64,000 nucleotides of DNA from Chryseobacterium echinoideorum. Its GTDB lineage: Bacteria > Bacteroidota > Bacteroidia > Flavobacteriales > Weeksellaceae. A program made the position numbers and the translations under genes. Below, piece after piece: positions 1 through 64,000 of this stretch. The stretch spans positions 186,001 to 250,000 of the forward strand of contig NZ_VKNW01000001.1 of assembly GCF_007474535.1 (NCBI RefSeq), given 5' to 3'. Numbering within the stretch: the stretch's first letter is position 1; every line of letters begins with the position of its first letter. Below the pieces are notes generated by a model. It searched no databases. It was not told where the DNA came from and saw nothing but the letters and a program-made list of their open reading frames with translations.

Positions 1-1716
1 GAAATTTACGGCGATAATAAAAAGCTTTGGTCAAGCGGAATAATGAAATTAGGCGATAAAGCAAAGCCTGTTTCCGTTTCGCTGGAAGGTGTAAAACAGT
101 TAGAATTAGTCGTAACAGACGGAGGAAATGGTCCTTATTACGACCACGCTAATTGGGCAGATGCCAAATTTGAAATAGCAGATGGTGCAAAACTGATAAC
201 ATTTAATCCGATTTCATCAGTACCTTATATTTTGACACCAAAACCTGCGGCAACTCCAAAAATTAATTCAGCAGGTGTTTATGGTGTTCGTCCCGGCTCA
301 CCTTTTTTGTTCAGGGTTGCGGCAACGGGTGACAGACCGTTGACTTTTGCGGCGAAAAATCTTCCGAAAGGTTTAACAATAGATTCACAGACCGGAATCA
401 TTACCGGAAAAATAGATTCAAAAGGAACCTATGAAGTCCTTTTATCCGCTAAAAATGCTAAAGGCTCAGTTTCAAAGAAATTAAGAATCAAAAGCGGTGA
501 CAAAATAGCTTTGACACCAACGATGGGATGGAATAGCTGGAACTGTTTCGGACACGAAGTTTCTGCCGATAAAGTAAAACGCGCTGCCGATGCTTTGGTT
601 AAATCAGGATTAGTAAACCACGGCTGGAATTATATCAATATCGATGATTCGTGGCAGTTTAACCGAGATGGAAAAGACCCGTCTTTCAAAGGGAAAATGC
701 GTGATGAAAATGGCTATATTTTAACGAATTCCAAATTTCCGGATATGAAGGAATTAACCGATTATTTCCATTCAAAAGGTCTTAAAGCAGGAATTTATTC
801 CTCTCCCGGACCCTGGACTTGCGGTGGTTGTGCAGGAAGCTACGGCTACGAAAAACAGGACGCCGAAAGCTACGCAAAATGGGGAATTGATTATCTGAAA
901 TACGATTGGTGCAGTTACGGCGGCGTGATTGACGGCTTGCCTGATAACGACCCAAATAAAGTTTCTTCACTCAATTTTCAGGGTGGTGGAGATTTGGATA
1001 AAGGCGTAAAGCCATTTAAATTAATGGGAGATTTATTAAAAAATCAGCCTCGTGATATTGTGTATAATCTTTGTCAATACGGGATGGGCGATGTCTGGAA
1101 ATGGGGAAATGATGCGGATGCACAATCCTGGCGAACAACCAACGACATTACTGATACTTGGGCGAGTGTCAAAAATATAGCACTGGCTCAAGACAAAGCC
1201 GCACCCTACGCAAAACCCGGCAACTGGAACGACCCCGATATGTTGGTGGTAGGCGTCGTAGGTTGGGGAAATCCGCACCAGAGCCGATTGAAACCGGACG
1301 AACAATATTTACATATCAGTCTTTGGAGCATTTTTTCTGCGCCATTACTGATTGGTTGCGACCTCGAGAAACTGGATGATTTTACTTTAAATCTTTTAAC
1401 GAATGATGAAGTGATTGCCGTAAATCAGGATGCTTTAGGAAAACAGGGCGTTTGTCTGCAGACCATTGGCGAATTGAAAATTTACGTAAAAGACCTTGAA
1501 GACGGCAGAAAAGCAGTGGCTTTTGCCAATTTCGGAAGGGAAAAAGTGAATATGTCTTACAAAGATTTCAAGAAGCTTGGGATTTCCGGTCGTCAAACCG
1601 TAAGAGATATCTGGAGACAGAAGGATATTGCAAAAATCAATACAACGAATCAGGCATTATCACTGGATATTCCGGCGCACGGTGTGGCTTATTATAAGTT
1701 AAGTCCGGGCAAATAA
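1..1716 (+). CDS. GH27 alpha-galactosidase, NPCBM-Ig-GH27 (5' partial)
   Basis: The reading frame is open from the first base, so the true start lies before the window; 571 residues are visible. The order is the end of an NPCBM-type carbohydrate-binding domain (about 1-60), a putative Ig-like domain (about 85-165), a GH27 barrel opening with MGWNSWNCFG (about 170-440) and a C-terminal beta domain. The KYDWC motif gives nucleophile D302 and RTTNDITDTW gives acid/base D382, both in the expected GH27 context. GH27 enzymes are retaining alpha-galactosidases, and some act as beta-L-arabinopyranosidases. In this arabinose-rich locus either activity on hemicellulose side chains is possible. The next gene starts 27 bases downstream, so the two are probably co-transcribed. 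Export cannot be judged because the N-terminus is missing. Confidence 0.9.
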   Translation, partial: EIYGDNKKLWSSGIMKLGDKAKPVSVSLEGVKQLELVVTDGGNGPYYDHANWADAKFEIADGAKLITFNPISSVPYILTPKPAATPKINSAGVYGVRPGSPFLFRVAATGDRPLTFAAKNLPKGLTIDSQTGIITGKIDSKGTYEVLLSAKNAKGSVSKKLRIKSGDKIALTPTMGWNSWNCFGHEVSADKVKRAADALVKSGLVNHGWNYINIDDSWQFNRDGKDPSFKGKMRDENGYILTNSKFPDMKELTDYFHSKGLKAGIYSSPGPWTCGGCAGSYGYEKQDAESYAKWGIDYLKYDWCSYGGVIDGLPDNDPNKVSSLNFQGGGDLDKGVKPFKLMGDLLKNQPRDIVYNLCQYGMGDVWKWGNDADAQSWRTTNDITDTWASVKNIALAQDKAAPYAKPGNWNDPDMLVVGVVGWGNPHQSRLKPDEQYLHISLWSIFSAPLLIGCDLEKLDDFTLNLLTNDEVIAVNQDALGKQGVCLQTIGELKIYVKDLEDGRKAVAFANFGREKVNMSYKDFKKLGISGRQTVRDIWRQKDIAKINTTNQALSLDIPAHGVAYYKLSPGK

Positions 1717-1743
1717 AACAAGATTAATTCAGGAAAATAAAAA

Positions 1744-3702
1744 ATGAATACCATCAAAAATCATATCAGCATCAATATATTTTCAAAAGCAATTTTGATG
1801 ATGATTTTGCTGTATTCTTTTATGGCCGTTTCAGCCCGGAATTTAACGGTTGAATCACCTAACGGAAAGATTTCAGTCCAAGTTTTTAATGAAAATAATA
1901 CTGAAAATGGGAAATGGTTTTTGAAGGTAAATTATTTTAATGATGGTAAAATGACAGAAGCCATCTCGTCAATAGATTTGGGATTCATTCTTTCTGATGG
2001 TATTTCTTTTACCGATATGAAATTTCTGAAATCTTCAAAACCGTTATTAATAAAAGAAAATTACACAATGCCTCACGGGAAATCTTCCCGAAGACATAAT
2101 ACGGGAAATGAAGTTGTTTTTACATTCGAAAACAAAGAAAAGAAAAAACTGGACGTGATTATCCGTGTTTATAATGATGGGATTGCTTTTAGATATTCAA
2201 TTATTGGAAAGGGAAATTACGTGGTGCAAGATGAATTAACATCTTATGCCATTGACACAGAAACCACACGCTGGACAGAAAAATGGAATCCTGCGAACGA
2301 AGGGCTTTATTCTTCAATGGTTGGCGAAAAAATTCAGCAGGAAGAGTGGTGTTATCCTGCCTTGTTTCAGACAAAAGATAATAATTGCTGGTTTTTGCTT
2401 CACGAATCGGCTGTTGATGGCAGTTACTGCGGGTCTAAACTGAGTAATAAAGAGGATAAAAATAAATATAAAATCACCTTCCCCGACCCAAAAGACGGAC
2501 GAGGAAAAGGAGAATCATTGCCCAAAATTTCATTGCCATGGAAATCGCCTTGGAGAGTGATTATCATTGGAAATCTCAATGATATTGTAGCTTCTACATT
2601 AGTTGATGATGTTGCGCCGCCTTCCGTGATAAAAAATACGGATTGGATAAAACCAGGCGCAGTTTCCTGGAATTATTGGTCGAGTAATCACGGAACCAAA
2701 GACTTTAAAACGGTTTGCGAATTTGCAGATTTGGCGGTTGCGATGGATTGGCCTTATACGTTGCTGGATTGGGAATGGGACTCGATGGGAAATGGCGGAA
2801 ATCTGGAAGATGCTTTAAAATACATTCATTCCAAAGGAATAAAACCGTTGATGTGGTACAATTCAGGTGGCGACCATACGTGGGTTGCTTCTACACCGAA
2901 AGACAGAATGTTAACGCACGAAAACCGTGTGGAAGAGTTTACTAAGCTTAAAAAATTAGGCGTTGCAGGAGTAAAAGTAGATTTTTTTGAAAGCGAGAAG
3001 CAAAGTATGATTCAATATTATATGGACATTCTGGAAGATGCTGCCCAATTTGAAATGATGGTTTATTTCCACGGCTGTCTGGTTCCGAGAGGTTGGGCTA
3101 GAACTTATCCTAATCTGATGACCTACGAAGCCGTTCGTGGTGCAGAATGGTACAACAACGGCCCTGAATTTATTGCAACTGCGCCTGTTCATAATACGAT
3201 TCTCCCTTTTACCAGAAATGCAGTCGGTTCTATGGATTACACGCCGGTCACTTTTACTAATTCACAGTTTCCGCATTTGACTTCTTATGGTCACGAATTG
3301 GCTTTGAGTGTAGTCTTTGAATCTGCATTGCAACATTTTGCCGACCGACCGGAAGGCTATTACGAATTGCCGGATGAATCCAAGAAATTTTTAAGAGAAG
3401 TTCCTACCAGTTGGGATGAAACGCAGTTGCTACAAGGGTTTCCGGGAAAAGATGTTGTGATGGCAAGAAGAAAGAACAATGTATGGTATGTGGGAGGAAT
3501 CAACGGGGAAAATATTGAAAAAAACATCAATCTTAGATTTGATTTTTTAGATAAACATAACAAGTACAAATTGAGATTAATCAAAGACGGAAAACACGAT
3601 AAACAGCTTGTAACAGATAATTCTGTGATAGAAAGTACAGATTCTGTTGACGTGAAAATTTTAAGAAGAGGCGGTTTTGCGGCAGTAATCTCTCCATTAT
3701 AA
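1744..3702 (+). CDS. GH97 family glycoside hydrolase, probably retaining
   Basis: 652 residues with an N-terminal hydrophobic signal segment (about 12-31), the GH97 N-terminal beta-sandwich (about 32-290), a barrel (about 300-560) and a C-terminal beta domain. In the barrel GVKVDFFESEKQ places D413, and TYEAVRGAEW places E462. The Asp in the VDFF motif matches the position of the nucleophile in retaining GH97 enzymes (alpha-galactosidase type), whereas inverting SusB-type enzymes use Glu bases instead. A characterised Bacteroides GH97 is a bifunctional beta-L-arabinopyranosidase/alpha-galactosidase, which would suit this locus; substrate choice is inference. It follows GH27 by 27 bases and precedes a GH43 by 36 bases, so it is probably in one operon. 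A second GH97 lies at 6634. Confidence 0.9.
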   Translation: MNTIKNHISINIFSKAILMMILLYSFMAVSARNLTVESPNGKISVQVFNENNTENGKWFLKVNYFNDGKMTEAISSIDLGFILSDGISFTDMKFLKSSKPLLIKENYTMPHGKSSRRHNTGNEVVFTFENKEKKKLDVIIRVYNDGIAFRYSIIGKGNYVVQDELTSYAIDTETTRWTEKWNPANEGLYSSMVGEKIQQEEWCYPALFQTKDNNCWFLLHESAVDGSYCGSKLSNKEDKNKYKITFPDPKDGRGKGESLPKISLPWKSPWRVIIIGNLNDIVASTLVDDVAPPSVIKNTDWIKPGAVSWNYWSSNHGTKDFKTVCEFADLAVAMDWPYTLLDWEWDSMGNGGNLEDALKYIHSKGIKPLMWYNSGGDHTWVASTPKDRMLTHENRVEEFTKLKKLGVAGVKVDFFESEKQSMIQYYMDILEDAAQFEMMVYFHGCLVPRGWARTYPNLMTYEAVRGAEWYNNGPEFIATAPVHNTILPFTRNAVGSMDYTPVTFTNSQFPHLTSYGHELALSVVFESALQHFADRPEGYYELPDESKKFLREVPTSWDETQLLQGFPGKDVVMARRKNNVWYVGGINGENIEKNINLRFDFLDKHNKYKLRLIKDGKHDKQLVTDNSVIESTDSVDVKILRRGGFAAVISPL

Positions 3703-3738
3703 ATTAATGAAAATCAAATTAAATTTTAAAATTAAAAA

Positions 3739-5142
3739 ATGAAAAATATAAAAATATTTATAGGTCTTCTTTTTTGCGGTTTGAGTTCAGGTATTTCCGC
3801 CCAAAATCCCGTAATCCAGACTCATTTTACCCCGGACCCAGCACCGATGGTGTACAAAAACAAGATGTATGTCTACACCGGAGACGATATTCCTGGCTAT
3901 GATTTTTATTATATGACGAAATGGAGAGTGTACTCGTCGGATGATATGGTCAACTGGACCGACCACGGTTCTCCGCTTTCACTGGAGTCTTTCAGTTGGG
4001 CCCGTGACAGAGCCTGGGCGGCACAATGTATTGAACGTAACGGCAAATTTTATTGGTATATCTGCGTTCAGACCGTTGATAACAATATGGCAATTGGTGT
4101 TGCGGTATCAGACGGTCCGACAGGTCCTTTTAAAGATGCACTCGGAAAACCATTGGTGACAACGGGAACTTGGGATAATATCGACCCGACGGTTTTTATT
4201 GATGATGACGGACAAGCTTATCTTTATTGGGGAAACAGCAAATTATTTTATGTAAAACTCAACAAAGATATGGTTTCGTATGAAGGGAAAATCACCGAAA
4301 TTCCACAGTCGGTAGAAGCTTTTGGAGGATTGAGACGTCCCGGAAGAAGTGATGAGGTTTTGCAGAAACAGGAACAGTTTAAAGATGTTTTTGTGGAGGG
4401 ACCTTGGTTCTACAAACGCAACAAGCAATATTATATGATGTACGCCGGAATGACGGACCGAACCGAATGTCTGTCTTATTCGATAAGCGATTCACCGACC
4501 GGACCGTGGAAATATCAGGGAAAAATAATGACCGGCCAACCTACCAACAGTTTTACCAACCACGGCGGAATTATCGATTTTAAAGGCAAATCCTACCTGT
4601 TCTATCACACAGGATTATTGCCAGGCGCAGGAAGTTACGGAAGGTCAACGTCTATTGAAGAATTCAAATACAATCCGGATGGAAGCATTCCAAAAATTTC
4701 TATGACCAAAGAAGGCGTAAATCCCGTTGCAACACTCAATCCCTACAAAAGAAACGAAGCGGAAACGATGGCGTGGTCAGAGAAATGCAGCACTTCCGAA
4801 AACAAAAAGACAGGTGTTTATGTTTCCGATACCAGAGTAGGAGGTTATATCAAAGTTCGTTCGGTAGATTTTGAAAAAGGCGCCTCTGAATTTTCAGCGT
4901 CAATTGCTGCAGGTGTTGACGGTGGAATTTTAGAAGTCAGATTAGATAAATTGGACGGAAATAAAATTGCCGAGATTGAAGTTCCGAGAACCGGAGGTTG
5001 GGAAGAATTTAAAACCTTAACATCAAAAATTTCAGAATCGGTTTCCGGCGTTCACGATGTATATTTTGTCTTTAAAGGGAAAAACATTACAGCCGGAAGA
5101 GTGCTTTTCAATTTCGACCACTGGAGTTTTCAGAAAAAATAA
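3739..5142 (+). CDS. GH43 arabinofuranosidase/xylosidase with C-terminal CBM6, copy 1
   Basis: 467 residues: signal peptide (1 to about 21, ending near SAQ), five-bladed GH43 propeller (about 25-325) and a CBM6-type beta-sandwich (about 330-465, ending HDVYFVFKG...FDHWSF). The catalytic triad is visible: D33 in DPAPMV (general base), D149 in NIDPTVF (pKa modulator) and E220 in VEGPW (general acid). This architecture is typical of secreted arabinoxylan arabinofuranohydrolases and xylosidases of Bacteroidota; the exact bond is not settled by sequence. A close paralogue starts 112 bases downstream. The protein probably releases L-arabinose from xylan side chains in the periplasm or outside the cell, feeding the araBDA genes. 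Confidence 0.9.
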   Translation: MKNIKIFIGLLFCGLSSGISAQNPVIQTHFTPDPAPMVYKNKMYVYTGDDIPGYDFYYMTKWRVYSSDDMVNWTDHGSPLSLESFSWARDRAWAAQCIERNGKFYWYICVQTVDNNMAIGVAVSDGPTGPFKDALGKPLVTTGTWDNIDPTVFIDDDGQAYLYWGNSKLFYVKLNKDMVSYEGKITEIPQSVEAFGGLRRPGRSDEVLQKQEQFKDVFVEGPWFYKRNKQYYMMYAGMTDRTECLSYSISDSPTGPWKYQGKIMTGQPTNSFTNHGGIIDFKGKSYLFYHTGLLPGAGSYGRSTSIEEFKYNPDGSIPKISMTKEGVNPVATLNPYKRNEAETMAWSEKCSTSENKKTGVYVSDTRVGGYIKVRSVDFEKGASEFSASIAAGVDGGILEVRLDKLDGNKIAEIEVPRTGGWEEFKTLTSKISESVSGVHDVYFVFKGKNITAGRVLFNFDHWSFQKK

Positions 5143-5146
5143 ATTA

Positions 5147-5164
5147 AATTCTTTTGTTAGAATT
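5147..5164. repeat. Small hairpin between the two GH43 genes
   Basis: AATTCT and AGAATT arms flank a six-base loop just after the first GH43 stop codon. The rest of the 112-base gap holds a short CTTTGTG..CTTAGTG stretch resembling one at about 40460-40505. The hairpin has no strong T tract, so it may mark an RNA processing point rather than a terminator. Confidence 0.35.
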
Positions 5165-5254
5165 AATAGCGTAAGACTTTTATAAGCGTTAGCGGCTTTG
5201 TAAAACTAAAAAAATAAAAAACTTTGTGACCTTAGTGTTCAAAAAAAGTTAGAT

Positions 5255-6631
5255 ATGAAAAAAACAATCAAAACAATACTCAATCTCTGTTTAATAGCAT
5301 ATTCGGGAATATTATTTTCTCAGAATCCCATTATTCAGACCAATTATACGGCAGACCCTGCGCCGATGGTGTATAATGACAGGCTTTATGTCTACACCAC
5401 ACACGATGAAGATGATTCCACCTGGTTTGTGATGAACGACTGGAAGGTCTATTCCACCAACGATATGGTGAACTGGACCGACCACGGAAGTATTCTGAGC
5501 TATAAAGATTTTGACTGGGCAAAACGTGATGCCTGGGCAGCGCAATGCGTGGAAAGAAACGGCAAATTTTTTATGTATGTTCCGATGTGGTCTAAAACCA
5601 ACAACAAAGGAGCGATTGGCGTTGCGGTGGGTGACAGTCCGTTTGGGCCATTCCACGACCCGCTTGGAAAACCTTTGGTACAGAGCGAATGGGGGGATAT
5701 TGACCCGACGGTTTTTATTGATGATGACGGCCAAGCCTATATGTATTGGGGGAATCCCAAACTTAAAATGGTTAAGCTCAATCAGGATATGATTTCCTAT
5801 TCCGGCGATATTGTGGAAGTGCCAATGACTGCAGAATCTTTCGGAAAAAGGGATGGAAAAGAAAACCCTGAAAGACCCACAAAATACGAGGAAGGACCTT
5901 GGCTGTACAAAAGAAAAAATCTGTATTATCTGTTTTGGCCGGGCGGTCCGCTTCCTGAATTCATTGGATATTCAACCAGCAAAAGTGCACAGGGACCGTG
6001 GAAATACGGCGGAATTGTAATGCCAACCGAAGGAAAATCTTTCACTAATCATCCCGGAATTGTCGATTTCAGAGGGAAAACCTATTTCTTTTATCATAAC
6101 GGCGCTTTGCCGGGAGGAAGCGGTTTCACAAGGTCGGTGAGTGTGGAAGAACTCAATTTTAACAAAGACGGTTCCATTTCACCAATCAAGATGACCAATG
6201 GAATTACCAAAGCCATTGCAACCGTTAATCCTTATGCTTTTAATCAGGCAGAAATGATTGCGTGGTCTGAAAATGTGAAATCTTATCAGAACAAAGAAGC
6301 AGGCGTTTTCATCAAAGCTAAAAAAAGCGGCGCTTACACCAGTGTGAAAAATGTGGATTTCGGTAAAAAAGGAGCATCAGCATTTTCAGCCAGAGTTGGA
6401 ACAACACACAACAGCGATGTGACGATGGACGTTCATCTGGACAGTGTAAGCGGACCGGTTGTCGCCACGGTAAAAGTTCCGTTGACTGGTGGAGACGACC
6501 GTTGGGAAACGGTGAAAGCCGAAGTGAAGGAAAAAATTTCCGGTGTTCACGATGTGTATTTTGTATTTAATGGAAAAGCAGCAAAAGATATTATGTTTTT
6601 CGATTATTGGACTTTTCTTGAAAATAATTAA
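5255..6631 (+). CDS. GH43 arabinofuranosidase/xylosidase with C-terminal CBM6, copy 2
   Basis: 458 residues with the same plan as the upstream GH43: signal peptide (1 to about 22), propeller (about 25-315) and CBM6-like domain (about 320-455). Key residues are D34 (DPAPMV), D150 (DIDPTVF) and E213 (EEGPW). The two proteins align along their whole length, including HDVYFVF near the C-terminus, so this is a tandem duplication that has diverged. Loops differ: after the D34 region copy 2 has HDEDDSTWF where copy 1 has GDDIPGYDF, which could alter side-chain specificity. The next gene (GH97) starts two bases after the stop codon, indicating tight co-transcription. Confidence 0.9.
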
Positions 6632-6633
6632 TT

Positions 6634-8577
6634 ATGATTAAACTTTTTTTAAAACTATCACTCGCCTTTAGTATTCTCATGATGAATACTGTTTTTGCAC
6701 AGGTCTCAGAAATCTCCAGCCCTGACGGAAAATTGAAACTGAATGTCTTTTCAGAAAAGGGAAAAGCACTTTATAATGTTACTTTTCAAGGAAAAACAAT
6801 GCTTGATAAATCTCCATTGGGTTTAATCACCAATGAATCTGATTTCTCTACAAATTTAAAATTCATTGACAGCAAAAAAGATAAGGTTTCCAAAAATTAC
6901 ACAAACGAAAAAATCAAAAAATCACAGGTTAGTTATACGGCTAATACTCTGACAGTCAATTTTACCAATGCAGATAACTTCAATATCGGAATTGAATTTC
7001 AGGTGAGCGATAATAATGTTACTTTCAGATATGAGATTCAGCCGATGAAAGACCGTTTGAGTACAATTGTACAGTCAGAAATTACAGGATACAGATTTCC
7101 ATCTCAAACCACAACTTTCCTTTCTCCGATGATGAAGCCGATGACAGGTTTTGCCAGAACCGCTCCAAGCTACGAAAGTGGTTACAAAGCTGATGCGGAA
7201 TTAGGAACAAAAGCAGATTACGGTTATGTCTTTCCTGGATTGTTCCATGTTGGAAATGACGGCTGGATTTTATTGTCTGAAACAGGAGTAAACAGTCTAT
7301 ACTGCGCGTCTCATTTGGATACGACTTCAGAAAAAAATCTTTATCAGGTGACTTATCCGAATATGGCAGAAAACAATGGATTCGGAAGCACCGGAGCTGC
7401 CATTTCACTTCCCGGAAAAACACCTTGGAGAACTATTACGGTCGGAGATTCTTTGAAGCCGATTGTTGAAACGACGATTCCTTTTGATGTTGTCGAACCG
7501 ATGTATGAACCTTCACATAAATACACTTTCGGAAAATCTACCTGGAGCTGGATTCTTTGGCAGGACAACAGTATGAATTACGAAGACCAGAGTCATTTTA
7601 TTGATTTGGCATCAAAACTTGGTTATGAATATATTTTAATTGATGCGCTTTGGGACAAAAATATAGGAAAAGAAAGAATGAAAGACCTCATTCAGTATGC
7701 AAAATCCAAAAATGTTGAGGTATTGCTTTGGTACAATTCCAACGGTGCTGCGAATGATGCACCGATGGGACCGAGAAATAAAATGAGTTCAGCGATTGAA
7801 CGAAAAAAAGAAATGAAATGGCTGAAAGATGTCGGTGTAAAAGGCCTGAAAGTCGACTTTTTCGGAGGCGACAAGCAGGAAACAATGCGCCTTTATGAAG
7901 ATATTCTTTCCGATGCCAATGATTTTGGCTTAACAATTATTTTCCACGGCGCAACTTTGCCGAGAGGTTGGGAAGTAATGTACCCGAATTATGCAGGAAG
8001 CGAGGCTGTTTTAGCTTCAGAAATGCTGTATTTTTCAGAAGATGTCCGCAAACAGGAAGCTTTTTTTGCGACTTTGCATCCGTTCATCAGAAATACGGTC
8101 GGAAGTATGGAATTTGGCGGAACTTTTCTGAATAAATATTTAACAAAATCCAATAAGGATAAAAACAAAAGATACACCACAGATGGTTTCCAGTTGGCAA
8201 CGGCGGTTTTATTTCAGAACCCTGTTCAGATGTTTGGTGTAATGCCGAATAACCTTACCGATGCTCCAAAATTCCAGCTCGATTTTATGAAAGAAGTTCC
8301 GACGCTTTGGGATGAAACGATTTTCATCGACGGATATCCCGGGAAATATTCCGTGATTGCCAGAAGACATCAGAATCAGTGGTATGTGGCGGGAATCAAT
8401 GCGGAAAAAACGGTGAAAAAACTGAAAATTAACCTTCCCATGTTAGCTGGAAAAACGCTGAAATTCATCAATGATGATGCTCAGGGAAATTCAGCAGAAA
8501 AAAAAGTGAGAGTTAATGCAAAAGGCGATTTTAATGTAGAAGTTCAACCAAACGGAGGGTTTGTTTTGAGAAATTGA
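6634..8577 (+). CDS. GH97 family glycoside hydrolase, second copy
   Basis: 647 residues with a signal peptide (1 to about 22, ending VFAQ), beta-sandwich, barrel and C-terminal beta domain. GLKVDFFGGDKQ gives D408 and GSEAV gives E457, matching D413/E462 of the first GH97, so it is predicted to be retaining. The barrel region WYNSNGAAND and FHGATLPRGW parallels the first copy (WYNSGGDH, FHGCLVPRGW), but the proteins are clearly diverged, so different substrates are likely. Candidates are alpha-galactoside, alpha-glucoside or beta-L-arabinopyranoside; sequence alone cannot decide. The gene begins two bases after the GH43 stop codon and is followed by a 240-base repeat-filled gap. Confidence 0.9.
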   Translation: MIKLFLKLSLAFSILMMNTVFAQVSEISSPDGKLKLNVFSEKGKALYNVTFQGKTMLDKSPLGLITNESDFSTNLKFIDSKKDKVSKNYTNEKIKKSQVSYTANTLTVNFTNADNFNIGIEFQVSDNNVTFRYEIQPMKDRLSTIVQSEITGYRFPSQTTTFLSPMMKPMTGFARTAPSYESGYKADAELGTKADYGYVFPGLFHVGNDGWILLSETGVNSLYCASHLDTTSEKNLYQVTYPNMAENNGFGSTGAAISLPGKTPWRTITVGDSLKPIVETTIPFDVVEPMYEPSHKYTFGKSTWSWILWQDNSMNYEDQSHFIDLASKLGYEYILIDALWDKNIGKERMKDLIQYAKSKNVEVLLWYNSNGAANDAPMGPRNKMSSAIERKKEMKWLKDVGVKGLKVDFFGGDKQETMRLYEDILSDANDFGLTIIFHGATLPRGWEVMYPNYAGSEAVLASEMLYFSEDVRKQEAFFATLHPFIRNTVGSMEFGGTFLNKYLTKSNKDKNKRYTTDGFQLATAVLFQNPVQMFGVMPNNLTDAPKFQLDFMKEVPTLWDETIFIDGYPGKYSVIARRHQNQWYVAGINAEKTVKKLKINLPMLAGKTLKFINDDAQGNSAEKKVRVNAKGDFNVEVQPNGGFVLRN

Positions 8578-8586
8578 CTTTGTAGT

Positions 8587-8679
8587 TTGGGCAGCTTAAT
8601 CCGTCTTCCACTCCCGCTTTTTTATCTTCGCTTTGCTACGGTAAAAAGAGCTCCGTTCAAGCCGGGCTGCGAGAGATTC
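8587..8679 (+). repeat. Family A long-hairpin intergenic repeat, copy 1
   Basis: About 93 bases bounded by TTGGGCAGC on the left and CGGGCTGCGAGA on the right. Outer arms GCAGC/GCTGC and CCG/CGG pair, and an inner stem GCTTTTTTA/TAAAAAGAGC closes a variable loop. Other copies lie at 18301, 31021 and 38955. Base changes between copies keep the pairing. Reading frames through this element are short and not protein-like, so it is treated as a non-coding structured repeat. Confidence 0.8.
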
Positions 8680-8716
8680 GCGGCATTAAGAAATCCGCAG
8701 GATTCAATATCAATAA

Positions 8717-8775
8717 CCACGGGTGCAACCTATGGAAAACGAAATATAAATAAAATCCGAACCTTGAAGGGGTTC
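8717..8775. repeat. Two further short palindromes before the GH115 gene
   Basis: CCACGGGT/ACCTATGG form an imperfect hairpin at 8717-8735, and GAACCTT/GGGGTTC form another at 8759-8775. With the family A element they fill the 240-base gap between GH97 and GH115. They look like REP-type short palindromes. No promoter box was recognised here. Confidence 0.45.
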
Positions 8776-8817
8776 AATTCATAAGCAGAATTTCATTATT
8801 AATAAAAATAAAAGATT

Positions 8818-11343
8818 ATGAATCAACTAAAAATATTTCTTCTCGTCATATTTTTTGGATGTTTTTTGCAAATCAATGCAACAGAACCGTTCATTAGCAC
8901 AGAAAATAAAGCAGAAAGTATTGTTCTGAAAGAAAAATCGCTCAGTCTTTCCATTTTCACCAATTCCGGAATCGATAATGGAATTCTGAGAGCGGTGAAA
9001 AACTTGCAGTCGGATTTTCAAAAAGTCACAGGAGTTCAACCGGCAATTTTAAATCAGACGTCAGGAATGAATTCACCCTTTATTATTATCGGAACCGTAG
9101 GAACAAAATCGGTGATTGATGATTTAATCAAACAAAAGAAAATCGACGGAAAATTTTTAACCGGAAAAAAAGAAAAATATGTCATTCAGAATGTAAACAA
9201 TCCATTTCCTGGCGTTTCCGAAGCGATTGTAATTGCAGGAAGCGACAAACGTGGAACGATTTATGGAATCTACGAAATGTCACAGCAAATCGGAGTTTCA
9301 CCCTGGTATTATTGGGCAGATGTTCCGGTTGAGGTGAAAGAGAATTTATACTTTAAAAAAGGGATTTACACAGACGGAGAACCTGCAGTAGAATATCGCG
9401 GGATTTTCCTGAATGATGAAGAACCTTCGCTCGGAGGATGGGCAAGAGCTACTTTTGGAGGAATCAATTCCAAATTTTATGAGAAAGTTTTTGAACTGAT
9501 TTTAAGGATGAAAGGCAACTACATCTGGCCTGCAATGTGGGGAAAAGCTTTTTATGACGATGATGCTTTGAGTGGACCTTTAGCGAATGAGATGGGAATT
9601 ATTATGGGAACCTCTCATCACGAGCCAATGGCTCAGGCTCAGACGGACTGGAAAAGGTACATCCAAAAGAATAACATGCCGAATGTCTGGGATTATTCCA
9701 AAAATAAAAAAGTGCTGGACGAATTCTGGAAAAAAGGAATAGAACGTTCCAAAAACTGGGAAAAATTGGTAACAATAGGAATGCGTGGCGACGGTGATGA
9801 AGCGATGGGAGAAGGAACCAATATTGCACTTCTAGAAGAAATTGTAAAAAATCAGCGCAAAACAATTGCTCGTGTTACCGGGGAAAAGGCAGAAAAAATG
9901 CCGCAGGTCTGGGCTTTATATAAAGAAGTTCAGGATTATTATGACAAAGGAATGCGCGTTCCGAATGATGTGATTTTGCTGTTTTGTGATGATAATTGGG
10001 GCAATGTGAGAAAACTTCCGGATCTTTCAAAACCTCTTCACAAAGGCGGTTACGGAATGTATTACCACTTCGATTATGTGGGCGGACCGAGAAACTCCAA
10101 ATGGATTAATATCAGTCCAATTCAGAGAGTTTGGGAGCAGATGAATCTTTCTTATGAGCATAAAGTAGATAAAATATGGATTGTAAATGTCGGAGATTTG
10201 AAGCCGATGGAATTTCCTATCAGCTTTTTCCTGGAAATGGCGTGGAATCCAAAACAATTCAATTCAAAAAATCTTTTAGAATATACCGAAAAATGGGCTG
10301 CACAGCAATTTGGAGAAAAGCACGCCAAAGAAATTGCAGGAATGATTAATCTTTATTCAAAATATAACCGTCGTGTAACGCCTGAAACATTGGACTGGAA
10401 AACTTACAGTCTTGAAAATTACAATGAATTTGAAACAGTGTTGAATGATTATCGAGCATTGGCTTTGGAAGCATTACGTCTGAAAGAGCATATTCCGGCA
10501 GAATATCAGGATGCCTATTTTCAGTTGATTTTATATCCGATTGATGCATGCAGCAATCTGTATGAAATGTATTATGCTGTCGCCAAAAACAAGGAATTGG
10601 CTGCTAAAAAAAATGTTGAAGCTAATGTCTATGCCGATAAAGTCAAAGAATGTTTTGATAGAAATGCTTATCTCGACAATCAGTATAATAATGTAATTGC
10701 CGGCGGCAAATGGCAACATATGATGGACCAGATGAAGATAGGTTACAAAGCCTGGTTTGACGGAAAAGAAAATGTAATGCCTGAAGTTACCCGTGTTTCT
10801 GACGCAGATGTTCCGAAAGAAAAAGTATTTCAGGAGAAAAACGGTTATGTTTCGATTGAAGCTGAAAATTTTGCACGAAAGAACAATTCAGAGCGGATCC
10901 ATTGGGAAGTGATTCCTGATTTCGGAAAGACAAAATCCGGTGTGACGACTTTCCCTCAAAATGCTTATCCGAAAGCTGATGAAAATATTTATCTGGAATA
11001 CGATATTAATTTTGAATCCAAAGGTGAGTTTGAAGTTCAATTGTTATTAGCCCCAACTTTGAATTTCAATCATAATAAAGGTTTGCGATATGAGATTTCC
11101 TTTGATGGCGGAACGCCGCAGATTGTTAATTTCAACGGTCATTACAAAGGGGAATTGGGTAGATGGCAATCCGAACATATCATTAAGTCTACAACGAAAC
11201 ACCAGATTTCTCAACCTGGAAAACATACGCTGCGATTACGTGTTCTGGAGCCGGGAATTGTCTTAGAAAAAATATTAATCAACACAGGCGGACTGAAATC
11301 AAGTTATCTCGGAGCTCCTGAAAGTGAATATTTAACCAATTAA
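8818..11343 (+). CDS. GH115 xylan alpha-1,2-glucuronidase
   Basis: 841 residues. A signal peptide (1 to about 21) is followed by a GH20-like N-terminal domain (about 25-190, with GSDKRGTIYGIYEMS), a barrel (about 190-530) carrying the family motif RGDGDE (323-328), a helical region (about 530-670) and a C-terminal beta-sandwich (about 680-840) starting YVSIEAENFARKN. GH115 enzymes remove (4-O-methyl)-D-glucuronic acid from internal and terminal xylose of glucuronoxylan. Length and layout match full-length family members. A GH67 alpha-glucuronidase is also present at 33618; the two types usually divide work between polymer and short oligosaccharides. A terminator hairpin follows at once. Confidence 0.93.
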   Translation: MNQLKIFLLVIFFGCFLQINATEPFISTENKAESIVLKEKSLSLSIFTNSGIDNGILRAVKNLQSDFQKVTGVQPAILNQTSGMNSPFIIIGTVGTKSVIDDLIKQKKIDGKFLTGKKEKYVIQNVNNPFPGVSEAIVIAGSDKRGTIYGIYEMSQQIGVSPWYYWADVPVEVKENLYFKKGIYTDGEPAVEYRGIFLNDEEPSLGGWARATFGGINSKFYEKVFELILRMKGNYIWPAMWGKAFYDDDALSGPLANEMGIIMGTSHHEPMAQAQTDWKRYIQKNNMPNVWDYSKNKKVLDEFWKKGIERSKNWEKLVTIGMRGDGDEAMGEGTNIALLEEIVKNQRKTIARVTGEKAEKMPQVWALYKEVQDYYDKGMRVPNDVILLFCDDNWGNVRKLPDLSKPLHKGGYGMYYHFDYVGGPRNSKWINISPIQRVWEQMNLSYEHKVDKIWIVNVGDLKPMEFPISFFLEMAWNPKQFNSKNLLEYTEKWAAQQFGEKHAKEIAGMINLYSKYNRRVTPETLDWKTYSLENYNEFETVLNDYRALALEALRLKEHIPAEYQDAYFQLILYPIDACSNLYEMYYAVAKNKELAAKKNVEANVYADKVKECFDRNAYLDNQYNNVIAGGKWQHMMDQMKIGYKAWFDGKENVMPEVTRVSDADVPKEKVFQEKNGYVSIEAENFARKNNSERIHWEVIPDFGKTKSGVTTFPQNAYPKADENIYLEYDINFESKGEFEVQLLLAPTLNFNHNKGLRYEISFDGGTPQIVNFNGHYKGELGRWQSEHIIKSTTKHQISQPGKHTLRLRVLEPGIVLEKILINTGGLKSSYLGAPESEYLTN

Positions 11344-11350
11344 TTTTTTT

Positions 11351-11388
11351 AAACCATCAGATTTTTCTGGTGGTTTTCTATTTTTTTT
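11351..11388 (+). terminator. Rho-independent terminator after GH115
   Basis: AAACCATCAGA and TCTGGTGGTTT pair around a short T-rich loop (one G-U pair) and are followed by a run of eight T residues. It lies eight bases after the GH115 stop codon and closes the GH27-to-GH115 gene string. Confidence 0.75.
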
Positions 11389-11518
11389 AAAATATTCATA
11401 TTATGTTATCAAATAATTAGTTTTTCACCGGTAGTTTCTCACTCACTACTGGGACTCTACGATTTCCGCAAAAATCTCAACATGCCGAAATAATTAAAGA
11501 CAAAATTTCAAATAAATT

Positions 11519-11537
11519 AAGTGTTAATAATACATTT
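11519..11537. promoter_or_regulatory. Predicted AraR operator 1 (GH3-GH51)
   Basis: AAGTGT-TAATAAT-ACATTT, an imperfect palindrome shared with sites at 16361, 24673 and 37397. It ends 16 bases before a TAnnTTTG box, so it covers the expected -33 region. Assignment to the Nudix-type regulator encoded at 23925 is an inference from the distribution of the sites. Confidence 0.65.
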
Positions 11538-11553
11538 ATTAAAAATAGAATCT

Positions 11554-11561
11554 TATCTTTG
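11554..11561 (+). promoter_or_regulatory. -7 box of the GH3-GH51 promoter
   Basis: TATCTTTG fits the Bacteroidota consensus TAnnTTTG exactly and lies 72 bases before the GH3 start codon. Confidence 0.6.
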
Positions 11562-11633
11562 TTATCAACCGAATATCAATATTCTTTTTTTGAAATCAAT
11601 TTGATATTTCAATGATGTTTTAAATCAATTATA

Positions 11634-14261
11634 ATGAAAAGAATCTTATTTTCCTTATCGATCTTCATCTGCGCTTTCTCTCCCGCACAGAATTTCAAAT
11701 ATCCCTTCCAAAACCCCAATCTCCCAGTTGAACAAAGAATCGAAAACCTTCTTGGATTATTAACGGTGGATGAGAAAATCGGGATGATGATGGACAATTC
11801 CAAAGCGGTTCCGAGACTGGAAATTCCGGGTTACGGCTGGTGGAACGAAGCACTTCACGGCGTGGCAAGAGCAGGAACAGCAACGGTTTTTCCTCAAGCC
11901 ATTGGAATGGCAGCAACCTGGGATGTTCCGGAACATCTCAAAACTTTTGAAATGATTTCCGACGAAGCCAGAGCAAAATACAACAAATCGTTTGACGAAT
12001 CCCAGAAAACAGGTCGTTACGAAGGTCTCACTTTCTGGACGCCAAACATCAATATTTTCCGCGACCCGAGATGGGGAAGAGGTCAGGAAACCTATGGTGA
12101 AGATCCGTATCTGACCTCCGTTTTGGGCGTTGCTGCAGTCAAAGGCTTGCAGGGAAATGACCCAAAATATTTTAAAACGCACGCCTGCGCAAAACATTTT
12201 GCTGTTCACAGCGGTCCGGAATGGAACCGCCACTCTTACAACGCCGAAGTTTCCAAACGAGATTTGTATGAAACGTATCTTCCGGCTTTTAAAGCACTGG
12301 TTTTGGAAGGAAATGTAAGGGAAGTGATGTGTGCTTACAACGCATTCGATGGACAGCCGTGCTGCGCCAACAATACTTTGCTGACAGAAATTCTCCGTGG
12401 AAAATGGAACTACGATGGAATGGTCGTTTCCGATTGCTGGGCATTGGCAGATTTCTATCAGAAACAATATCATGGAACACATCCCGACGAAAAAACTACC
12501 GCCGCAGATGCTTTGAAACATTCTACAGATCTGGAATGTGGCGATACATATAATAATTTAAACAAATCTCTCGCAAGCGGATTAATCACTGAAAAAGACC
12601 TTGATGTTTCGATGCGAAGAATTCTGAAAGGTTGGTTTGAGTTGGGAATGCTCGACCCAAAATCTTCAGTTCACTGGAACTCAATTCCATATTCTGTTGT
12701 TGATTCTGATGAGCACAAAAAACAGGCTTTAAAAATGGCTCAGAAATCTATTGTTCTGATGAAAAATGAGAATAATGTTTTGCCTTTAAATAAAAACATC
12801 AAAAAAATCGCTGTTGTCGGTCCAAACGCCGATGACGGACTGATGCAGTTGGGAAATTATAACGGAACACCTTCGTCAATCGTTACCATTTTGGATGGAA
12901 TCAAAGCCAAATTTCCAAACGCGGAAATCATTTATGAAAAAGGAAGCGAAATCGCCGACCCATCTTCCAGAACTTCGCTTTATCAAAAGTTTTTAAGCCA
13001 GAAAAACGGCGAAAAAGGAATGAAGGTTGAGTTTTTCAACAACAATGAATTCAAAGGGAAATCTGCCAATATTTCTGTCAATAAAACAGGAATCAACTAC
13101 AACAGCTTTGGCGGAACTCAGCTTGCTCCAAATGTAGGAAGAGAAAATACGTCGTCGATTATTTCAGGCGTATTCAAAAGTCCTTACACAGGCGATGTGA
13201 TTCTTTCACCTTCAACATCAGATGTTTATACACTTTTTGTTGACGGAAAAGAAATTGCCACCAGAAAAGGCCCCGACGCAAGGCATCCTTCAGAATTTCC
13301 TGTAAAAATGGAAAAAGGTAAAGAATATCAGATTGAGTTGCGCCACACCCAAAAGGGAAAATATGTAAGCATCACTTTTGACGTGTACAGAAAAGACCCT
13401 GTGAATTTCGCTGCTGTAAGGGAAAAAGTGAAAGATGCGGATGTGATTATTTTTGCAGGCGGACTTTCTCCAATTCTGGAAGGCGAAGAAATGATGGTGA
13501 ATGCAGAAGGTTTCAAAGGCGGCGATAAAACTTCCATCGACCTTCCTAAGGTTCAGCGAGAATTGTTAGCGGAATTAAGAAAAACAGGAAAACCTGTGGT
13601 TTTTGTGCTTTGTACAGGAAGTTCACTTGGTTTAGCACAGGATGAAAAAAATTACGATGCTTTGCTGAATGCTTGGTACGGTGGACAATCCGGCGGAACT
13701 GCCGTTGCAGATGTTTTGGCAGGCGATTACAATCCGTCCGGAAGATTGCCAATTACGTTCTACAAGAATCTGGAACAGCTTGATAATAATCTTTCAAAAA
13801 CCAGCAAGCATCAAGGTTTTGAAAATTACGATATGGAGGGAAGAACCTACCGTTATATGACTGAAAAACCGTTGTACGCTTTCGGACATGGGTTAAGTTA
13901 TTCAAAATTTATTTATGGAAATGCTAAACTGAACAAAAATACCATCCATTCCAATGAAAATATTACAATCACAATTCCTGTTACCAATACCTCGGAAAGA
14001 GACGGAGAGGAAGTGGTTCAGGTCTATGTGAAAAGAAATAATGATTCTTCGGCACCAGTAAAGACTTTGAGAGCTTTTGAAAGAGTTTTGATTAAATCTA
14101 AGGAAACAAAAAATATTCAGTTAACAATTTCTAAAGATTCATTTACATTTTATGATGAAAAAGTGGATGATTTGACTCCAAAAGCAGGAGATTACACCAT
14201 TTTCTACGGCGGAACTTCCGATGAATCCGGATTAAAAAGTATTCAAATGAAAGTCAATTAA
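11634..14261 (+). CDS. GH3 beta-xylosidase/glucosidase with PA14 insert
   Basis: 875 residues: signal peptide (1 to about 18), GH3 N-terminal barrel (about 25-360) with nucleophile D267 in VVSDCWA, GH3 C-terminal domain interrupted by a PA14 domain (about 460-590, starting MKVEFFNNNEFKG) and a C-terminal fibronectin type III-like domain (about 780-870). This plan is the one seen in secreted beta-xylosidases such as Prevotella Xyl3A, and the xylan context favours beta-xylosidase (or alpha-L-arabinofuranosidase side activity) over beta-glucosidase. The enzyme would release xylose from xylo-oligosaccharides in the periplasm. An AraR-type site and a -7 box precede it, so arabinose control is predicted. 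GH51 follows closely and is probably co-transcribed. Confidence 0.88.
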   Translation: MKRILFSLSIFICAFSPAQNFKYPFQNPNLPVEQRIENLLGLLTVDEKIGMMMDNSKAVPRLEIPGYGWWNEALHGVARAGTATVFPQAIGMAATWDVPEHLKTFEMISDEARAKYNKSFDESQKTGRYEGLTFWTPNINIFRDPRWGRGQETYGEDPYLTSVLGVAAVKGLQGNDPKYFKTHACAKHFAVHSGPEWNRHSYNAEVSKRDLYETYLPAFKALVLEGNVREVMCAYNAFDGQPCCANNTLLTEILRGKWNYDGMVVSDCWALADFYQKQYHGTHPDEKTTAADALKHSTDLECGDTYNNLNKSLASGLITEKDLDVSMRRILKGWFELGMLDPKSSVHWNSIPYSVVDSDEHKKQALKMAQKSIVLMKNENNVLPLNKNIKKIAVVGPNADDGLMQLGNYNGTPSSIVTILDGIKAKFPNAEIIYEKGSEIADPSSRTSLYQKFLSQKNGEKGMKVEFFNNNEFKGKSANISVNKTGINYNSFGGTQLAPNVGRENTSSIISGVFKSPYTGDVILSPSTSDVYTLFVDGKEIATRKGPDARHPSEFPVKMEKGKEYQIELRHTQKGKYVSITFDVYRKDPVNFAAVREKVKDADVIIFAGGLSPILEGEEMMVNAEGFKGGDKTSIDLPKVQRELLAELRKTGKPVVFVLCTGSSLGLAQDEKNYDALLNAWYGGQSGGTAVADVLAGDYNPSGRLPITFYKNLEQLDNNLSKTSKHQGFENYDMEGRTYRYMTEKPLYAFGHGLSYSKFIYGNAKLNKNTIHSNENITITIPVTNTSERDGEEVVQVYVKRNNDSSAPVKTLRAFERVLIKSKETKNIQLTISKDSFTFYDEKVDDLTPKAGDYTIFYGGTSDESGLKSIQMKVN

Positions 14262-14279
14262 TCAACCATCAGACTGTGA

Positions 14280-14310
14280 AACCTTACAGGTTTTTAAAAT
14301 GTATAAGGTT
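14280..14310. repeat. Family D inverted repeat, degenerate copy
   Basis: AACCTTACAGGTTTT and TGTATAAGGTT form an imperfect inverted repeat. It resembles the perfect copy at 32420-32450. It lies between GH3 and GH51 and argues against translation starting upstream of 14342. Confidence 0.55.
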
Positions 14311-14341
14311 ATCAATAAAAAACCAACTTTTCAACTCAGAA

Positions 14342-16324
14342 ATGAAAACAAAAACCAAAATATTTACAGCCGCCATTTCACTAAGTGTTGCATTTTTTTC
14401 TGCTCAAAATGGGAATGTAAAAAAGCATTTCCTAGATTTAGACGGAACTTCTACCAACATCAAAATCCAGCCAACGATGTATGGGATTTTCTTTGAAGAC
14501 ATCAATTTTGCAGCCGATGGTGGAATTTATGCTGAATTAATCAAGAACCGAAGTTTTGAACTTGATGAACCGTTGACGGGCTGGAAACAGCAAAACACAA
14601 AAACACTTTCTCCCAATCTGGATTCCGGTTTTCTGACGATTATAACCGATAAATCAAAAACGAATAAAAACTATGCAAGAATCACGGTCTGGAACGACAA
14701 AAATTATGTGTTGGAAAACGAAGGATTCAGAGGAATTGGTTTTCATCAAGGTGAAAAATATGATTTCAGTTTTAATTTAGAAAACATTTCGGGAAATATT
14801 TCTACCATCAACACAAGTCTGATTGATGAAAACGGAACAGTGATTTCTTCAGTTTCTACAATCATAAAAGGCGGAGGCTGGCAAAAATATAATGCTGTTT
14901 TCACACCTTCCAAAACAGTTGAAAAAGCTAAAGTTCAAATCACTTTTACAGGAAAAGGGATTGTGAATATGGATATGATTTCATTGTTTCCGCAAGACAC
15001 CTGGAAAGACAGAAAAGGAGGTTTAAGAAAAGACTTGGTTCAGAAATTATATGATTTACAACCGGGATTTTTACGTTTTCCGGGTGGCTGTATTGTTGAA
15101 GGTAGAACGTTGGCAGAACGATATCAATGGAAAAAAACAATTGGTAAAGTGGAAGACCGTGAAAATCTTATCAATAAATGGAACAACGGATTTTCACATC
15201 GTCTCACACCGGATTATTGGCAGTCTTTTGGGCTTGGTTTTTTTGAATACTTCCAGCTGGCGGAAGATTTAGGCGCAGAACCACTTCCGATTTTAAGTTG
15301 CGAAATGGCTTGTCAGTTCAACACCGCAGAGCTTGTAAAAATGGAAGATTTAGACCCTTACGTTCAGGATGCTTTAGATTTGATTGAATTTGCAAATGGC
15401 GATTCTAGTACAAAATGGGGAAAAATCCGTGCTGAAATGGGACATCCGAAACCATTCAATATGAAATATATCGGTGTAGGGAATGAACAGTGGGGAGAAG
15501 ATTACATCGAACGTTACAAGATTTTTGAAAAAGCCATTCATTCCAAATATCCTGATATTAAAATCATTTCAGGAAGCGGACCTTCGCCCGACGGAGAATT
15601 TTTTGAATACGGTTGGAAAGAACTCAAAAAACTCAATGCACAAATTGTCGATGAGCATTATTACAATTCACCGGAGTGGTTTACAAAAAATGCCGGAAGA
15701 TATGATGAATATGACCGTTCCGGACCAAAAGTTTTCGCAGGAGAATACGCTGCCCAATCGGTCGGAGTAGTAAAACCTGACAATAAAAATAACTGGCAGA
15801 CCGCATTATCAGAAGCCGCTTTTATGACCGGGCTTGAGAGAAATGCCGATGTTGTCACGATGACTTCTTATGCGCCGCTTTTGGCTCACGCAGATGGTTG
15901 GCAATGGACACCGGATTTAATTTGGTTTAATAATTTACATTCTTACGCAACGCCCAATTATTACGTTCAAAAATTGTTTTCAAACAACAAAGGAACCGAT
16001 TTAATTAAAATTTCTGAAAACGGAAATGCTGTAAAAGGACAAAATGAACTTTTCGCATCCGCAGTGAAAGACGGTAAAAAGAATGAAGTAATCATTAAAA
16101 TTGTCAATACAGATTCTCACGAAAAATCAATTGAAATCAATCCGAAAAATATCAAATTAGGAAGCAAACTGACTAAAACAACCTTAACAGCATCACAACT
16201 TTCTGATGAAAATAATTTTCAAACAGAAAACATAAAACCTCTTGAAGAGAATTCTGTGATTAAAAAGGGGAAACTTTCTGTTCAAATCCCAGCCAATTCT
16301 TTCGTTGTTTTAAAGATAAAATAG
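14342..16324 (+). CDS. GH51 alpha-L-arabinofuranosidase
   Basis: 660 residues from the ATG at 14342. An in-frame ATG at 14276 would add 22 residues encoded mostly by an inverted repeat, and the signal peptide (MKTKTKIFTAAISLSVAFFSAQ) begins at 14342. An N-terminal carbohydrate-binding-like domain (about 70-220) precedes a barrel with acid/base E382 (GVGNEQW) and nucleophile E468 (FAGEYA), then a C-terminal beta domain. GH51 enzymes release terminal alpha-L-arabinofuranose from arabinoxylan and arabinan. The location after GH3 and before araBDA, together with the upstream AraR-type site, fits arabinose-responsive expression. Many GH51 enzymes are cytoplasmic; the clear signal peptide puts this one outside the inner membrane. 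Confidence 0.92.
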   Translation: MKTKTKIFTAAISLSVAFFSAQNGNVKKHFLDLDGTSTNIKIQPTMYGIFFEDINFAADGGIYAELIKNRSFELDEPLTGWKQQNTKTLSPNLDSGFLTIITDKSKTNKNYARITVWNDKNYVLENEGFRGIGFHQGEKYDFSFNLENISGNISTINTSLIDENGTVISSVSTIIKGGGWQKYNAVFTPSKTVEKAKVQITFTGKGIVNMDMISLFPQDTWKDRKGGLRKDLVQKLYDLQPGFLRFPGGCIVEGRTLAERYQWKKTIGKVEDRENLINKWNNGFSHRLTPDYWQSFGLGFFEYFQLAEDLGAEPLPILSCEMACQFNTAELVKMEDLDPYVQDALDLIEFANGDSSTKWGKIRAEMGHPKPFNMKYIGVGNEQWGEDYIERYKIFEKAIHSKYPDIKIISGSGPSPDGEFFEYGWKELKKLNAQIVDEHYYNSPEWFTKNAGRYDEYDRSGPKVFAGEYAAQSVGVVKPDNKNNWQTALSEAAFMTGLERNADVVTMTSYAPLLAHADGWQWTPDLIWFNNLHSYATPNYYVQKLFSNNKGTDLIKISENGNAVKGQNELFASAVKDGKKNEVIIKIVNTDSHEKSIEINPKNIKLGSKLTKTTLTASQLSDENNFQTENIKPLEENSVIKKGKLSVQIPANSFVVLKIK

Positions 16325-16360
16325 CTGTTAATTACCATCAATAAAAGAAAAATTAAAATT

Positions 16361-16379
16361 AAGTGTAATATTTACATTT
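16361..16379. promoter_or_regulatory. Predicted AraR operator 2 (araBDA)
   Basis: AAGTGT-AATATTT-ACATTT, with a perfect TGTAA/TTACA core. It ends 16 bases before the TATATTTG box, the same spacing as at operator 1. Confidence 0.7.
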
Positions 16380-16395
16380 ATTTAAAATAAAAATT

Positions 16396-16403
16396 TATAT
16401 TTG
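16396..16403 (+). promoter_or_regulatory. -7 box of the araBDA promoter
   Basis: TATATTTG matches TAnnTTTG and lies 58 bases before the araB start codon. Confidence 0.6.
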
Positions 16404-16461
16404 TTTTATTCTCTCAATAAGAGAAATGTCAACATTTATTAAAATTTAATTCATCGCAACA

Positions 16462-18159
16462 ATGAAGAAATATGTTATCGGGTTAGATTATGGTACGGAT
16501 TCGGTGCGTGCAGTCCTGATTGATACAGAAAACGGAGCCGAACTCGCAACATCCGTAAGCTACTACCAAAGATGGAAAGAAGGAAAATTCTGCCAACCGG
16601 AACAAAATCAATTCCGTCAACATCCGCTTGACCATATTGAAGGCTTGGAAAAGACCATTTCCGATGTTGTCAAAGAAAGTGGAGTAGCCCCCGAAAGTAT
16701 TGTCAGCATTTGTATTGATACCACTGGTTCATCACCGCTTCCGGTAAACAAAGAAGGAATTGCATTGGCTCTGACTCCCGGATTCGAACAAAATCCAAAT
16801 GCAATGATGGTATTGTGGAAAGACCATACTTCAATTTCAGAAGCCGAGGAAATCAACCATTTGGCGAGAAATTGGGGCGGCGAAGATTATACCAGATTTG
16901 AAGGCGGAATCTATTCCTCCGAATGGTTTTGGGCGAAAATTCTCCACATCAACAGAGTTGATGACAATGTTAAAAATTCGGCTTACAGCTGGATGGAGCA
17001 TTGCGATTATATCACGTTTCTCCTTTCCGACCATCAGGATTTATCAACTTTCAAAAGAAGCCGTTGTGCGGCCGGTCACAAAGCAATGTGGCACGAATCG
17101 TGGAATGGACTTCCGTCTGAGGATTTCCTTGGTCAGTTAGACCCGTCTTTAGCCAAACTTCGGGACAGATTGTACGGTAAAACTTACACTTCCGATAAGG
17201 TTGCAGGAAATTTAAATCAAGAATGGGCAGCAAAACTAGGCTTGACAACCAACACCGTGATTGCCGTAGGAACTTTCGACGCCCATTCCGGAGCAGTCGG
17301 CGCAAAAGTAGAGGAGAACACGCTTATCCGAATTATGGGAACTTCCACCTGCGATATTATGGTTGCACCTAACGAAATTATCGGAGACAAAACGGTCAAA
17401 GGAATCTGCGGACAGGTAGATGGTTCTGTGATTCCGGGATTGATGGGTCTTGAGGCTGGTCAGTCTGCGTTCGGAGATTTGCTGGCTTGGTACAAAGACA
17501 TTCTGATGTGGCCAACTCAAAATATTCTGATGAATTCTACTATCATCGATGACAATCAAAAACAACTTTTAAAAGAGGAAATAGAAAATAATCTCATCCG
17601 AAATCTGACTTTGGAGGCAGAAAAAATTCCTCTTTCCGAAGCCGTTCCTATTGCATTGGATTGGGTGAACGGCAGACGAACGCCCGATGCCAATCAAGAA
17701 CTGAAAGCGGCTATCAGCAATCTTTCACTCGGAACAAAAGCACCGCATATTTTCAAAGCGTTGGTGAATGCCATTTGTTTCGGTTCCAAAAAAATCGTTG
17801 ACCGCTTCGAAGAAGAAGGCGTAAAAATCGAAAAAGTTATCGGAATTGGTGGTGTTGCAAGAAAATCGCCTTTCATTATGCAGACCTTGGCAAATGTCCT
17901 GAATATGCCTATTGTCGTAGCTGCATCCGACCAGGCTCCGGCATTGGGAGCAGCGATTTACGCAGCCGTTGCAGCAGGAATTTATCCGAATGTCCGAGAC
18001 GCAAGTCAAAAAATGGGTTCCGATTTCGAAGCCGAATATTTCCCGCAGGCAGAACACGTAGAAAAGTATGCAGAATTAATGAGTCAATATCAAATTCTCG
18101 CAGACTTCACAGAAGATAATATCAAATTGAAAAAGAAGTTGAAAGTTGATAGTTTGTAA
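16462..18159 (+). CDS. araB: Ribulokinase
   Basis: 565 residues, an FGGY-family kinase of the usual ribulokinase length. The N-terminus carries the phosphate-binding motif GLDYGTDSVRAVLID and the C-terminal half carries GIGGVARKSPF and SDQAPALGAAIYA, typical of AraB. It phosphorylates L-ribulose to L-ribulose-5-phosphate in the cytoplasm. The gene heads the araB-araD-araA-galM-symporter string and has an AraR-type operator and a TAnnTTTG promoter directly upstream. The order araB-araD-araA is common in Bacteroidota. The family assignment is firm; alternative FGGY kinases such as xylulokinase are less likely given araD and araA next door. Confidence 0.95.
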   Translation: MKKYVIGLDYGTDSVRAVLIDTENGAELATSVSYYQRWKEGKFCQPEQNQFRQHPLDHIEGLEKTISDVVKESGVAPESIVSICIDTTGSSPLPVNKEGIALALTPGFEQNPNAMMVLWKDHTSISEAEEINHLARNWGGEDYTRFEGGIYSSEWFWAKILHINRVDDNVKNSAYSWMEHCDYITFLLSDHQDLSTFKRSRCAAGHKAMWHESWNGLPSEDFLGQLDPSLAKLRDRLYGKTYTSDKVAGNLNQEWAAKLGLTTNTVIAVGTFDAHSGAVGAKVEENTLIRIMGTSTCDIMVAPNEIIGDKTVKGICGQVDGSVIPGLMGLEAGQSAFGDLLAWYKDILMWPTQNILMNSTIIDDNQKQLLKEEIENNLIRNLTLEAEKIPLSEAVPIALDWVNGRRTPDANQELKAAISNLSLGTKAPHIFKALVNAICFGSKKIVDRFEEEGVKIEKVIGIGGVARKSPFIMQTLANVLNMPIVVAASDQAPALGAAIYAAVAAGIYPNVRDASQKMGSDFEAEYFPQAEHVEKYAELMSQYQILADFTEDNIKLKKKLKVDSL

Positions 18160-18189
18160 TTGATATAAATTTTCAATCCACCTTCGACA

Positions 18190-18264
18190 GCTCCGTAGGA
18201 GCGTCCTGTTAATAGCCAACGATTCAGACGATACACATCAAGCCTCGTAGAGGCGACCTGTTAA
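18190..18264 (+). repeat. Family B paired-hairpin repeat, araB-araD gap
   Basis: GCTCCGTAGGAGC (18190-18202) and GCCTCGTAGAGGC (18242-18254) are two hairpins with a GTA loop, each followed by a CCTGTTAA tail. The same pair occurs at 31193 and, rearranged, at 39202-39370. Confidence 0.75.
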
Positions 18265-18300
18265 TTGAATATAAAACTAAAACTAACAACCAAAATTTTA

Positions 18301-18390
18301 TGGCAGCTTTATCCGCCCTCCGTTCCCGCTTTTTTGTTCCGCTTTGCTACACAAAAAGAGCTCCACTCAGGTCGGGCTGCGTGAGATTCA
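18301..18390 (+). repeat. Family A long-hairpin intergenic repeat, copy 2
   Basis: Begins TGGCAGC and ends GGGCTGCGTGAGATTCA. Relative to copies 1, 3 and 4 the middle stem reads CCT/AGG instead of CTT/AAG, a compensatory change. The 324-base gap 18160-18483 holds only this element and the family B pair; I see no gene in it. Confidence 0.8.
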
Positions 18391-18483
18391 ATGCTGAAAC
18401 TAAATCAATAAGGTCTGCAGTCCGAAATAGGTAACCTGTAATCTTTAAATTATTTAATCTTTTAATCATTTAATAAAAATAAA

Positions 18484-19182
18484 ATGAGCATCTATAAAGA
18501 ACTCCAGAGAGAATGTTACGAAGCCAATATGCAGTTGGATGCCTTGAAGCTGGTCGTCTACACATTCGGAAACGTAAGTGCCGTCGACCGTGACAAGGGA
18601 ATCTTTGCCATCAAACCGAGCGGCGTTCCTTACGAATTATTGAAGCCGGAAGATATTGTGATTTTAGATTACGATGCCAATGTGGTTGAAGGAAATTTAA
18701 AACCATCTTCCGACACCAAAACCCACGCTTACCTTTATAAAAACTGGGAAAACATTGGCGGAATTTCTCATACCCACGCTATTTATTCGGTAGCTTGGGC
18801 GCAGGCTCAAATGGACATTCCTATTTTTGGAACGACTCACGCAGACCATCTGACAACAGATATTCCGTGCGCACCACCAATGCGGGATGATTTAATCGAA
18901 GGAAATTACGAATACAACACCGGAATCCAGATTTTGGACTGCTTCAAAGAAAAAAAACTGTCTTACGAAGAAGTAGAAATGGTTCTCATCGGAAATCACG
19001 GACCGTTTACCTGGGGTAAAAATGCAGACAAAGCCGTTTACAACAGCAAAGTTCTCGAAACCATTGCAGAAATGGCGTATCGCACAAGACAAATCAACCC
19101 GGATGCGCCACGCCTGAAAGATTCACTCATTAAAAAACATTACGAACGAAAACATGGCAAAAATGCCTATTACGGACAGTAA
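18484..19182 (+). CDS. araD: L-ribulose-5-phosphate 4-epimerase
   Basis: 232 residues, a class II aldolase/AraD fold enzyme. The metal-binding histidines are visible as H96 and H98 in SHTHAIYS and H172 in GNHGPFTWG, and the GTTHADH motif that follows is typical of AraD. It converts L-ribulose-5-phosphate to D-xylulose-5-phosphate, the entry point to the pentose phosphate pathway. It stands between araB and araA, separated from araB by 324 bases of palindromic repeats and from araA by 76 bases. No promoter box was recognised directly upstream, so it is probably read from the araB promoter through the repeats. Confidence 0.95.
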   Translation: MSIYKELQRECYEANMQLDALKLVVYTFGNVSAVDRDKGIFAIKPSGVPYELLKPEDIVILDYDANVVEGNLKPSSDTKTHAYLYKNWENIGGISHTHAIYSVAWAQAQMDIPIFGTTHADHLTTDIPCAPPMRDDLIEGNYEYNTGIQILDCFKEKKLSYEEVEMVLIGNHGPFTWGKNADKAVYNSKVLETIAEMAYRTRQINPDAPRLKDSLIKKHYERKHGKNAYYGQ

Positions 19183-19258
19183 ATAGCTGTTAGCTTTTGG
19201 CGATTAGCAATTGGCTTAAAAAAATCAATCATTAATTATCATTTATCATTTATAAAAT

Positions 19259-20755
19259 ATGTTAACACCTCTCAATAAAAAAGAAATCTGGTTCATCACT
19301 GGAAGCCAGCATTTATACGGACCTGAAACATTGGCTCAAGTTGCAGAACATTCACAGAAAATTGTTGAAGCGCTGAATGCTTCATCATCCATTCCTGTAA
19401 AAGTAGTTTTAAAGCCAACGGTAAAAACTACGGAAGAAATTTTCGAAACCCTTACAGCCGCCAATTTTGCAAAAGACTGTATTGGTATAGTCACCTGGAT
19501 GCACACGTTTTCACCTGCCAAAATGTGGATTCGTGGTTTGACCGCTTTGCAAAAACCATTGCTGCATTTACATACGCAGTTCAATCAGGATATTCCGTGG
19601 TCTGCGATGGATATGGATTTTATGAACCTGAATCAGGCGGCACACGGTGACCGTGAATTTGGATTTATGGTAAGCCGTCTTCGCAAAAACCGAAAAGTGG
19701 TTGTCGGACATTGGGCTGACGAAAGAGTTCAAAAACAAATCGGAGACTGGAGCCGTGTTGCGGCAGGTTGGGACGATTGGCAAGGTGCAAAATTCGCTCG
19801 TTTTGGAGATAATATGAGATATGTTGCCGTAACCGATGGTGATAAAGTAGAAGCGGAAACCAAATTCGGATTTTCGGTAAACACTTGGGGAATCGGAGAT
19901 TTGGTAAGTGTTATCAATTCCATTGGCGATGGCGAAATCAAAACTTTGATGGAAGAATATGAAGCCTCATACAAAATGGCAGAATCTCTTCTTTCAGGCG
20001 GAAGCAACAGAAAATCTCTTGAAGTAGCTGCAAGAATAGAATTAGGTTTAGAAAAATTCCTGAAAGACGGAAATTTCAAAGGTTTCTCAGATACTTTTGA
20101 AGACCTTCACGGTTTGGAGCAACTTCCGGGAATTGCCGTTCAGAGGTTAATGGAAAAAGGTTATGGTTTCGCAGGAGAAGGTGACTGGAAAACTGCCGCT
20201 TTAGTTCGTACGATGAAAACGATGGGACAAGGTCTTGAAGGAGGAAATGCCTTTATGGAAGATTATACCTATCATTTGAATCCTTCAAATCCTTCGGTTT
20301 TAGGCTCTCATATGCTGGAAGTTGACCCTGTTTTGGCGGTTGACAAACCGTCTTGTGAAATTCATCCGTTGGGAATTGGTGGAAAAGCTGACCCGGTTCG
20401 TTTGGTTTTCAATTCAAGAGGAAATCTTGATTCTCTCAATGCTGCTCTTATGGATTTCGGAAATCATTTCAGGCTGTTAATTAACAAAACAAAAGCGTTG
20501 GAAATCACTGAAGAATTACCAAAACTTCCTGTGGCAAGAGTTCTTTGGAAGCCGCTTCCTGATTTGTACACGGCTGCAGAAGCCTGGATTTTGGCTGGTG
20601 GAGCGCATCACACGTGTTACAGTGAAAACATCAGTGCAGAGCAGCTGGAAGATTTTGCGGAAATTGCAGGAATTGAATCTCTTGTTATCGATGAAGACAC
20701 AAAAATCCGTGATTTTAAGAATACCCTTCGCTGGAATGAAATTTATTATCGTTAA
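19259..20755 (+). CDS. araA: L-arabinose isomerase
   Basis: 498 residues, the standard AraA length. It opens with [19 protein letters not shown], the AraA hallmark, and keeps the family motifs [23 protein letters not shown] and [12 protein letters not shown]. It isomerises L-arabinose to L-ribulose with a Mn2+-type cofactor in the cytoplasm. Together with araB and araD it completes conversion of arabinose to xylulose-5-phosphate. It follows araD by 76 bases and precedes the epimerase lipoprotein by about 105 bases. Confidence 0.97.
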
Positions 20756-20860
20756 TCTTGCAAAATCATTCAGACTATGAAATCGCGGTCATTTGTAAAT
20801 ATAAGCACCGAGGAAAACTGAGCGATTGCATATGGCCTTTAAAAACAATAAAATCTACAT

Positions 20861-22018
20861 ATGAAAAAAATAACTTATAACCTGATTATTATTGCGCTTT
20901 TATGTATTTTCGGGTGCAATAAAAAAGAAAATAATAACCAGCCTCAAAAAGAAAATATGGAAAACATACAGGTTTCAGATTACGGAGTGACAGCGAAAGG
21001 CGATTCCATTAAAAAATATACCTTAACGAATAAAAATGGGATGAAGGTGGAAGTCATCAATTTTGGTGGAATTATCACTTCGCTCACAGCTCCCGATAAA
21101 AACGGAAAATATGAAGATGTCGTTTTAGGCTTCACAAAACCTGAAGATTACTTCAATGGAAATCCATATTATTTTGGAGCATTGATTGGGCGTTACGGAA
21201 ACAGGATTGCCAATGCAAAATTCACGTTGGAAGGCAAAACCTACGACATCGACAAAAATGATGGACCCAACAGTCTTCACGGTGGAAAAGAAGGTTTCCA
21301 TACCAAATTCTGGAATATTGAACCTGTAAAAGATGCCAAATTTCCAACTTTGAAATTGACTTACACAAGTGCAGACGGTGAAGAAGGTTATCCCGGAAAA
21401 CTGACGACCACTGTTTTATATACTTTGACAGACGACGATGCCTTGGAGATTTCTTACCAAGCAACAACGGATAAGGCAACGGTTGTGAATCTTACCCAGC
21501 ATTCGTATTTCAACCTTTCAGGGAATTTCTCAAAAACGATTACCGACCACGAATTGCAAATCAATGCAGATAAATTCTTACCTGTAAATGAAACATTGAT
21601 TCCGACTGGAGAGGAAAAAGCGGTAAAAGGAAGTCCTTTTGATTTTACTACTTCAAAACCGATTGGAAAAGATATCAACGCTGATAATGACCAATTGAAA
21701 AAAGGAAAAGGCTACGATCACAACTGGATTCTGAACGGAAGCGGAATGAGAAGTATTGCGAAAGTGTATCATCCGGAATCGGGTAGAGTAATGGAAGTTT
21801 TGACTGATGAACCGGGTGTTCAGTTCTATTCCGGAAACTTTCTTGACGGAAAATTTGACACCAAAACTGGCGGAAAAAATGAATTCAGAACAGGTTTCTG
21901 TTTGGAAACTCAACATTTCCCGGATTCACCCAATCAGGCATCTTTCCCTTCGACGGAATTGAAACCTGGTCAGAAATACCAGACTAAAACGATTTATAAA
22001 TTCTCTGTTAAAAAATAG
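20861..22018 (+). CDS. galM: Aldose 1-epimerase (mutarotase), lipoprotein
   Basis: 385 residues. The N-terminus is a lipoprotein signal, MKKITYNLIIIALLCIFGC, with acceptor C19. The galactose mutarotase fold follows, with GRYGNRIANA, the catalytic-His motif TQHSYFNLSG and a C-terminal FCLETQHFPDSPNQ. It interconverts alpha and beta anomers of free sugars. The lipid anchor puts it at a membrane outside the cytoplasm, where it would act on sugars just released by the secreted glycosidases. It lies three bases before the SSS symporter gene, so the pair probably supplies the anomer the transporter accepts. Arabinose as well as galactose is a likely substrate here. Confidence 0.92.
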   Translation: MKKITYNLIIIALLCIFGCNKKENNNQPQKENMENIQVSDYGVTAKGDSIKKYTLTNKNGMKVEVINFGGIITSLTAPDKNGKYEDVVLGFTKPEDYFNGNPYYFGALIGRYGNRIANAKFTLEGKTYDIDKNDGPNSLHGGKEGFHTKFWNIEPVKDAKFPTLKLTYTSADGEEGYPGKLTTTVLYTLTDDDALEISYQATTDKATVVNLTQHSYFNLSGNFSKTITDHELQINADKFLPVNETLIPTGEEKAVKGSPFDFTTSKPIGKDINADNDQLKKGKGYDHNWILNGSGMRSIAKVYHPESGRVMEVLTDEPGVQFYSGNFLDGKFDTKTGGKNEFRTGFCLETQHFPDSPNQASFPSTELKPGQKYQTKTIYKFSVKK

Positions 22019-22021
22019 ATT

Positions 22022-23749
22022 ATGGGAAATTTAGCAACGATTGATATCATCATATTTCTTATTTATTTTGTGGTGGTAGCAGGTTACGGAATCTGGATTT
22101 ACAACAGAAAAAAATCTGCAGCTACAGGCAGTAAAGATTACTTCCTTGCAGAAGGTTCACTTACCTGGTGGGCGATTGGAGCCAGTTTGATTGCTTCCAA
22201 CATTTCGGCGGAGCAGTTTATCGGGATGAGTGGGGAAGGATTTTTCGTGGGAATTGCTGTTGCAGCTTACGAATGGATTGCAGCGATAGCATTGATTATC
22301 ATTGCGGTTTGGTTCATTCCGATTTATCTTAAAAATAAGATTTATACGATGCCGCAATTTCTGGAAACCCGTTACAACAAATCGGTTTCTCTTATTATGG
22401 CAGTTTTCTGGCTGTTTCTGTATGTAATTGTAAACCTTACTTCAATTCTTTATCTTGGAGCTTTGGCAATTGATACATTATTGGGTGGAGATAATCTTCA
22501 TATTATAATGGTCGGATTACTTCTTATGGCTTTACTGATTGGCTTAGGAGGAATGAAAGTAATCGGATACACCGATGTGATTCAGGTAGCGGTCTTGATT
22601 ATCGGAGGTTTTGCAACGGTTTATATGGCACTTCAGATTGTTGACCAGAGAATCAACGGTGCAGCTGTAGGAAATGCTTTTGCAGGTTTCCAGACTTTGA
22701 TGAACGAGGCTCCACAACATTTTAAATTGATATTGGATAAGCCGACAGTTACAAAAACAACTTTGGCAATGCCTGAAAACTTGGATGTTCAGAAATATGT
22801 GGTTCTACCGGGATTGGCAATGTATTTTGCAGGACAATGGATCGTCAACCTGAATTATTGGGGATGTAATCAATACATCACGCAACGTGCTTTAGGTGCT
22901 GATTTGAAAACGGCAAGAACCGGAATTTTATTCGCAGGATTTCTGAAATTATTTATGCCGATTATCGTAATGCTTCCGGGAATTGCAGCGTATGTTTTAT
23001 ATACAAAAGGGCATTTGCCTGGTTTCAATGGAGTAAAAGATGGTGCTTATTCAGCTATTTTGGGATTTTTACCAACTGGATTGAAAGGTCTTGCAGTGGC
23101 AGCATTGACAGCGGCAATCGTTGCGTCATTGGCGGGAAAAGTAAACAGTATTTCCACAATTTTTACTTTAGATATTTACAAAAAATATCTGAAAGCAGAT
23201 GCTACTGAAATCCAAATGGTGAGAACCGGAAGATGGGCAATTATCATTGCGATGTTTTTGGCGTTGGCGTTTACTTGGACGGATGTTTTAGGAATCGGAG
23301 GAGAAGGTGGTTTCACGTTTATTCAGAAATATACAGGATTCATCAGTCCGGGCGTTTTTGCGATGTTTCTTTTGGGAATGTTTTGGAAAAGAACTACCGG
23401 AACTGCGGCTTTGGTGGGTGTAATTTTAGGATTCGTTCTTGCGATTTTCTTCAACAGTTTTGCAGTTGATATTTTTGGCAGAGAAACTTGGTTATACACC
23501 GCTTTCACGTATGAAAAATTAGAGAATGGTGTAGTTCACACGATTACCGAAATTCCATTTTTAATTAATATGGGATGGTCGTTCTTCTTCACTATTCTGG
23601 CTATGATTATTATCAGTCTTGCCGGTCCTAAAGTGAATCCGAAAGCATTTGCAATTGATTCAACAATGTTCAAAGTGGATAACAGAACGATGGTTTTGAT
23701 TGTGGTGACATTACTTTTACTGACGGCGCTTTATGTGAGGTTTTGGTAA
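22022..23749 (+). CDS. SSS-family sodium/sugar symporter
   Basis: 575 residues, highly hydrophobic, about 14 membrane segments. SSS signatures include DYFLAEGSLTWWAIGASLIASNISAEQFIGMSG near the N-terminus (residues about 37-70) and AALTAAIVASLAGKVNSISTIFTLDIY in the middle. This is the SGLT-like branch that takes up monosaccharides with sodium. Its place directly after araA and galM suggests L-arabinose (or galactose) uptake across the inner membrane. The start is three bases after the galM stop codon. A terminator hairpin follows the stop codon by about 25 bases, so this is the last gene of the araBDA string. Confidence 0.9.
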   Translation: MGNLATIDIIIFLIYFVVVAGYGIWIYNRKKSAATGSKDYFLAEGSLTWWAIGASLIASNISAEQFIGMSGEGFFVGIAVAAYEWIAAIALIIIAVWFIPIYLKNKIYTMPQFLETRYNKSVSLIMAVFWLFLYVIVNLTSILYLGALAIDTLLGGDNLHIIMVGLLLMALLIGLGGMKVIGYTDVIQVAVLIIGGFATVYMALQIVDQRINGAAVGNAFAGFQTLMNEAPQHFKLILDKPTVTKTTLAMPENLDVQKYVVLPGLAMYFAGQWIVNLNYWGCNQYITQRALGADLKTARTGILFAGFLKLFMPIIVMLPGIAAYVLYTKGHLPGFNGVKDGAYSAILGFLPTGLKGLAVAALTAAIVASLAGKVNSISTIFTLDIYKKYLKADATEIQMVRTGRWAIIIAMFLALAFTWTDVLGIGGEGGFTFIQKYTGFISPGVFAMFLLGMFWKRTTGTAALVGVILGFVLAIFFNSFAVDIFGRETWLYTAFTYEKLENGVVHTITEIPFLINMGWSFFFTILAMIIISLAGPKVNPKAFAIDSTMFKVDNRTMVLIVVTLLLLTALYVRFW

Positions 23750-23773
23750 GATTTAAAATGTAATAAAATAAAT

Positions 23774-23802
23774 ACAGGATGCCGGAATGGTGTCCTGTTT
23801 TT
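23774..23802 (+). terminator. Terminator after the araBDA-galM-symporter string
   Basis: ACAGGA and TCCTGT arms around a 13-base loop, followed by a short T run. It sits between the symporter gene and the convergent Nudix regulator gene. Confidence 0.65.
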
Positions 23803-23924
23803 GTTCTAATACAACTTATAATCATTTACAGTAGGAGAAATTCCCATATAGAAAAGATATCATAAAACATCAGTTAACTCCATAGGATTTTATCTTTTCT
23901 TATAAAATAAAATTTTTGTGGATT

Positions 23925-24611
23925 TTAAATCTTAAACATAAACCCTTCCGCCAGTTTTTTCTTATATTTTTCTTCATCAAAACGGTACAAGAAAGAACCC
24001 TTTTTAGACGAAGTCATGTCCTTTTCCTCCGTTTTCACAAGAATATCCAGCGCATTGATTTTGCTGATGAAATTCCGTTTGTCATACTGCTCATTGAAAA
24101 TCGCTTCATATAAACTCTGAAGATCTTTCATCGTGAATTTTTCCGGTAAAAGTTCGAAACCGATAGGTCTTGTAGACGCTCTTCTTCTCAGTCTCAGAAC
24201 GGCATCTTGCACCATTTCGTTATGGTCGAAAATTAAAGTCGGAAAATCTTGAAAGTCAAACCATTTTGCGCTGTACTTTTCATTGATCTGAATGTTCTTT
24301 TCAATATTGATCAGTGCATAATATGAGATCGACATAATTCTGGCAGTAGGTTCACGGTCGATTTGGGTATAGGAATTGAGTTGTTCTAAATAGATATTTT
24401 CCAGTCCGGTAAGCGTATTCAGGACTCGGTGCGCCGCTTCATCAGAGGTTTCTTCATTTCCTATAAAACCGCCCATCAAGGACCATTCTCCCATTTTAGG
24501 CTCAAAATTCCTTTGTACCAGGAGGATTTTAAGATTTTCGCCGTCGAATCCGAAAATAATACAGTCTACAGCTACCAAATGTCGTGGAAAATGAGAATAG
24601 TCTTGTGTCAT
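23925..24611 (-). CDS. araR: Nudix-type transcriptional regulator, AraR-like
   Basis: 228 residues. The N-terminal Nudix domain (about 8-145) has the box GGFIGNEETSDEAAHRVLNTLTGL, but where active hydrolases have REuxEExGu this reads RVLNTLTGL, so the metal-binding glutamates are gone. The C-terminal part (about 150-228, from PEKFTMKDLQSLYEAIF) is a winged-helix domain of the NrtR family. This is the plan of AraR of Bacteroides thetaiotaomicron, a Nudix-family repressor that senses L-arabinose. The gene lies beside the arabinose genes. A palindromic site found upstream of araB, GH3 and transaldolase also lies upstream of this gene, suggesting autoregulation. The symbol is given from domain plan plus context; the ligand is inference. 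Confidence 0.85.
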   Translation of the reverse strand: MTQDYSHFPRHLVAVDCIIFGFDGENLKILLVQRNFEPKMGEWSLMGGFIGNEETSDEAAHRVLNTLTGLENIYLEQLNSYTQIDREPTARIMSISYYALINIEKNIQINEKYSAKWFDFQDFPTLIFDHNEMVQDAVLRLRRRASTRPIGFELLPEKFTMKDLQSLYEAIFNEQYDKRNFISKINALDILVKTEEKDMTSSKKGSFLYRFDEEKYKKKLAEGFMFKI

Positions 24612-24627
24612 CGATTATATTTTTATG

Positions 24628-24635
24628 CAAAGTTA
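24628..24635 (-). promoter_or_regulatory. -7 box of the Nudix regulator gene
   Basis: On the - strand the sequence reads TAACTTTG (TAnnTTTG), 16 bases upstream of the start codon. Confidence 0.5.
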
Positions 24636-24672
24636 ATGCTTTTAGACATAGATTTTACGGATGAATTTATAT

Positions 24673-24691
24673 AAATGTAATTTATACACTT
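24673..24691. promoter_or_regulatory. Predicted AraR operator 3 (autoregulation)
   Basis: On the - strand it reads AAGTGT-ATAAATT-ACATTT, matching operators 1 and 2 at every arm position. It lies 37 bases upstream of the - strand -7 box. The rest of the 520-base gap 24612-25131 is very AT-rich and holds the motif ATTTCATCG three times (24722, 24962, 25071) and a GATTATC/GATAATC hairpin at 24980-25002. Confidence 0.65.
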
Positions 24692-24979
24692 TATTTTGCT
24701 TTTTATTTTTAAAAAATCCAAATTTCATCGTTTGTCTTAATGTTTTGGGAGCAATTAATAGCTCTTAAAGTTAAATTCTATTCATTAAATACATTAAAAA
24801 CAGATGAACTCAATGTTAAAAATGTGTTAAAATTAAAATCATTTGCATTTTAAATTTACCTGAAAAGAACGATAAAGACTTAGTCTTAAAAATACGATAA
24901 GGTATTTATATAATCTGCCAATGTTCAGACTGCATATTCAGTATTCATTTTTATACAAGCAATTTCATCGTATGGTTCT

Positions 24980-25002
24980 GATTATCGTTATTTTTGATAA
25001 TC
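24980..25002. repeat. Hairpin in the leader of the GH127 gene
   Basis: GATTATC and GATAATC arms with a nine-base loop, 18 bases after the second ATTTCATCG motif. It could be a regulator site or part of a long 5' leader. Confidence 0.3.
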
Positions 25003-25131
25003 TTAATTTTTATGATAAGCCTCTTTCCTTTTTATTATTTTTTCAAGACTTTAATATAAGTTTTTTTTAGATTTCATCGGCTCATTATATAAAATTCTTT
25101 GATATATTGATTCTTTCTTTTATTTTTAGAA

Positions 25132-27528
25132 ATGTTGAATAAACATTTATTAATGAACAAAAAATCACTGATATTATTTTTAGGCTTTACCTCGTTTGTT
25201 TTTGGGCAGGTAAAGAAAAATGTTAGCTACTTTCCGCTCAACAAGGTTCATCTGTCCGAAAGTGTTTTCAGCAAAGCGATGCAGACTGATGAAAAATATA
25301 TCCTGTCGATGGATGCTGATCGTCTTCTTGCGCCATATCTGAAAGAAGCAGGATTGAAACCAAAAAAAGAAAATTATCCAAACTGGGAAAATACAGGATT
25401 GGATGGTCATATTGGCGGTCATTACATTTCGGCTTTAGCACTGATGTACGCTTCAACAGGCGATACAAAAATCAAGCAACGTTTGGATTATATGATTGAT
25501 GAATTGGAACGATGTCAGAATCTTTCAGGAAATGGGTATCTTTCCGGGGTTCCAAACGGTAAAAAAATATGGAGAGAAATTGCTGAAGGAAATATTCGTG
25601 CCGCAACTTTCGGTTTGAATGACCGATGGGTTCCGCTGTATAATATTCACAAAATTTACTCGGGTTTACGCGATGCTTATTGGTATGCAGACAGCGAAAA
25701 AGCAAAAAAAATGCTGATAAAACTCACAGATTGGATGGCAGATGAAGTTTCCGGACTTTCCGATGAGCAGATTCAGGATATGCTTCGCAGTGAGCACGGA
25801 GGTCTGAATGAAGTTTTTGCCGATGTTTATGACATTACAAAAAATCCAAAATATCTAAAACTTGCCCGTCGTTTTTCTCATCTTGCCATTTTAAACCCGT
25901 TGCTGAATGGTGAAGACAAACTTACGGGAATTCACGCCAACACACAGATTCCGAAAGTGATTGGTTTTAAAAGAATTGCAGATTTAGAAAATAACAAAGA
26001 TTGGAGCAATGCTGCCGATTTTTTCTGGACCAATGTCACGCAAAAAAGGTCAGCGATAATTGGAGGAAATAGTGTGAGCGAGCATTTTAATTCCGTCAAT
26101 GATTTCAGTGGTATGATTAAAAGTATCGAAGGTCCCGAAACCTGCAATACGTATAATATGCTGAAACTTTCCAAAGAATTGTATGCGACCAATCCAAAAT
26201 CGTCGTATGTAGATTATTACGAAAAAGCGCTATACAATCATATTCTTTCCACCCAAAATCCCGAAAAAGGCGGTTTTGTCTATTTCACGCCGATGCGTCC
26301 CGGCCATTACAGGGTTTATTCTCAGCCGGAAACCAGCTTTTGGTGCTGCGTAGGTTCGGGAATGGAAAATCACGCCAAATATGGTGAAATGATTTATGCG
26401 TATTCTGACGAAGATTTGTATGTAAATTTGTTTATTCCTTCCATTTTAAAATGGTCAGAAAAGAAATTGGTTCTGAGACAGGAAAATAATTTCCCTGAAA
26501 ATCCATCGACAAAATTAGTTTTTGATATTGCTCCGAAATCAAATATAAATTTAAAATTAAGAGTCCCGCAATGGGCAAATGCCTCTGAAATTAAAATTTC
26601 AATCAATGGTAAAAATATCAATGTTCCGGTTGATGCTGAAGGTTATTTTACCATCCAAAGAAAATGGAAAAAAGGAGATATTATCGAAATGAAAATGCCG
26701 ATGCACCTTTCTGCAGAGCAGCTTCCTGACCATTCGGATTATTTTGCGTTTAAATATGGTCCGATAGTTTTAGCTGCCAAATACGGAAAAGAAAATCAGG
26801 ACGGACTTTTCGCTGATGACAGCAGAGGCGGACATATTGCACACGGTCCACAAATTCCTTTGAATGAAATCCCTACCATTTTGGGAAATTCAGATTCGGT
26901 TTTAAGCCATTTGGAAACGGTGAATGATAAAGATTTGACTTTCAGATTAAAAGGTTTGTATCCTCAGAATAAATTCAATGACGGATTAGAACTGGTTCCG
27001 TTTTATAAAATTCAGGAAGAACGTTACATTATTTATTTTCCTCAGGCGAATCAGGATAAAATCGAAATGATTCAGAAACAGAAAGCCAAAGAAGAAGAGG
27101 AAATCAGAAAACTGGACAACATTACGACAGATAAAATTCAGTTGGGTGAACAGCAACCGGAATCCGACCATTTCATCGAAAGTAAAGATTCCAACACCGG
27201 ATATATGGAAGACCGTCATTTCCGTGAGGCAAAAGGCTGGTTCAGCTATCAGATGAGAAATAAAGATAAAAATGCAAAATACCTTTATCTTATTTATTTT
27301 GATGCCAACAATAACCGAACTTTGAATGTAGAAATCAATGGAACAAAAGCAATTTCTAAAAATTTCGATGGAAAAATGGGTGGCTCTCCACAATCATTAT
27401 TAATCCCGATTCCTGAATCTGAAAGCAGGAAAGAGATTCTTAATGTAAAATTTAATACAAATGAAAAATCGCTTACTCCGAAAATCATCGAGGTAAGATT
27501 GCTGACCCAAATGCCAGATAAAAACTAA
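25132..27528 (+). CDS. GH127 beta-L-arabinofuranosidase
   Basis: 798 residues from 25132; the ATG at 25153 is an equally good start and gives a cleaner signal peptide. The DUF1680/GH127 domain fills most of the protein. The zinc/nucleophile site of the family is complete: E336 and C338 in GPETCNTYNML, and the pair C405-C406 in FWCCVGSG. These match E338, C340, C417 and C418 of Bifidobacterium HypBA1, so C405 is the predicted nucleophile. The C-terminus adds a beta-sandwich (about 670-795). GH127 enzymes release beta-L-arabinofuranose, a linkage known from extensins and some pectin and hemicellulose side chains. A 520-base AT-rich gap precedes it and the acetylesterase follows after 26 bases. 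Confidence 0.92.
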   Translation: MLNKHLLMNKKSLILFLGFTSFVFGQVKKNVSYFPLNKVHLSESVFSKAMQTDEKYILSMDADRLLAPYLKEAGLKPKKENYPNWENTGLDGHIGGHYISALALMYASTGDTKIKQRLDYMIDELERCQNLSGNGYLSGVPNGKKIWREIAEGNIRAATFGLNDRWVPLYNIHKIYSGLRDAYWYADSEKAKKMLIKLTDWMADEVSGLSDEQIQDMLRSEHGGLNEVFADVYDITKNPKYLKLARRFSHLAILNPLLNGEDKLTGIHANTQIPKVIGFKRIADLENNKDWSNAADFFWTNVTQKRSAIIGGNSVSEHFNSVNDFSGMIKSIEGPETCNTYNMLKLSKELYATNPKSSYVDYYEKALYNHILSTQNPEKGGFVYFTPMRPGHYRVYSQPETSFWCCVGSGMENHAKYGEMIYAYSDEDLYVNLFIPSILKWSEKKLVLRQENNFPENPSTKLVFDIAPKSNINLKLRVPQWANASEIKISINGKNINVPVDAEGYFTIQRKWKKGDIIEMKMPMHLSAEQLPDHSDYFAFKYGPIVLAAKYGKENQDGLFADDSRGGHIAHGPQIPLNEIPTILGNSDSVLSHLETVNDKDLTFRLKGLYPQNKFNDGLELVPFYKIQEERYIIYFPQANQDKIEMIQKQKAKEEEEIRKLDNITTDKIQLGEQQPESDHFIESKDSNTGYMEDRHFREAKGWFSYQMRNKDKNAKYLYLIYFDANNNRTLNVEINGTKAISKNFDGKMGGSPQSLLIPIPESESRKEILNVKFNTNEKSLTPKIIEVRLLTQMPDKN

Positions 27529-27554
27529 AAATAAACTGCAGAATTCAATTTGCT

Positions 27555-29468
27555 ATGAAAAACAGAATCTTTTTTAAAATATTAATTTTATTCGTAGGCT
27601 CATTATGCATTTCTTTTATTGATGCAAAAATTACGCTTCCTACATTGGTTTCAGACGGAATGGTTTTACAGCGCAACCAGAAATTAAATATCTGGGGAAA
27701 AGCTGACGCCGGAGAAAAAGTGGAAGTGAAATTTCTCAACAAAAATTACAAAACCACCGCTGACCCAACCGGAAACTGGAAAATCAAACTTCCCGAGCAA
27801 AAAGCCGGAGGTCCTTACACGATGACCATCAATGAAATTACATTGAAAGATATTCTCATCGGTGACGTCTGGCTCGCTTCCGGACAATCGAATATGGAAC
27901 TGCCGATGCGCAGACTGACTCCGCTTTACGCCGATGAAATCAAAAATGCAAATAACCAGAACATCAGATTTTTTACGGTTCCTCAAAAATATAATTTTAA
28001 GTCACCTCAAACTGAGCTTGATGGCGGAAAATGGGAAGCGACAAATCCACAGACGATTCTTAATTTTTCAGGAGTTGCTTACTTTTTCGCAAAAGAATTA
28101 AGCCAGAAAAATAAAGTTGCTGTTGGGATTATCCACGCAAGTTTAGGCGGTTCACCGATTCAGGCGTGGATGGATGAAAATTCTCTGAAAAAATACCCTG
28201 AATATCTGGATGAAGCGAAAAAATGGCAAAATGATAAGCTGATAAAGTCGACGGAATCTACCGAACAGGCAATGAGCAAAGCTTGGTACACAGAACTCGA
28301 CCAAAGCGATATCGGATTAAATCAACATTGGGAAAACTTCGACCTAAACGATTCTGATTGGAAAACAATGAATATTCCAGGTTCCTGGGAAGATAAGGAA
28401 GGCTCTTTTGAAGGTTCGGTTTGGTTTAGAAAAGAAATTAATTTAACTAAAAATCAGGCAGGAAAAGCCGCTTTTTTAAATTTAGGAAGAATAAAAGATG
28501 CTGATGTTACTTATATTAACGGAACAAAAGTCGGAAATGTAACCTATGAATATCCACCTCGTTGGTATGATATTCCTGCCGGCATTTTAAAGGAAGGAAA
28601 AAATGTGATTGCGGTAAGAATTTCCAACGGAAGCGGAAAAGGACAGTTCATCGCTGACAAACCTTATTACTTTGAAATTGACGGAAATAAAATTGATTTA
28701 AAATCTGAATGGAAATATAAAATCGGTGCAAAAATGGAAAAAATGGCTCCAGGTCAAACCTTCATCCGTTGGAAACCGACAGGATTGTACAATGCAATGA
28801 TTAATCCGCTTATCAATTATAGCATCAAAGGTGCCATTTGGTATCAGGGCGAAAGCAACACCGGAAAACCAAAAGAATACGGCGATTTGCTGACCACAAT
28901 GATTACCGATTGGAGAAATAAATGGAACCAGAAAGATCTGCCTTTCTTCACCGTACAATTAGCCAATTTTATGGAACCAAAAGCGCAGCCTGTGGAAAGC
29001 AATTGGGCAGAATTAAGAGACCAACAGCGCCAGGTTTCGCTGAAAGTTCCGAACACTGGATTGGCTGTTATCATTGACATAGGAGAGTGGAATGACATTC
29101 ATCCTTTAAACAAGAAAACAGTCGGTGACAGACTGGCTTTGCAGGCACTAAAAGCTGCAGGCAAAAAGAATATCATCGCAGACGGACCGGTTTATCAGTC
29201 AATGAAAATCGAAGGAAATAAAATCATTCTTTCCTTTAAAAATGGAACCGATGATTTTGCATCTGTTTCAGAACTGAAAGGCTTTGCCATCAAAGGAAAA
29301 GACGGAAAGTATGAATGGGCAAAAGCAAAAATGGAAGGCAACAAAATCATTGTATGGAACGACACCATTTCAAATCCAATTTCAGTAAGATACGACTGGG
29401 CAGATAACCCTGATGGAAACCTTAAAAATAAGACCGGACTTCCTGCATCACCATTTACTACAGAATAA
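27555..29468 (+). CDS. SGNH-type acetylesterase (sialate O-acetylesterase family)
   Basis: 637 residues with a signal peptide (1 to about 24). The SGNH catalytic residues are S112 in LASGQSNME and the D514/H516 pair in NDIHPLNK, and the second block AIWYQGESN is typical of the family. A galactose-binding-like domain (about 250-380, with VWFRKEINL) is inserted between the blocks. The family name comes from sialic acid deacetylation, but members in xylan loci act as acetyl-xylan esterases, which is the likely role here: removing O-acetyl groups so GH10, GH43 and GH67/GH115 can act. It follows GH127 by 26 bases and precedes the GPH symporter by 82 bases. Confidence 0.85.
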   Translation: MKNRIFFKILILFVGSLCISFIDAKITLPTLVSDGMVLQRNQKLNIWGKADAGEKVEVKFLNKNYKTTADPTGNWKIKLPEQKAGGPYTMTINEITLKDILIGDVWLASGQSNMELPMRRLTPLYADEIKNANNQNIRFFTVPQKYNFKSPQTELDGGKWEATNPQTILNFSGVAYFFAKELSQKNKVAVGIIHASLGGSPIQAWMDENSLKKYPEYLDEAKKWQNDKLIKSTESTEQAMSKAWYTELDQSDIGLNQHWENFDLNDSDWKTMNIPGSWEDKEGSFEGSVWFRKEINLTKNQAGKAAFLNLGRIKDADVTYINGTKVGNVTYEYPPRWYDIPAGILKEGKNVIAVRISNGSGKGQFIADKPYYFEIDGNKIDLKSEWKYKIGAKMEKMAPGQTFIRWKPTGLYNAMINPLINYSIKGAIWYQGESNTGKPKEYGDLLTTMITDWRNKWNQKDLPFFTVQLANFMEPKAQPVESNWAELRDQQRQVSLKVPNTGLAVIIDIGEWNDIHPLNKKTVGDRLALQALKAAGKKNIIADGPVYQSMKIEGNKIILSFKNGTDDFASVSELKGFAIKGKDGKYEWAKAKMEGNKIIVWNDTISNPISVRYDWADNPDGNLKNKTGLPASPFTTE

Positions 29469-29550
29469 TTATTAAACTAAACATAATAAAAGTTAAGACA
29501 GGAGATTTTAATCTATGATCTATTTGTCTATCATCTAATATCTAATTTAT

Positions 29551-31005
29551 ATGAACAACTCATCTCAAAAAATATCTGTCGTTGAGAAAATCGGCTACAG
29601 TTTAGGAGATTTAGCCGCCAATCTGGTTTTCCAGACGTTGGTAACCTATTTGGCTTATTTTTACACCGATATTTACGGATTAAAACCGGAAGATGCCTCC
29701 ATCATTACACTTGTTGTCGGATTATTGGCTGGTTTTGTTTTTAATCCTTTGATTGGGGCTTTAGCAGACAGAACACGCACGAAATGGGGGAAATTCCGTC
29801 CGTGGATTTTATTAACGGCAATTCCGTTGGGTGCAGCGGCACTTTTTGCGTTCAGCACACCCGATTTTTCTTATAAAGGAAAAATGATTTATGCAGCAGT
29901 TACTTACTCTGTTTTACTGTTGCTGTATGCCGCCAATAATTTACCTTATGCAGCTTTGAGTGGCGTGATTACAGGCGATATGGGCGAACGTAACAGTATT
30001 TCTTCTTACCGTTTTGTAGCTGTAATGTTTGCGCAGTTTTTTGTTCAGGTATTTATGTTGCCGATTATTTTGTCTGCGGGACACGGCGACAAAGCAGCCG
30101 GAATCGAGGTGGTAATGACCTGGCTTGCAATTATAGGAACGGTAATGTTGCTCATCACTTTTCTCACGACTAAAGAAAGAGTCATTCCAAAGCCGGAGCA
30201 GGAATCTACTTTAGGTGCCGATTTAAAGGATTTAAAGAAAAACAAGCCGTGGATTATTATGTTGTCGGTTACTGCGTTGATTTTCATTACTTTGGCAATG
30301 AAAGGCGGTTCATATGTGTATTATTTTAATAATTATGTAGATGAAGCTTCACTTCAGCAATTTATATCACCAATTACTGCATTTTTCAATTCCATCGGAA
30401 TGAATTTCTTCGGAGAAGACCCTCGTTCAGCAGGTTTCGGATTGTTCAATGCAGGCGGAATCATTATGATGATTATCGGCATTACTTTCTCGAAAAAGTT
30501 TGCAGACAAATATGGGAAAAAAGATGCGTTCATCGCTTCTTTGTTTATTTCAACATTATTTGTTTTAGCATTTATATTTTATCCGCCAAAATCAGTCGGA
30601 TTAATGTTTTTGTCCCAGATTTTACACGGTTTCTTCTACGGAATCGGAACGCCATTACTTTGGGCGATGATTGCCGACGTTGCCGATTATTCTGAATGGA
30701 AAAACAACAGACGTGCGACAGCCATTATTTTCTCGGCAATGATGGTCGGTTTGAAAGTTGGATTAAGCATTGGAAGTTCATTAGTTGCATTAATTATCGG
30801 AAAATACGGTTATATTTCCTCAGAAGGTGCAGTCAACGTGATACAGCCGGAAACCGTTTCCACAGGTGCCAAAATGCTGGTCAGCGTATTTCCGTCAATC
30901 CCGTTCTTTTTAGCGTGCGGATTGCTGATGTTCTACGAAATCAATAAGAAAAAAGAAATCGAAATCGAGCACGACCTTAAAGAAAGAAGAATAGCGAAAG
31001 ATTAA
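29551..31005 (+). CDS. GPH-family glycoside/pentoside symporter (MFS)
   Basis: 484 residues with about 12 membrane segments. The N-terminus KIGYSLGDLAANLVFQTL and the motif NPLIGALADRTRTKWGKFRPWIL are hallmarks of the glycoside-pentoside-hexuronide (MelB/XynP/YicJ-like) branch. Such carriers take up disaccharides and short xylosides with H+ or Na+. It is next to the GH10 xylanase and a signal-less GH43, so import of xylo-oligosaccharides for cytoplasmic cleavage is the likely task. The stop codon is followed by a 278-base gap full of palindromic repeats. Confidence 0.88.
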   Translation: MNNSSQKISVVEKIGYSLGDLAANLVFQTLVTYLAYFYTDIYGLKPEDASIITLVVGLLAGFVFNPLIGALADRTRTKWGKFRPWILLTAIPLGAAALFAFSTPDFSYKGKMIYAAVTYSVLLLLYAANNLPYAALSGVITGDMGERNSISSYRFVAVMFAQFFVQVFMLPIILSAGHGDKAAGIEVVMTWLAIIGTVMLLITFLTTKERVIPKPEQESTLGADLKDLKKNKPWIIMLSVTALIFITLAMKGGSYVYYFNNYVDEASLQQFISPITAFFNSIGMNFFGEDPRSAGFGLFNAGGIIMMIIGITFSKKFADKYGKKDAFIASLFISTLFVLAFIFYPPKSVGLMFLSQILHGFFYGIGTPLLWAMIADVADYSEWKNNRRATAIIFSAMMVGLKVGLSIGSSLVALIIGKYGYISSEGAVNVIQPETVSTGAKMLVSVFPSIPFFLACGLLMFYEINKKKEIEIEHDLKERRIAKD

Positions 31006-31020
31006 GGGTATAATAAAAAT

Positions 31021-31110
31021 TTGGGCAGCTTTATCCGTCTTCCACTCCCGCTTTTTTGTTCCGCTTCGCTTCACAAAAAGAGCTCCGTTCAAGCCGGGCT
31101 GCGAGATTCA
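31021..31110 (+). repeat. Family A long-hairpin intergenic repeat, copy 3
   Basis: Starts TTGGGCAGC 15 bases after the symporter stop codon and ends GGGCTGCGAGATTCA. The inner stem is GCTTTTTTGT/ACAAAAAGAGC, as in copy 2. The next stem reads AC/GT where copies 2 and 4 read GT/AC. Confidence 0.8.
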
Positions 31111-31192
31111 GCATAAAACAAATTTTACCTTTAAAGATAATATTGGCTATGCTTTAGATTTAGGGTTTTAAAAGAAAAACAAAATAACAAAA

Positions 31193-31264
31193 GCTCCGTA
31201 GGAGCAAACTGTTAATAACTAATATCAGACAAGCCATCAAGCCTCGTAGAGGCGACCTGTTAAA
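31193..31264 (+). repeat. Family B paired-hairpin repeat, symporter-GH10 gap
   Basis: GCTCCGTAGGAGC (31193-31205) and GCCTCGTAGAGGC (31241-31253), each followed by a CTGTTAA tail, in the same order and nearly the same spacing as at 18190-18264. The second element ends 20 bases before the GH10 start codon. Confidence 0.75.
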
Positions 31265-31283
31265 TAAAGTTTAAAAATTAACA

Positions 31284-32405
31284 ATGAAAAAAATAGTCGC
31301 ATTATTAGGAATTTTAACTTTGACCGTCTCGTGCAAAACAGCAAGTTCGGCATCCTCAAAAAATTCCCTGAAAGACGCCTACAAAAATAAATTCTACATC
31401 GGTACCGCGATGAGTCTTCCACAGATTTACGAGAAGGAGGTAAAATCTGTAGAAATTATTAAAAATCAGTTCAGTTCCATCGTTGCAGAAAACTGTATGA
31501 AATCTATGTTTCTTCAACCTGAAGAAGGCAAATTCTTTTTCGATGATGCAGATAAATTCGTAGAATTCGGAGAAAAAAATAAAATGTTCATCATCGGTCA
31601 CACGTTGATTTGGCATTCCCAATTACCAAAATGGTTTTTCGTAGACAAAGACGGAAAAGACGTTTCTCCGGAAGTCTTAAAACAAAGAATGAAAAGTCAC
31701 ATTACCACCGTTGTCACCAGATACAAAGGTCGTGTCAAAGGTTGGGATGTAGTGAATGAAGCCATTATGGAAGACGGAACATATCGCAAAAGCAAATTTT
31801 ACGAAATTCTGGGTGAAGAATTTATTCCGCTCGCTTTCCAATATGCGCAGGAAGCTGACCCGAATGCAGAACTCTATTACAACGATTACAACGAATGGTT
31901 TCCGGAAAAAGTAAAAACCGTTACCAAAATCGTAAAAGATTTGAAATCCAGAGGAATCAGAATTGATGGGGTAGGAATGCAAACCCACGTAGGATTGGAC
32001 ACTCCGAAAATGGAAGAATACGAAAAAGCAATTATTGATTATGCAGCAGCCGGAGTAAAAATCAATGTTACCGAAATGGAAATCAGCGCTCTGCCTTCAC
32101 CTTGGGGAACTTCCGCAAACGTTTCCGATAAAGTAGAATATGAAGCAAAAATGAATCCTTACACAGCTGGACTTCCCGAAAACGTAAAAACAGAATGGGA
32201 AAGCCGTTATCTGGATTTTTTCAGATTATTCATCAAACATCAGGATAAAATCAGAAGAGTAACTCTGTGGGGAACTACCGATACCCAATCCTGGAAAAAT
32301 GATTTCCCGGTAAAAGGCAGAACCGATTATCCGTTACTTTTTGACCGGAATTATCAGACAAAACCTGTGGTGGAAAAAATCATTCAGTTAACAAAAGAAA
32401 AATAA
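31284..32405 (+). CDS. GH10 endo-beta-1,4-xylanase, lipoprotein
   Basis: 373 residues. A lipoprotein signal ([17 protein letters not shown], acceptor C17) is followed by a single GH10 barrel. The acid/base is E159 in GWDVVNEAI and the nucleophile is E264 in [20 protein letters not shown] and [13 protein letters not shown] are further family motifs. No carbohydrate-binding module is present. It cuts the xylan backbone into oligosaccharides. As a lipoprotein it would be held at the outer membrane, on one face or the other. The neighbours (GPH symporter upstream, cytoplasmic GH43 and GH67 downstream) complete the xylan part of the locus. Confidence 0.95.
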
Positions 32406-32419
32406 TCATATATCAATTC

Positions 32420-32450
32420 AACCTTATAGGTTTAAAAAACCTATAAGGTT
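32420..32450. repeat. Family D inverted repeat, perfect copy
   Basis: AACCTTATAGGTTT and AAACCTATAAGGTT are perfect complements separated by three bases. A related degenerate copy is at 14280-14310. It has no T run on the + strand and lies between GH10 and GH43. Confidence 0.7.
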
Positions 32451-32500
32451 TGAAAAATCTATCCTCTATAAGTCTATTATCTAAAAATCTAAACTATAAA

Positions 32501-33469
32501 ATGAACAAAGCAAAATACCTTTTCCCTAAAGATTATATGGCAGACCCGTCTGTACACGTTTTTGAAGGCAAGTTGTACATTTACCCTTCACACGACCGTG
32601 AAAGCGGCATCGAAGAAAACGACAACGGAGACCATTTTGATATGAATGATTATCACGTTTTCTCTCTTGATAATGTAGAAAATGGCGAAATTACAGACCA
32701 TGGTGTTGTCCTTTCGGTAAAAGATATTCCTTGGTCGGGAAGGCAATTGTGGGATTGTGATGTGGCATTCAAAAATGGAAAATATTATATGTATTTTCCG
32801 TTAAAAGATAAAAATGATATTTTCAGAATCGGTGTTGCGGTAAGCGACAAACCTTACGGTCCGTTCATTCCGGAAAAACATCCGATGATGGGAAGTTACA
32901 GCATCGACCCTTGTATTTTTGAAGAGGATGGAAAACATTATATGTATTTTGGCGGAATCTGGGGCGGACAATTGCAGCGATACAGAAACAACAAAGCCTT
33001 AGAATCTGCAGTAATTCCAAATGATAACGAACAGGCAATTCCTTCAAAAGTTGTTTTATTGAGCGATGATATGCTGGAGTTTGGAGAAGAGCCTAAAGAT
33101 GTTCTGATTCTGGATGAAAGCGGAAATCCTTTGCTTCACGGTGACAAGCATCGATTTTTTGAAGCTTCGTGGATGCACAAATACAACGACAAATATTATT
33201 TCTCATATTCCACCGGAGACACGCATTTAATATGTTATGCAACAGGAGACAATCCTTATGGTCCATTTACTTTTCAGGGAGAAATTCTGACGCCTGTTGT
33301 TGGTTGGACAACCCATCACAGTATTGTTGAATTTAAAGGAAAATGGTATCTGTTCTTCCACGATTCTGTTCCGAGCGAAGGAAAAACCTGGCTCAGAAGT
33401 ATGAAAGTAATCGAATTGGAATATGACAACGATGGTAAAATTAAAACCATTGAAGGTTTAGAAGAATAA
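32501..33469 (+). CDS. Cytoplasmic GH43 beta-xylosidase/arabinofuranosidase
   Basis: 322 residues from the ATG at 32501. An upstream TTG at 32450 would add 17 residues encoded at the edge of an inverted repeat and is unlikely. No signal peptide is present. The GH43 triad is D15 (MADPSV), D136 (SIDPCIF) and E221 (FFEASWMHKY). It resembles the subfamily 1 branch, which holds mainly intracellular xylosidases. It would hydrolyse xylo-oligosaccharides brought in by the GPH symporter encoded at 29551. This contrasts with the two secreted GH43-CBM6 proteins at 3739 and 5255. There is no CBM. Confidence 0.88.
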   Translation: MNKAKYLFPKDYMADPSVHVFEGKLYIYPSHDRESGIEENDNGDHFDMNDYHVFSLDNVENGEITDHGVVLSVKDIPWSGRQLWDCDVAFKNGKYYMYFPLKDKNDIFRIGVAVSDKPYGPFIPEKHPMMGSYSIDPCIFEEDGKHYMYFGGIWGGQLQRYRNNKALESAVIPNDNEQAIPSKVVLLSDDMLEFGEEPKDVLILDESGNPLLHGDKHRFFEASWMHKYNDKYYFSYSTGDTHLICYATGDNPYGPFTFQGEILTPVVGWTTHHSIVEFKGKWYLFFHDSVPSEGKTWLRSMKVIELEYDNDGKIKTIEGLEE

Positions 33470-33479
33470 TCTATAAAAA

Positions 33480-33587
33480 GTCCCGAAGGGACGATTTAAC
33501 GAAGGATAGGATGAAATCCTATTATCAATAGGAACGGGCTTTAGCCCGTTTAAAGATGAAGAGATACAATTTGGCTTTAGCCAAAAT
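33480..33587. repeat. Family C cluster of four different short palindromes
   Basis: Four hairpins in a row: GTCCCGAAGGGAC (33480-33492), ATAGGATGAAATCCTAT (33506-33522), AACGGGCTTTAGCCCGTT (33533-33550) and AATTTGGC/GCCAAAATT (33568-33587). Each has a different stem, and the last two share the CTTTAG centre. The cluster fills the gap between GH43 and GH67. Confidence 0.75.
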
Positions 33588-33617
33588 TTATTTAAATAAA
33601 AATTAAAAGAAAATCTA

Positions 33618-35651
33618 ATGCGCTATTTCCGACTGCATATCCTATTATTTCTAATGATTCCATTAACAATTTTCGCAGAAGACGGAAGTCAGCTTTGGCT
33701 TCGATTTCCGGCTAAAAATGGAATTTCAGCAGATAAAATTATTTCCAAAGGAAACAATCCGACTTTGAATATAGCCAAAAAAGAATTAATGAATCATTGG
33801 CAAGGTCAGGAAATTGAACTTCGAACCGACAAATCATTAAAAAATCTGAAAGGCGGTTATACCATAAAATCAGTTCAGCATAAACTGGTCATTTCTGCCG
33901 AAAAAGAAATCGGATTGTTATACGGAGTTTACCATATCTTGAGACTTCAGCAGACGAAAGCTTCTACAACCAATCTCAACATTACAGAAAAACCTTCTTA
34001 CGATGTCAGAATCCTTAATCATTGGGATAATCTGGATGGCACGATTGAACGCGGTTATGCCGGACATTCACTTTGGAAATGGGACGAGTTACCAAATACG
34101 ATTTCGCCGAGATACGAAGAATATGCAAGAGCGAATGCTTCGATTGGAATTAACGCAACTGTTCTCAACAACGTCAATGCTTCACCAAATATGCTCCGCA
34201 AAGACTATCTGGAAAAAGTAAAAGCACTTGCAGATATTTTCAGACCTTACGGAATCAAAGTTTATTTATCTGTTAATTTTTCATCACCCAAAGTTTTAGG
34301 TGGATTAGAAAATTCTGATCCTTTAAATAAAGAGGTTCAGAAATGGTGGAAAGATAAAGCATCAGAAATTTATAAATTAATTCCTGACTTTGGAGGTTTT
34401 TTGGTGAAGGCCAATTCCGAAGGACAACCTGGTCCACAGGATTACGGAAGAACACACGCTGATGGCGCTAATATGATGGCTGACGTTTTGAAACCTTACG
34501 GTGGGATCGTGATGTGGAGAGCGTTTGTGTACAGTCCGAGCAAAGAAGACCGAGCAAAACAGGCTTATCTGGAATTTGTGCCACTTGATGGAAAATTCAG
34601 GGATAATGTCATTATTCAGATTAAAAACGGACCTGTTGATTTTCAGCCTCGTGAAGCGTTTAATCCACTTTTCGGAGCTTTGAAAAAAACGCCGGAAATG
34701 ATTGAATTTCAAATTACTCAGGAATATTTGGGTTTCTCAAATCATTTAGTTTTTCTCGCACTTTTGTTTAAAGAAACTTTAGACAGCGACACATATTCTG
34801 AAGGAAAAGGTTCTACTATTGCCAAAATTACGGACGGAACTTTAAGACATGCAAAATTAACTGCCATTTCTGCTGTTGCAAACATTGGAGAAGATAAAAA
34901 CTGGACGGGTCATCATTTTGCACAAGCCAATTGGTATGCTTTCGGACGTTTAGCTTGGAGCCACAATTTGACTTCGGAACAGATTGCCGACGAATGGATA
35001 AAAATGACCTTCACTGACAATGAAAAATTCCTTACTCCTGTAAAAGAAATGATGCTTACTTCAAGAGAAACTGCCGTAGATTATATGATGCCGCTTGGTT
35101 TGCACCATATTTTCGCAGGTGGACATCATTACGGTCCGGAACCGTGGGGAGATTACAAAGGCGGAAGACCAGACTGGTCACCTGTGTATTATCATCAGGC
35201 TAATGCAGAGGGAATCGGTTTTGACAGAACCAAAACGGGAAGCAATGCTGTTTCACAATATTTTTCTCCACTCAACGACATCTACGGAAATATTAAAACA
35301 ACTCCCGAAAACCTAATTCTATGGTTCCATCACGTTCCTTGGGATTATCAGATGAAAGATGGAAAAACATTGTGGGATGAATTGTGTTATAAATATGATA
35401 CAGGCGTAAAAAATGTCCGTGACTATCAAAAAGTTTGGGATAAAATGCAGCCTTATGTTGATGAGCAAAGATTTAAAGATGTTCAATCTAAATTTAAAAT
35501 TCAGGCAAAAGATGCTGTTTGGTGGAAGGATGCTTGTCTGTTGTATTTCCAGACGTTTTCAAAAATGCCGATTCCTTATGATATCGAAAGACCTGTTCAC
35601 GAGTTGGAAGATTTGAAAAAGATTAAACTCAATATGGGGCACCACAACTAA
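33618..35651 (+). CDS. GH67 alpha-glucuronidase
   Basis: 677 residues with a signal peptide (1 to about 20, ending IFAE). The order is the GH67 N-terminal domain (about 25-135), the barrel (about 135-460, with RILNHWDNLDGTIERGYAG near its start and GFLVKANSEGQPGPQDYGR) and the helical C-terminal domain (about 460-675, with MPLGLHHIFAGGHHYGP). All are characteristic of the family. GH67 enzymes remove (methyl)glucuronic acid from the non-reducing terminal xylose of short xylo-oligosaccharides. It complements the GH115 enzyme encoded at 8818, which can act on the polymer. A strong bidirectional terminator follows; this is the last gene of the hemicellulose block. Confidence 0.94.
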   Translation: MRYFRLHILLFLMIPLTIFAEDGSQLWLRFPAKNGISADKIISKGNNPTLNIAKKELMNHWQGQEIELRTDKSLKNLKGGYTIKSVQHKLVISAEKEIGLLYGVYHILRLQQTKASTTNLNITEKPSYDVRILNHWDNLDGTIERGYAGHSLWKWDELPNTISPRYEEYARANASIGINATVLNNVNASPNMLRKDYLEKVKALADIFRPYGIKVYLSVNFSSPKVLGGLENSDPLNKEVQKWWKDKASEIYKLIPDFGGFLVKANSEGQPGPQDYGRTHADGANMMADVLKPYGGIVMWRAFVYSPSKEDRAKQAYLEFVPLDGKFRDNVIIQIKNGPVDFQPREAFNPLFGALKKTPEMIEFQITQEYLGFSNHLVFLALLFKETLDSDTYSEGKGSTIAKITDGTLRHAKLTAISAVANIGEDKNWTGHHFAQANWYAFGRLAWSHNLTSEQIADEWIKMTFTDNEKFLTPVKEMMLTSRETAVDYMMPLGLHHIFAGGHHYGPEPWGDYKGGRPDWSPVYYHQANAEGIGFDRTKTGSNAVSQYFSPLNDIYGNIKTTPENLILWFHHVPWDYQMKDGKTLWDELCYKYDTGVKNVRDYQKVWDKMQPYVDEQRFKDVQSKFKIQAKDAVWWKDACLLYFQTFSKMPIPYDIERPVHELEDLKKIKLNMGHHN

Positions 35652-35654
35652 AAA

Positions 35655-35689
35655 AAAGCAGCTCTTTCGAAAAGGAAGAGCCGCTTTTA
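35655..35689. terminator. Bidirectional terminator between GH67 and a convergent gene
   Basis: AAAAGCAGCTCTT pairs with AAGAGCCGCTTTT, giving an A tract before and a T tract after the stem, so it can work on both strands. It lies between the GH67 gene and the convergent gene at 35706. Confidence 0.75.
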
Positions 35690-35705
35690 ATCAGTATGAA
35701 TCTAA

Positions 35706-36299
35706 TTACCTAAGAGCAATAATTTTACTGAATATATTACCGTTTTTCTCAACCGCAATGATATAACTTGGAGAAGTTTTAGGATCAAGTTTGAAAGTTA
35801 AACTAAGCTTGCTATCTTTTGCAAATTTAGTTTCATTGTAATATACATTATCAGAAAAATCCTGAACAGAAACGTTTACAGAGCCCTCCATATCTTCCAT
35901 ATTCAGTTTTACAATATTGTTATTGATCGTAAATTCCGGTTTGATGATTTCGCTTACAGGAGTTTTTTCGACCACCATATCTTTATTTTGGATACTGATT
36001 TTATATTTTTCAATTTTATAATCAGATTCTGCAACCAGATAATAAGTTCCGTCTGTTAAAGTCTCAAGATTATATGATTTCGAAATAAAATTTTGATCTC
36101 CTATTTCCTCAGAATAGATTTCTCCTTGATTATCATTGTATACAAACAGAGAGATATTTTGCGCATTGTTTACTTCAAAACTAAGGGTTTTAGAATTTAC
36201 CTTTCCGAATGATACAGAAAAGTCTCTGTCTTTACTCATTACATCTGCTGAATTTAAAAGAAACAAAACAAATAGACTGATTTTTAATAAATTATTCAT
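35706..36299 (-). CDS. Secreted beta-rich protein of unknown function
   Basis: 197 residues; I do not recognise a family with certainty. A signal peptide (1 to about 22, ending VMSK) is followed by two segments of alternating hydrophobic beta strands. The first (about 28-110) has GTYYLVAESD and the second (about 120-197) ends SPSYIIAVEKNGNIFSKIIALR. This resembles the small Ig-like or DUF3244-like periplasmic proteins of Bacteroidota. It has its own -7 box and is convergent with GH67, so it is probably a separate unit rather than part of the hemicellulose system. Only export and beta-sandwich fold can be suggested. Confidence 0.7.
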   Translation of the reverse strand: MNNLLKISLFVLFLLNSADVMSKDRDFSVSFGKVNSKTLSFEVNNAQNISLFVYNDNQGEIYSEEIGDQNFISKSYNLETLTDGTYYLVAESDYKIEKYKISIQNKDMVVEKTPVSEIIKPEFTINNNIVKLNMEDMEGSVNVSVQDFSDNVYYNETKFAKDSKLSLTFKLDPKTSPSYIIAVEKNGNIFSKIIALR

Positions 36300-36334
36300 A
36301 ATAAAAGTGTTTTAGATTACTAATATTGATACTG

Positions 36335-36342
36335 CAAATGTA
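36335..36342 (-). promoter_or_regulatory. -7 box of the unknown secreted protein gene
   Basis: On the - strand it reads TACATTTG, an exact TAnnTTTG, 35 bases before the start codon. Confidence 0.45.
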
Positions 36343-36452
36343 TAGCGTTTCCCTGTTAGATTTTAGAATGCAATTTTCATATTTATGTTCTATATTAACC
36401 TTAGTTGTATGTTAATTAAATATGAACAGTTAATTTTGTAAATGTTATTTTG

Positions 36453-36460
36453 TAACTTTG
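36453..36460 (+). promoter_or_regulatory. -7 box of the AraC-type regulator gene
   Basis: TAACTTTG matches TAnnTTTG and lies 15 bases before the start codon, implying a short leader. Confidence 0.45.
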
Positions 36461-36475
36461 ATTGATAATTAAATT

Positions 36476-37348
36476 ATGAAACATCACAGTCCTGCATTTG
36501 AAGCCATCAATCCTAATATAGGGAGCAGTTTTACGAGTCTTAAGTTTCAGAGAAATGAGAATATAAAATCCCACGTTTGGCATTATCATCCTGAGATTGA
36601 ATTGATTTTTGTAAAAGGAGGTTCCGGCAAAAGGCAGATAGGAAGTAATATTTCTTACTTTACGGAAGGTGATCTGGTGTTGATTGGCAGTAATTTACCA
36701 CATTGTGGTTTAACCAATGAAAATACCAATAACGATTATGAAATGGTGATTCAGTTTAAGCCTGATTTTCTGGGTGAAAAGATTTGGGAAAATCCTGAAA
36801 TGAAAAAAATTCACGCCATGTTGGAAAAATCTAAAAGCGGAATGGTCTTTGGCGACGATGTGAAAAAAGTAATGAGAAAAAAGATTTCCCAGATGCATCA
36901 GTCAGAATCCTTAGAAAAACTGTTGAAGTTTTTTGAAATTCTTCACGAACTTTCTGTCACAGATGATTACAGAATTCTCAACGCCGGAAAATATTACCTG
37001 CAGACTCAGGTTGAGGATAACGAAAGGATCAATCATATCTTCAATTATGTAAAAGATCATTTTAAAGAGCAGATTACGTTGGACGAAATTGCCGATTTGG
37101 CGAATATGAAAGTGCCTTCTTTCTGCCGGTATTTCAAAAAAATCACCAATAAAACCTTCACTCAATTTGTCAATGAATATCGTATTACACATTCACTGAA
37201 ATTGCTTGCAGAAAAACCTTTGAGCATTACAGATGTTTGTTTTGAAAGCGGTTTTAATAATTTTAGCTATTTCAACAAAACCTTTAAGGAATTTATCAAG
37301 AAAAGTCCTTCTCAGTATAGAAAAGAGTTTAATTATGTGATGGAATGA
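36476..37348 (+). CDS. AraC-family regulator with N-terminal cupin domain
   Basis: 290 residues. The N-terminal half is a cupin ligand-binding domain (about 20-110, with HVWHYHPEIELIFVKGG and LIGSNLPHCG). The C-terminal AraC-type double helix-turn-helix (about 190-285) has FKEQITLDEIADLANMKVPS and DVCFESGFNNFSYFNKTFK. It is a cytoplasmic transcription factor; cupin-type AraC proteins of Bacteroidota commonly respond to sugars or small metabolites. It lies just upstream of the transaldolase gene, with 88 bases between. Its target genes are not shown by the sequence. The predicted arabinose operator in that gap points to another regulator for the pentose genes. Confidence 0.88.
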   Translation: MKHHSPAFEAINPNIGSSFTSLKFQRNENIKSHVWHYHPEIELIFVKGGSGKRQIGSNISYFTEGDLVLIGSNLPHCGLTNENTNNDYEMVIQFKPDFLGEKIWENPEMKKIHAMLEKSKSGMVFGDDVKKVMRKKISQMHQSESLEKLLKFFEILHELSVTDDYRILNAGKYYLQTQVEDNERINHIFNYVKDHFKEQITLDEIADLANMKVPSFCRYFKKITNKTFTQFVNEYRITHSLKLLAEKPLSITDVCFESGFNNFSYFNKTFKEFIKKSPSQYRKEFNYVME

Positions 37349-37373
37349 TATTTTTCTTAAAAATAAATTAAAC

Positions 37374-37381
37374 TAAAATTG
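37374..37381 (+). promoter_or_regulatory. Candidate -7 box for transaldolase-transketolase
   Basis: TAAAATTG differs from TAnnTTTG at one position. If used, transcription would begin inside or next to the operator at 37397, placing the operator as a roadblock instead of over the -33 region. Confidence 0.3.
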
Positions 37382-37396
37382 TTTATTTCATCAGTT

Positions 37397-37415
37397 AAGT
37401 GTATTTTTAACACTT
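37397..37415. promoter_or_regulatory. Predicted AraR operator 4 (transaldolase-transketolase)
   Basis: AAGTGT-ATTTTTA-ACACTT is a perfect inverted repeat in its arms and fits the AAGTGT-N7-ACAYTT pattern of operators 1-3. It ends 21 bases before the transaldolase start codon. Confidence 0.65.
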
Positions 37416-37436
37416 AAAAGAATTAAACTACATTTT

Positions 37437-38090
37437 ATGAAATTTTTTATTGATACTGCCAACTTAGAGCAGATAAAAGAAGCCAACGACCTCGGAATTC
37501 TGGATGGCGTTACAACCAATCCATCTTTGATGGCAAAAGAAGGAATCAGCGGAACAGAAGCTATTTTGCAACATTACAAAGACATTTGCGAAATTGTTGA
37601 CGGCGATATTTCAGCAGAAGTCCTTTCCACGACTTATGAAGAAATGATTGCAGAAGGCGAAATTCTTGCCGCAATTCATCCAAACATCGTTGTGAAAATT
37701 CCGATGATAAAAGACGGTGTAAAAGCTCTCAAATATTTTTCTAACAAAGGAATCAAAACCAACTGTACCCTTATTTTCTCTCCTGGACAGGCACTTGTAG
37801 CCGCAAAAGCCGGAGCAACGTATGTTTCTCCATTTTTAGGAAGATTGGATGATATTTCGACAGACAGTTTGAATTTGATTCAGGAAATCAGAACCATTTT
37901 CGATAATTATGGTTACGAAACGGAGATTCTTGCCGCTTCCGTTCGTCATTCAATGCACATCATCAACTGCGCAAAAATCGGCGCCGATGTCGTGACTTGC
38001 CCGATTCAGGCAATACTTTCGTTGTTGAAACATCCGTTGACAGATTCAGGTTTAGAGCAGTTCGTAAAAGATTCACAAAAAATGCAATAA
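37437..38090 (+). CDS. tal: Transaldolase (TalC/fructose-6-phosphate aldolase-like)
   Basis: 217 residues, the short MipB/TalC type. [31 protein letters not shown] is split across the first 31 residues, with the typical TTNPSL motif. The Schiff-base lysine lies in VVKIPM (about residue 84), and [25 protein letters not shown] follows. It transfers dihydroxyacetone units between sugar phosphates in the non-oxidative pentose phosphate pathway. It forms a tight string with the transketolase N-terminal half (four bases apart). An arabinose-type operator sits before it, linking xylulose-5-phosphate formation by AraBDA to its further use. Confidence 0.92.
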
Positions 38091-38093
38091 TTT

Positions 38094-38942
38094 ATGCAGC
38101 ACGATATTTCAAAACTCAAAAATATTGCTTCGCAGGTAAGAAGGGATATTGTAAGAATGGTTCATGCTTGTCAATCCGGTCATCCCGGCGGTTCGCTGGG
38201 TTGCACAGACTTTCTGGTCGCTCTTTATTTTGATGCGATGAAAAGAAAAGAAGGATTTGATATGAAGGGTAAAGATGAAGACGTTTTTTACCTGTCCAAC
38301 GGTCATATTTCGCCTGTTTTTTATAGTGTTTTGGCGCACGCAGGCTATTTCGATAAAAGCGAATTGGCAACTTTCAGAAAACTGAATTCAAGATTACAGG
38401 GACATCCAACAACGCACGAGCATCTTCCTGGCGTTCGTATTGCTTCCGGTTCTCTAGGACAAGGTTTGTCGGTGGCAATCGGTCACGCAGTCGGTAAAAA
38501 GCTGGACAAAGATGAAAATCTCGTTTTCACACTTCATGGCGATGGCGAATTGCAGGAAGGGCAGAACTGGGAAGCCATAATGTATGCCTCTCACAACAAA
38601 GTTGATAATCTGATTGCAACCATAGATTACAACGGTCAGCAGATTGACGGTCCGACTTCCAAAGTCCTTTCTTTGGGTAATCTTAAAACCAAATTCGAAG
38701 CCTTCGACTGGAAAGTTCTGGAAGTAGAAAACGGAAACGATATGCAGGAAATTCTGAACGTTCTGGACGAAGCAAAATCATTGACCGGAAAAGGACAGCC
38801 GATTTGTATTCTCCTGAAAACCGGGATGGGTCATGGTGTCGATTATATGATGGGAAGTCACGCGTGGCACGGAAAAGCACCTAACGATGAGCAACTGGCA
38901 AAAGCTTTAGACCAGTTGGAAGAAACTTTGGGCGATTATTAA
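38094..38942 (+). CDS. Transketolase, N-terminal subunit
   Basis: 282 residues forming the thiamine diphosphate-binding half of transketolase: GHPGGSLGCTDFLVALYFD, LSNGHISPVFYSVLAHAG, ASGSLGQGLSVAIGHA and the cofactor motif GDGELQEGQNWEA. The protein ends at the usual border for split transketolases. The matching C-terminal half is encoded at 39428, 485 bases downstream. Together the two subunits exchange two-carbon units between pentose phosphates. The start codon is four bases after the transaldolase stop codon. Split transketolases are common in many bacteria and archaea, so the split itself is ordinary; the long repeat-filled gap between the halves is not. Confidence 0.93.
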   Translation: MQHDISKLKNIASQVRRDIVRMVHACQSGHPGGSLGCTDFLVALYFDAMKRKEGFDMKGKDEDVFYLSNGHISPVFYSVLAHAGYFDKSELATFRKLNSRLQGHPTTHEHLPGVRIASGSLGQGLSVAIGHAVGKKLDKDENLVFTLHGDGELQEGQNWEAIMYASHNKVDNLIATIDYNGQQIDGPTSKVLSLGNLKTKFEAFDWKVLEVENGNDMQEILNVLDEAKSLTGKGQPICILLKTGMGHGVDYMMGSHAWHGKAPNDEQLAKALDQLEETLGDY

Positions 38943-38954
38943 TTTATGATTTAT

Positions 38955-39080
38955 TTGGGCAGCTTTATCCGTCTTCCGTTCCCGCTTTTTTGCAAATTTG
39001 CCAATCCTTTTTCCAGCATCGAAATTTGCAAAAAGAGCTCCACTCAAGCCGGGCTGCGAGAAATCGAGGAACGAGATTCA
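38955..39080 (+). repeat. Family A long-hairpin intergenic repeat, copy 4 (extended stem)
   Basis: Starts TTGGGCAGC 12 bases after the subunit stop codon. The inner stem is longer than in other copies: CTTTTTTGCAAATTT pairs with GAAATTTGCAAAAAG. The right end GCGAG is separated from the terminal GAGATTCA by about 12 extra bases. Confidence 0.8.
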
Positions 39081-39201
39081 TCGATTCAAAATAAAAATAA
39101 TAAAGTGGAGATAGATTCGCCGTTCCAATCAATCAACGAACAAAACATTCAAGAGAAAAAGTTTTCGGGAAGAACAATGGAATTTATTGTGATGTTAAAT
39201 T

Positions 39202-39370
39202 ACAGGTCGCTCCTACGGAGCTTGATGCTCTAAACTTAATTTTGCTATTAACAGTTCGCCACGCTGTGGCTCAATCTAAATACGTTTTAGAATAATAAAT
39301 GCTCCGTAGGAGCGAACTGATAATAGATCAAAATAATTTGGCATCGCAAAACCTCGTAGAGGTGACCTGT
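39202..39370. repeat. Family B cluster: four hairpins, two per orientation
   Basis: The - strand carries GCTCCGTAGGAGCGACCTGT (39221-39202) and GCCACAGCGTGGCGAACTGT (39270-39251). The + strand carries GCTCCGTAGGAGC (39301-39313) and ACCTCGTAGAGGT with a GACCTGT tail (39351-39370). The whole 485-base gap 38943-39427 between the transketolase halves is made of families A and B; I see no gene in it. Confidence 0.75.
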
Positions 39371-39427
39371 AAAGCTTTTAGTATTCAAAAAAAAATATTT
39401 TGTAAAACCATCAACAAATTAAATCAA

Positions 39428-40384
39428 ATGAAAAAATATACCTACACAGAAAAAAAAGATACCCGAAGCGGTTTCGGAGCCGGTCTTGCAGAACTGGCAG
39501 ACAAAAATCCTGATGTCGTAGCACTTTGCGCCGACCTTATAGGTTCCCTGAAAATGGAAAAATTCATCGAAAAAGCACCGGAACGTTTTTTCCAGATTGG
39601 AATTGCAGAAGCCAATATGATAGGAATTGCGGCTGGTTTAGCCATCGAAGGAAAAATTCCTTTCACAGGAACTTTCGCCAACTTTTCGACAGGAAGAGTG
39701 TATGACCAGATTCGTCAGTCGGTTGCCTATTCTGATAAAAATGTAAAAATCTGTGCTTCTCACGCCGGATTGACTTTAGGTGAAGATGGTGCAACACACC
39801 AGATTCTGGAAGACATCGGATTAATGAAAATGCTTCCCGGAATGACAGTCATCAACACTTGCGACTACAATCAGACCAAAGCAGCAACGATTGCCATTGC
39901 AGATTATGAAGGTCCGGTCTATCTGCGTTTCGGAAGACCTGTTATGCCTGTTTTTACCGATGAAAATCAAACATTTGAAATCGGAAAAGCCTGGATGGTC
40001 AATGAAGGAAAAGATGTAACGATCATTGCAACGGGACATTTGGTTTGGGAAGCGATAAAAGCTGGCGAAATTCTCGAAGAACAAGGAATTGATGCGGAAA
40101 TTATCAATATTCACACGATTAAACCTTTGGATGCTGAAGCAATTTTAAAATCAGTGAAGAAAACGGGTTGCGTGGTAACTGCGGAAGAACACAACCGATT
40201 AGGCGGATTGGGCGACAGCGTTGCACAGCTTCTGATTACAGAATATCTTGCACCTCAGGAATATGTTGCGGTAAACGACAGTTTTGGAGAAAGCGGAACA
40301 CCTGACCAACTGATGGAAAAATACGGATTGACCGCCAATGACATTGTTGAAGCCGCAAAAAAAGTAATGAAAAGAAAATCATAA
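39428..40384 (+). CDS. Transketolase, C-terminal subunit
   Basis: 318 residues from the ATG at 39428. An in-frame ATG at 39299 would translate a family B hairpin, so it is rejected. The protein holds the pyrimidine-binding and C-terminal transketolase domains: GFGAGLAELADKNPDVVALCADL, FFQIGIAEANMIGIAAGLA, the TFANFSTGRVYDQIRQSVAY region and ASHAGLTLGEDGATHQ. It pairs with the subunit encoded at 38094 to form active transketolase. Because of the 485-base gap it may be expressed at a different level from its partner unless transcription reads through the repeats. Confidence 0.93.
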   Translation: MKKYTYTEKKDTRSGFGAGLAELADKNPDVVALCADLIGSLKMEKFIEKAPERFFQIGIAEANMIGIAAGLAIEGKIPFTGTFANFSTGRVYDQIRQSVAYSDKNVKICASHAGLTLGEDGATHQILEDIGLMKMLPGMTVINTCDYNQTKAATIAIADYEGPVYLRFGRPVMPVFTDENQTFEIGKAWMVNEGKDVTIIATGHLVWEAIKAGEILEEQGIDAEIINIHTIKPLDAEAILKSVKKTGCVVTAEEHNRLGGLGDSVAQLLITEYLAPQEYVAVNDSFGESGTPDQLMEKYGLTANDIVEAAKKVMKRKS

Positions 40385-40429
40385 AGTCTGTAATATTCTA
40401 TTGCTAAAAATGCGGTTATTTTAAATCAC

Positions 40430-40510
40430 AATATACACAAGGTTTCTCACGAAGGTCACAAGTTTTGTGCTCATTGTGAATCTCTTTGTGTTCTTAGTGG
40501 TTAAATTAAT
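40430..40510. repeat. TTTGTG-type intergenic repeat stretch
   Basis: Contains TTTTGTGCTCATTGTG and CTTTGTGTTCTTAGTGG close together, a simple imperfect direct repeat. A related stretch, CTTTGTGACCTTAGTG, lies before the second GH43 gene. No function is visible. Confidence 0.4.
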
Positions 40511-40582
40511 ACGGTTTTAAAACGACATCAGATACTCACAAAAGATAAAAACAATTTGGATTTAAGCTAACTGAAAATCAAT

Positions 40583-41593
40583 ATGAAAAAAATACGTTGG
40601 GGAATTCTTGGAACAGGAACAATTGCACATAAGTTTGCAGCAGACCTAAAGTTTGTGGAAAATGCCGAACTGGTCGCAGTCGGTTCCCGTTCATTGGAAA
40701 ATGCTAAAAGTTTTGCCAAAGAATTTGACCTTCCATTAAGTTTTGGAAGCTATGAAGAACTTGCAAAATGTATTGATGTTGACATCGTTTATATTGCAAC
40801 ACCCAATAATCTCCATTATCCAAATACATTACTCTGTCTGAATAATGCTAAAGCCGTTCTCTGTGAAAAACCATTTGCGCTGAATGAAAAACAGGCTTCA
40901 GAAATGATAGAGTTAGCACGTCAGAAAAATTTATTTCTGATGGATGCTTTGTGGACGAAATTTCTTCCTCATTATCAAAAAATGATAGAAATCGTCAAAA
41001 GCGGAAGTTTAGGAGACATCAAAGTTGTTTTGGCAAATTTTGGTTTTAAAGCCAACGCAGAACCAAATTCACGTCTGTTCAATCCGGAATTAGGTGGCGG
41101 TTCGTTGATGGATATCGGGATTTACAATATCTTTACAACGCTGGATATTTTAGGAAAACCAGATGAAATTAATGTTAACGTCAATTCCACAGAACAGGGA
41201 ATTGATGAGCAATGTGCGGTTGTTTTTAAATACAATAACGGAGCAATGGCAAGTCTTTTTTCTTCAATTTCAGCGAATTTAGGAACTGAAGTCGAAATTT
41301 GCGGAACGCTTGGCCGATTAAAATTAACATCACCATTTTACGATTCAACTTCTTGTTTAGAATATTACACAGATGGAAAAAAAACGCTCATCGAAACTGA
41401 AAAAGAAGAAGGTCTTGGTTATCAATACGAAGCCCGTCACGCCACGAATTGTCTTATGAATGGAATAAAAGAAAGTGAAATTGTTCCGCACTCCGACAGT
41501 ATTTTGCTGATGCAGACTTTAGACAGAATCAGGAGTCTTTCCGGAATAGTTTTTCCGACTGAGCAGGACAGTAACTTAAACAGAAAAGCGTAA
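40583..41593 (+). CDS. Gfo/Idh/MocA-family oxidoreductase
   Basis: 336 residues. An N-terminal Rossmann fold (RWGILGTGTIAHKFAADL, residues about 4-21) binds NAD(P), and the family motif CEKPFALN (about 94-101) follows. The C-terminal alpha/beta domain (about 125-330) contains GGGSLMDIGIYNI. Such enzymes oxidise or reduce sugars, inositols or trans-dihydrodiols; the substrate cannot be read from sequence. Lying between transketolase and galactokinase, it probably acts on a sugar or sugar acid from the same diet. The 198-base gap before it holds direct TTTGTG/ATTGTG/TTAGTG motifs (40430-40510) of a type also seen at about 5220-5245. Confidence 0.85.
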   Translation: MKKIRWGILGTGTIAHKFAADLKFVENAELVAVGSRSLENAKSFAKEFDLPLSFGSYEELAKCIDVDIVYIATPNNLHYPNTLLCLNNAKAVLCEKPFALNEKQASEMIELARQKNLFLMDALWTKFLPHYQKMIEIVKSGSLGDIKVVLANFGFKANAEPNSRLFNPELGGGSLMDIGIYNIFTTLDILGKPDEINVNVNSTEQGIDEQCAVVFKYNNGAMASLFSSISANLGTEVEICGTLGRLKLTSPFYDSTSCLEYYTDGKKTLIETEKEEGLGYQYEARHATNCLMNGIKESEIVPHSDSILLMQTLDRIRSLSGIVFPTEQDSNLNRKA

Positions 41594-41644
41594 CTTTAAT
41601 CACTATTAACTTTAAACCTTATAAAAATATAATTTGCAGATTTT

Positions 41645-42832
41645 ATGCAGGAGAATTTAATCAATTACACAAAAGAAGCATTCCAGACTTTCTTTCAATC
41701 TGAACCTGAAAGCTTTTTTCTGGCTCCAGGAAGAATTAATATTATCGGCGAACATGTTGATTACAGCGATGGCTTCGTACTTCCTGCCGCTATTGACAAA
41801 CATATTTGTTTTGCCGTAAAAAAGATGGAGGACTCCAAAATCTGTACTTTTTTTGCCAAAGATTTTAATGAATCTTTTAGTTTTAATATTCATCAGAAAC
41901 AAGTTCCGGTTTCGCAGACTTGGGTTAATTATTTGCTGGGGGTTTTCAATGCCATTCAGGAAATCGGAAAAAAGATTGGGGGGTTGCAAATCGCTTTCAG
42001 CAGTACGATTCCGATGGGTTCGGGCTTATCTTCGTCGGCAGCTTTGGAATGTGGATTTGCCTATATTCTCAATCAGATTTTTGATTTGAATTTATCTAAA
42101 AAAGATTTGGCGCTGATTGGTCAGAAATCCGAACATACCTTTGTTGGGGTAAAGTGCGGAATTATGGACCAGTTCGCATCCGTTTTCGGCAAAAAACATC
42201 AAGTAATTATGCTCGACTGCAATTCTCTCGAGCATCAGTATTTTGAAGCTAATATTGAAGGTTACAGTCTGGTGCTTTTCGACAGTTGCGTAAAACATAC
42301 GCATCTGACTTCCGGCTATAACGACAGACGAAGAGATGTTGACAACGGAAAGAAAGTTTTGTGGGAAAAATTTCCTGAAATAGAAAAATTCAGAGATTTC
42401 AGCTTTTCAATGCTGGATGAAGTAAGAATGGAAATAGGGGAGACGTCATACAAAAGATGTCTGTATCTTCTCAAGGAAATCAAAAGGGTTGAAAAAGCTG
42501 CTAAAGCTTTATCAGAGGGAGATGTGAAATATTTAGGACAGCTTCTAATCGAAACGCATTCCGGACTTTCTACTGAATTTGAAGTGAGTTGTGAAGAACT
42601 CAATTTTATAGTGGAAGAAACTTTAAAGGAAAATGGTGTTTTGGGTGCAAGAATAATGGGTGGCGGCTTTGGCGGATGCAGCATCAATCTTATTAAAGAT
42701 GAAAATGTGGATGATGTGATTAAAAACATCAGCGAAAAATACAAAGCAGATTTTGACATCGAAATGATAGTGTACCGTGTAAAAATATCAGATGGAATCA
42801 GAGAATACAAAAGAAATGAAGTCGTCATTTAA
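41645..42832 (+). CDS. galK: Galactokinase
   Basis: 395 residues, a GHMP kinase of standard galactokinase length. The galactokinase signature is GRINIIGEHVDYSDGFVLP (about 28-46), the ATP-binding loop is PMGSGLSSSAALE (about 123-135) and the C-terminal GHMP motif is GARIMGGGFGGCSIN. It phosphorylates galactose, which would come from GH27 or GH97 action, to galactose-1-phosphate. The galT gene overlaps its 3' end by 17 bases, so the two are translationally coupled. No galE was seen in the window. Confidence 0.96.
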   Translation: MQENLINYTKEAFQTFFQSEPESFFLAPGRINIIGEHVDYSDGFVLPAAIDKHICFAVKKMEDSKICTFFAKDFNESFSFNIHQKQVPVSQTWVNYLLGVFNAIQEIGKKIGGLQIAFSSTIPMGSGLSSSAALECGFAYILNQIFDLNLSKKDLALIGQKSEHTFVGVKCGIMDQFASVFGKKHQVIMLDCNSLEHQYFEANIEGYSLVLFDSCVKHTHLTSGYNDRRRDVDNGKKVLWEKFPEIEKFRDFSFSMLDEVRMEIGETSYKRCLYLLKEIKRVEKAAKALSEGDVKYLGQLLIETHSGLSTEFEVSCEELNFIVEETLKENGVLGARIMGGGFGGCSINLIKDENVDDVIKNISEKYKADFDIEMIVYRVKISDGIREYKRNEVVI

Positions 42833-43865
42833 TCAAAAGCAGCACCCTCACAGAAGATACAATCCGCTTTTGAATGAGTGGATTCTGGTATCTCCGCAAC
42901 GAGCCAATCGACCTTGGCAGGGACAAACCGAAAAAGTAGCTGAAGAAAAACTTCCAGCTCACGACCCGAATTGTTACTTATGTTCGGGAAATGTGCGTGT
43001 GAATGGTGATAAAAATCCTTACTATAAAGGTGTTTTTGTTTTTGACAATGACTTTGGTTCTTTGATGAAAGATGATGTTGAATTTTCTGAAGAACAATCT
43101 GATTTTTTTTCATTAAAGCCGGAACGTGGGATTAACAGAGTGATTTGTTTTTCGGAAAATCATAGTCTTACTTTGCCGGAAATGGAAGTCGATGATATAA
43201 AAAAAGTGGTAGATGTTTGGCAAGAGCAATATAAAGAGTTGGGAGATGAAGATTATATCAACCATATTCAGATTTTTGAGAACAAGGGAAGCGTGATGGG
43301 GTGCAGCAACCCTCATCCTCACGGACAAATCTGGGCGCAGTCTTCGATTCCGTCGACAGTTTTGAGAACGCAGGAAAATTTGAAAAAGTATTTCGAGAAA
43401 AACGGAACATCACTTCTGGAAGACTACGTTAAAAAAGAATTGGAAGCCGGAGAAAGAATTATTCTGGAAAATGAAGATTTTGTGGCTTTAGTTCCATTTT
43501 GGGCAGTCTGGCCTTACGAAACAATGATTATCAGCAAAAGAAAGACGGAAAATATTTTGCAGTTTTCTGATTCAGAAAAGCTTTCTTTAGCTTCAATAAT
43601 AAAAGATTTAACTACAAAATACGACAATCTTTTTGAGATTTCTTTTCCATATTCAGCAGGGATTCATCAATCACCAACAGATGGAAAACCGCATTCTGAA
43701 TGGCATTTCCATATGCATTTTTATCCACCGTTGTTGAGAAATGCAGAAGTCAAAAAATTTATGGTTGGCTACGAAATGCTGGCAGAACCACAGCGTGACA
43801 TCACGCCGGAACAAAGTGCTGAAATTTTGAAAAATCTTTCGACAATTCATTATAAAAGTAAGTAA
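42816..43865 (+). CDS. galT: Galactose-1-phosphate uridylyltransferase
   Basis: 349 residues from the ATG at 42816, which overlaps the galK end by 17 bases; an upstream ATG at 42792 adds eight residues and is less likely. The active-site motif is NPHPHGQIW, with the nucleophilic His in HPH, and zinc-type CYLC cysteines occur near residue 49. It exchanges UMP between UDP-glucose and galactose-1-phosphate in the Leloir pathway. With galK and the upstream galM-type lipoprotein it gives most of galactose catabolism in this window. Confidence 0.95.
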   Translation: MKSSFNQKQHPHRRYNPLLNEWILVSPQRANRPWQGQTEKVAEEKLPAHDPNCYLCSGNVRVNGDKNPYYKGVFVFDNDFGSLMKDDVEFSEEQSDFFSLKPERGINRVICFSENHSLTLPEMEVDDIKKVVDVWQEQYKELGDEDYINHIQIFENKGSVMGCSNPHPHGQIWAQSSIPSTVLRTQENLKKYFEKNGTSLLEDYVKKELEAGERIILENEDFVALVPFWAVWPYETMIISKRKTENILQFSDSEKLSLASIIKDLTTKYDNLFEISFPYSAGIHQSPTDGKPHSEWHFHMHFYPPLLRNAEVKKFMVGYEMLAEPQRDITPEQSAEILKNLSTIHYKSK

Positions 43866-43938
43866 AAAGATAGTTTTATCTTTGCGTAGCTCTTATTAAT
43901 CATAGAAAATCAGACGATTTTTCTATAAAATAAAATTT

Positions 43939-44736
43939 ATGAACGACATTAAACTGATTGTCACCGATATGGATGGCACTTTTCTTAACTCAAATTATGA
44001 AGTAAGTCCGGATTTTCCTGCAATATATAAAGAACTCAAAAAAAGAAATATCCTTTTCGTTCCTGCGAGTGGCAGACAAATGCCCGGAATTACGCAATAT
44101 TTTAAAGAAATAGAAAACGAAATTGGCTTTATTGCTGAAAACGGAGGTTATGTCATTTATAAAAATGAAGAACTTTTTGCAGACAGATTAGAAAATTCAT
44201 TTATAAAAGAAATCATCGAAACCATTCGCGAAATTCCTGGCGCAAGAGCGGTATTATCGGCACAGAAAAAAGCCTATTATGAAAGTGAAGATGAAAAATT
44301 TGTCAATTATTTTACCAGATATTATACGGAAAATCAAAAAGTAGATGACTTGACAAACGAATTAGAGGATAACACATTTAAAATTGCAGTTTATCATCCG
44401 GAAGGTTCTGAAAAAAATCTTTATCCTTATCTTAAACAGTTTGAAAATAAAAATCTTGAAGTCGTGGTTTCAGGAAAATATTGGGTTGATATTATGAACC
44501 GAAACATCAGCAAAGGAAAAGCATTAGAGATTCTCCAGAAAAAACTGAATATTTTACCCTCGGAAACGATGGCGTTTGGAGACTACATGAATGATATCAC
44601 GATGCTGGAAAAATCAAAGTATTCTTATGCTATGGAAAATGCCCATTCTTCTGTGAAAGAGGCGGCTTCATTTTCTGCTCTTTCTAATGACGAATTCGGT
44701 GTGCTGGAAACAATAAGTGACTATTTGAAACTCTGA
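43939..44736 (+). CDS. HAD-superfamily (Cof-type) sugar phosphatase
   Basis: 265 residues. Motif I is VTDMDGTFLNS (about residues 8-18), where the first Asp is the nucleophile. A type IIB cap follows, and motifs III/IV are near SKGKALEILQKKL and AFGDYMNDITML. This is the Cof/YidA-like group, which dephosphorylates sugar phosphates and similar metabolites in the cytoplasm with broad specificity. It follows galT by 73 bases and may clear excess sugar phosphate made by the locus. That link is inference. Confidence 0.88.
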   Translation: MNDIKLIVTDMDGTFLNSNYEVSPDFPAIYKELKKRNILFVPASGRQMPGITQYFKEIENEIGFIAENGGYVIYKNEELFADRLENSFIKEIIETIREIPGARAVLSAQKKAYYESEDEKFVNYFTRYYTENQKVDDLTNELEDNTFKIAVYHPEGSEKNLYPYLKQFENKNLEVVVSGKYWVDIMNRNISKGKALEILQKKLNILPSETMAFGDYMNDITMLEKSKYSYAMENAHSSVKEAASFSALSNDEFGVLETISDYLKL

Positions 44737-44760
44737 TTGTATTATTGAGATCGGAATTAT

Positions 44761-44837
44761 GTGATTTCCAAACCTAAAAATTAGTCTGTTGAATTGAGTG
44801 AATGAACTTGAAGTTTTACTTGATGGTTGGAAATCAC
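44761..44837. repeat. Long inverted repeat after the HAD phosphatase gene
   Basis: GTGATTTCCAAACC (44761-44774) and GGTTGGAAATCAC (44825-44837) are complementary apart from one extra A and enclose 50 bases. It could end transcription or be the ends of a small lost element. The rest of the 494-base gap 44737-45230 is AT-rich, and I see no gene. Confidence 0.5.
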
Positions 44838-45230
44838 TAGAAAATATTTTAAATAAATTTTATATCATGATCAAAAATTAAAGTTGTCATTGTTTGACTT
44901 TATATTACTTTAATTAGACACATTTAATACATGTAAATATTAGTTTTTCTTTCTCATAAGCTTTGTCATTTACCTCAATTATTAAAAAAAATGGCATATC
45001 TTCAGATATTTATTGATGTTTGTACGGGTAAGTTCAGTAAAACAAAATAATCAATCATTTTGGGAATTCGGAGTAATTAATATTAATACTTGTTTTTCGG
45101 AATTGCTATTTGAAACTTTAAATATCTAATCTAACGTTTCACAATGATGTTTTACCGCTTCACTTTAGAAACTTCTTTTTTTCTCTGATTCAATATTTAT
45201 CTTTACATTCATAAAAACTCGTGCTGTTCT

Positions 45231-46322
45231 ATGGCTGCCAAAAAGAAAAAACTTTTGTATGGATTAAAAAAAAGATTGTTAATCTGGACAATAGCATTCG
45301 TGTTTTCCTATACTTTCATTTATTTGATCGACCCTTTTTATTACAAAGAATTAATCGAAAAGCCTATATTATATATTCTTGAAGATTTTTTCTGGATTCT
45401 ATTTTTCTCAATCATCATTGCGGAAGTAAGCTTGCTGATAGATTATTATCTCGATAAGATAATTTCGTGGAATGAAAGAAGTATAAGAAGATTGGTTACT
45501 CAAACTATTCTTCAGGTTGTTGGAAGTATTTTTCTAGTTATACTAATCAATTTTATTTTTGAAACCTTTACCGATACAACGACCTCTGATTACCGGAAAG
45601 AAATCACTTTGATGTCGCAATGGATCGCCACCAATATTGTAGTTTCGTTATTGATAAGTGCGATCAATACAGGAGATTTCCTATTGGATAACTGGAAAAA
45701 AACCGCTTTGGAAGCTACCCAGCATAAACTCAAATCCTCCGAGCACAAAAGAGCCGCAATGGCAGCCGAACTTCAGGCTTTAAAGCTACAGATTGACCCT
45801 CATTTTATATTTAATAATCTCAGTGTTTTGTCGGAATTAATTCTGGAAGACCAGCAATTGGGGTATGAATATTCTGAGAGTTTTGCGAAAGTTTATCGTT
45901 ACCTTCTCATCAATTCAAAAAAAGATACAATTACACTTGAGGAAGAACTGAAATTTTTAAATTCCTACATTTATTTAACTCAAAAAAGAATTGGTGAAGG
46001 AGTACATTTTGAGATTTCTGTGAATGAAAATTTCAAAAAGTTTTTGATTCCGCCTTTAGCACTTCAGTTTTTGGTAGAAAATGCTTTAAAACATAATCAA
46101 ACCTCAAAATCTAATCCTTTAAAAATCCAAGTTTATACAACAAATGATCAATGTTTAGTGGTTTTAAACTCACTTTCCCCATTGGTTAATAAAATTGAAT
46201 CTGCTGATGTCGGAATTAAAAATATCATCAGCCGGTTTGAATTTTTAGGAGATAAAAAACCAATTATCCTTAAGACTGATAAGGATTTTATTGCTAAAAT
46301 TCCGTTATATGAAAATCAATAA
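45231..46322 (+). CDS. LytS-type sensor histidine kinase
   Basis: 363 residues. Four membrane segments lie within about residues 15-160, then a linker, then the His_kinase domain with the phospho-acceptor H191 in DPHFIFNNLS and an ATP-binding domain with LQFLVENALKHN. This is the LytS/YehU class with no large periplasmic sensor domain; the signal must be sensed in or near the membrane. Its partner response regulator overlaps the 3' end by 14 bases. The efflux operon directly downstream is a possible target. A near-consensus -7 box, TATCTTTA, is at 45198. Confidence 0.9.
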   Translation: MAAKKKKLLYGLKKRLLIWTIAFVFSYTFIYLIDPFYYKELIEKPILYILEDFFWILFFSIIIAEVSLLIDYYLDKIISWNERSIRRLVTQTILQVVGSIFLVILINFIFETFTDTTTSDYRKEITLMSQWIATNIVVSLLISAINTGDFLLDNWKKTALEATQHKLKSSEHKRAAMAAELQALKLQIDPHFIFNNLSVLSELILEDQQLGYEYSESFAKVYRYLLINSKKDTITLEEELKFLNSYIYLTQKRIGEGVHFEISVNENFKKFLIPPLALQFLVENALKHNQTSKSNPLKIQVYTTNDQCLVVLNSLSPLVNKIESADVGIKNIISRFEFLGDKKPIILKTDKDFIAKIPLYENQ

Positions 46323-47073
46323 AATATTAATCATTGAAGACGAAAAACCAAATGCAGACCGGCTCAAAAGATTGTTGCTGAAACTGCGTCCGGCAGCGCA
46401 AATTCTTTCTGTGGAAGATTCTGTTTCTTCAGCTGTCAACTGGCTCGAAAACAATAATGTGCCCGATATCATTATGATGGATATTCGTCTTTCAGATGGA
46501 TTGAGTTTTGAAATATTCAATCGCTTCGAAGTCAAAAGTCCTGTCATTTTCACAACAGCTTATGATGAATATGCAGTAAAAGCTTTTAAGTATAACAGCG
46601 TTGATTATTTGCTGAAACCGATCGAAGAAGAAGAGCTTGAAGGTGCCTTAAAAAAGTATGAAAGCTCAGTTGAGACTTTTCCTTCGTATTCCAATGCCAT
46701 CGAAGGTTTGCTTAATTATATTCAACCTAAAGACTACAGAAAGCGTTTTCTTCTGGCGCATCGTGATGGTTATAAAACGGTTTTGACAGAAGATGTTTTA
46801 TATTTTTATACAGAACACGGTGTCAGCAAAACAGTGCTTAAAACAGGAATGATAGAAACGGTTCCCCAAACTTTGGAAGAGCTCGAAAAACAACTTGATC
46901 CAAAAGTATTTTTCAGAGCTAACCGTCAGTTTATTATTCATATTGATTCCGTAGAGCACGTTTTCAATCACTTTAACGGAAAACTGAAACTTGAACTCAA
47001 AAAACATCCTGAAATAGACGTTATCGTAAGCCGTGAAAAAGCTTCAATATTTAAAACCTGGATGGATTATTAA
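46309..47073 (+). CDS. LytTR-family response regulator
   Basis: 254 residues from the ATG at 46309. A start at 46291 would add six residues and overlap the kinase more. The receiver domain (about 1-120) has the acceptor D58 in MMDIRLSDG and the KP motif in YLLKPIEEEE. The LytTR DNA-binding domain (about 150-250) has FYTEHGVSKTVL and FFRANRQFIIHIDSV. It is coupled by overlap with the LytS-type kinase. A strong terminator follows, separating it from the RND genes, so any control of these would be in trans. Confidence 0.92.
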   Translation: MKINKILIIEDEKPNADRLKRLLLKLRPAAQILSVEDSVSSAVNWLENNNVPDIIMMDIRLSDGLSFEIFNRFEVKSPVIFTTAYDEYAVKAFKYNSVDYLLKPIEEEELEGALKKYESSVETFPSYSNAIEGLLNYIQPKDYRKRFLLAHRDGYKTVLTEDVLYFYTEHGVSKTVLKTGMIETVPQTLEELEKQLDPKVFFRANRQFIIHIDSVEHVFNHFNGKLKLELKKHPEIDVIVSREKASIFKTWMDY

Positions 47074-47113
47074 GATATTGCTGAAGAGCAATTTATACTT
47101 CGTTTAAAAAATG

Positions 47114-47152
47114 AATGCCTCTGTGAAAGTTTACAGAGGCATTCTGTTTTTT
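47114..47152 (+). terminator. Terminator after the LytS/LytR pair
   Basis: AATGCCTCTGT and ACAGAGGCATT are perfect 11-base arms with an eight-base loop, and T residues follow. It closes the two-component operon. Confidence 0.85.
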
Positions 47153-47300
47153 AGTACAGGTTCTATTCTTTTAAAAAAATACAAAATTTTTCATTTTCAG
47201 TATCCTACGCTTCATCTACAAATAATTCCGTTTCGCTTTAGTTGTTGATTAAAACCTCTGTTTTATAAGGTTATTTTGCAGATGATTATAAGTAAAAATA

Positions 47301-48422
47301 ATGATTATGAAATACAAAACAGTTTATTTGGTATTCTCAATTTCCATGGCTGTGATGATGTATTCCTGCAATTCGGGAAGCTCTCAGGAAAATGAAATGC
47401 AGACGACAGCGATACCGACAGATTTTATACAGCTAAAATCAGGAAATGCCGATGTTTCCACCGGTTATCCCGGAAGTATTGAAGGACAGGACAATGTAGA
47501 TATTAAAGCGCAGGTAACCGGTTATCTTGACGCCGTTTATGTAAAAGAAGGTCAGTATGTGAATAAAGGACAGGCTTTGTTTAAAATAAATCCTTCCGTT
47601 TATAACGAACAGGTCAACAACAGCGATGCTGCTTTGAAAGCCGCTTTGGCAAATCAGGCAACTGCAAAACTCGAAGTTGAAAAATTAAAACCTTTGGTGC
47701 AAGGAAATGTGGTTTCTGATATGCAGCTTAAAACGGCTCAGGCAAATTATCAGTCGGCATCGGCGCAGGTTGCGCAGGCAAGATCCGCTTTAGGCTCGTC
47801 TAAAATCAATGCCAATTTCACTTATATTAAAGCTCCAGTAAGTGGTTTTCTTGGAAGAATTCCCAACAGAATTGGAAATCTGATTTCGCCTTCAGATTCT
47901 TCTCCTTTAACCACCCTTTCGAATATTAATTTGGTGAATGTTTATTTCACAATGAGCGAGGCAGATTTTATCACGTATAGTAAAATGTCAGCTTCAGAAA
48001 ATCACACAGGAAACATAGAGCTGCTTCTTGCAGACGGTTCGATTTACAATTACAAAGGAAAACTAGAAAATGCCAGCGGAAATTTCGACAGAACTACAGG
48101 AAGCATTCAAATGAAAGCGGTTTTTCAAAATCCAGACAAACTTTTGAGAGCCGGGGGAACCGCAAGAGTGCTGATTCACAAGAATGTAGATGCTGTTTTA
48201 AGAGTTCCTAAAACTGCTGTAAAAGATATTCAGGATAAGTTTTTTGTCTATAAACTCAATGGTAAAAAAGTACAGATGATTCCCATTGAAGTTTCAGAAA
48301 CAACACCACAGGATTACTTCGTTTCATCCGGGATAAAGGCGGGTGACAAGATTGCCGTTAACCGAATTGATGCGCTTACAGACGGCGCAGATGTCGTTCC
48401 GAAAATTATTTCAGCACAATAA
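47301..48422 (+). CDS. RND efflux membrane fusion protein, lipoprotein
   Basis: 373 residues from 47301; an ATG at 47307 is also possible. A lipoprotein signal ends in MMYSC. The adaptor order is visible: beta-barrel start, biotinyl-lipoyl half motif (QVTGYLDAVYVKEGQYVNKG), a coiled-coil hairpin (about 100-160), the second lipoyl half (TYIKAPVSGFLGRIPNRIGN) and a membrane-proximal domain. It links the inner membrane pump encoded at 48449 to the outer membrane channel. The three genes are spaced as one operon: 26 bases, then a 14-base overlap. The substrate is unknown; drugs, bile-like compounds or plant phenolics are typical of the family. Confidence 0.92.
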   Translation: MIMKYKTVYLVFSISMAVMMYSCNSGSSQENEMQTTAIPTDFIQLKSGNADVSTGYPGSIEGQDNVDIKAQVTGYLDAVYVKEGQYVNKGQALFKINPSVYNEQVNNSDAALKAALANQATAKLEVEKLKPLVQGNVVSDMQLKTAQANYQSASAQVAQARSALGSSKINANFTYIKAPVSGFLGRIPNRIGNLISPSDSSPLTTLSNINLVNVYFTMSEADFITYSKMSASENHTGNIELLLADGSIYNYKGKLENASGNFDRTTGSIQMKAVFQNPDKLLRAGGTARVLIHKNVDAVLRVPKTAVKDIQDKFFVYKLNGKKVQMIPIEVSETTPQDYFVSSGIKAGDKIAVNRIDALTDGADVVPKIISAQ

Positions 48423-48448
48423 TTAATCCTTTAAAAAAGAAATTTAAA

Positions 48449-51400
48449 ATGTTAAAAAAAATAATAGACCGTCCTGTATTGGCTACTGTTATTTCCCTTA
48501 TCATCGTGATATTGGGAATTATCGGGCTGAATCAGTTGGCAGTAACCCGTTTTCCCGATATTTCTCCACCTACGATTACAGTTTCCGGTTCTTATCCCGG
48601 TGGAAACAGTGAGACGGTCATCCGTTCGGTGGTGACGCCACTTGAGGAACAGATCAATGGGGTGGAAGATATGGTGTATATCAAATCAAATGCGAGCAAT
48701 GACGGTTCGTTCTCCATATCCATTATCTTTAAACAGGGTGTCAATGCAGACCAGGCTGCGGTCAATGTACAAAACAGAGTACAGCAGGCTACACCGATCC
48801 TTCCGCAGGAAGTGGTGAGAATGGGTTTAACGACCTCGAAACAGCAGAACAGTATGGTGTTGATTTTCAATATCTATACTGATGATAATAAAAAATATGA
48901 TGAAACTTTTCTTCAGAATTATGCCAATATCAATCTGATTCCGCAGGTTAAAAGAGTGAAAGGAGTGGGGCAGGCTCAGGTTTTTGGTATAAAAGATTAT
49001 TCGATGAGAATCTGGCTGAATCCTCAGAAAATGTCTTCGTATGGTCTTGAGCCTTCCGATATTTCCAATGCCATTGCCGACCACAGTTTAGAATCTGCAC
49101 CCGGGAAATTAGGCGAAGAATCTAATGCAGCTCTGGAATACGTTATCCGATACAAAGGAAAAAAGAACAAGCCTGAAGAATACGAAAACATTATCGTAAA
49201 AAATAGCGGTAACCAATTAATTAGACTGAAAGATGTTGCAAGGGTAGAATTCGGGTCGATTTCTTATAGTGGAGACAACCTTTCTAACGGACAAAATGCG
49301 GTAACTATTGCTATTTTGCAGACGACAGGTTCCAATGCCAATGAAATTGAAATCGGTATCGATAAAACCATTGAACAGCTATCAAAATCATTTCCTCCGG
49401 GTATAAAGTTCACTAAAGTGATGAGTACTAAGGACAAACTGGATGAAGCAACGAGTCAGGTAAAATCTACTTTGATCGAAGCATTCATCTTAGTTTTTAT
49501 TGTTGTTTTATTGTTTCTTCAGGACTTCAGATCGACGATTATTCCTGCGATTGCGGTTCCAGTTGCGATTATCGGTACCTTCTTTTTCCTTTTGGTCTTA
49601 GGATTTACCATTAATGTTCTGACTCTTTTCGCTTTAGTTTTAGCCATCGGAATTGTCGTGGATGATGCGATTGTCGTTGTGGAAGCTGTTCACAGCAATA
49701 TGGAAGGAACCCATCTTTCAGGAAAAGAAGCAACCCATAAAGCAATGCACGAAATTACGGGAGCCGTAATCTCCATCACATTGGTCATGTCTGCAGTATT
49801 TATTCCGATTGGTTTTATGTCGGGTTCTGCGGGATTATTTTACAAACAGTTTGCCTATACTTTAGCGATTGCCATTATTATTTCGGCTGTCAATGCATTG
49901 ACTTTAACGCCAGCTTTATGTGCTGTATTCCTTAAAAATAATCATTCCGGAGAAGATCAGGAAAAGTCAAAAAATTTCACTCAGAGATTTTCAACGGCTT
50001 TCAATGCAGGTTTCAACAATATGACCAACCGTTATATTGGCGGATTAAGATTTTTGGTAAAAAGAAAATGGATTGCAGCAGGTTTGGTTGCAGGAGTTAT
50101 CGGTTTTTCAGCCTGGTTAATGATAAGTACTCCAAGAAGTTTTGTACCGATGGAAGATGACGGTTTTATGATGTATTCTCTAAGTATGCCTCCCGGAACC
50201 GGTTTGACAAAAACTACCGAAGTTACAGATAGAGTCAGTACCATCTTCAAAAGTATTGAAGCTGTCGAAACCAATACCTCGATTAGTGGTTTTAATCTTT
50301 TAAGCAACGGTTCCGGTCCTGCTTATGCAATGGGGTTTGTAAAGCTTAAACCTAAAAAAGAGCGTGGCAAAATTCAGGATATTGATGAGGTGATGAACCT
50401 TATCAACGACAAATTATCTGTGATCAAAGAAGGCAGTATTATGACATTCAGAATGCCTCCGGTGGAAGGATATGGCGTAACCAACGATGCGGAAATTGTT
50501 TTGCAGGACAGAATGGGAAGAGATCCACAGGTTCTGAAAGCAAAAGCTGATGAATTGACCGGACAGCTAATGCAATTGCCGGAAGTAGGCTCTGCTTACA
50601 CAACGTTTCGTGCAGATTATCCTCAGTTGGAACTTGAAGTGAACGAAGACAAGGCAAAACAATTAGGCGTAAGTATTTCAGGATTACTGGGAACGGTTCA
50701 GACCTATTTTTCAGGAGACCAGTCGCAGAACTTTTCAAGATTTGGAAAATTCTACAGAGTTAATATAAAAGCAGACGGAATTTTCAGGATGGATGAAACG
50801 GCTTTTAATGATATTTTCGTGAAGAATAATAAAGGAGAAATGGTTTCTGCAAGTACTTTGGTAACCCTTAAAAAAGTCTATGGACCCGAATCGGTTGAAA
50901 GATACAACCTATACAACTCCCTCAACATTTTGATTACCCCGAAACCGGGAGTCAGCAACGGAGAATTATTAGGAAAACTGGAAAAAACCTTGGACAAATT
51001 GCCTTCTGATTATAGTTATGAATGGACAGGTTTAAGCTTGGAAGAAAAATCCTCAGGAAATCAGACGATCGCTATTTTCGGGTTGTGCCTGCTTTTCGTT
51101 TATCTTTTATTGGCGGGGCAGTATGAAAGTTACATTCTTCCTTTGGCAGTAATGCTTTCCATCCCAACCGGAGTTGTGGGTGCTTTCTTAGGAATCAAAG
51201 CTATTGGATTGGACAATAATATTTATGTACAGGTCGGTCTGATTATGCTCATTGGACTTTTAGCCAAAAATGCGATTCTGATTGTAGAATTTGCTGTTCA
51301 GAGAAGGAAATCAGGATTATCCATTGTTGAATCGGCCTTGGAAGGTGCGAAAGCAAGATTGCGTCCGATTATTATGACCTCATTAGCATTTATTGTTGGA

Positions 51401-51610
51401 ATGATTCCTTTAATGCTCTCGGCAGGCGGGATGGCTTCAGGAAATAAATCCATCAGTGTAAGTGCGGCAATGGGAATGTTGAGCGGCGTTGTTCTGGGAA
51501 TTTTTGTTATTCCGGTCTTGTATATGTTTTTTCAATATTTAGATGAAAAAATTTCTTCAAAAAAGCCTTCTATCGCACCACAAAATCAAATTTCAAATGA
51601 AAATATTTAA
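48449..51610 (+). CDS. RND (HAE1/AcrB-type) efflux pump permease
   Basis: 1053 residues with 12 membrane segments and two large periplasmic loops. The N-terminus FPDISPPTITVSGSYPGG is typical of HAE1 pumps. The proton-relay Asp pair appears in GIVVDDAIVVVE, and VSAAMGMLSGVVLGIFVIPV lies near the end. It drives substrate export by the proton gradient. The downstream channel gene overlaps its end by 14 bases. Length and motifs match complete multidrug pumps, with no truncation. Confidence 0.96.
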   Translation: MLKKIIDRPVLATVISLIIVILGIIGLNQLAVTRFPDISPPTITVSGSYPGGNSETVIRSVVTPLEEQINGVEDMVYIKSNASNDGSFSISIIFKQGVNADQAAVNVQNRVQQATPILPQEVVRMGLTTSKQQNSMVLIFNIYTDDNKKYDETFLQNYANINLIPQVKRVKGVGQAQVFGIKDYSMRIWLNPQKMSSYGLEPSDISNAIADHSLESAPGKLGEESNAALEYVIRYKGKKNKPEEYENIIVKNSGNQLIRLKDVARVEFGSISYSGDNLSNGQNAVTIAILQTTGSNANEIEIGIDKTIEQLSKSFPPGIKFTKVMSTKDKLDEATSQVKSTLIEAFILVFIVVLLFLQDFRSTIIPAIAVPVAIIGTFFFLLVLGFTINVLTLFALVLAIGIVVDDAIVVVEAVHSNMEGTHLSGKEATHKAMHEITGAVISITLVMSAVFIPIGFMSGSAGLFYKQFAYTLAIAIIISAVNALTLTPALCAVFLKNNHSGEDQEKSKNFTQRFSTAFNAGFNNMTNRYIGGLRFLVKRKWIAAGLVAGVIGFSAWLMISTPRSFVPMEDDGFMMYSLSMPPGTGLTKTTEVTDRVSTIFKSIEAVETNTSISGFNLLSNGSGPAYAMGFVKLKPKKERGKIQDIDEVMNLINDKLSVIKEGSIMTFRMPPVEGYGVTNDAEIVLQDRMGRDPQVLKAKADELTGQLMQLPEVGSAYTTFRADYPQLELEVNEDKAKQLGVSISGLLGTVQTYFSGDQSQNFSRFGKFYRVNIKADGIFRMDETAFNDIFVKNNKGEMVSASTLVTLKKVYGPESVERYNLYNSLNILITPKPGVSNGELLGKLEKTLDKLPSDYSYEWTGLSLEEKSSGNQTIAIFGLCLLFVYLLLAGQYESYILPLAVMLSIPTGVVGAFLGIKAIGLDNNIYVQVGLIMLIGLLAKNAILIVEFAVQRRKSGLSIVESALEGAKARLRPIIMTSLAFIVGMIPLMLSAGGMASGNKSISVSAAMGMLSGVVLGIFVIPVLYMFFQYLDEKISSKKPSIAPQNQISNENI

Positions 51611-53021
51611 TATCAAACAAATTCTTTTTGCAGGCGCAGTGACCTCAGTTTTGGTGTCCTGTGCTATTCAAAAAGATTATATAAGACCAGAGCTCAATAT
51701 CCCTGAAAATTATCAACACCAGGTTCAGGTTACGGGCGACACCATCGTTTTGCCGTGGAAAACATTTTTCAAAGACCCGAAATTGGTTGCTTTAATTGAA
51801 AAAGCTTTAGCTAAAAATAATGAAATCAATGTTGCCTTAAAAAATATCGAACAACTTGATCTGGCTTACAGACAGGCAAAAAATACATTGATGCCTACGC
51901 TGGATTTTAATGCAGGAGCCAATAGAACCTGGGCTTCCAAAAACAGTTTGAACGGTTCACTTAATGAGCAGTTTACAGGTGCGAAATATCTCGATGATTT
52001 CAGTGCCAATCTGCAATTATCTTGGGAGGTTGATATCTGGGGTAAAGCAAAAATGCAGAAAGAGTCTGCCGCCGCTGAATATTTCGCACAAAAACAAAAT
52101 AGAGATGCACTGAAAAGTAGGATTATTGTTGAGGTAGTTAAAGCTTATTACAACCTCATCAGTTTGGATGAGCAGTTAAAAATTGCCCGGCAAAATATTG
52201 AATTGAGTGACAAAACACTCTCCATGATGAAGTTGCAGTACGACGCAGGACAAATTAATTCACTTACAATACAGCAGTCAGAAGCTCAAAAGAAAACGGC
52301 TGAGTTGTTGGTTCCCTTGGCTCAGCAAAATATTTCGGTTCAGGAAAATGCATTGAGTATTCTTTGTGGGGTATATCCAAGTTCTGTAGAAAGAGCTGCA
52401 AATTTTGATGCGTTAATTATTGATCATCAAATGTCTTCCGGAATTCCGGCTCAATTATTAAGCCGAAGACCTGATTTAAAAGCTGCCGAACTCAATGTAG
52501 TAAGCCTGAATGCAAAAACAGGATTGGCAAAAGCAGCAATGTATCCAAGTATAAGTGTGTCACCACAAATAGGGGTTAATTCAAATAAAATCAATACCTG
52601 GTTTGATCTTCCCGGCTCTATTACAAAAACTTTGGCTACCAATTTAGCAATGCCTCTTCTGAATAAAAGACAAATGAAAACAGGCTATGAAACTGCGATA
52701 ATTGAACAGGAAAAAGCAGTTATTGCTTTTAAACAAACATTGATGACTGCCGTCGGTGAAGTTTCTGATGCCATGGCAAAATCTCAGGGAAGCAGCGAAA
52801 GATTGAGTCTTCTGGAACAGCGAACTTCTATTTTAGAAAAGGGAATCAACGATGCGATGAAGCTTTACAAGAGTGGAATGGCAACGTATCTTGAGGTGAT
52901 TACGGCTCAAAATAATAAATTGCAAAATGATTTGGAGTACATCAACGTCAAAGCTGAAAAGCTGAATGCTGATATTGATCTATACAGAGCATTAGGTGGC
53001 GGAATTGATGAAAATAAATAA
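51597..53021 (+). CDS. RND outer membrane channel (OprM/TolC type), lipoprotein
   Basis: 474 residues from the ATG at 51597. The ATG at 51543 would add 18 residues and is unlikely, because the lipoprotein signal MKIFNIKQ...VLVSC starts at 51597. Two outer membrane efflux protein repeats follow (about 60-260 and 270-470), with SRRPDLKAAELN as the typical hinge and long coiled coils. It forms the exit duct for the pump encoded at 48449. It is the last gene of the operon. Confidence 0.93.
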   Translation: MKIFNIKQILFAGAVTSVLVSCAIQKDYIRPELNIPENYQHQVQVTGDTIVLPWKTFFKDPKLVALIEKALAKNNEINVALKNIEQLDLAYRQAKNTLMPTLDFNAGANRTWASKNSLNGSLNEQFTGAKYLDDFSANLQLSWEVDIWGKAKMQKESAAAEYFAQKQNRDALKSRIIVEVVKAYYNLISLDEQLKIARQNIELSDKTLSMMKLQYDAGQINSLTIQQSEAQKKTAELLVPLAQQNISVQENALSILCGVYPSSVERAANFDALIIDHQMSSGIPAQLLSRRPDLKAAELNVVSLNAKTGLAKAAMYPSISVSPQIGVNSNKINTWFDLPGSITKTLATNLAMPLLNKRQMKTGYETAIIEQEKAVIAFKQTLMTAVGEVSDAMAKSQGSSERLSLLEQRTSILEKGINDAMKLYKSGMATYLEVITAQNNKLQNDLEYINVKAEKLNADIDLYRALGGGIDENK

Positions 53022-53129
53022 TTTGCTTAGAAATTGTTTTTTTATTTATTCAAAGCAATTAAAAGGCAATATGAAAATTCCAATATTGGAAATTTGAGAA
53101 CAGGAATTTCAATTTGATATATTAAAGCT

Positions 53130-53222
53130 ATGAAAGAAAATTATCCAGCCCTTGTGATGAACGAAGTTCAACCGGATAGGTGTAGAATTGAGAAAAATAC
53201 CTTATTTGAAGTTCGGCAATAG
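53130..53222 (+). other. Possible 30-residue ORF, doubtful
   Basis: A short frame beginning MKENYPALVMNEVQPDR and ending EVRQ lies in the gap after the efflux operon. It has no recognised family, and no promoter box was seen in front. It could be a small peptide or a gene remnant. The other parts of the 701-base gap 53022-53722 hold only a terminator and a promoter. Confidence 0.2.
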
Positions 53223-53297
53223 AAATTTATGATCGAATGTTGATGAAGGTTTATTGAGATGTGTAATCTTAAAAGAAAAATTATTTTAAGTAAATAA

Positions 53298-53332
53298 AAA
53301 TAGCGCCAACTGTATGCAGTTGGCGCTATTTG
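53298..53332. terminator. Strong symmetrical terminator hairpin
   Basis: AAATAGCGCCAACTG and CAGTTGGCGCTATTT are perfect 15-base arms around TATG. The A/T ends on both sides allow action in either direction. It lies about 280 bases after the outer membrane channel gene. Confidence 0.7.
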
Positions 53333-53666
53333 GCAGTTTGTGACCTCGACGAGCGTATCTTCAAACACTTTTGTCGATGATTTGGTTTTATTAAGTCAAA
53401 TTAAAAATGAATTATATTCCTCCATTTTATCAAGCAAATTCTGTTAAACTTTTTGTTTAATGTAATTTAATAATCGAAAATTTTAGAAATTAATATTCGA
53501 ATAGTAAGTATTTATTTAGCTCTTGTGGTCTTGTACTCATAACTAAAGAAATATCGAAATATTTAATGTAAGATTTGGAAAAAGGCTTGAAAAAAGAAAA
53601 AAACGGTGAATGGCTTCTATCAGTATCTTTATTTATTTTCACTTTCTTTGCAAAACCTGTATTTAA

Positions 53667-53674
53667 TATATTTG
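53667..53674 (+). promoter_or_regulatory. -7 box of the TPR-HTH regulator gene
   Basis: TATATTTG matches TAnnTTTG, 48 bases before the start codon. A TTTG at 53647-53650 could be the -33 element, though the 16-base spacing is slightly short. Confidence 0.4.
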
Positions 53675-53722
53675 TTAAGGTCAATATAATTTATGCTGTT
53701 TATACTATTTAACTGAATAACA

Positions 53723-55195
53723 ATGAAAACAAAAATACCTCTTTTGTTATTAATCTTTAATATTGTTTTTTTTTATTCTCAGGAAAAAAAAACAGAAAAG
53801 CAAATCGACAGTATAACCACTGCTCTCTGGAGTTCTAATTTTTTTAATGATGAAGGACTTGTAAAACTAACAGAGCTTTACTATCAAGCCAAAGAAATAG
53901 ATTATGAAGAAGGTCAGATAAGATTATTAAAAAGAATTGTAGAAATTAAGTCATCATACTCAGATTTTATATCAGCACTTCAATACTTAAAATATCTGAA
54001 ATCTCTCTCTTTGTCGGTCCAACAGTACGAAGAATATACTTATGCAAATTGTCTTGAAGCAAAGATTTTTTTCATGGATAAAAATTATTCTCAGGCAAAA
54101 AAAGTTCTTAATCTTGCAGAAAGATATCTTTACAAGATTCAGGATAAAGAAAAAAGAAGAAAAGCGAAAACCGAAATCTATATCTATCAATGGTATAATT
54201 TTGAAAAATCGAAACTTCCGAAATCTTCTTATGCCGATTCTTTATTATCCATTTCAAAAAAACTTTATAACGAATCAATATTAATCGAAAATAATCATCA
54301 GCGTGCAAAAAGTGTTCTGTATTCGACCAATTTAATGGTAAACTCTCTTATTCTGTTAAAAAGGTATGAAGAAGCAATAAAATATTTAAAAATAGGAGGA
54401 CAAGAGCTTAAGACATTCGGAGAGGTAACTTATCTGGGAGTTGATTATTATGAAGCAAAGGGCGATGTGGAATATAATTTTAAGCATTATAAAGGTTCTT
54501 CAAATGACAATGCATTAGCAAGCTATAATAAAGCCATAAAAATTGGAGAAGCGCTTGGATATACGGCTAAGACAAAAGAATTATATTCTAAAGTAGCTGA
54601 AATCTATAGAGAGAAAAAAGATTACGCAAAGCAAGCGCTGTTTTTACAAAAATCTAGTAATCTGGAAGATAGTATCCAGATCAAAGAAAACAAAGGATTA
54701 AGTGAGGTGAAGCCTCTACTATATGCTAATAAAGGAGAAGTAACTGAAACTTCTTCTCAAAATAGGACACTGCTTTATTTCTTGTCGGCTGTTGCTTTAT
54801 TAATTATAGTAATTGGAGGTAGAAAGCTTTATTTCAATAAAAAGAAAAATCAAATAGAAACCGTAATAAAGGTAACTTCTGAAAAAGACCCGGTTGTCAA
54901 AACGAATCCATATAATCATCTTATCAGTCTTGCACTAAAAAATGATTCTTCGTTTTATTTAACTTTTCTAGAAGCGTTTCCTGACTTCAGTGAAAAGCTT
55001 CTTAACATTAACCCCTTGATGAAAATATCCGATATAGAATTTTGTGCATACATTAAACTCAATCTAGAAACTAAGCAGATTGCAATTATGAAAAAAATAT
55101 CTGTAAGGGCTGTAGAAGGGAAAAAATATAGAATTCGGAAAAAATTAGGAATTTCAGCAGAGGAAAATATGTATATCTGGTTTTTAAAATTATAA
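53723..55195 (+). CDS. TPR protein with membrane segment and C-terminal HTH
   Basis: 490 residues. A signal peptide (1 to about 20) is followed by tetratricopeptide-like helices (about 30-320), one membrane segment (about 348-368, LLYFLSAVALLIIVIGG) and a C-terminal cytoplasmic LuxR-like helix-turn-helix domain (about 395-490, with DIEFCAYIKLNLETKQIA and SVRAVEGKKYRIRKKL). The plan, periplasmic TPR sensor joined through the membrane to a DNA-binding domain, is widespread in Flavobacteriia but few members have been studied. The same HTH domain is encoded alone at 56143. Likely role: direct signal-to-DNA regulator for this accessory region (inference). Confidence 0.82.
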   Translation: MKTKIPLLLLIFNIVFFYSQEKKTEKQIDSITTALWSSNFFNDEGLVKLTELYYQAKEIDYEEGQIRLLKRIVEIKSSYSDFISALQYLKYLKSLSLSVQQYEEYTYANCLEAKIFFMDKNYSQAKKVLNLAERYLYKIQDKEKRRKAKTEIYIYQWYNFEKSKLPKSSYADSLLSISKKLYNESILIENNHQRAKSVLYSTNLMVNSLILLKRYEEAIKYLKIGGQELKTFGEVTYLGVDYYEAKGDVEYNFKHYKGSSNDNALASYNKAIKIGEALGYTAKTKELYSKVAEIYREKKDYAKQALFLQKSSNLEDSIQIKENKGLSEVKPLLYANKGEVTETSSQNRTLLYFLSAVALLIIVIGGRKLYFNKKKNQIETVIKVTSEKDPVVKTNPYNHLISLALKNDSSFYLTFLEAFPDFSEKLLNINPLMKISDIEFCAYIKLNLETKQIAIMKKISVRAVEGKKYRIRKKLGISAEENMYIWFLKL

Positions 55196-55311
55196 CCAAT
55201 ATATATCTTTTTTACAAATGTAACATTCTGAAAATCAAAACAAAATAAATATCGTGTAGTTTACGTGAAATACCGATAACACAAAATTTATACTAAACTG
55301 CAAATGAAAAG

Positions 55312-55319
55312 TAATTTTG
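55312..55319 (+). promoter_or_regulatory. -7 box upstream of the unknown exported protein gene
   Basis: TAATTTTG matches TAnnTTTG, so transcription from about 55326 would cover both start options (TTG 55367 and ATG 55421). Confidence 0.45.
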
Positions 55320-55420
55320 TCGATTAGAAAAATAAGACACTATTTTTCAATACAAAAATTACACGTTTGCAAAAAACAAATTTTAAATTACTTAGCGTTT
55401 CTGGGGTTATTTTTTTCAAA

Positions 55421-56017
55421 ATGACTTCATTTTTTGCGTTGGTATGTGTGTTTTTTGCTAATCCGATCTATGGAAAAATCAGCACCTCGGAAAGTAACGA
55501 TGACTCTAAAATTATTCTATCAGGAGAAGCTATTGTTTTTGGGTCGGGAGACTTTGTAAATATTGAAAGAGTCCAGAGTGAGGATTTAAAAGAAATAGAA
55601 ACTGAAAAAGCACAGATTTTTATTTCTGATAATGCTACTGTTTATAATATTGAAGCGTTTAGCAATGTTGAAATCAAAACAATAAAAAAGAATAAAAGAT
55701 CTTCCACTCAAAAAAAGACTGTTAAAAAAGTAGTAACTAATAAAGCCTCAATTCCTTATGTTCAAAAAGAGCCATTGCGGGCGTATTATTATTCTACACA
55801 TCACCCAGATTCAATTTCTCAAAATCAAAAAGAGAAAATTGTTTTTACGACAGGCAACTGTCAGTATTTAATAAAAGTCATAGTCTCTCTAGTCAAAACT
55901 ACTGACAAAACACTATATTTTGAAGTAAGACAAAATTTTAGTTACTCTAATCCTATTATTAAAGTTTGCCATCTATCTGGCAAACATTCTGTGAGACCAC
56001 CAACCCGCTTATTCTAA
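55421..56017 (+). CDS. Unknown exported or membrane-anchored protein
   Basis: I do not recognise this family. Starting from the ATG at 55421 gives 198 residues. A TTG at 55367 would add 18 more (MQKTNFKLLSVSGVIFFK) and is possible, giving a longer hydrophobic signal. The N-terminus MTSFFALVCVFFANPIYG looks like a signal peptide. A beta-like region follows (about 20-85, with ILSGEAIVFGSGDFVNIE and ISDNATVYNI), then a lysine-rich linker, and finally a C-terminal region with two cysteines. It stands between the TPR-HTH regulator and the stand-alone HTH gene, with its own promoter. Confidence 0.5.
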   Translation: MTSFFALVCVFFANPIYGKISTSESNDDSKIILSGEAIVFGSGDFVNIERVQSEDLKEIETEKAQIFISDNATVYNIEAFSNVEIKTIKKNKRSSTQKKTVKKVVTNKASIPYVQKEPLRAYYYSTHHPDSISQNQKEKIVFTTGNCQYLIKVIVSLVKTTDKTLYFEVRQNFSYSNPIIKVCHLSGKHSVRPPTRLF

Positions 56018-56142
56018 GTGACGTTTTTTCTTTTATACAGAGAAAAAGCATTTATAAACAAAATAATTATCGCTTAAATATAAGATAATCAAAAAACTTA
56101 ATGATTGTCTTAGGAAGTTGTATACCTATTTAAAAAATACAA

Positions 56143-56481
56143 ATGATAGAAAAAGACCATTTTTTTTCTGCAATGTCGGAAAGCAGAAGGATTCCGGTAA
56201 GTACACTTTTAAGGTTATTGAATGAAGATAGTACTTCATTTTATATTGCTTTTTTAGAAGCTTATCCCGACTTCAGTGAGAAGCTGCTAAGAATTAATCC
56301 GGCAATGAAGTTCTCAGATATTGAGTTCTGTGCATACATAAAACTCAATTTGGAAACTAAGCAAATTGCACAGTTTAAAAAAATATCCACAAGAGCAGTA
56401 GAAGGAAAAAAATACAGAATTCGGAAAAAACTAAATATTCCTCCCAATGTCAATATGTATATATGGATGTCCAGACTTTAA
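56143..56481 (+). CDS. Stand-alone HTH regulator, paralogue of the TPR-HTH C-terminus
   Basis: 112 residues, almost entirely the same DNA-binding domain as the C-terminal part of the protein encoded at 53723. Both have FLEAYPDFSEKLL/FLEAFPDFSEKLL, the identical block SDIEFCAYIKLNLETKQIA, RAVEGKKYRIRKKL and a final NMYIW. No TPR, signal peptide or membrane segment is present, so it is cytoplasmic. It looks like a domain copy freed from its sensor and could compete for the same DNA sites or form mixed dimers. The large secreted protein gene begins 80 bases downstream. Confidence 0.8.
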   Translation: MIEKDHFFSAMSESRRIPVSTLLRLLNEDSTSFYIAFLEAYPDFSEKLLRINPAMKFSDIEFCAYIKLNLETKQIAQFKKISTRAVEGKKYRIRKKLNIPPNVNMYIWMSRL

Positions 56482-56561
56482 GCTCTCACCATTACTAAAG
56501 AATACGAGGCTATAATATCTAAACAAAAATTTAAAATCGAAAAAAAATTTAAAATTAACAA

Positions 56562-59500
56562 ATGATTAAACTAAAACAAATTTTAACTTGGCTACTAGTC
56601 ACAATTTCGACCTGTAGTTTTGCACAACTATCTGTGCCTACATTAGTCAGTAGCCAGAAATATTCTGCGAAAGGAAGTGGAGCTTCTGGTGTACCAACTG
56701 TAACTTTTAATGTGCCAACAGGACATAAAAATATGATGCTTATGATTTGGGTATTTGCTGAAAGGTATCATAATCCTAGAAATGGTAATGTAATAGATAT
56801 TAACAACAGTGCTTACTTAACTGAAATTAAAGCAAATAATATTTTAGCAACTAACTATTTATTTAGAGGATTAACCAATAGGGATACTAGCTCTCAAATT
56901 TATCAGTCTGCTCTCTCACAAATGTCTTATTTAAGTGAGGCAAATGGTTTAACTGTAGGAAATAATACAATCACTTTTCCCACTATACGTACCCCTCAAT
57001 CTGTAGCAGACGAAATGGAAGTAATTGTAACTTTATACGAAAATGTAAAAGGTACTAGTTGGATAGGGGGAAGAGCTGATAATCCAGCTACTACACTTTC
57101 TTCAACAACTCTAACTAAACCAGCCCCAATTCCACCAATCGGAAGAGTTGCAAGCCACTTTTTATATGCTGCTGACGGGTTTGTCACGCAAGAAATTCCT
57201 TTAATATTGTCAAGTGGATGGAATATCACTCAAAATGAGGTAATAAGTAATCTTGCAGGATCATCAGATGGTGCTTTTTTAGCCACTTCTGGAAATGAGC
57301 AAGACGGAATTAGTAGTATTTTAGCTCACCGTTATATTACAGATGGAACAGATCCGTTTATAACTCTTTCTAGAGCATCAAGTACAAGAGTAGCTTTGTT
57401 TAATACAGAGGTATTATATTTAATTCCTTTCGCGTCACCATCTATAGCTGGCAACATATATCAAGACACTGATGGCGCTACAAACATCAATGGAGCAGGT
57501 ACTAATGCAGGAGGTACTTATGTGAATGTAATTAATAGCAGTAATAATTTAATATATTCTGCCACTGTAAGCGCAGCGGGGGCTTTTACCATACCTACAG
57601 GCTATGTGGAAGAAGGAAATACTTATCGCTTAGAGCTTAGCAAAAACACAGGGACTATTGGAGCCACAGCTCCTTTAAAGGCACTTCCTTCTGGCTGGGC
57701 AACAGTTGGAGAAAATGCTACTGGAGTATCGCCTTATCCTAATGATGGCACTCACGACGGCATTATCAATTTAACTATTGGATCAACTAATATCACAGGT
57801 TTACGATATGGTATTAATCAAGTTTGTTCTGCTGGTGCTACTGCCCCTACTATACAAAATTTAACAAATATCTGTCCTGCAACATATGTAGATCTTAATA
57901 CCGCACATACTGGAACCATTCCTGTAGGATCTTCTTTAGTTTGGTTTAACAACAATACCCACACAGGTACTGCTTTATCTGGAACACAAATAACACAGGC
58001 AGGAGCTGGTACTTATTATGCTTTCTATTTTGATAGTATTAATAATTGTTATAGCCCTGCATCGTCTGCCGTTATAGCTACAATCAATCCTTGTTTCGTT
58101 TGTCCACCAGACCCTTATGCTGCACAGCAAACTTGGTGGTTGCCATTTCAACAATCTAAGGTCAGAATAGATTTTCAATCTGGCACAGCGGTGGTTAATA
58201 ATCCAGCTGTGGGGGTTTTGGGGCAAGGAACTCTTGATGGTATCGAAGGAAATACAGCAGTATCACATCCTGTAACTAACGAATTACTTTTCGTGACAGA
58301 CGGTAATAAAGTGTATAAAGCATCTACAGGTGTTGCTGCTATAGGTTTGGTTGGAGGCAATGCTTCAGCAGGAGAAGCGGCTGCGGCTATTCCAGATCCT
58401 CAAGGAGTTAAGGGTAGGGATTTTATCATTTTTGGTAATGCAACAGCAGATACAGCAGGAACTTTAGTAAGCGCAAAATATAATTTAGAGACCAATACTC
58501 TTACCAATATTACCACTCTTTTACCAGCTAATTCTATTTACGAAGCGTTAGAAGTCATTCCCCATACTAATGGAACCGATTATTGGATATTAGTGAATAC
58601 TGCTGATCAAAATGTAAAATCATATTTGTATTCAGAAATTTCTGGTTTTAATTCAACTCCAGTTTCATCAATTAGTGTTCCTAATCTTACAGGGGTACTT
58701 GCTGCTAATATTGCTGCAAATTCATTTATTACGTGGGATCCAAGAATTCCGGGTAAAGTACTTATTGCTAGACATAATAAAGTGGGAATGGCTAATTTTA
58801 ATCCTTCCACTGGTGCATTAGGAGTTTGGGATGTTAAGGTTACTGTTTCTACAGGCGTTCCAGATACTGATAAACGATTAGGCTATTCAGTAGCTTTATC
58901 TCCTAATGGAAATTATATTTACTACAAAAATGGTGACGCCTTAATGTATTATGATAATACAACGGGATTATCAACTCAAGCAAGTACTCTTCCTTCTATC
59001 TATGGATTAAAAGTAGCAAAGGATAATAGATTATATATTTCTAGTTTTCCAACAGATTATGGACTATATTATTTACCAGATGCAAATAATCCCACAGCTT
59101 CTGTCGCTACACCAGCATTCTTTTCTACAGGCACAGGTCTAAGAGTTTCTTATCAGCTTCCAAACAATGTTTATTGGGGTTGTTTAACTTGCCAATCTGG
59201 TACAGCATCGCCTGCTTTAGCAAATACAAATATTACTTCAAATCCTGCAACTGTAGGAGACTTAATAGCTTTATTATCTGCTAGCAATCAACCAGCAGGA
59301 ACAGTCATTACGATTCACTCTACAACTCCAGCTACGGATGCTAACAAATTGGCAAATTCTACAGCAATAGTTGCTGGTACTACTTATTATGCATCTTTTT
59401 ATGATGGTCTTGCTTTGTGTTACAGTCCTACTACTGCTGTTACTGTTGGGTCATCATACTGCTATAAGCCAGCAGTTCTGGACTTAGGAAATATTTATAA

Positions 59501-59804
59501 TTCTAAGCACGGCATTACTTCTTTAGGAAGAGCAGGAACGGAAAATGAAAATTGGCCGATGGTAAGACAAAGTGCTTGGTCTGTTTTAGAATCAAAAACA
59601 AAGGGTCTTGTTGTCAACAGAGTAAGATTTAATGCGAGCAACCAACCTGTTGCAGATGATGGGACAACATTAGTGATTACTAATCCAGTTGAAGGGATGA
59701 TGGTTTATGATAAAACCAACAACTGTCTGAAAATGTATACATCAAATAATGGTGGTTCCACCTTCCAATGGCATTGTATGACTACACAAGCGTGCCCTAA
59801 TTAA
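56562..59804 (+). CDS. Large modular secreted surface protein
   Basis: 1080 residues, function unknown. In order: signal peptide (1 to about 21, ending SFAQ), an N-terminal domain (about 22-290) shared with the protein encoded at 61842, an SdrD B-like repeat (about 293-415, from IAGNIYQDTDG), an Ig-like segment (about 420-505, SLVWFNNNTHTGTALSGTQI), a long propeller-like region (about 510-880, repeated short strands with ATADTAG and LSPNGNYIYYKNG), a second Ig-like segment and a C-terminal module ending GMMVYDKTNNCLKMY. No type A C-terminal sorting domain was recognised. It is probably exported to the surface. Codon and residue use (Thr, Asn, Gly, Ala) is typical of adhesins. Confidence 0.8.
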   Translation: MIKLKQILTWLLVTISTCSFAQLSVPTLVSSQKYSAKGSGASGVPTVTFNVPTGHKNMMLMIWVFAERYHNPRNGNVIDINNSAYLTEIKANNILATNYLFRGLTNRDTSSQIYQSALSQMSYLSEANGLTVGNNTITFPTIRTPQSVADEMEVIVTLYENVKGTSWIGGRADNPATTLSSTTLTKPAPIPPIGRVASHFLYAADGFVTQEIPLILSSGWNITQNEVISNLAGSSDGAFLATSGNEQDGISSILAHRYITDGTDPFITLSRASSTRVALFNTEVLYLIPFASPSIAGNIYQDTDGATNINGAGTNAGGTYVNVINSSNNLIYSATVSAAGAFTIPTGYVEEGNTYRLELSKNTGTIGATAPLKALPSGWATVGENATGVSPYPNDGTHDGIINLTIGSTNITGLRYGINQVCSAGATAPTIQNLTNICPATYVDLNTAHTGTIPVGSSLVWFNNNTHTGTALSGTQITQAGAGTYYAFYFDSINNCYSPASSAVIATINPCFVCPPDPYAAQQTWWLPFQQSKVRIDFQSGTAVVNNPAVGVLGQGTLDGIEGNTAVSHPVTNELLFVTDGNKVYKASTGVAAIGLVGGNASAGEAAAAIPDPQGVKGRDFIIFGNATADTAGTLVSAKYNLETNTLTNITTLLPANSIYEALEVIPHTNGTDYWILVNTADQNVKSYLYSEISGFNSTPVSSISVPNLTGVLAANIAANSFITWDPRIPGKVLIARHNKVGMANFNPSTGALGVWDVKVTVSTGVPDTDKRLGYSVALSPNGNYIYYKNGDALMYYDNTTGLSTQASTLPSIYGLKVAKDNRLYISSFPTDYGLYYLPDANNPTASVATPAFFSTGTGLRVSYQLPNNVYWGCLTCQSGTASPALANTNITSNPATVGDLIALLSASNQPAGTVITIHSTTPATDANKLANSTAIVAGTTYYASFYDGLALCYSPTTAVTVGSSYCYKPAVLDLGNIYNSKHGITSLGRAGTENENWPMVRQSAWSVLESKTKGLVVNRVRFNASNQPVADDGTTLVITNPVEGMMVYDKTNNCLKMYTSNNGGSTFQWHCMTTQACPN

Positions 59805-59835
59805 TATAAACACAATTTAATATAAGAGGAGTTTT

Positions 59836-59870
59836 CCAAACGGGTGGCAGTAAAATCTTGCCACCATTGG
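59836..59870. terminator. Hairpin between the surface protein genes
   Basis: GGTGGCA and TGCCACC pair strongly, with outer CCAA/TTGG arms, around a 12-base loop. No T tract follows, so it may be an RNA-stability or attenuation structure rather than a simple terminator. Confidence 0.45.
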
Positions 59871-59924
59871 AAATCTCAATTAAAGAACAGAATTAAAACT
59901 TAACAAAAAAATAAAATTACAGCT

Positions 59925-60509
59925 ATGAAAAAAAAGACAACTATTTTAGTATTGATTGGAGTTTCTACAATGGCATTTTCTCAGGTAGCTATTGGAAAGT
60001 CAGAAATCACAAAGCTATCGGATAATGTAACTCCTAATCCGGGAATTTCTTTAGAATTTGGTTCAGATACAACCGAAAAAAAGGGAATTGTACTTCCTTG
60101 GGTGACAGGAACTAGTAATTCTTCTCCTTTTATTACAGGATATGCAGGAAGTAACACGGTGGTAGATGGAACAATCGTTTACGACACGTCTGATCACAAA
60201 GTAAAGTATAAAAAAGCAGGGACCTGGTTCGATTTGAGTGTAGATGCCAATGGAAATGCCAATACTGCATTGCAAGATTCTAAATCAGATTTACCCAATG
60301 CAAAAGCAGCAATAGGAGCAAATGGCGCTACGGATACTACTCCCGGAATTTTAGTCCTTACTGATACGGATAAAGCTATGATTTTGCCAAAAGTGGCTTT
60401 GCCACATCTTAACATCAAAAATCCGACAGCAGGAATGTTGGTATATGATACCACCAATAGACAATTAGCGGTTTTTAATGGTACAAATTGGTCATTTTGG
60501 AAGCCTTAA
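59925..60509 (+). CDS. Small secreted protein with a shared C-terminal module
   Basis: 194 residues. Signal peptide (1 to about 20, ending AFSQ), then beta-rich segments and two short repeats: FITGYAGSNTVVDGTIVYDTSDHKVKYKKAGTWFD is split around residues 68-103, and NPTAGMLVYDTTNRQLAVFNG is at about 167-187. Both follow the pattern G.(I/M)(V/L)YDT.....(V/L)...W, as does the end of the surface protein upstream (GMMVYDKTNNCLKMY). This short module is common in secreted Bacteroidota proteins, but I know of no assigned role. The gene is followed by a terminator and belongs with its neighbour. Confidence 0.75.
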   Translation: MKKKTTILVLIGVSTMAFSQVAIGKSEITKLSDNVTPNPGISLEFGSDTTEKKGIVLPWVTGTSNSSPFITGYAGSNTVVDGTIVYDTSDHKVKYKKAGTWFDLSVDANGNANTALQDSKSDLPNAKAAIGANGATDTTPGILVLTDTDKAMILPKVALPHLNIKNPTAGMLVYDTTNRQLAVFNGTNWSFWKP

Positions 60510-60527
60510 AATAAGGTAATCGATGTT

Positions 60528-60606
60528 GCCTTCAGTCTAAAAATGTCATTTGTGTTTTTAGAGATCTTTCAGATTTCTTTTTTCTTTTTTAGCTGAAGGC
60601 TTTTTT
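60528..60606 (+). terminator. Terminator after the small secreted protein gene
   Basis: GCCTTCAG..CTAAAAA pairs with TTTTTAG..CTGAAGGC across a long loop and is followed by TTTTTT. The large loop lowers confidence slightly. Confidence 0.6.
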
Positions 60607-60716
60607 AAAATTAACCCAAAGAATAATATTTGAGATTAGCCGTCAATGATTTTTAGGTAAAACAAAATGGTCATCAATTATAAAATATTATTCAGGAATC
60701 ACATATCGAAATTACT

Positions 60717-61304
60717 ATGACATTAAATGAATTTTCAGATAAATATTTTGATCAAAATACTTTTTTAGATTCGAGAGACAGAGAAAAACTTTTAGAATTG
60801 GTTCAATTTGTCACCATTCCAAAGGATAAAATATTACTTCATAGAGGGGAACAAATAAAACAGGTAGGGATAATTCTAAAAGGATTAATAAGAGTTTATA
60901 ATAAGAATAATAGAACGGTTTGGTTTGTACAAAATAATGGAATTTATGGATCAATTGATACTTTAGCTCTTGATCGCGCTTCATCCCTCACTTTTGAAAC
61001 ATTAGAAGAGACGAGTATGTTTTTGCTTAATTATGATGATTTAGAAGAAGCAATCATATCATATCCGAATATTGCCAGCTTGCTTCTAATGTACTGGAAA
61101 AGAACAGCGGTAGAAATTTACCGTAATTTTTATACATCTTTAAGCTTATCTCCGGAAGAAAAATATTTAGAAATTTTGCAAAAAAATCCTCAATTAATTT
61201 TAAATGTGAAATCAAAAGATCTTGCTTCTTATTTAGGAATTCATCCTACCTCATTAAGTAGATTAAAAAGAAGATACTTCGTTTCAAAAGAAAATAAAGA
61301 TTGA
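60717..61304 (+). CDS. Crp/Fnr-family transcription regulator
   Basis: 195 residues. The N-terminal cyclic-nucleotide-binding-like domain (about 15-125) contains KILLHRGEQIKQVGIILKGLIRVY. The C-terminal winged helix (about 140-190) ends DLASYLGIHPTSLSRLKRRY. It lacks FNR-type cysteines. Proteins of this type are very common in Flavobacteriia and mostly uncharacterised. It stands between the two large secreted protein loci and has the same direction, so local control of the following gene is possible but not shown. Confidence 0.85.
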   Translation: MTLNEFSDKYFDQNTFLDSRDREKLLELVQFVTIPKDKILLHRGEQIKQVGIILKGLIRVYNKNNRTVWFVQNNGIYGSIDTLALDRASSLTFETLEETSMFLLNYDDLEEAIISYPNIASLLLMYWKRTAVEIYRNFYTSLSLSPEEKYLEILQKNPQLILNVKSKDLASYLGIHPTSLSRLKRRYFVSKENKD

Positions 61305-61841
61305 TTTACTGCGTGTTTTTTATCTTTTGTTTATAGTGTTATTGTCTATTGCTAATAATATAAATAGCGAAAGTGTATTATTCTTAATAATTTGGTTTTT
61401 TATTTAATAATAATATGTAATTATTTTATTTTCGTTGAAATATTAAAATAAAAACTGATGAAATTTAAAATTTATTTCGCAAATATCATTTATCGAATGA
61501 ATATAAAATAAGATCAAAAAGATTTATTAGTAATCCTTTAAATAAAACCTAACTTAATAACACTAGATGAAGATACAGAAACTTGAAAAAATCTCCCAAA
61601 CATAAATTTATTGAGTATTAAGAATGATTCATTCTTAGAATAGAGTTCCCATTCAAAAGTTTCCTGTTCCGGACAAAATCTCTCAAAACAAGGCTAAATG
61701 TAAGCACTACACAGTTTCTAGGTAGCTCTATAACCTGTGACCAAGAAGTGTCAACTACGAAAAAGATGGTAAAAAAGTTATTGTAATGACCAAGAAATAA
61801 CTTCAAAAAACATAACAATTCAATGTGAAAACTTAATTAAT
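61305..61841 (+). other. Long AT-rich gap with possible gene remnant
   Basis: This 537-base gap contains no intact gene. The part 61560-61800 is less AT-rich and codes, in pieces, for protein-like segments: PIQKFPVPDKISQNKAKC in one frame, then YEKDGKKVIVMTKK ending at a stop codon (61756-61800) in another, with stops between. This may be the decayed end of a small gene. The first half is low-complexity AT-rich sequence and may hold the promoter of the following large gene. Confidence 0.35.
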
Positions 61842-64000
61842 ATGAATTCAAAATTTAAAAATTTTTTAGCGCTATTGGTGGTAGCTATTTCTATTTTTGG
61901 CTACTCACAAACACCTACTCTCATTGCAAGTGGCACATATAAAGCTAACGGTAATGGGACTTCAGGAATACCTTCGGTTAGTATAAATATACCAGCTGGG
62001 AAAAATAGGTTAATGATTATTACTGCCTTTGCAGAAAGAGTTCACAGCCCAACCTTAGCGAGTAATTATTTGTCTACTCCAGACGGAAGCAACGATGATG
62101 GCAATACCCTTCCTATTCAAGTGAACGGAATTCAGGCATTGTATCTTTCTAGTCCTTGGACTACAGATGTACTTACATCTCCTAATACAACTATCTTTTC
62201 TACCCAGAATCCTGTAAGGTATGTGTCAGATGCTATGGGACTGCCTACCGGAGCATCTACAATTACTTTCACAGGAATTAATTTACCTGAAAATGGGGGC
62301 GATGAAATCATTGTAAATATTGCTGTTTTTGCGAATGCAAATCCTAACCCATCGTTACTAAACTGGACAAATGTTAGAAATTTCAACACCACTAATATTC
62401 TAACGCTATCCGCAACTACCCCTACAATTCCTACTGGTAATACAATCAATGATATTGTATTTTTTGGAACAGGTGGAATTACTCAAGAAAAGCAAGTCAC
62501 ATTTTCAAGTGGTTGGACTACCATACAATCTGATATTGTTTCAAATACTTCAGGAAGCTCAACCAATTTAGCGAGTATGAGCCCAAATGAACTTGATGGA
62601 ATTGGCTATACTACAGCCTATAGAACCATCGCATTTGGTAACCCAAGTTTTACATTAACAAGATCCACAACCAATCCTTCAACAGAAGCGGCATCTGCCA
62701 ACTTAATTTCTATTTTGCCAATGGCAAGACCTTCTGTTTCTGGTACCGTTTATATTGACAATAATGGCTTAACAGGCGGAATAAACAATGGAGGGACAGG
62801 CGGAGGAAGCTGGAACACTGCAAATGCACTTTACGTAAATGCTATAGATACAAATGGTAACGTGGTGGCTACAGCATTGGTTAATATATCAGGGGTTTTT
62901 ACATTTCCATCGGGAGGAAATTTAATAGAAGGAGATGTTATAAAATTTCAATTAAGTAAAACACAAGGTTCAGTAGGGCAGCCTGCTCCTGCAAAAGAAT
63001 TGCCTGTAGGTTGGGGTACTGTAGGTGAAAGTACCACAAGTGGAACTAGTGACGGAACTATTAATGGTGAATTCACTCTTACAATAGGTACAGCAAATAG
63101 CCCTAATAATACTACAAATAGATTTGGAGTAACTGCTTGTGCTGCAGGTGCTTTTGCACCGGAAGTTACTACACCCTTAAGTATTTCGTGTCCTGCAACT
63201 ACAATTAATCTTAATATTGCACATACAGGGATAGTTCCTACTGGTTCTTCATTAGTTTGGTTTGCCAACAGTACCCATACTGGAACTGCATTATCTGGAA
63301 TACAAATAACACAGGCAACAGCAGGTATTTATTATGCTTTTTATTATGACAATCTAAATAATTGCTATAGTCCGGCTGCTACTGTTACTATTACAGCAAA
63401 CACAACAGATTCTGATGGGGATGGAATTTTAGACACTTGCGACCTTGATGATGATAATGATGGAATTTTGGATAATAGCGAATGCCAATCATCAAACAAA
63501 ATCACAGATGGCGTTTTCCCAACTTCTGGAGCAACTATTCCAAGTTGGACAACAACAGGTCTCTTTGCTTTAAATGCAAGAGGATTACAATTTGACGCTG
63601 ATAATGTAGTAACTACTGTAAAACAAACCGTTTCAAGCGTATTTTCTGGTAGCACAATTAATATTAACAATATTAGATGGCTTACAACCAATAATGCCGC
63701 AGCTACAGGAAGGCTAATTACAGAATTTTTATATAATGGAACCGTATATGCAACTATTGATACTGGGATTGGTGTAGCTGGAAGCATCCCAACAGTAACA
63801 GGAAATAATGGAGCAATTACCAATATTACTACTTTGCAATCAATAGCTTCAACCGGAGTTTATTCTACTCCATCTAATTTAGTGATTATATTACCCCAGT
63901 CCTTTGCTTCTAGTGGAGAGTTTCAGATAAGATTTACCTCGGGTTCGACGAATGCAGATGATATTTCGATTGAATCTGTACAGTTTATTTCTTGTTCTGA
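61842..64000 (+). CDS. Large modular secreted surface protein, 3' partial
   Basis: The frame starts at the ATG at 61842 and stays open to the last base (about 719 codons). Signal peptide (1 to about 23, ending GYSQ), then the same N-terminal domain as the protein encoded at 56562 (ASGTYKANGNGTSGIPSV against SSQKYSAKGSGASGVPTV, followed by an FAER motif in both), an SdrD B-like segment from VSGTVYIDNNG, the Ig-like block SLVWFANSTHTGTALSG and a calcium-binding thrombospondin type 3 repeat (about 523-540, DSDGDGILDTCDLDDDNDG). The rest is beta-rich and unassigned. A long adhesin or surface-layer protein exported to the cell surface is likely; the C-terminal sorting signal lies outside the window. 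Confidence 0.8.
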   Translation, partial: MNSKFKNFLALLVVAISIFGYSQTPTLIASGTYKANGNGTSGIPSVSINIPAGKNRLMIITAFAERVHSPTLASNYLSTPDGSNDDGNTLPIQVNGIQALYLSSPWTTDVLTSPNTTIFSTQNPVRYVSDAMGLPTGASTITFTGINLPENGGDEIIVNIAVFANANPNPSLLNWTNVRNFNTTNILTLSATTPTIPTGNTINDIVFFGTGGITQEKQVTFSSGWTTIQSDIVSNTSGSSTNLASMSPNELDGIGYTTAYRTIAFGNPSFTLTRSTTNPSTEAASANLISILPMARPSVSGTVYIDNNGLTGGINNGGTGGGSWNTANALYVNAIDTNGNVVATALVNISGVFTFPSGGNLIEGDVIKFQLSKTQGSVGQPAPAKELPVGWGTVGESTTSGTSDGTINGEFTLTIGTANSPNNTTNRFGVTACAAGAFAPEVTTPLSISCPATTINLNIAHTGIVPTGSSLVWFANSTHTGTALSGIQITQATAGIYYAFYYDNLNNCYSPAATVTITANTTDSDGDGILDTCDLDDDNDGILDNSECQSSNKITDGVFPTSGATIPSWTTTGLFALNARGLQFDADNVVTTVKQTVSSVFSGSTININNIRWLTTNNAAATGRLITEFLYNGTVYATIDTGIGVAGSIPTVTGNNGAITNITTLQSIASTGVYSTPSNLVIILPQSFASSGEFQIRFTSGSTNADDISIESVQFISCS

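Follow-up and report, generated by a model that had tools for sequence, protein, structure and literature searches.

The window, i.e. the whole 64,000-nt stretch of Chryseobacterium echinoideorum DNA analysed here, carries araR clustered with araB, araD and araA. The arabinose genes and their predicted operators are as follows.

11519..11537, + strand, predicted AraR operator before GH3-GH51, arms GTGT / ATGT (motif search)
11554..11561, + strand, TATCTTTG, matching the Bacteroidetes -7 box TAnnTTTG, 16 nt past the GH3 operator (sequence read)
11634..14261, + strand, GH3 glycoside hydrolase (Pfam)
14276..16324, + strand, GH51-type alpha-L-arabinofuranosidase (Pfam arabinofuranosidase domains; GH51 label from the first-pass annotation)
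16361..16379, + strand, predicted AraR operator before araB, arms GTGT / ATGT (motif search)
16396..16403, + strand, TATATTTG, araB -7 box, 16 nt past the operator (sequence read)
16462..18159, + strand, araB, FGGY kinase (Pfam)
18484..19182, + strand, araD (NCBIfam)
19259..20755, + strand, araA (NCBIfam)
20861..22018, + strand, aldose 1-epimerase, galM type (Pfam)
22022..23749, + strand, sodium:solute symporter, probable arabinose transporter (Pfam, NCBIfam; substrate inferred)
23925..24611, - strand, araR, Nudix domain and NrtR/AraR winged helix (Pfam; match to BtAraR 5bs6; residues)
24673..24691, - strand, predicted AraR operator before araR, arms GTGT / ATGT (motif search; 61 distinct contexts)
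25130..25148, + strand, predicted fifth AraR operator, before GH127, arms ATGT / ATGT (motif search)
25153..27528, + strand, GH127 beta-L-arabinofuranosidase-like (Pfam)
27555..29468, + strand, SASA-type esterase (Pfam)
29551..31005, + strand, MFS_2 sugar transporter (Pfam)
31284..32405, + strand, GH10 xylanase (Pfam)
32450..33469, + strand, GH43 (Pfam)
33618..35651, + strand, GH67 glucuronidase (Pfam)

For GH127, the ATG at 25153 is the more likely start than that at 25132, which falls within the operator. The -7 box consensus TAnnTTTG is that given in the accessible part of PMC9723704. Further along the same strand lies the tal-tkt-gal region.

37379..37381, + strand, TTG, candidate -33 element, 20 nt ahead of the box inside the tal operator (sequence)
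37397..37415, + strand, predicted AraR operator before tal, arms GTGT / GTGT (motif search)
37402..37409, + strand, TATTTTTA, -7-like box within the tal operator (sequence)
37437..38090, + strand, tal, second transaldolase (Pfam)
38094..38942, + strand, transketolase N half (Pfam)
39299..40384, + strand, transketolase C half (Pfam); judging from lengths in relatives, its true start is probably further downstream
40583..41593, + strand, GFO/IDH/MocA oxidoreductase (Pfam)
41645..42832, + strand, galactokinase galK (Pfam)
42792..43865, + strand, galactose-1-phosphate uridylyltransferase galT (Pfam)
43939..44736, + strand, HAD-type phosphatase (Pfam)

The first-pass annotation had described four AAGTGT-N7-ACAYTT sites with invariant arms and A/T centres, and a check of coordinates, strands and sequences (11519 +, 16361 +, 24673 -, 37397 +) bore this out: AAGTGT and ACA are invariant across 4/4 sites, and all seven central bases are A or T throughout. 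Its site list was incomplete, as it overlooked the GH127 site at 25130; a further site, before xylR (C1:160052), falls outside the window, 26 kb to its left. The exact motif is expected 0.02 times when the window is shuffled, and the observed number was reached in 0/100 shuffles. Genome-wide, the motif occurs at 6 places vs 3 for a reversed-pattern control. With the degenerate form AARTGT-N7-ACAYTT, whose third base may be either purine, only 7 places were found in 3.82 Mb. Six of these are intergenic, fall within 63 kb and all precede sugar operons, namely GH3-GH51, araB, araR, GH127, tal-tkt and xylR-xylB-xylA; the seventh (C1:353945) is intragenic, in an M23-peptidase ORF. The view that all targets are pentose-related is slightly too narrow, because galK and galT follow further down the same strand after the tal site. 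The predicted reach of the regulon, which starts with extracellular release and ends with the non-oxidative pentose phosphate pathway, is upheld; xylR-xylBA would be added to it and, in some relatives, also galK.

Looser forms of the motif show no genome-wide enrichment, either when shortened to ARTGT-N7-ACAYT (20 places vs 26 for the reversed control) or with one mismatch allowed (98 vs 108); therefore, only the full 19-mer is informative. These counts would suit a chance pattern or an A/T-rich promoter feature. However, besides the low expectation in the window, 80 named AraR loci (1.58 Mb) hold 172 exact motifs vs 0-2 for six altered controls with changed spacing, order or direction, and in 58 loci there are 88 motifs vs 0-3, so that chance has a negligible likelihood for the full 19-mer.

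The 23925 protein exceeds the gathering scores of PF00293, PF21906 and PF19368 (Nudix, NrtR_WHD and AraR_C; Pfam). Its nearest solved relative is BtAraR 5bs6 (E 1.1e-69, 237.6 bits; runner-up 1.9e-22), and it keeps the arabinose hydrogen-bonding residues R34, R86 and H130 (Bt His131) together with Y5, F36 and F49. Among the BtAraR DNA contacts compared (Lys179, Arg180, Asn181, Lys184, Lys204 and Arg205), four of six are kept, with K178-R179-N180 corresponding to Bt K179-R180-N181, while K184 is changed to S and R205 to K. The Nudix signature REUxEE reads R62-V-L-N-T-L, i.e. three Glu are replaced, and is impaired by the rule applied here (two or three Glu replaced). Two other assignments were rejected: an XylR type, given the recognition helix DKRNF and the araBDA neighbours vs DIKNF and xylBA for XylR C1:160358, and a canonical NrtR, given the ara gene neighbours and a score of 120.6 bits vs a cut-off of 400 with the NCBIfam NrtR model. 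Sequence comparison places the protein close to Bacteroides AraR. The window motif matches the published BtAraR operator, as in the EMSA oligo from BT0365 (AAAGTGTAAAAAAGACACTT), and an operator with GTGT half-sites 7 bp apart precedes the ara genes, with one arm reading ATGT at araB. The 5bs6 match, the kept arabinose-contacting residues and the operator match support the earlier reading of a Nudix AraR regulator, as do the recurrence of the motif before the same genes in relatives and, most tellingly among the new sites, the lack of the xylR site in genomes that have no AraR.

The six intergenic palindromes are probably operators of one L-arabinose-sensing Nudix repressor, AraR, which would keep the genes off until arabinose appears. 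An AraR dimer would sit on each palindrome and block RNA polymerase at most promoters, since the operator overlies the -33 region at GH3 and araB, the tal/galK operator contains a -7-like box, and the GH127 operator begins directly after a -7-like stretch. By analogy with BtAraR, for which this has been shown, the winged helices would turn once L-arabinose occupies the Nudix pocket, and AraR would come off the DNA.

In the 80 loci, the motif neighbours are AraR (57), GH127 (50), araB (37) and susC (15), and more rarely GH51 (4), tal (2), GH97b (2) and others (5). TAnnTTTG lies 15-16 nt downstream of the operator in 46/46 distinct araB contexts and in 12/12 distinct GH3 contexts, and the operator stands at the position expected of a -33 TTG; araR operators precede TAnnTTTG by 26-28 nt in 27/65 contexts and by 36-38 nt in 24/65, a gap of about one helix turn. 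In addition, the araR and xylR operators, the latter far upstream, lie upstream of the position expected for simple occlusion. Such fixed spacings might be read as AraR acting as an activator at some promoters; however, BtAraR loses its DNA binding when L-arabinose binds and arabinose operons are induced on arabinose, which fits repression, and the tal, galK, GH127 and susC operators lie on or directly after -7-like stretches. We thus regard activation as unlikely.

The repressor reading would extend to tal and galK. Of 27 AraR+ genomes examined, this one among them, 15 have an exact site before tal or galK and 4 more a site with one mismatch; none was found before tal/galK in the other eight (G010, G096, G208, G218, G043, G098, G112 and G157), and in the first four of these tal or galK sits within a longer gene run. 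The built-in box TAnnTTTA is present in 16/16 exact tal/galK contexts, 0/198 contexts of seven other non-xylR classes and 1/65 at xylR, and the TTG candidate -33 element in 9/16 tal/galK contexts. The other transaldolase copy of this genome (C29:193527) has no site within 1.5 kb.

At xylR, with two incomplete assemblies set aside, an exact AraR-type site was found in 66/72 AraR+ genomes vs 0/27 AraR- genomes, and spacing and reversal controls before xylR gave 0 at zero mismatches. The start codon follows about 190-315 bp downstream of the site. Among the AraR+ genomes, G037, G043, G098 and G112 have it only with one mismatch, and G218 and G078 lack it even within one mismatch. Another palindrome, ATGATAA-NN-TTATCAT, searched for with up to two mismatches and mostly about 130 bp from the xylR start, precedes 70/75 xylR genes of AraR+ and 17/27 of AraR- genomes; part of the raw contrast may reflect another kind of xylR promoter, since 10/27 AraR- xylR genes are also without this XylR-type palindrome. 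Among xylR genes that have it, the AraR-type site is present in 64/70 AraR+ vs 0/17 AraR-. With correction for the tree, there are 8 supported independent pairs, of which 4 agree with this contrast, 0 contradict it and 4 are undecided (p 0.125), pairs too few for p to reach 0.05.

This distribution bears on whether two regulons with look-alike operators exist, in which XylR governs the xylR and tal sites, with their two GTGT arms, and AraR the rest. XylR is an NrtR-family paralog, and a single base distinguishes the xylR site AAGTGTGTTTTTAACACTT from the tal site AAGTGTATTTTTAACACTT. Such a division is nevertheless rather improbable, given the 0/27 vs 66/72 contrast, the distinct palindrome before xylR in both AraR+ and AraR- genomes, and an XylR recognition helix without Lys179 and Arg180 equivalents; moreover, G095, which has XylR and tal but no AraR, carries no site at either gene. 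It is very improbable that another NrtR-family paralog, either the NAD-type NrtR C12:52378 or one of two on C6, binds the sites. The NrtR helix DRRNF does resemble DKRNF of AraR, but NrtR orthologs (87-94% identical) occur in 23/27 AraR- genomes, none of which has the xylR site; C12:52378 lies near macrodomain and ADP-ribosylglycohydrolase-like genes (recognised from sequence), and the C6 paralogs have the helices RGNF and RNNF. Because the xylR site is co-lost with AraR, we attribute the sites to AraR and not to the four NrtR-type paralogs. On this attribution to AraR, arabinose would also open the xylose operon and would supply a second transaldolase-transketolase set. XylR, the regulator belonging to the xylose operon, has a different predicted operator, ATGATAA-NN-TTATCAT.

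The arms differ by target: GH127 operators mostly have two ATGT arms (52/54 distinct contexts), araB, araR and GH3 operators one, and tal/galK operators none, and about half of the xylR operators carry two GTGT arms. Tentatively, the base that Lys179 contacts in each half-site might be a strength code kept family-wide, by which arabinose opens the genes stepwise with AraR above XylR, although we hold this possibility to be doubtful. GH127 would then have two weak arms (ATGT), araB, araR and GH3 a weak and a strong one, while both arms would be strong (GTGT) at tal/galK and at about half of the xylR operators, so that rising arabinose would open first polymer trimming, then arabinose catabolism and last the pentose-phosphate, galactose and xylose genes. 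This natural operator series, in which one contacted base varies, could be used to probe whether base identity sets the opening order.

If the regulon is as proposed, one sugar sensor in Chryseobacterium and its relatives opens arabinan/xylan trimming, arabinose catabolism and the second transaldolase-transketolase set, as well as the xylose operon including its own regulator. This would explain how xylose use could be licensed by arabinose that is cut from the side chains of arabinoxylan.

Because AraR itself is already known, the system would be a known regulon in an enlarged form. BtAraR (BT0354 of Bacteroides thetaiotaomicron; PDB 5bs6/5dd4/5ddg/5deq) shares the Nudix and AraR_C domains, the arabinose-contacting residues, DKRNF, an AAGTGT-N7-ACACTT-type operator and araBDA clustering; it differs by the K184S and R205K changes and by the many operators here with one or two ATGT arms. 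In the accessible parts of the literature searched, the Bacteroides AraR targets are arabinose catabolism, arabinofuranosidases, arabinanases, GH2/GH97 and SusCD; xylR, tal-tkt and galK were not found among AraR targets, nor are they named among those of BtAraR, unlike the targets predicted here. Bacteroides XylR (BT0791, NrtR family) has a relative here that heads xylR-xylB-xylA followed by susC and susD, cf. the xylRBAE operon of Bacteroides, but in most of the AraR+ genomes examined here xylR is also preceded by an additional operator of the AraR type. Canonical NrtR, which is ADP-ribose-responsive and acts in NAD metabolism, shares the fold family and has the paralog C12:52378 in this genome, whereas AraR has arabinose pocket residues and sits with ara genes. 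Co-regulation of arabinose and xylan genes is also known for the LacI-family AraR and XylR repressors, which co-regulate arabinanase and xylanase genes according to the accessible part of a review (PMC10766802); in contrast to these, the window AraR is of the Nudix/NrtR type, and here its site precedes the xylose regulator gene.

The 19-mer AAGTGT-N7-ACAYTT, which the first-pass annotation had placed at 11519, 16361, 24673 (minus strand) and 37397, is present at all four positions; 0.02 copies are expected, and the observed number was reached in 0 of 100 shuffles. Then, G or A was allowed at the third base (AARTGT-N7-ACAYTT), which gave seven places across the genome (3.82 Mb in 31 contigs, 99.97% complete), three of them additional:

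25130: before the GH127 gene
C1:160052 (contig 1): before xylR
C1:353945 (contig 1): within an M23-peptidase ORF

The six intergenic sites all lie inside 63 kb of contig 1, of which the window covers bases 186001-250000. Chance or a generic A/T signal as the source of the full 19-mer is rejected on the shuffles and on altered-pattern controls. Looser patterns show no enrichment over reversed controls (20 vs 26; 98 vs 108 at one mismatch, genome-wide), and for these chance or the generic A/T signal is retained as the reading. The 98 one-mismatch places were rejected as further targets; among the matches listed, four outside the pentose cluster were inspected, of which C23:130883 and C23:131418 are within ORFs, C1:99563 overlaps an ORF end, and C12:128407 is about 35 bp upstream of an ORF with no known link, the start of which we take to resemble SecA. 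No Rfam family was found in the window at the gathering score.

The product of the gene at 23925-24611 (minus strand) contains Nudix, NrtR_WHD and AraR_C domains. The proposal of an AraR-like regulator is upheld, the best solved chain being AraR of Bacteroides thetaiotaomicron (BtAraR, PDB 5bs6; 1.1e-69) and the next one standing at 1.9e-22. In BtAraR, arabinose is hydrogen-bonded by Arg34, Arg86 and His131 (PMC4666351), and the equivalents in the 23925 protein are R34, R86 and H130. Likewise, Lys179-Arg180-Asn181 of BtAraR corresponds to K178-R179-N180, while the DNA-contact positions Lys184 and Arg205 are Ser and Lys, respectively. Three glutamates of the Nudix catalytic signature are gone. 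The named homologues with 94-96% identity belong to Chryseobacterium or Epilithonimonas. The EMSA oligonucleotide of BT0365 contains AAAGTGTAAAAAAGACACTT (PMC4666351), and this BtAraR operator is identical to the sites described here in arms and spacing.

Among 58 loci from relatives (888 kb), 88 exact motifs were found, vs 0-3 for six altered controls; the best 80 of 503 AraR loci (all named, 1.58 Mb; some genomes are common to both sets) yielded 172, vs 0-2. The first gene downstream in these best 80 of 503 loci is AraR (57), GH127 (50), araB (37) or susC (15), and more rarely GH51 (4), tal (2) or GH97b (2); of the five other motifs, two are unassigned, two lie within GH127 and one precedes a SASA esterase gene. 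Since the 80-locus set has Flavobacterium, Leeuwenhoekiella, Zunongwangia and Galbibacter, the operator reaches beyond the family.

The placement of the operator relative to the Bacteroidetes -7 promoter box TAnnTTTG, which spans -12 to -5 in F. psychrophilum (PMC9723704), depends on the target. The box begins 15-16 nt downstream of the site in all araB (46/46) and GH3 (12/12) contexts, and therefore the operator overlies the -33 region there. At tal and galK, the operator covers a -7-like box: TAnnTTTA, close to TAnnTTTG, lies within it in 16/16 exact contexts, with TTG 20 nt upstream in nine of the 16. Elsewhere, a built-in TAnnTTTA occurs in 0/198 contexts of seven other non-xylR classes and in 1/65 at xylR. 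Immediately upstream of the GH127 site, TATTTTAG or TATTTTTAG is present in 46/54 contexts and the strict TAnnTTT[AG] in 15, and at susC TAnnTTTG is just upstream of the site in 10/17. The araR box is 26-28 nt downstream in 27/65 contexts and 36-38 nt downstream in 24/65. At xylR, about 190-315 bp separate the exact sites from the start codon, and no TAnnTTTG box is near them. The arms also differ between targets, as listed here.

Arm types of the operator by target (far-side AAGTGT first, then near-side ACACTT; the genomes are related, so counts are not independent events)
GH3: AAGTGT 12/12; ACACTT 0/12
araB: AAGTGT 44/46; ACACTT 1/46
araR: AAGTGT 58/61; ACACTT 2/61
GH127: AAGTGT 0/54; ACACTT 2/54
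tal/galK: AAGTGT 14/16; ACACTT 16/16
xylR: AAGTGT 65/65; ACACTT 31/65

In the crystal structure, Lys179 of BtAraR touches the first G of GTGT (PMC4666351), and from this contact ATGT would be the weaker arm. Promoter requirements in the near half would be a rival reason for ATGT there.

Other regulators of related type are encoded in the source genome:

C1:160358: XylR, NrtR-type, before xylB, xylA, susC and susD
C12:52378 (L410:2366-3043): NAD-type NrtR paralog
L411:3532-4281 and L412:3269-4009 (contig 6): two Nudix/winged-helix regulators whose recognition helices differ

The neighbours of the C12:52378 paralog are presumably macrodomain and ADP-ribosylglycohydrolase-like genes, and we assume that one of the contig 6 regulators adjoins an SDR-like gene and the other an MFS-like gene. 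Only one base distinguishes the xylR site from the tal site, which made XylR a serious rival of AraR as their owner. However, the xylR site is missing where AraR is missing. XylR orthologs occur in 114/320 family genomes and AraR in 86/320; 500 bp upstream of xylR were scanned in 101 of the 114, the 13 left out being AraR-positive, and the assemblies of G245 (73% complete) and G291 (88% complete), in which AraR was not found and the site is present, were set aside. With these two excluded, an exact AraR-type site precedes at least one xylR copy in 66/72 AraR-positive genomes vs 0/27 AraR-negative ones. When genes are counted and no more than one mismatch is allowed, the site precedes 70/75 vs 0/27 of them, and the range for four controls is 0-5 vs 0-2, respectively. 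In a smaller earlier set (58 AraR-positive and 29 AraR-negative xylR genes), six controls were all 0 at zero mismatches. A control spaced by N9 matched 39/58 AraR-positive xylR upstream regions with one mismatch; in the 102-gene set, 63 of 64 such matches are the true site in a shifted frame. AraR presence changes 14 times on the tree of the 102 xylR genes, and in eight supported independent pairs the site differs the same way in four, the other way in none and not at all in four (p 0.125; fewer than six differing pairs cannot attain p 0.05). The NAD-type NrtR is retained in 23/27 AraR-negative genomes.

Moreover, XylR has a separate palindrome, ATGATAA-NN-TTATCAT, which is likely its operator, and its recognition helix is without equivalents of Lys179 and Arg180. 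This palindrome lies about 130 bp upstream of xylR in most relatives and at C1:160211 (L022:10211) in the source genome, where its exact form occurs only before xylR (118 matches vs 56 for the control in a two-mismatch genome search). At up to two mismatches, it precedes xylR in 70/75 AraR-positive and 17/27 AraR-negative genes. Among the genes having it, the AraR-type site is found in 64/70 vs 0/17, so unlike promoters are not the sole cause of the contrast. Given the co-loss test and this separate palindrome, XylR was rejected as owner of the tal and xylR sites, and AraR is the preferred regulator. At the same threshold, the palindrome is absent from xylR of G134, G142, G147, G149, G171, G176, G216, G221, G252 and G285, and from five AraR-positive xylR genes; these palindrome-less genes, several of which group on the xylR tree, may represent a second xylR lineage.

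The transaldolase of the pentose cluster is a second copy, and the other copy (C29:193527) has no site within 1.5 kb. In 27 AraR-positive genomes, our own included, we examined the DNA preceding the pentose-cluster tal, or preceding galK in those that lack this tal; tal lies outside the fetched piece in five further ones (G294, G286, G188, G135 and G151). An exact site is present in 15/27 (12 tal, 3 galK) and a one-mismatch site in four (galK). No site precedes tal or galK in the other eight, in four of which the gene is inside a longer gene run. The four AraR-negative genomes read, G095 (tal) and G250, G259 and G285 (galK), have no site there.

In G119 (contig 35) and G078 (contig 1) the pentose-cluster transaldolase is apparently broken, the damage across the two being a split into two frames and an internal stop, and the operator is kept. 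An AraC-family regulator at 36476-37348 lies directly upstream of the tal operator, and one is next to galK in several relatives without tal; it may be an additional regulator of tal/galK. The gap between the transketolase halves (38943-39298) exceeds 350 bp and bears repeats, making co-transcription of tal-tktN with tktC and galK uncertain; it is 3-13 bp in some relatives. A short palindrome, CTCCTACGGAGC, has four exact copies between genes (18190, 31193, 39210 and 39301; 0.08 expected in the window at up to one mismatch), the last of which overlaps the tktC ORF at its uncertain start, and looks like a dispersed REP-type repeat.

In the proposed mechanism, an AraR dimer would occupy each palindrome without arabinose and would leave the DNA on binding L-arabinose; such release is reported for BtAraR (PMC4666351), and we infer the same for the bound dimer in this genome. 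Arabinose set free from side chains would open araBDA, the trimming enzymes and the second transaldolase-transketolase set, and would also open the xylose operon along with its regulator. In the published work surveyed, mostly titles and the starts of abstracts, no link of AraR to tal/tkt or to XylR in Bacteroidetes was found; in the passages of PMC4666351 consulted, none of xylR, tal, tkt and galK is given as a target of AraR, and the main text of that paper mentions neither transaldolase nor transketolase. AraR is reported from 17 Bacteroides and 15 Prevotella species (PMC4666351); here, it was found in Weeksellaceae and also in other genera, among them Flavobacterium, Leeuwenhoekiella and Zunongwangia. 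The regulator itself is already known, as are its arabinose and arabinan targets (PMC4666351), and the predicted target set here would enlarge the known AraR regulon.
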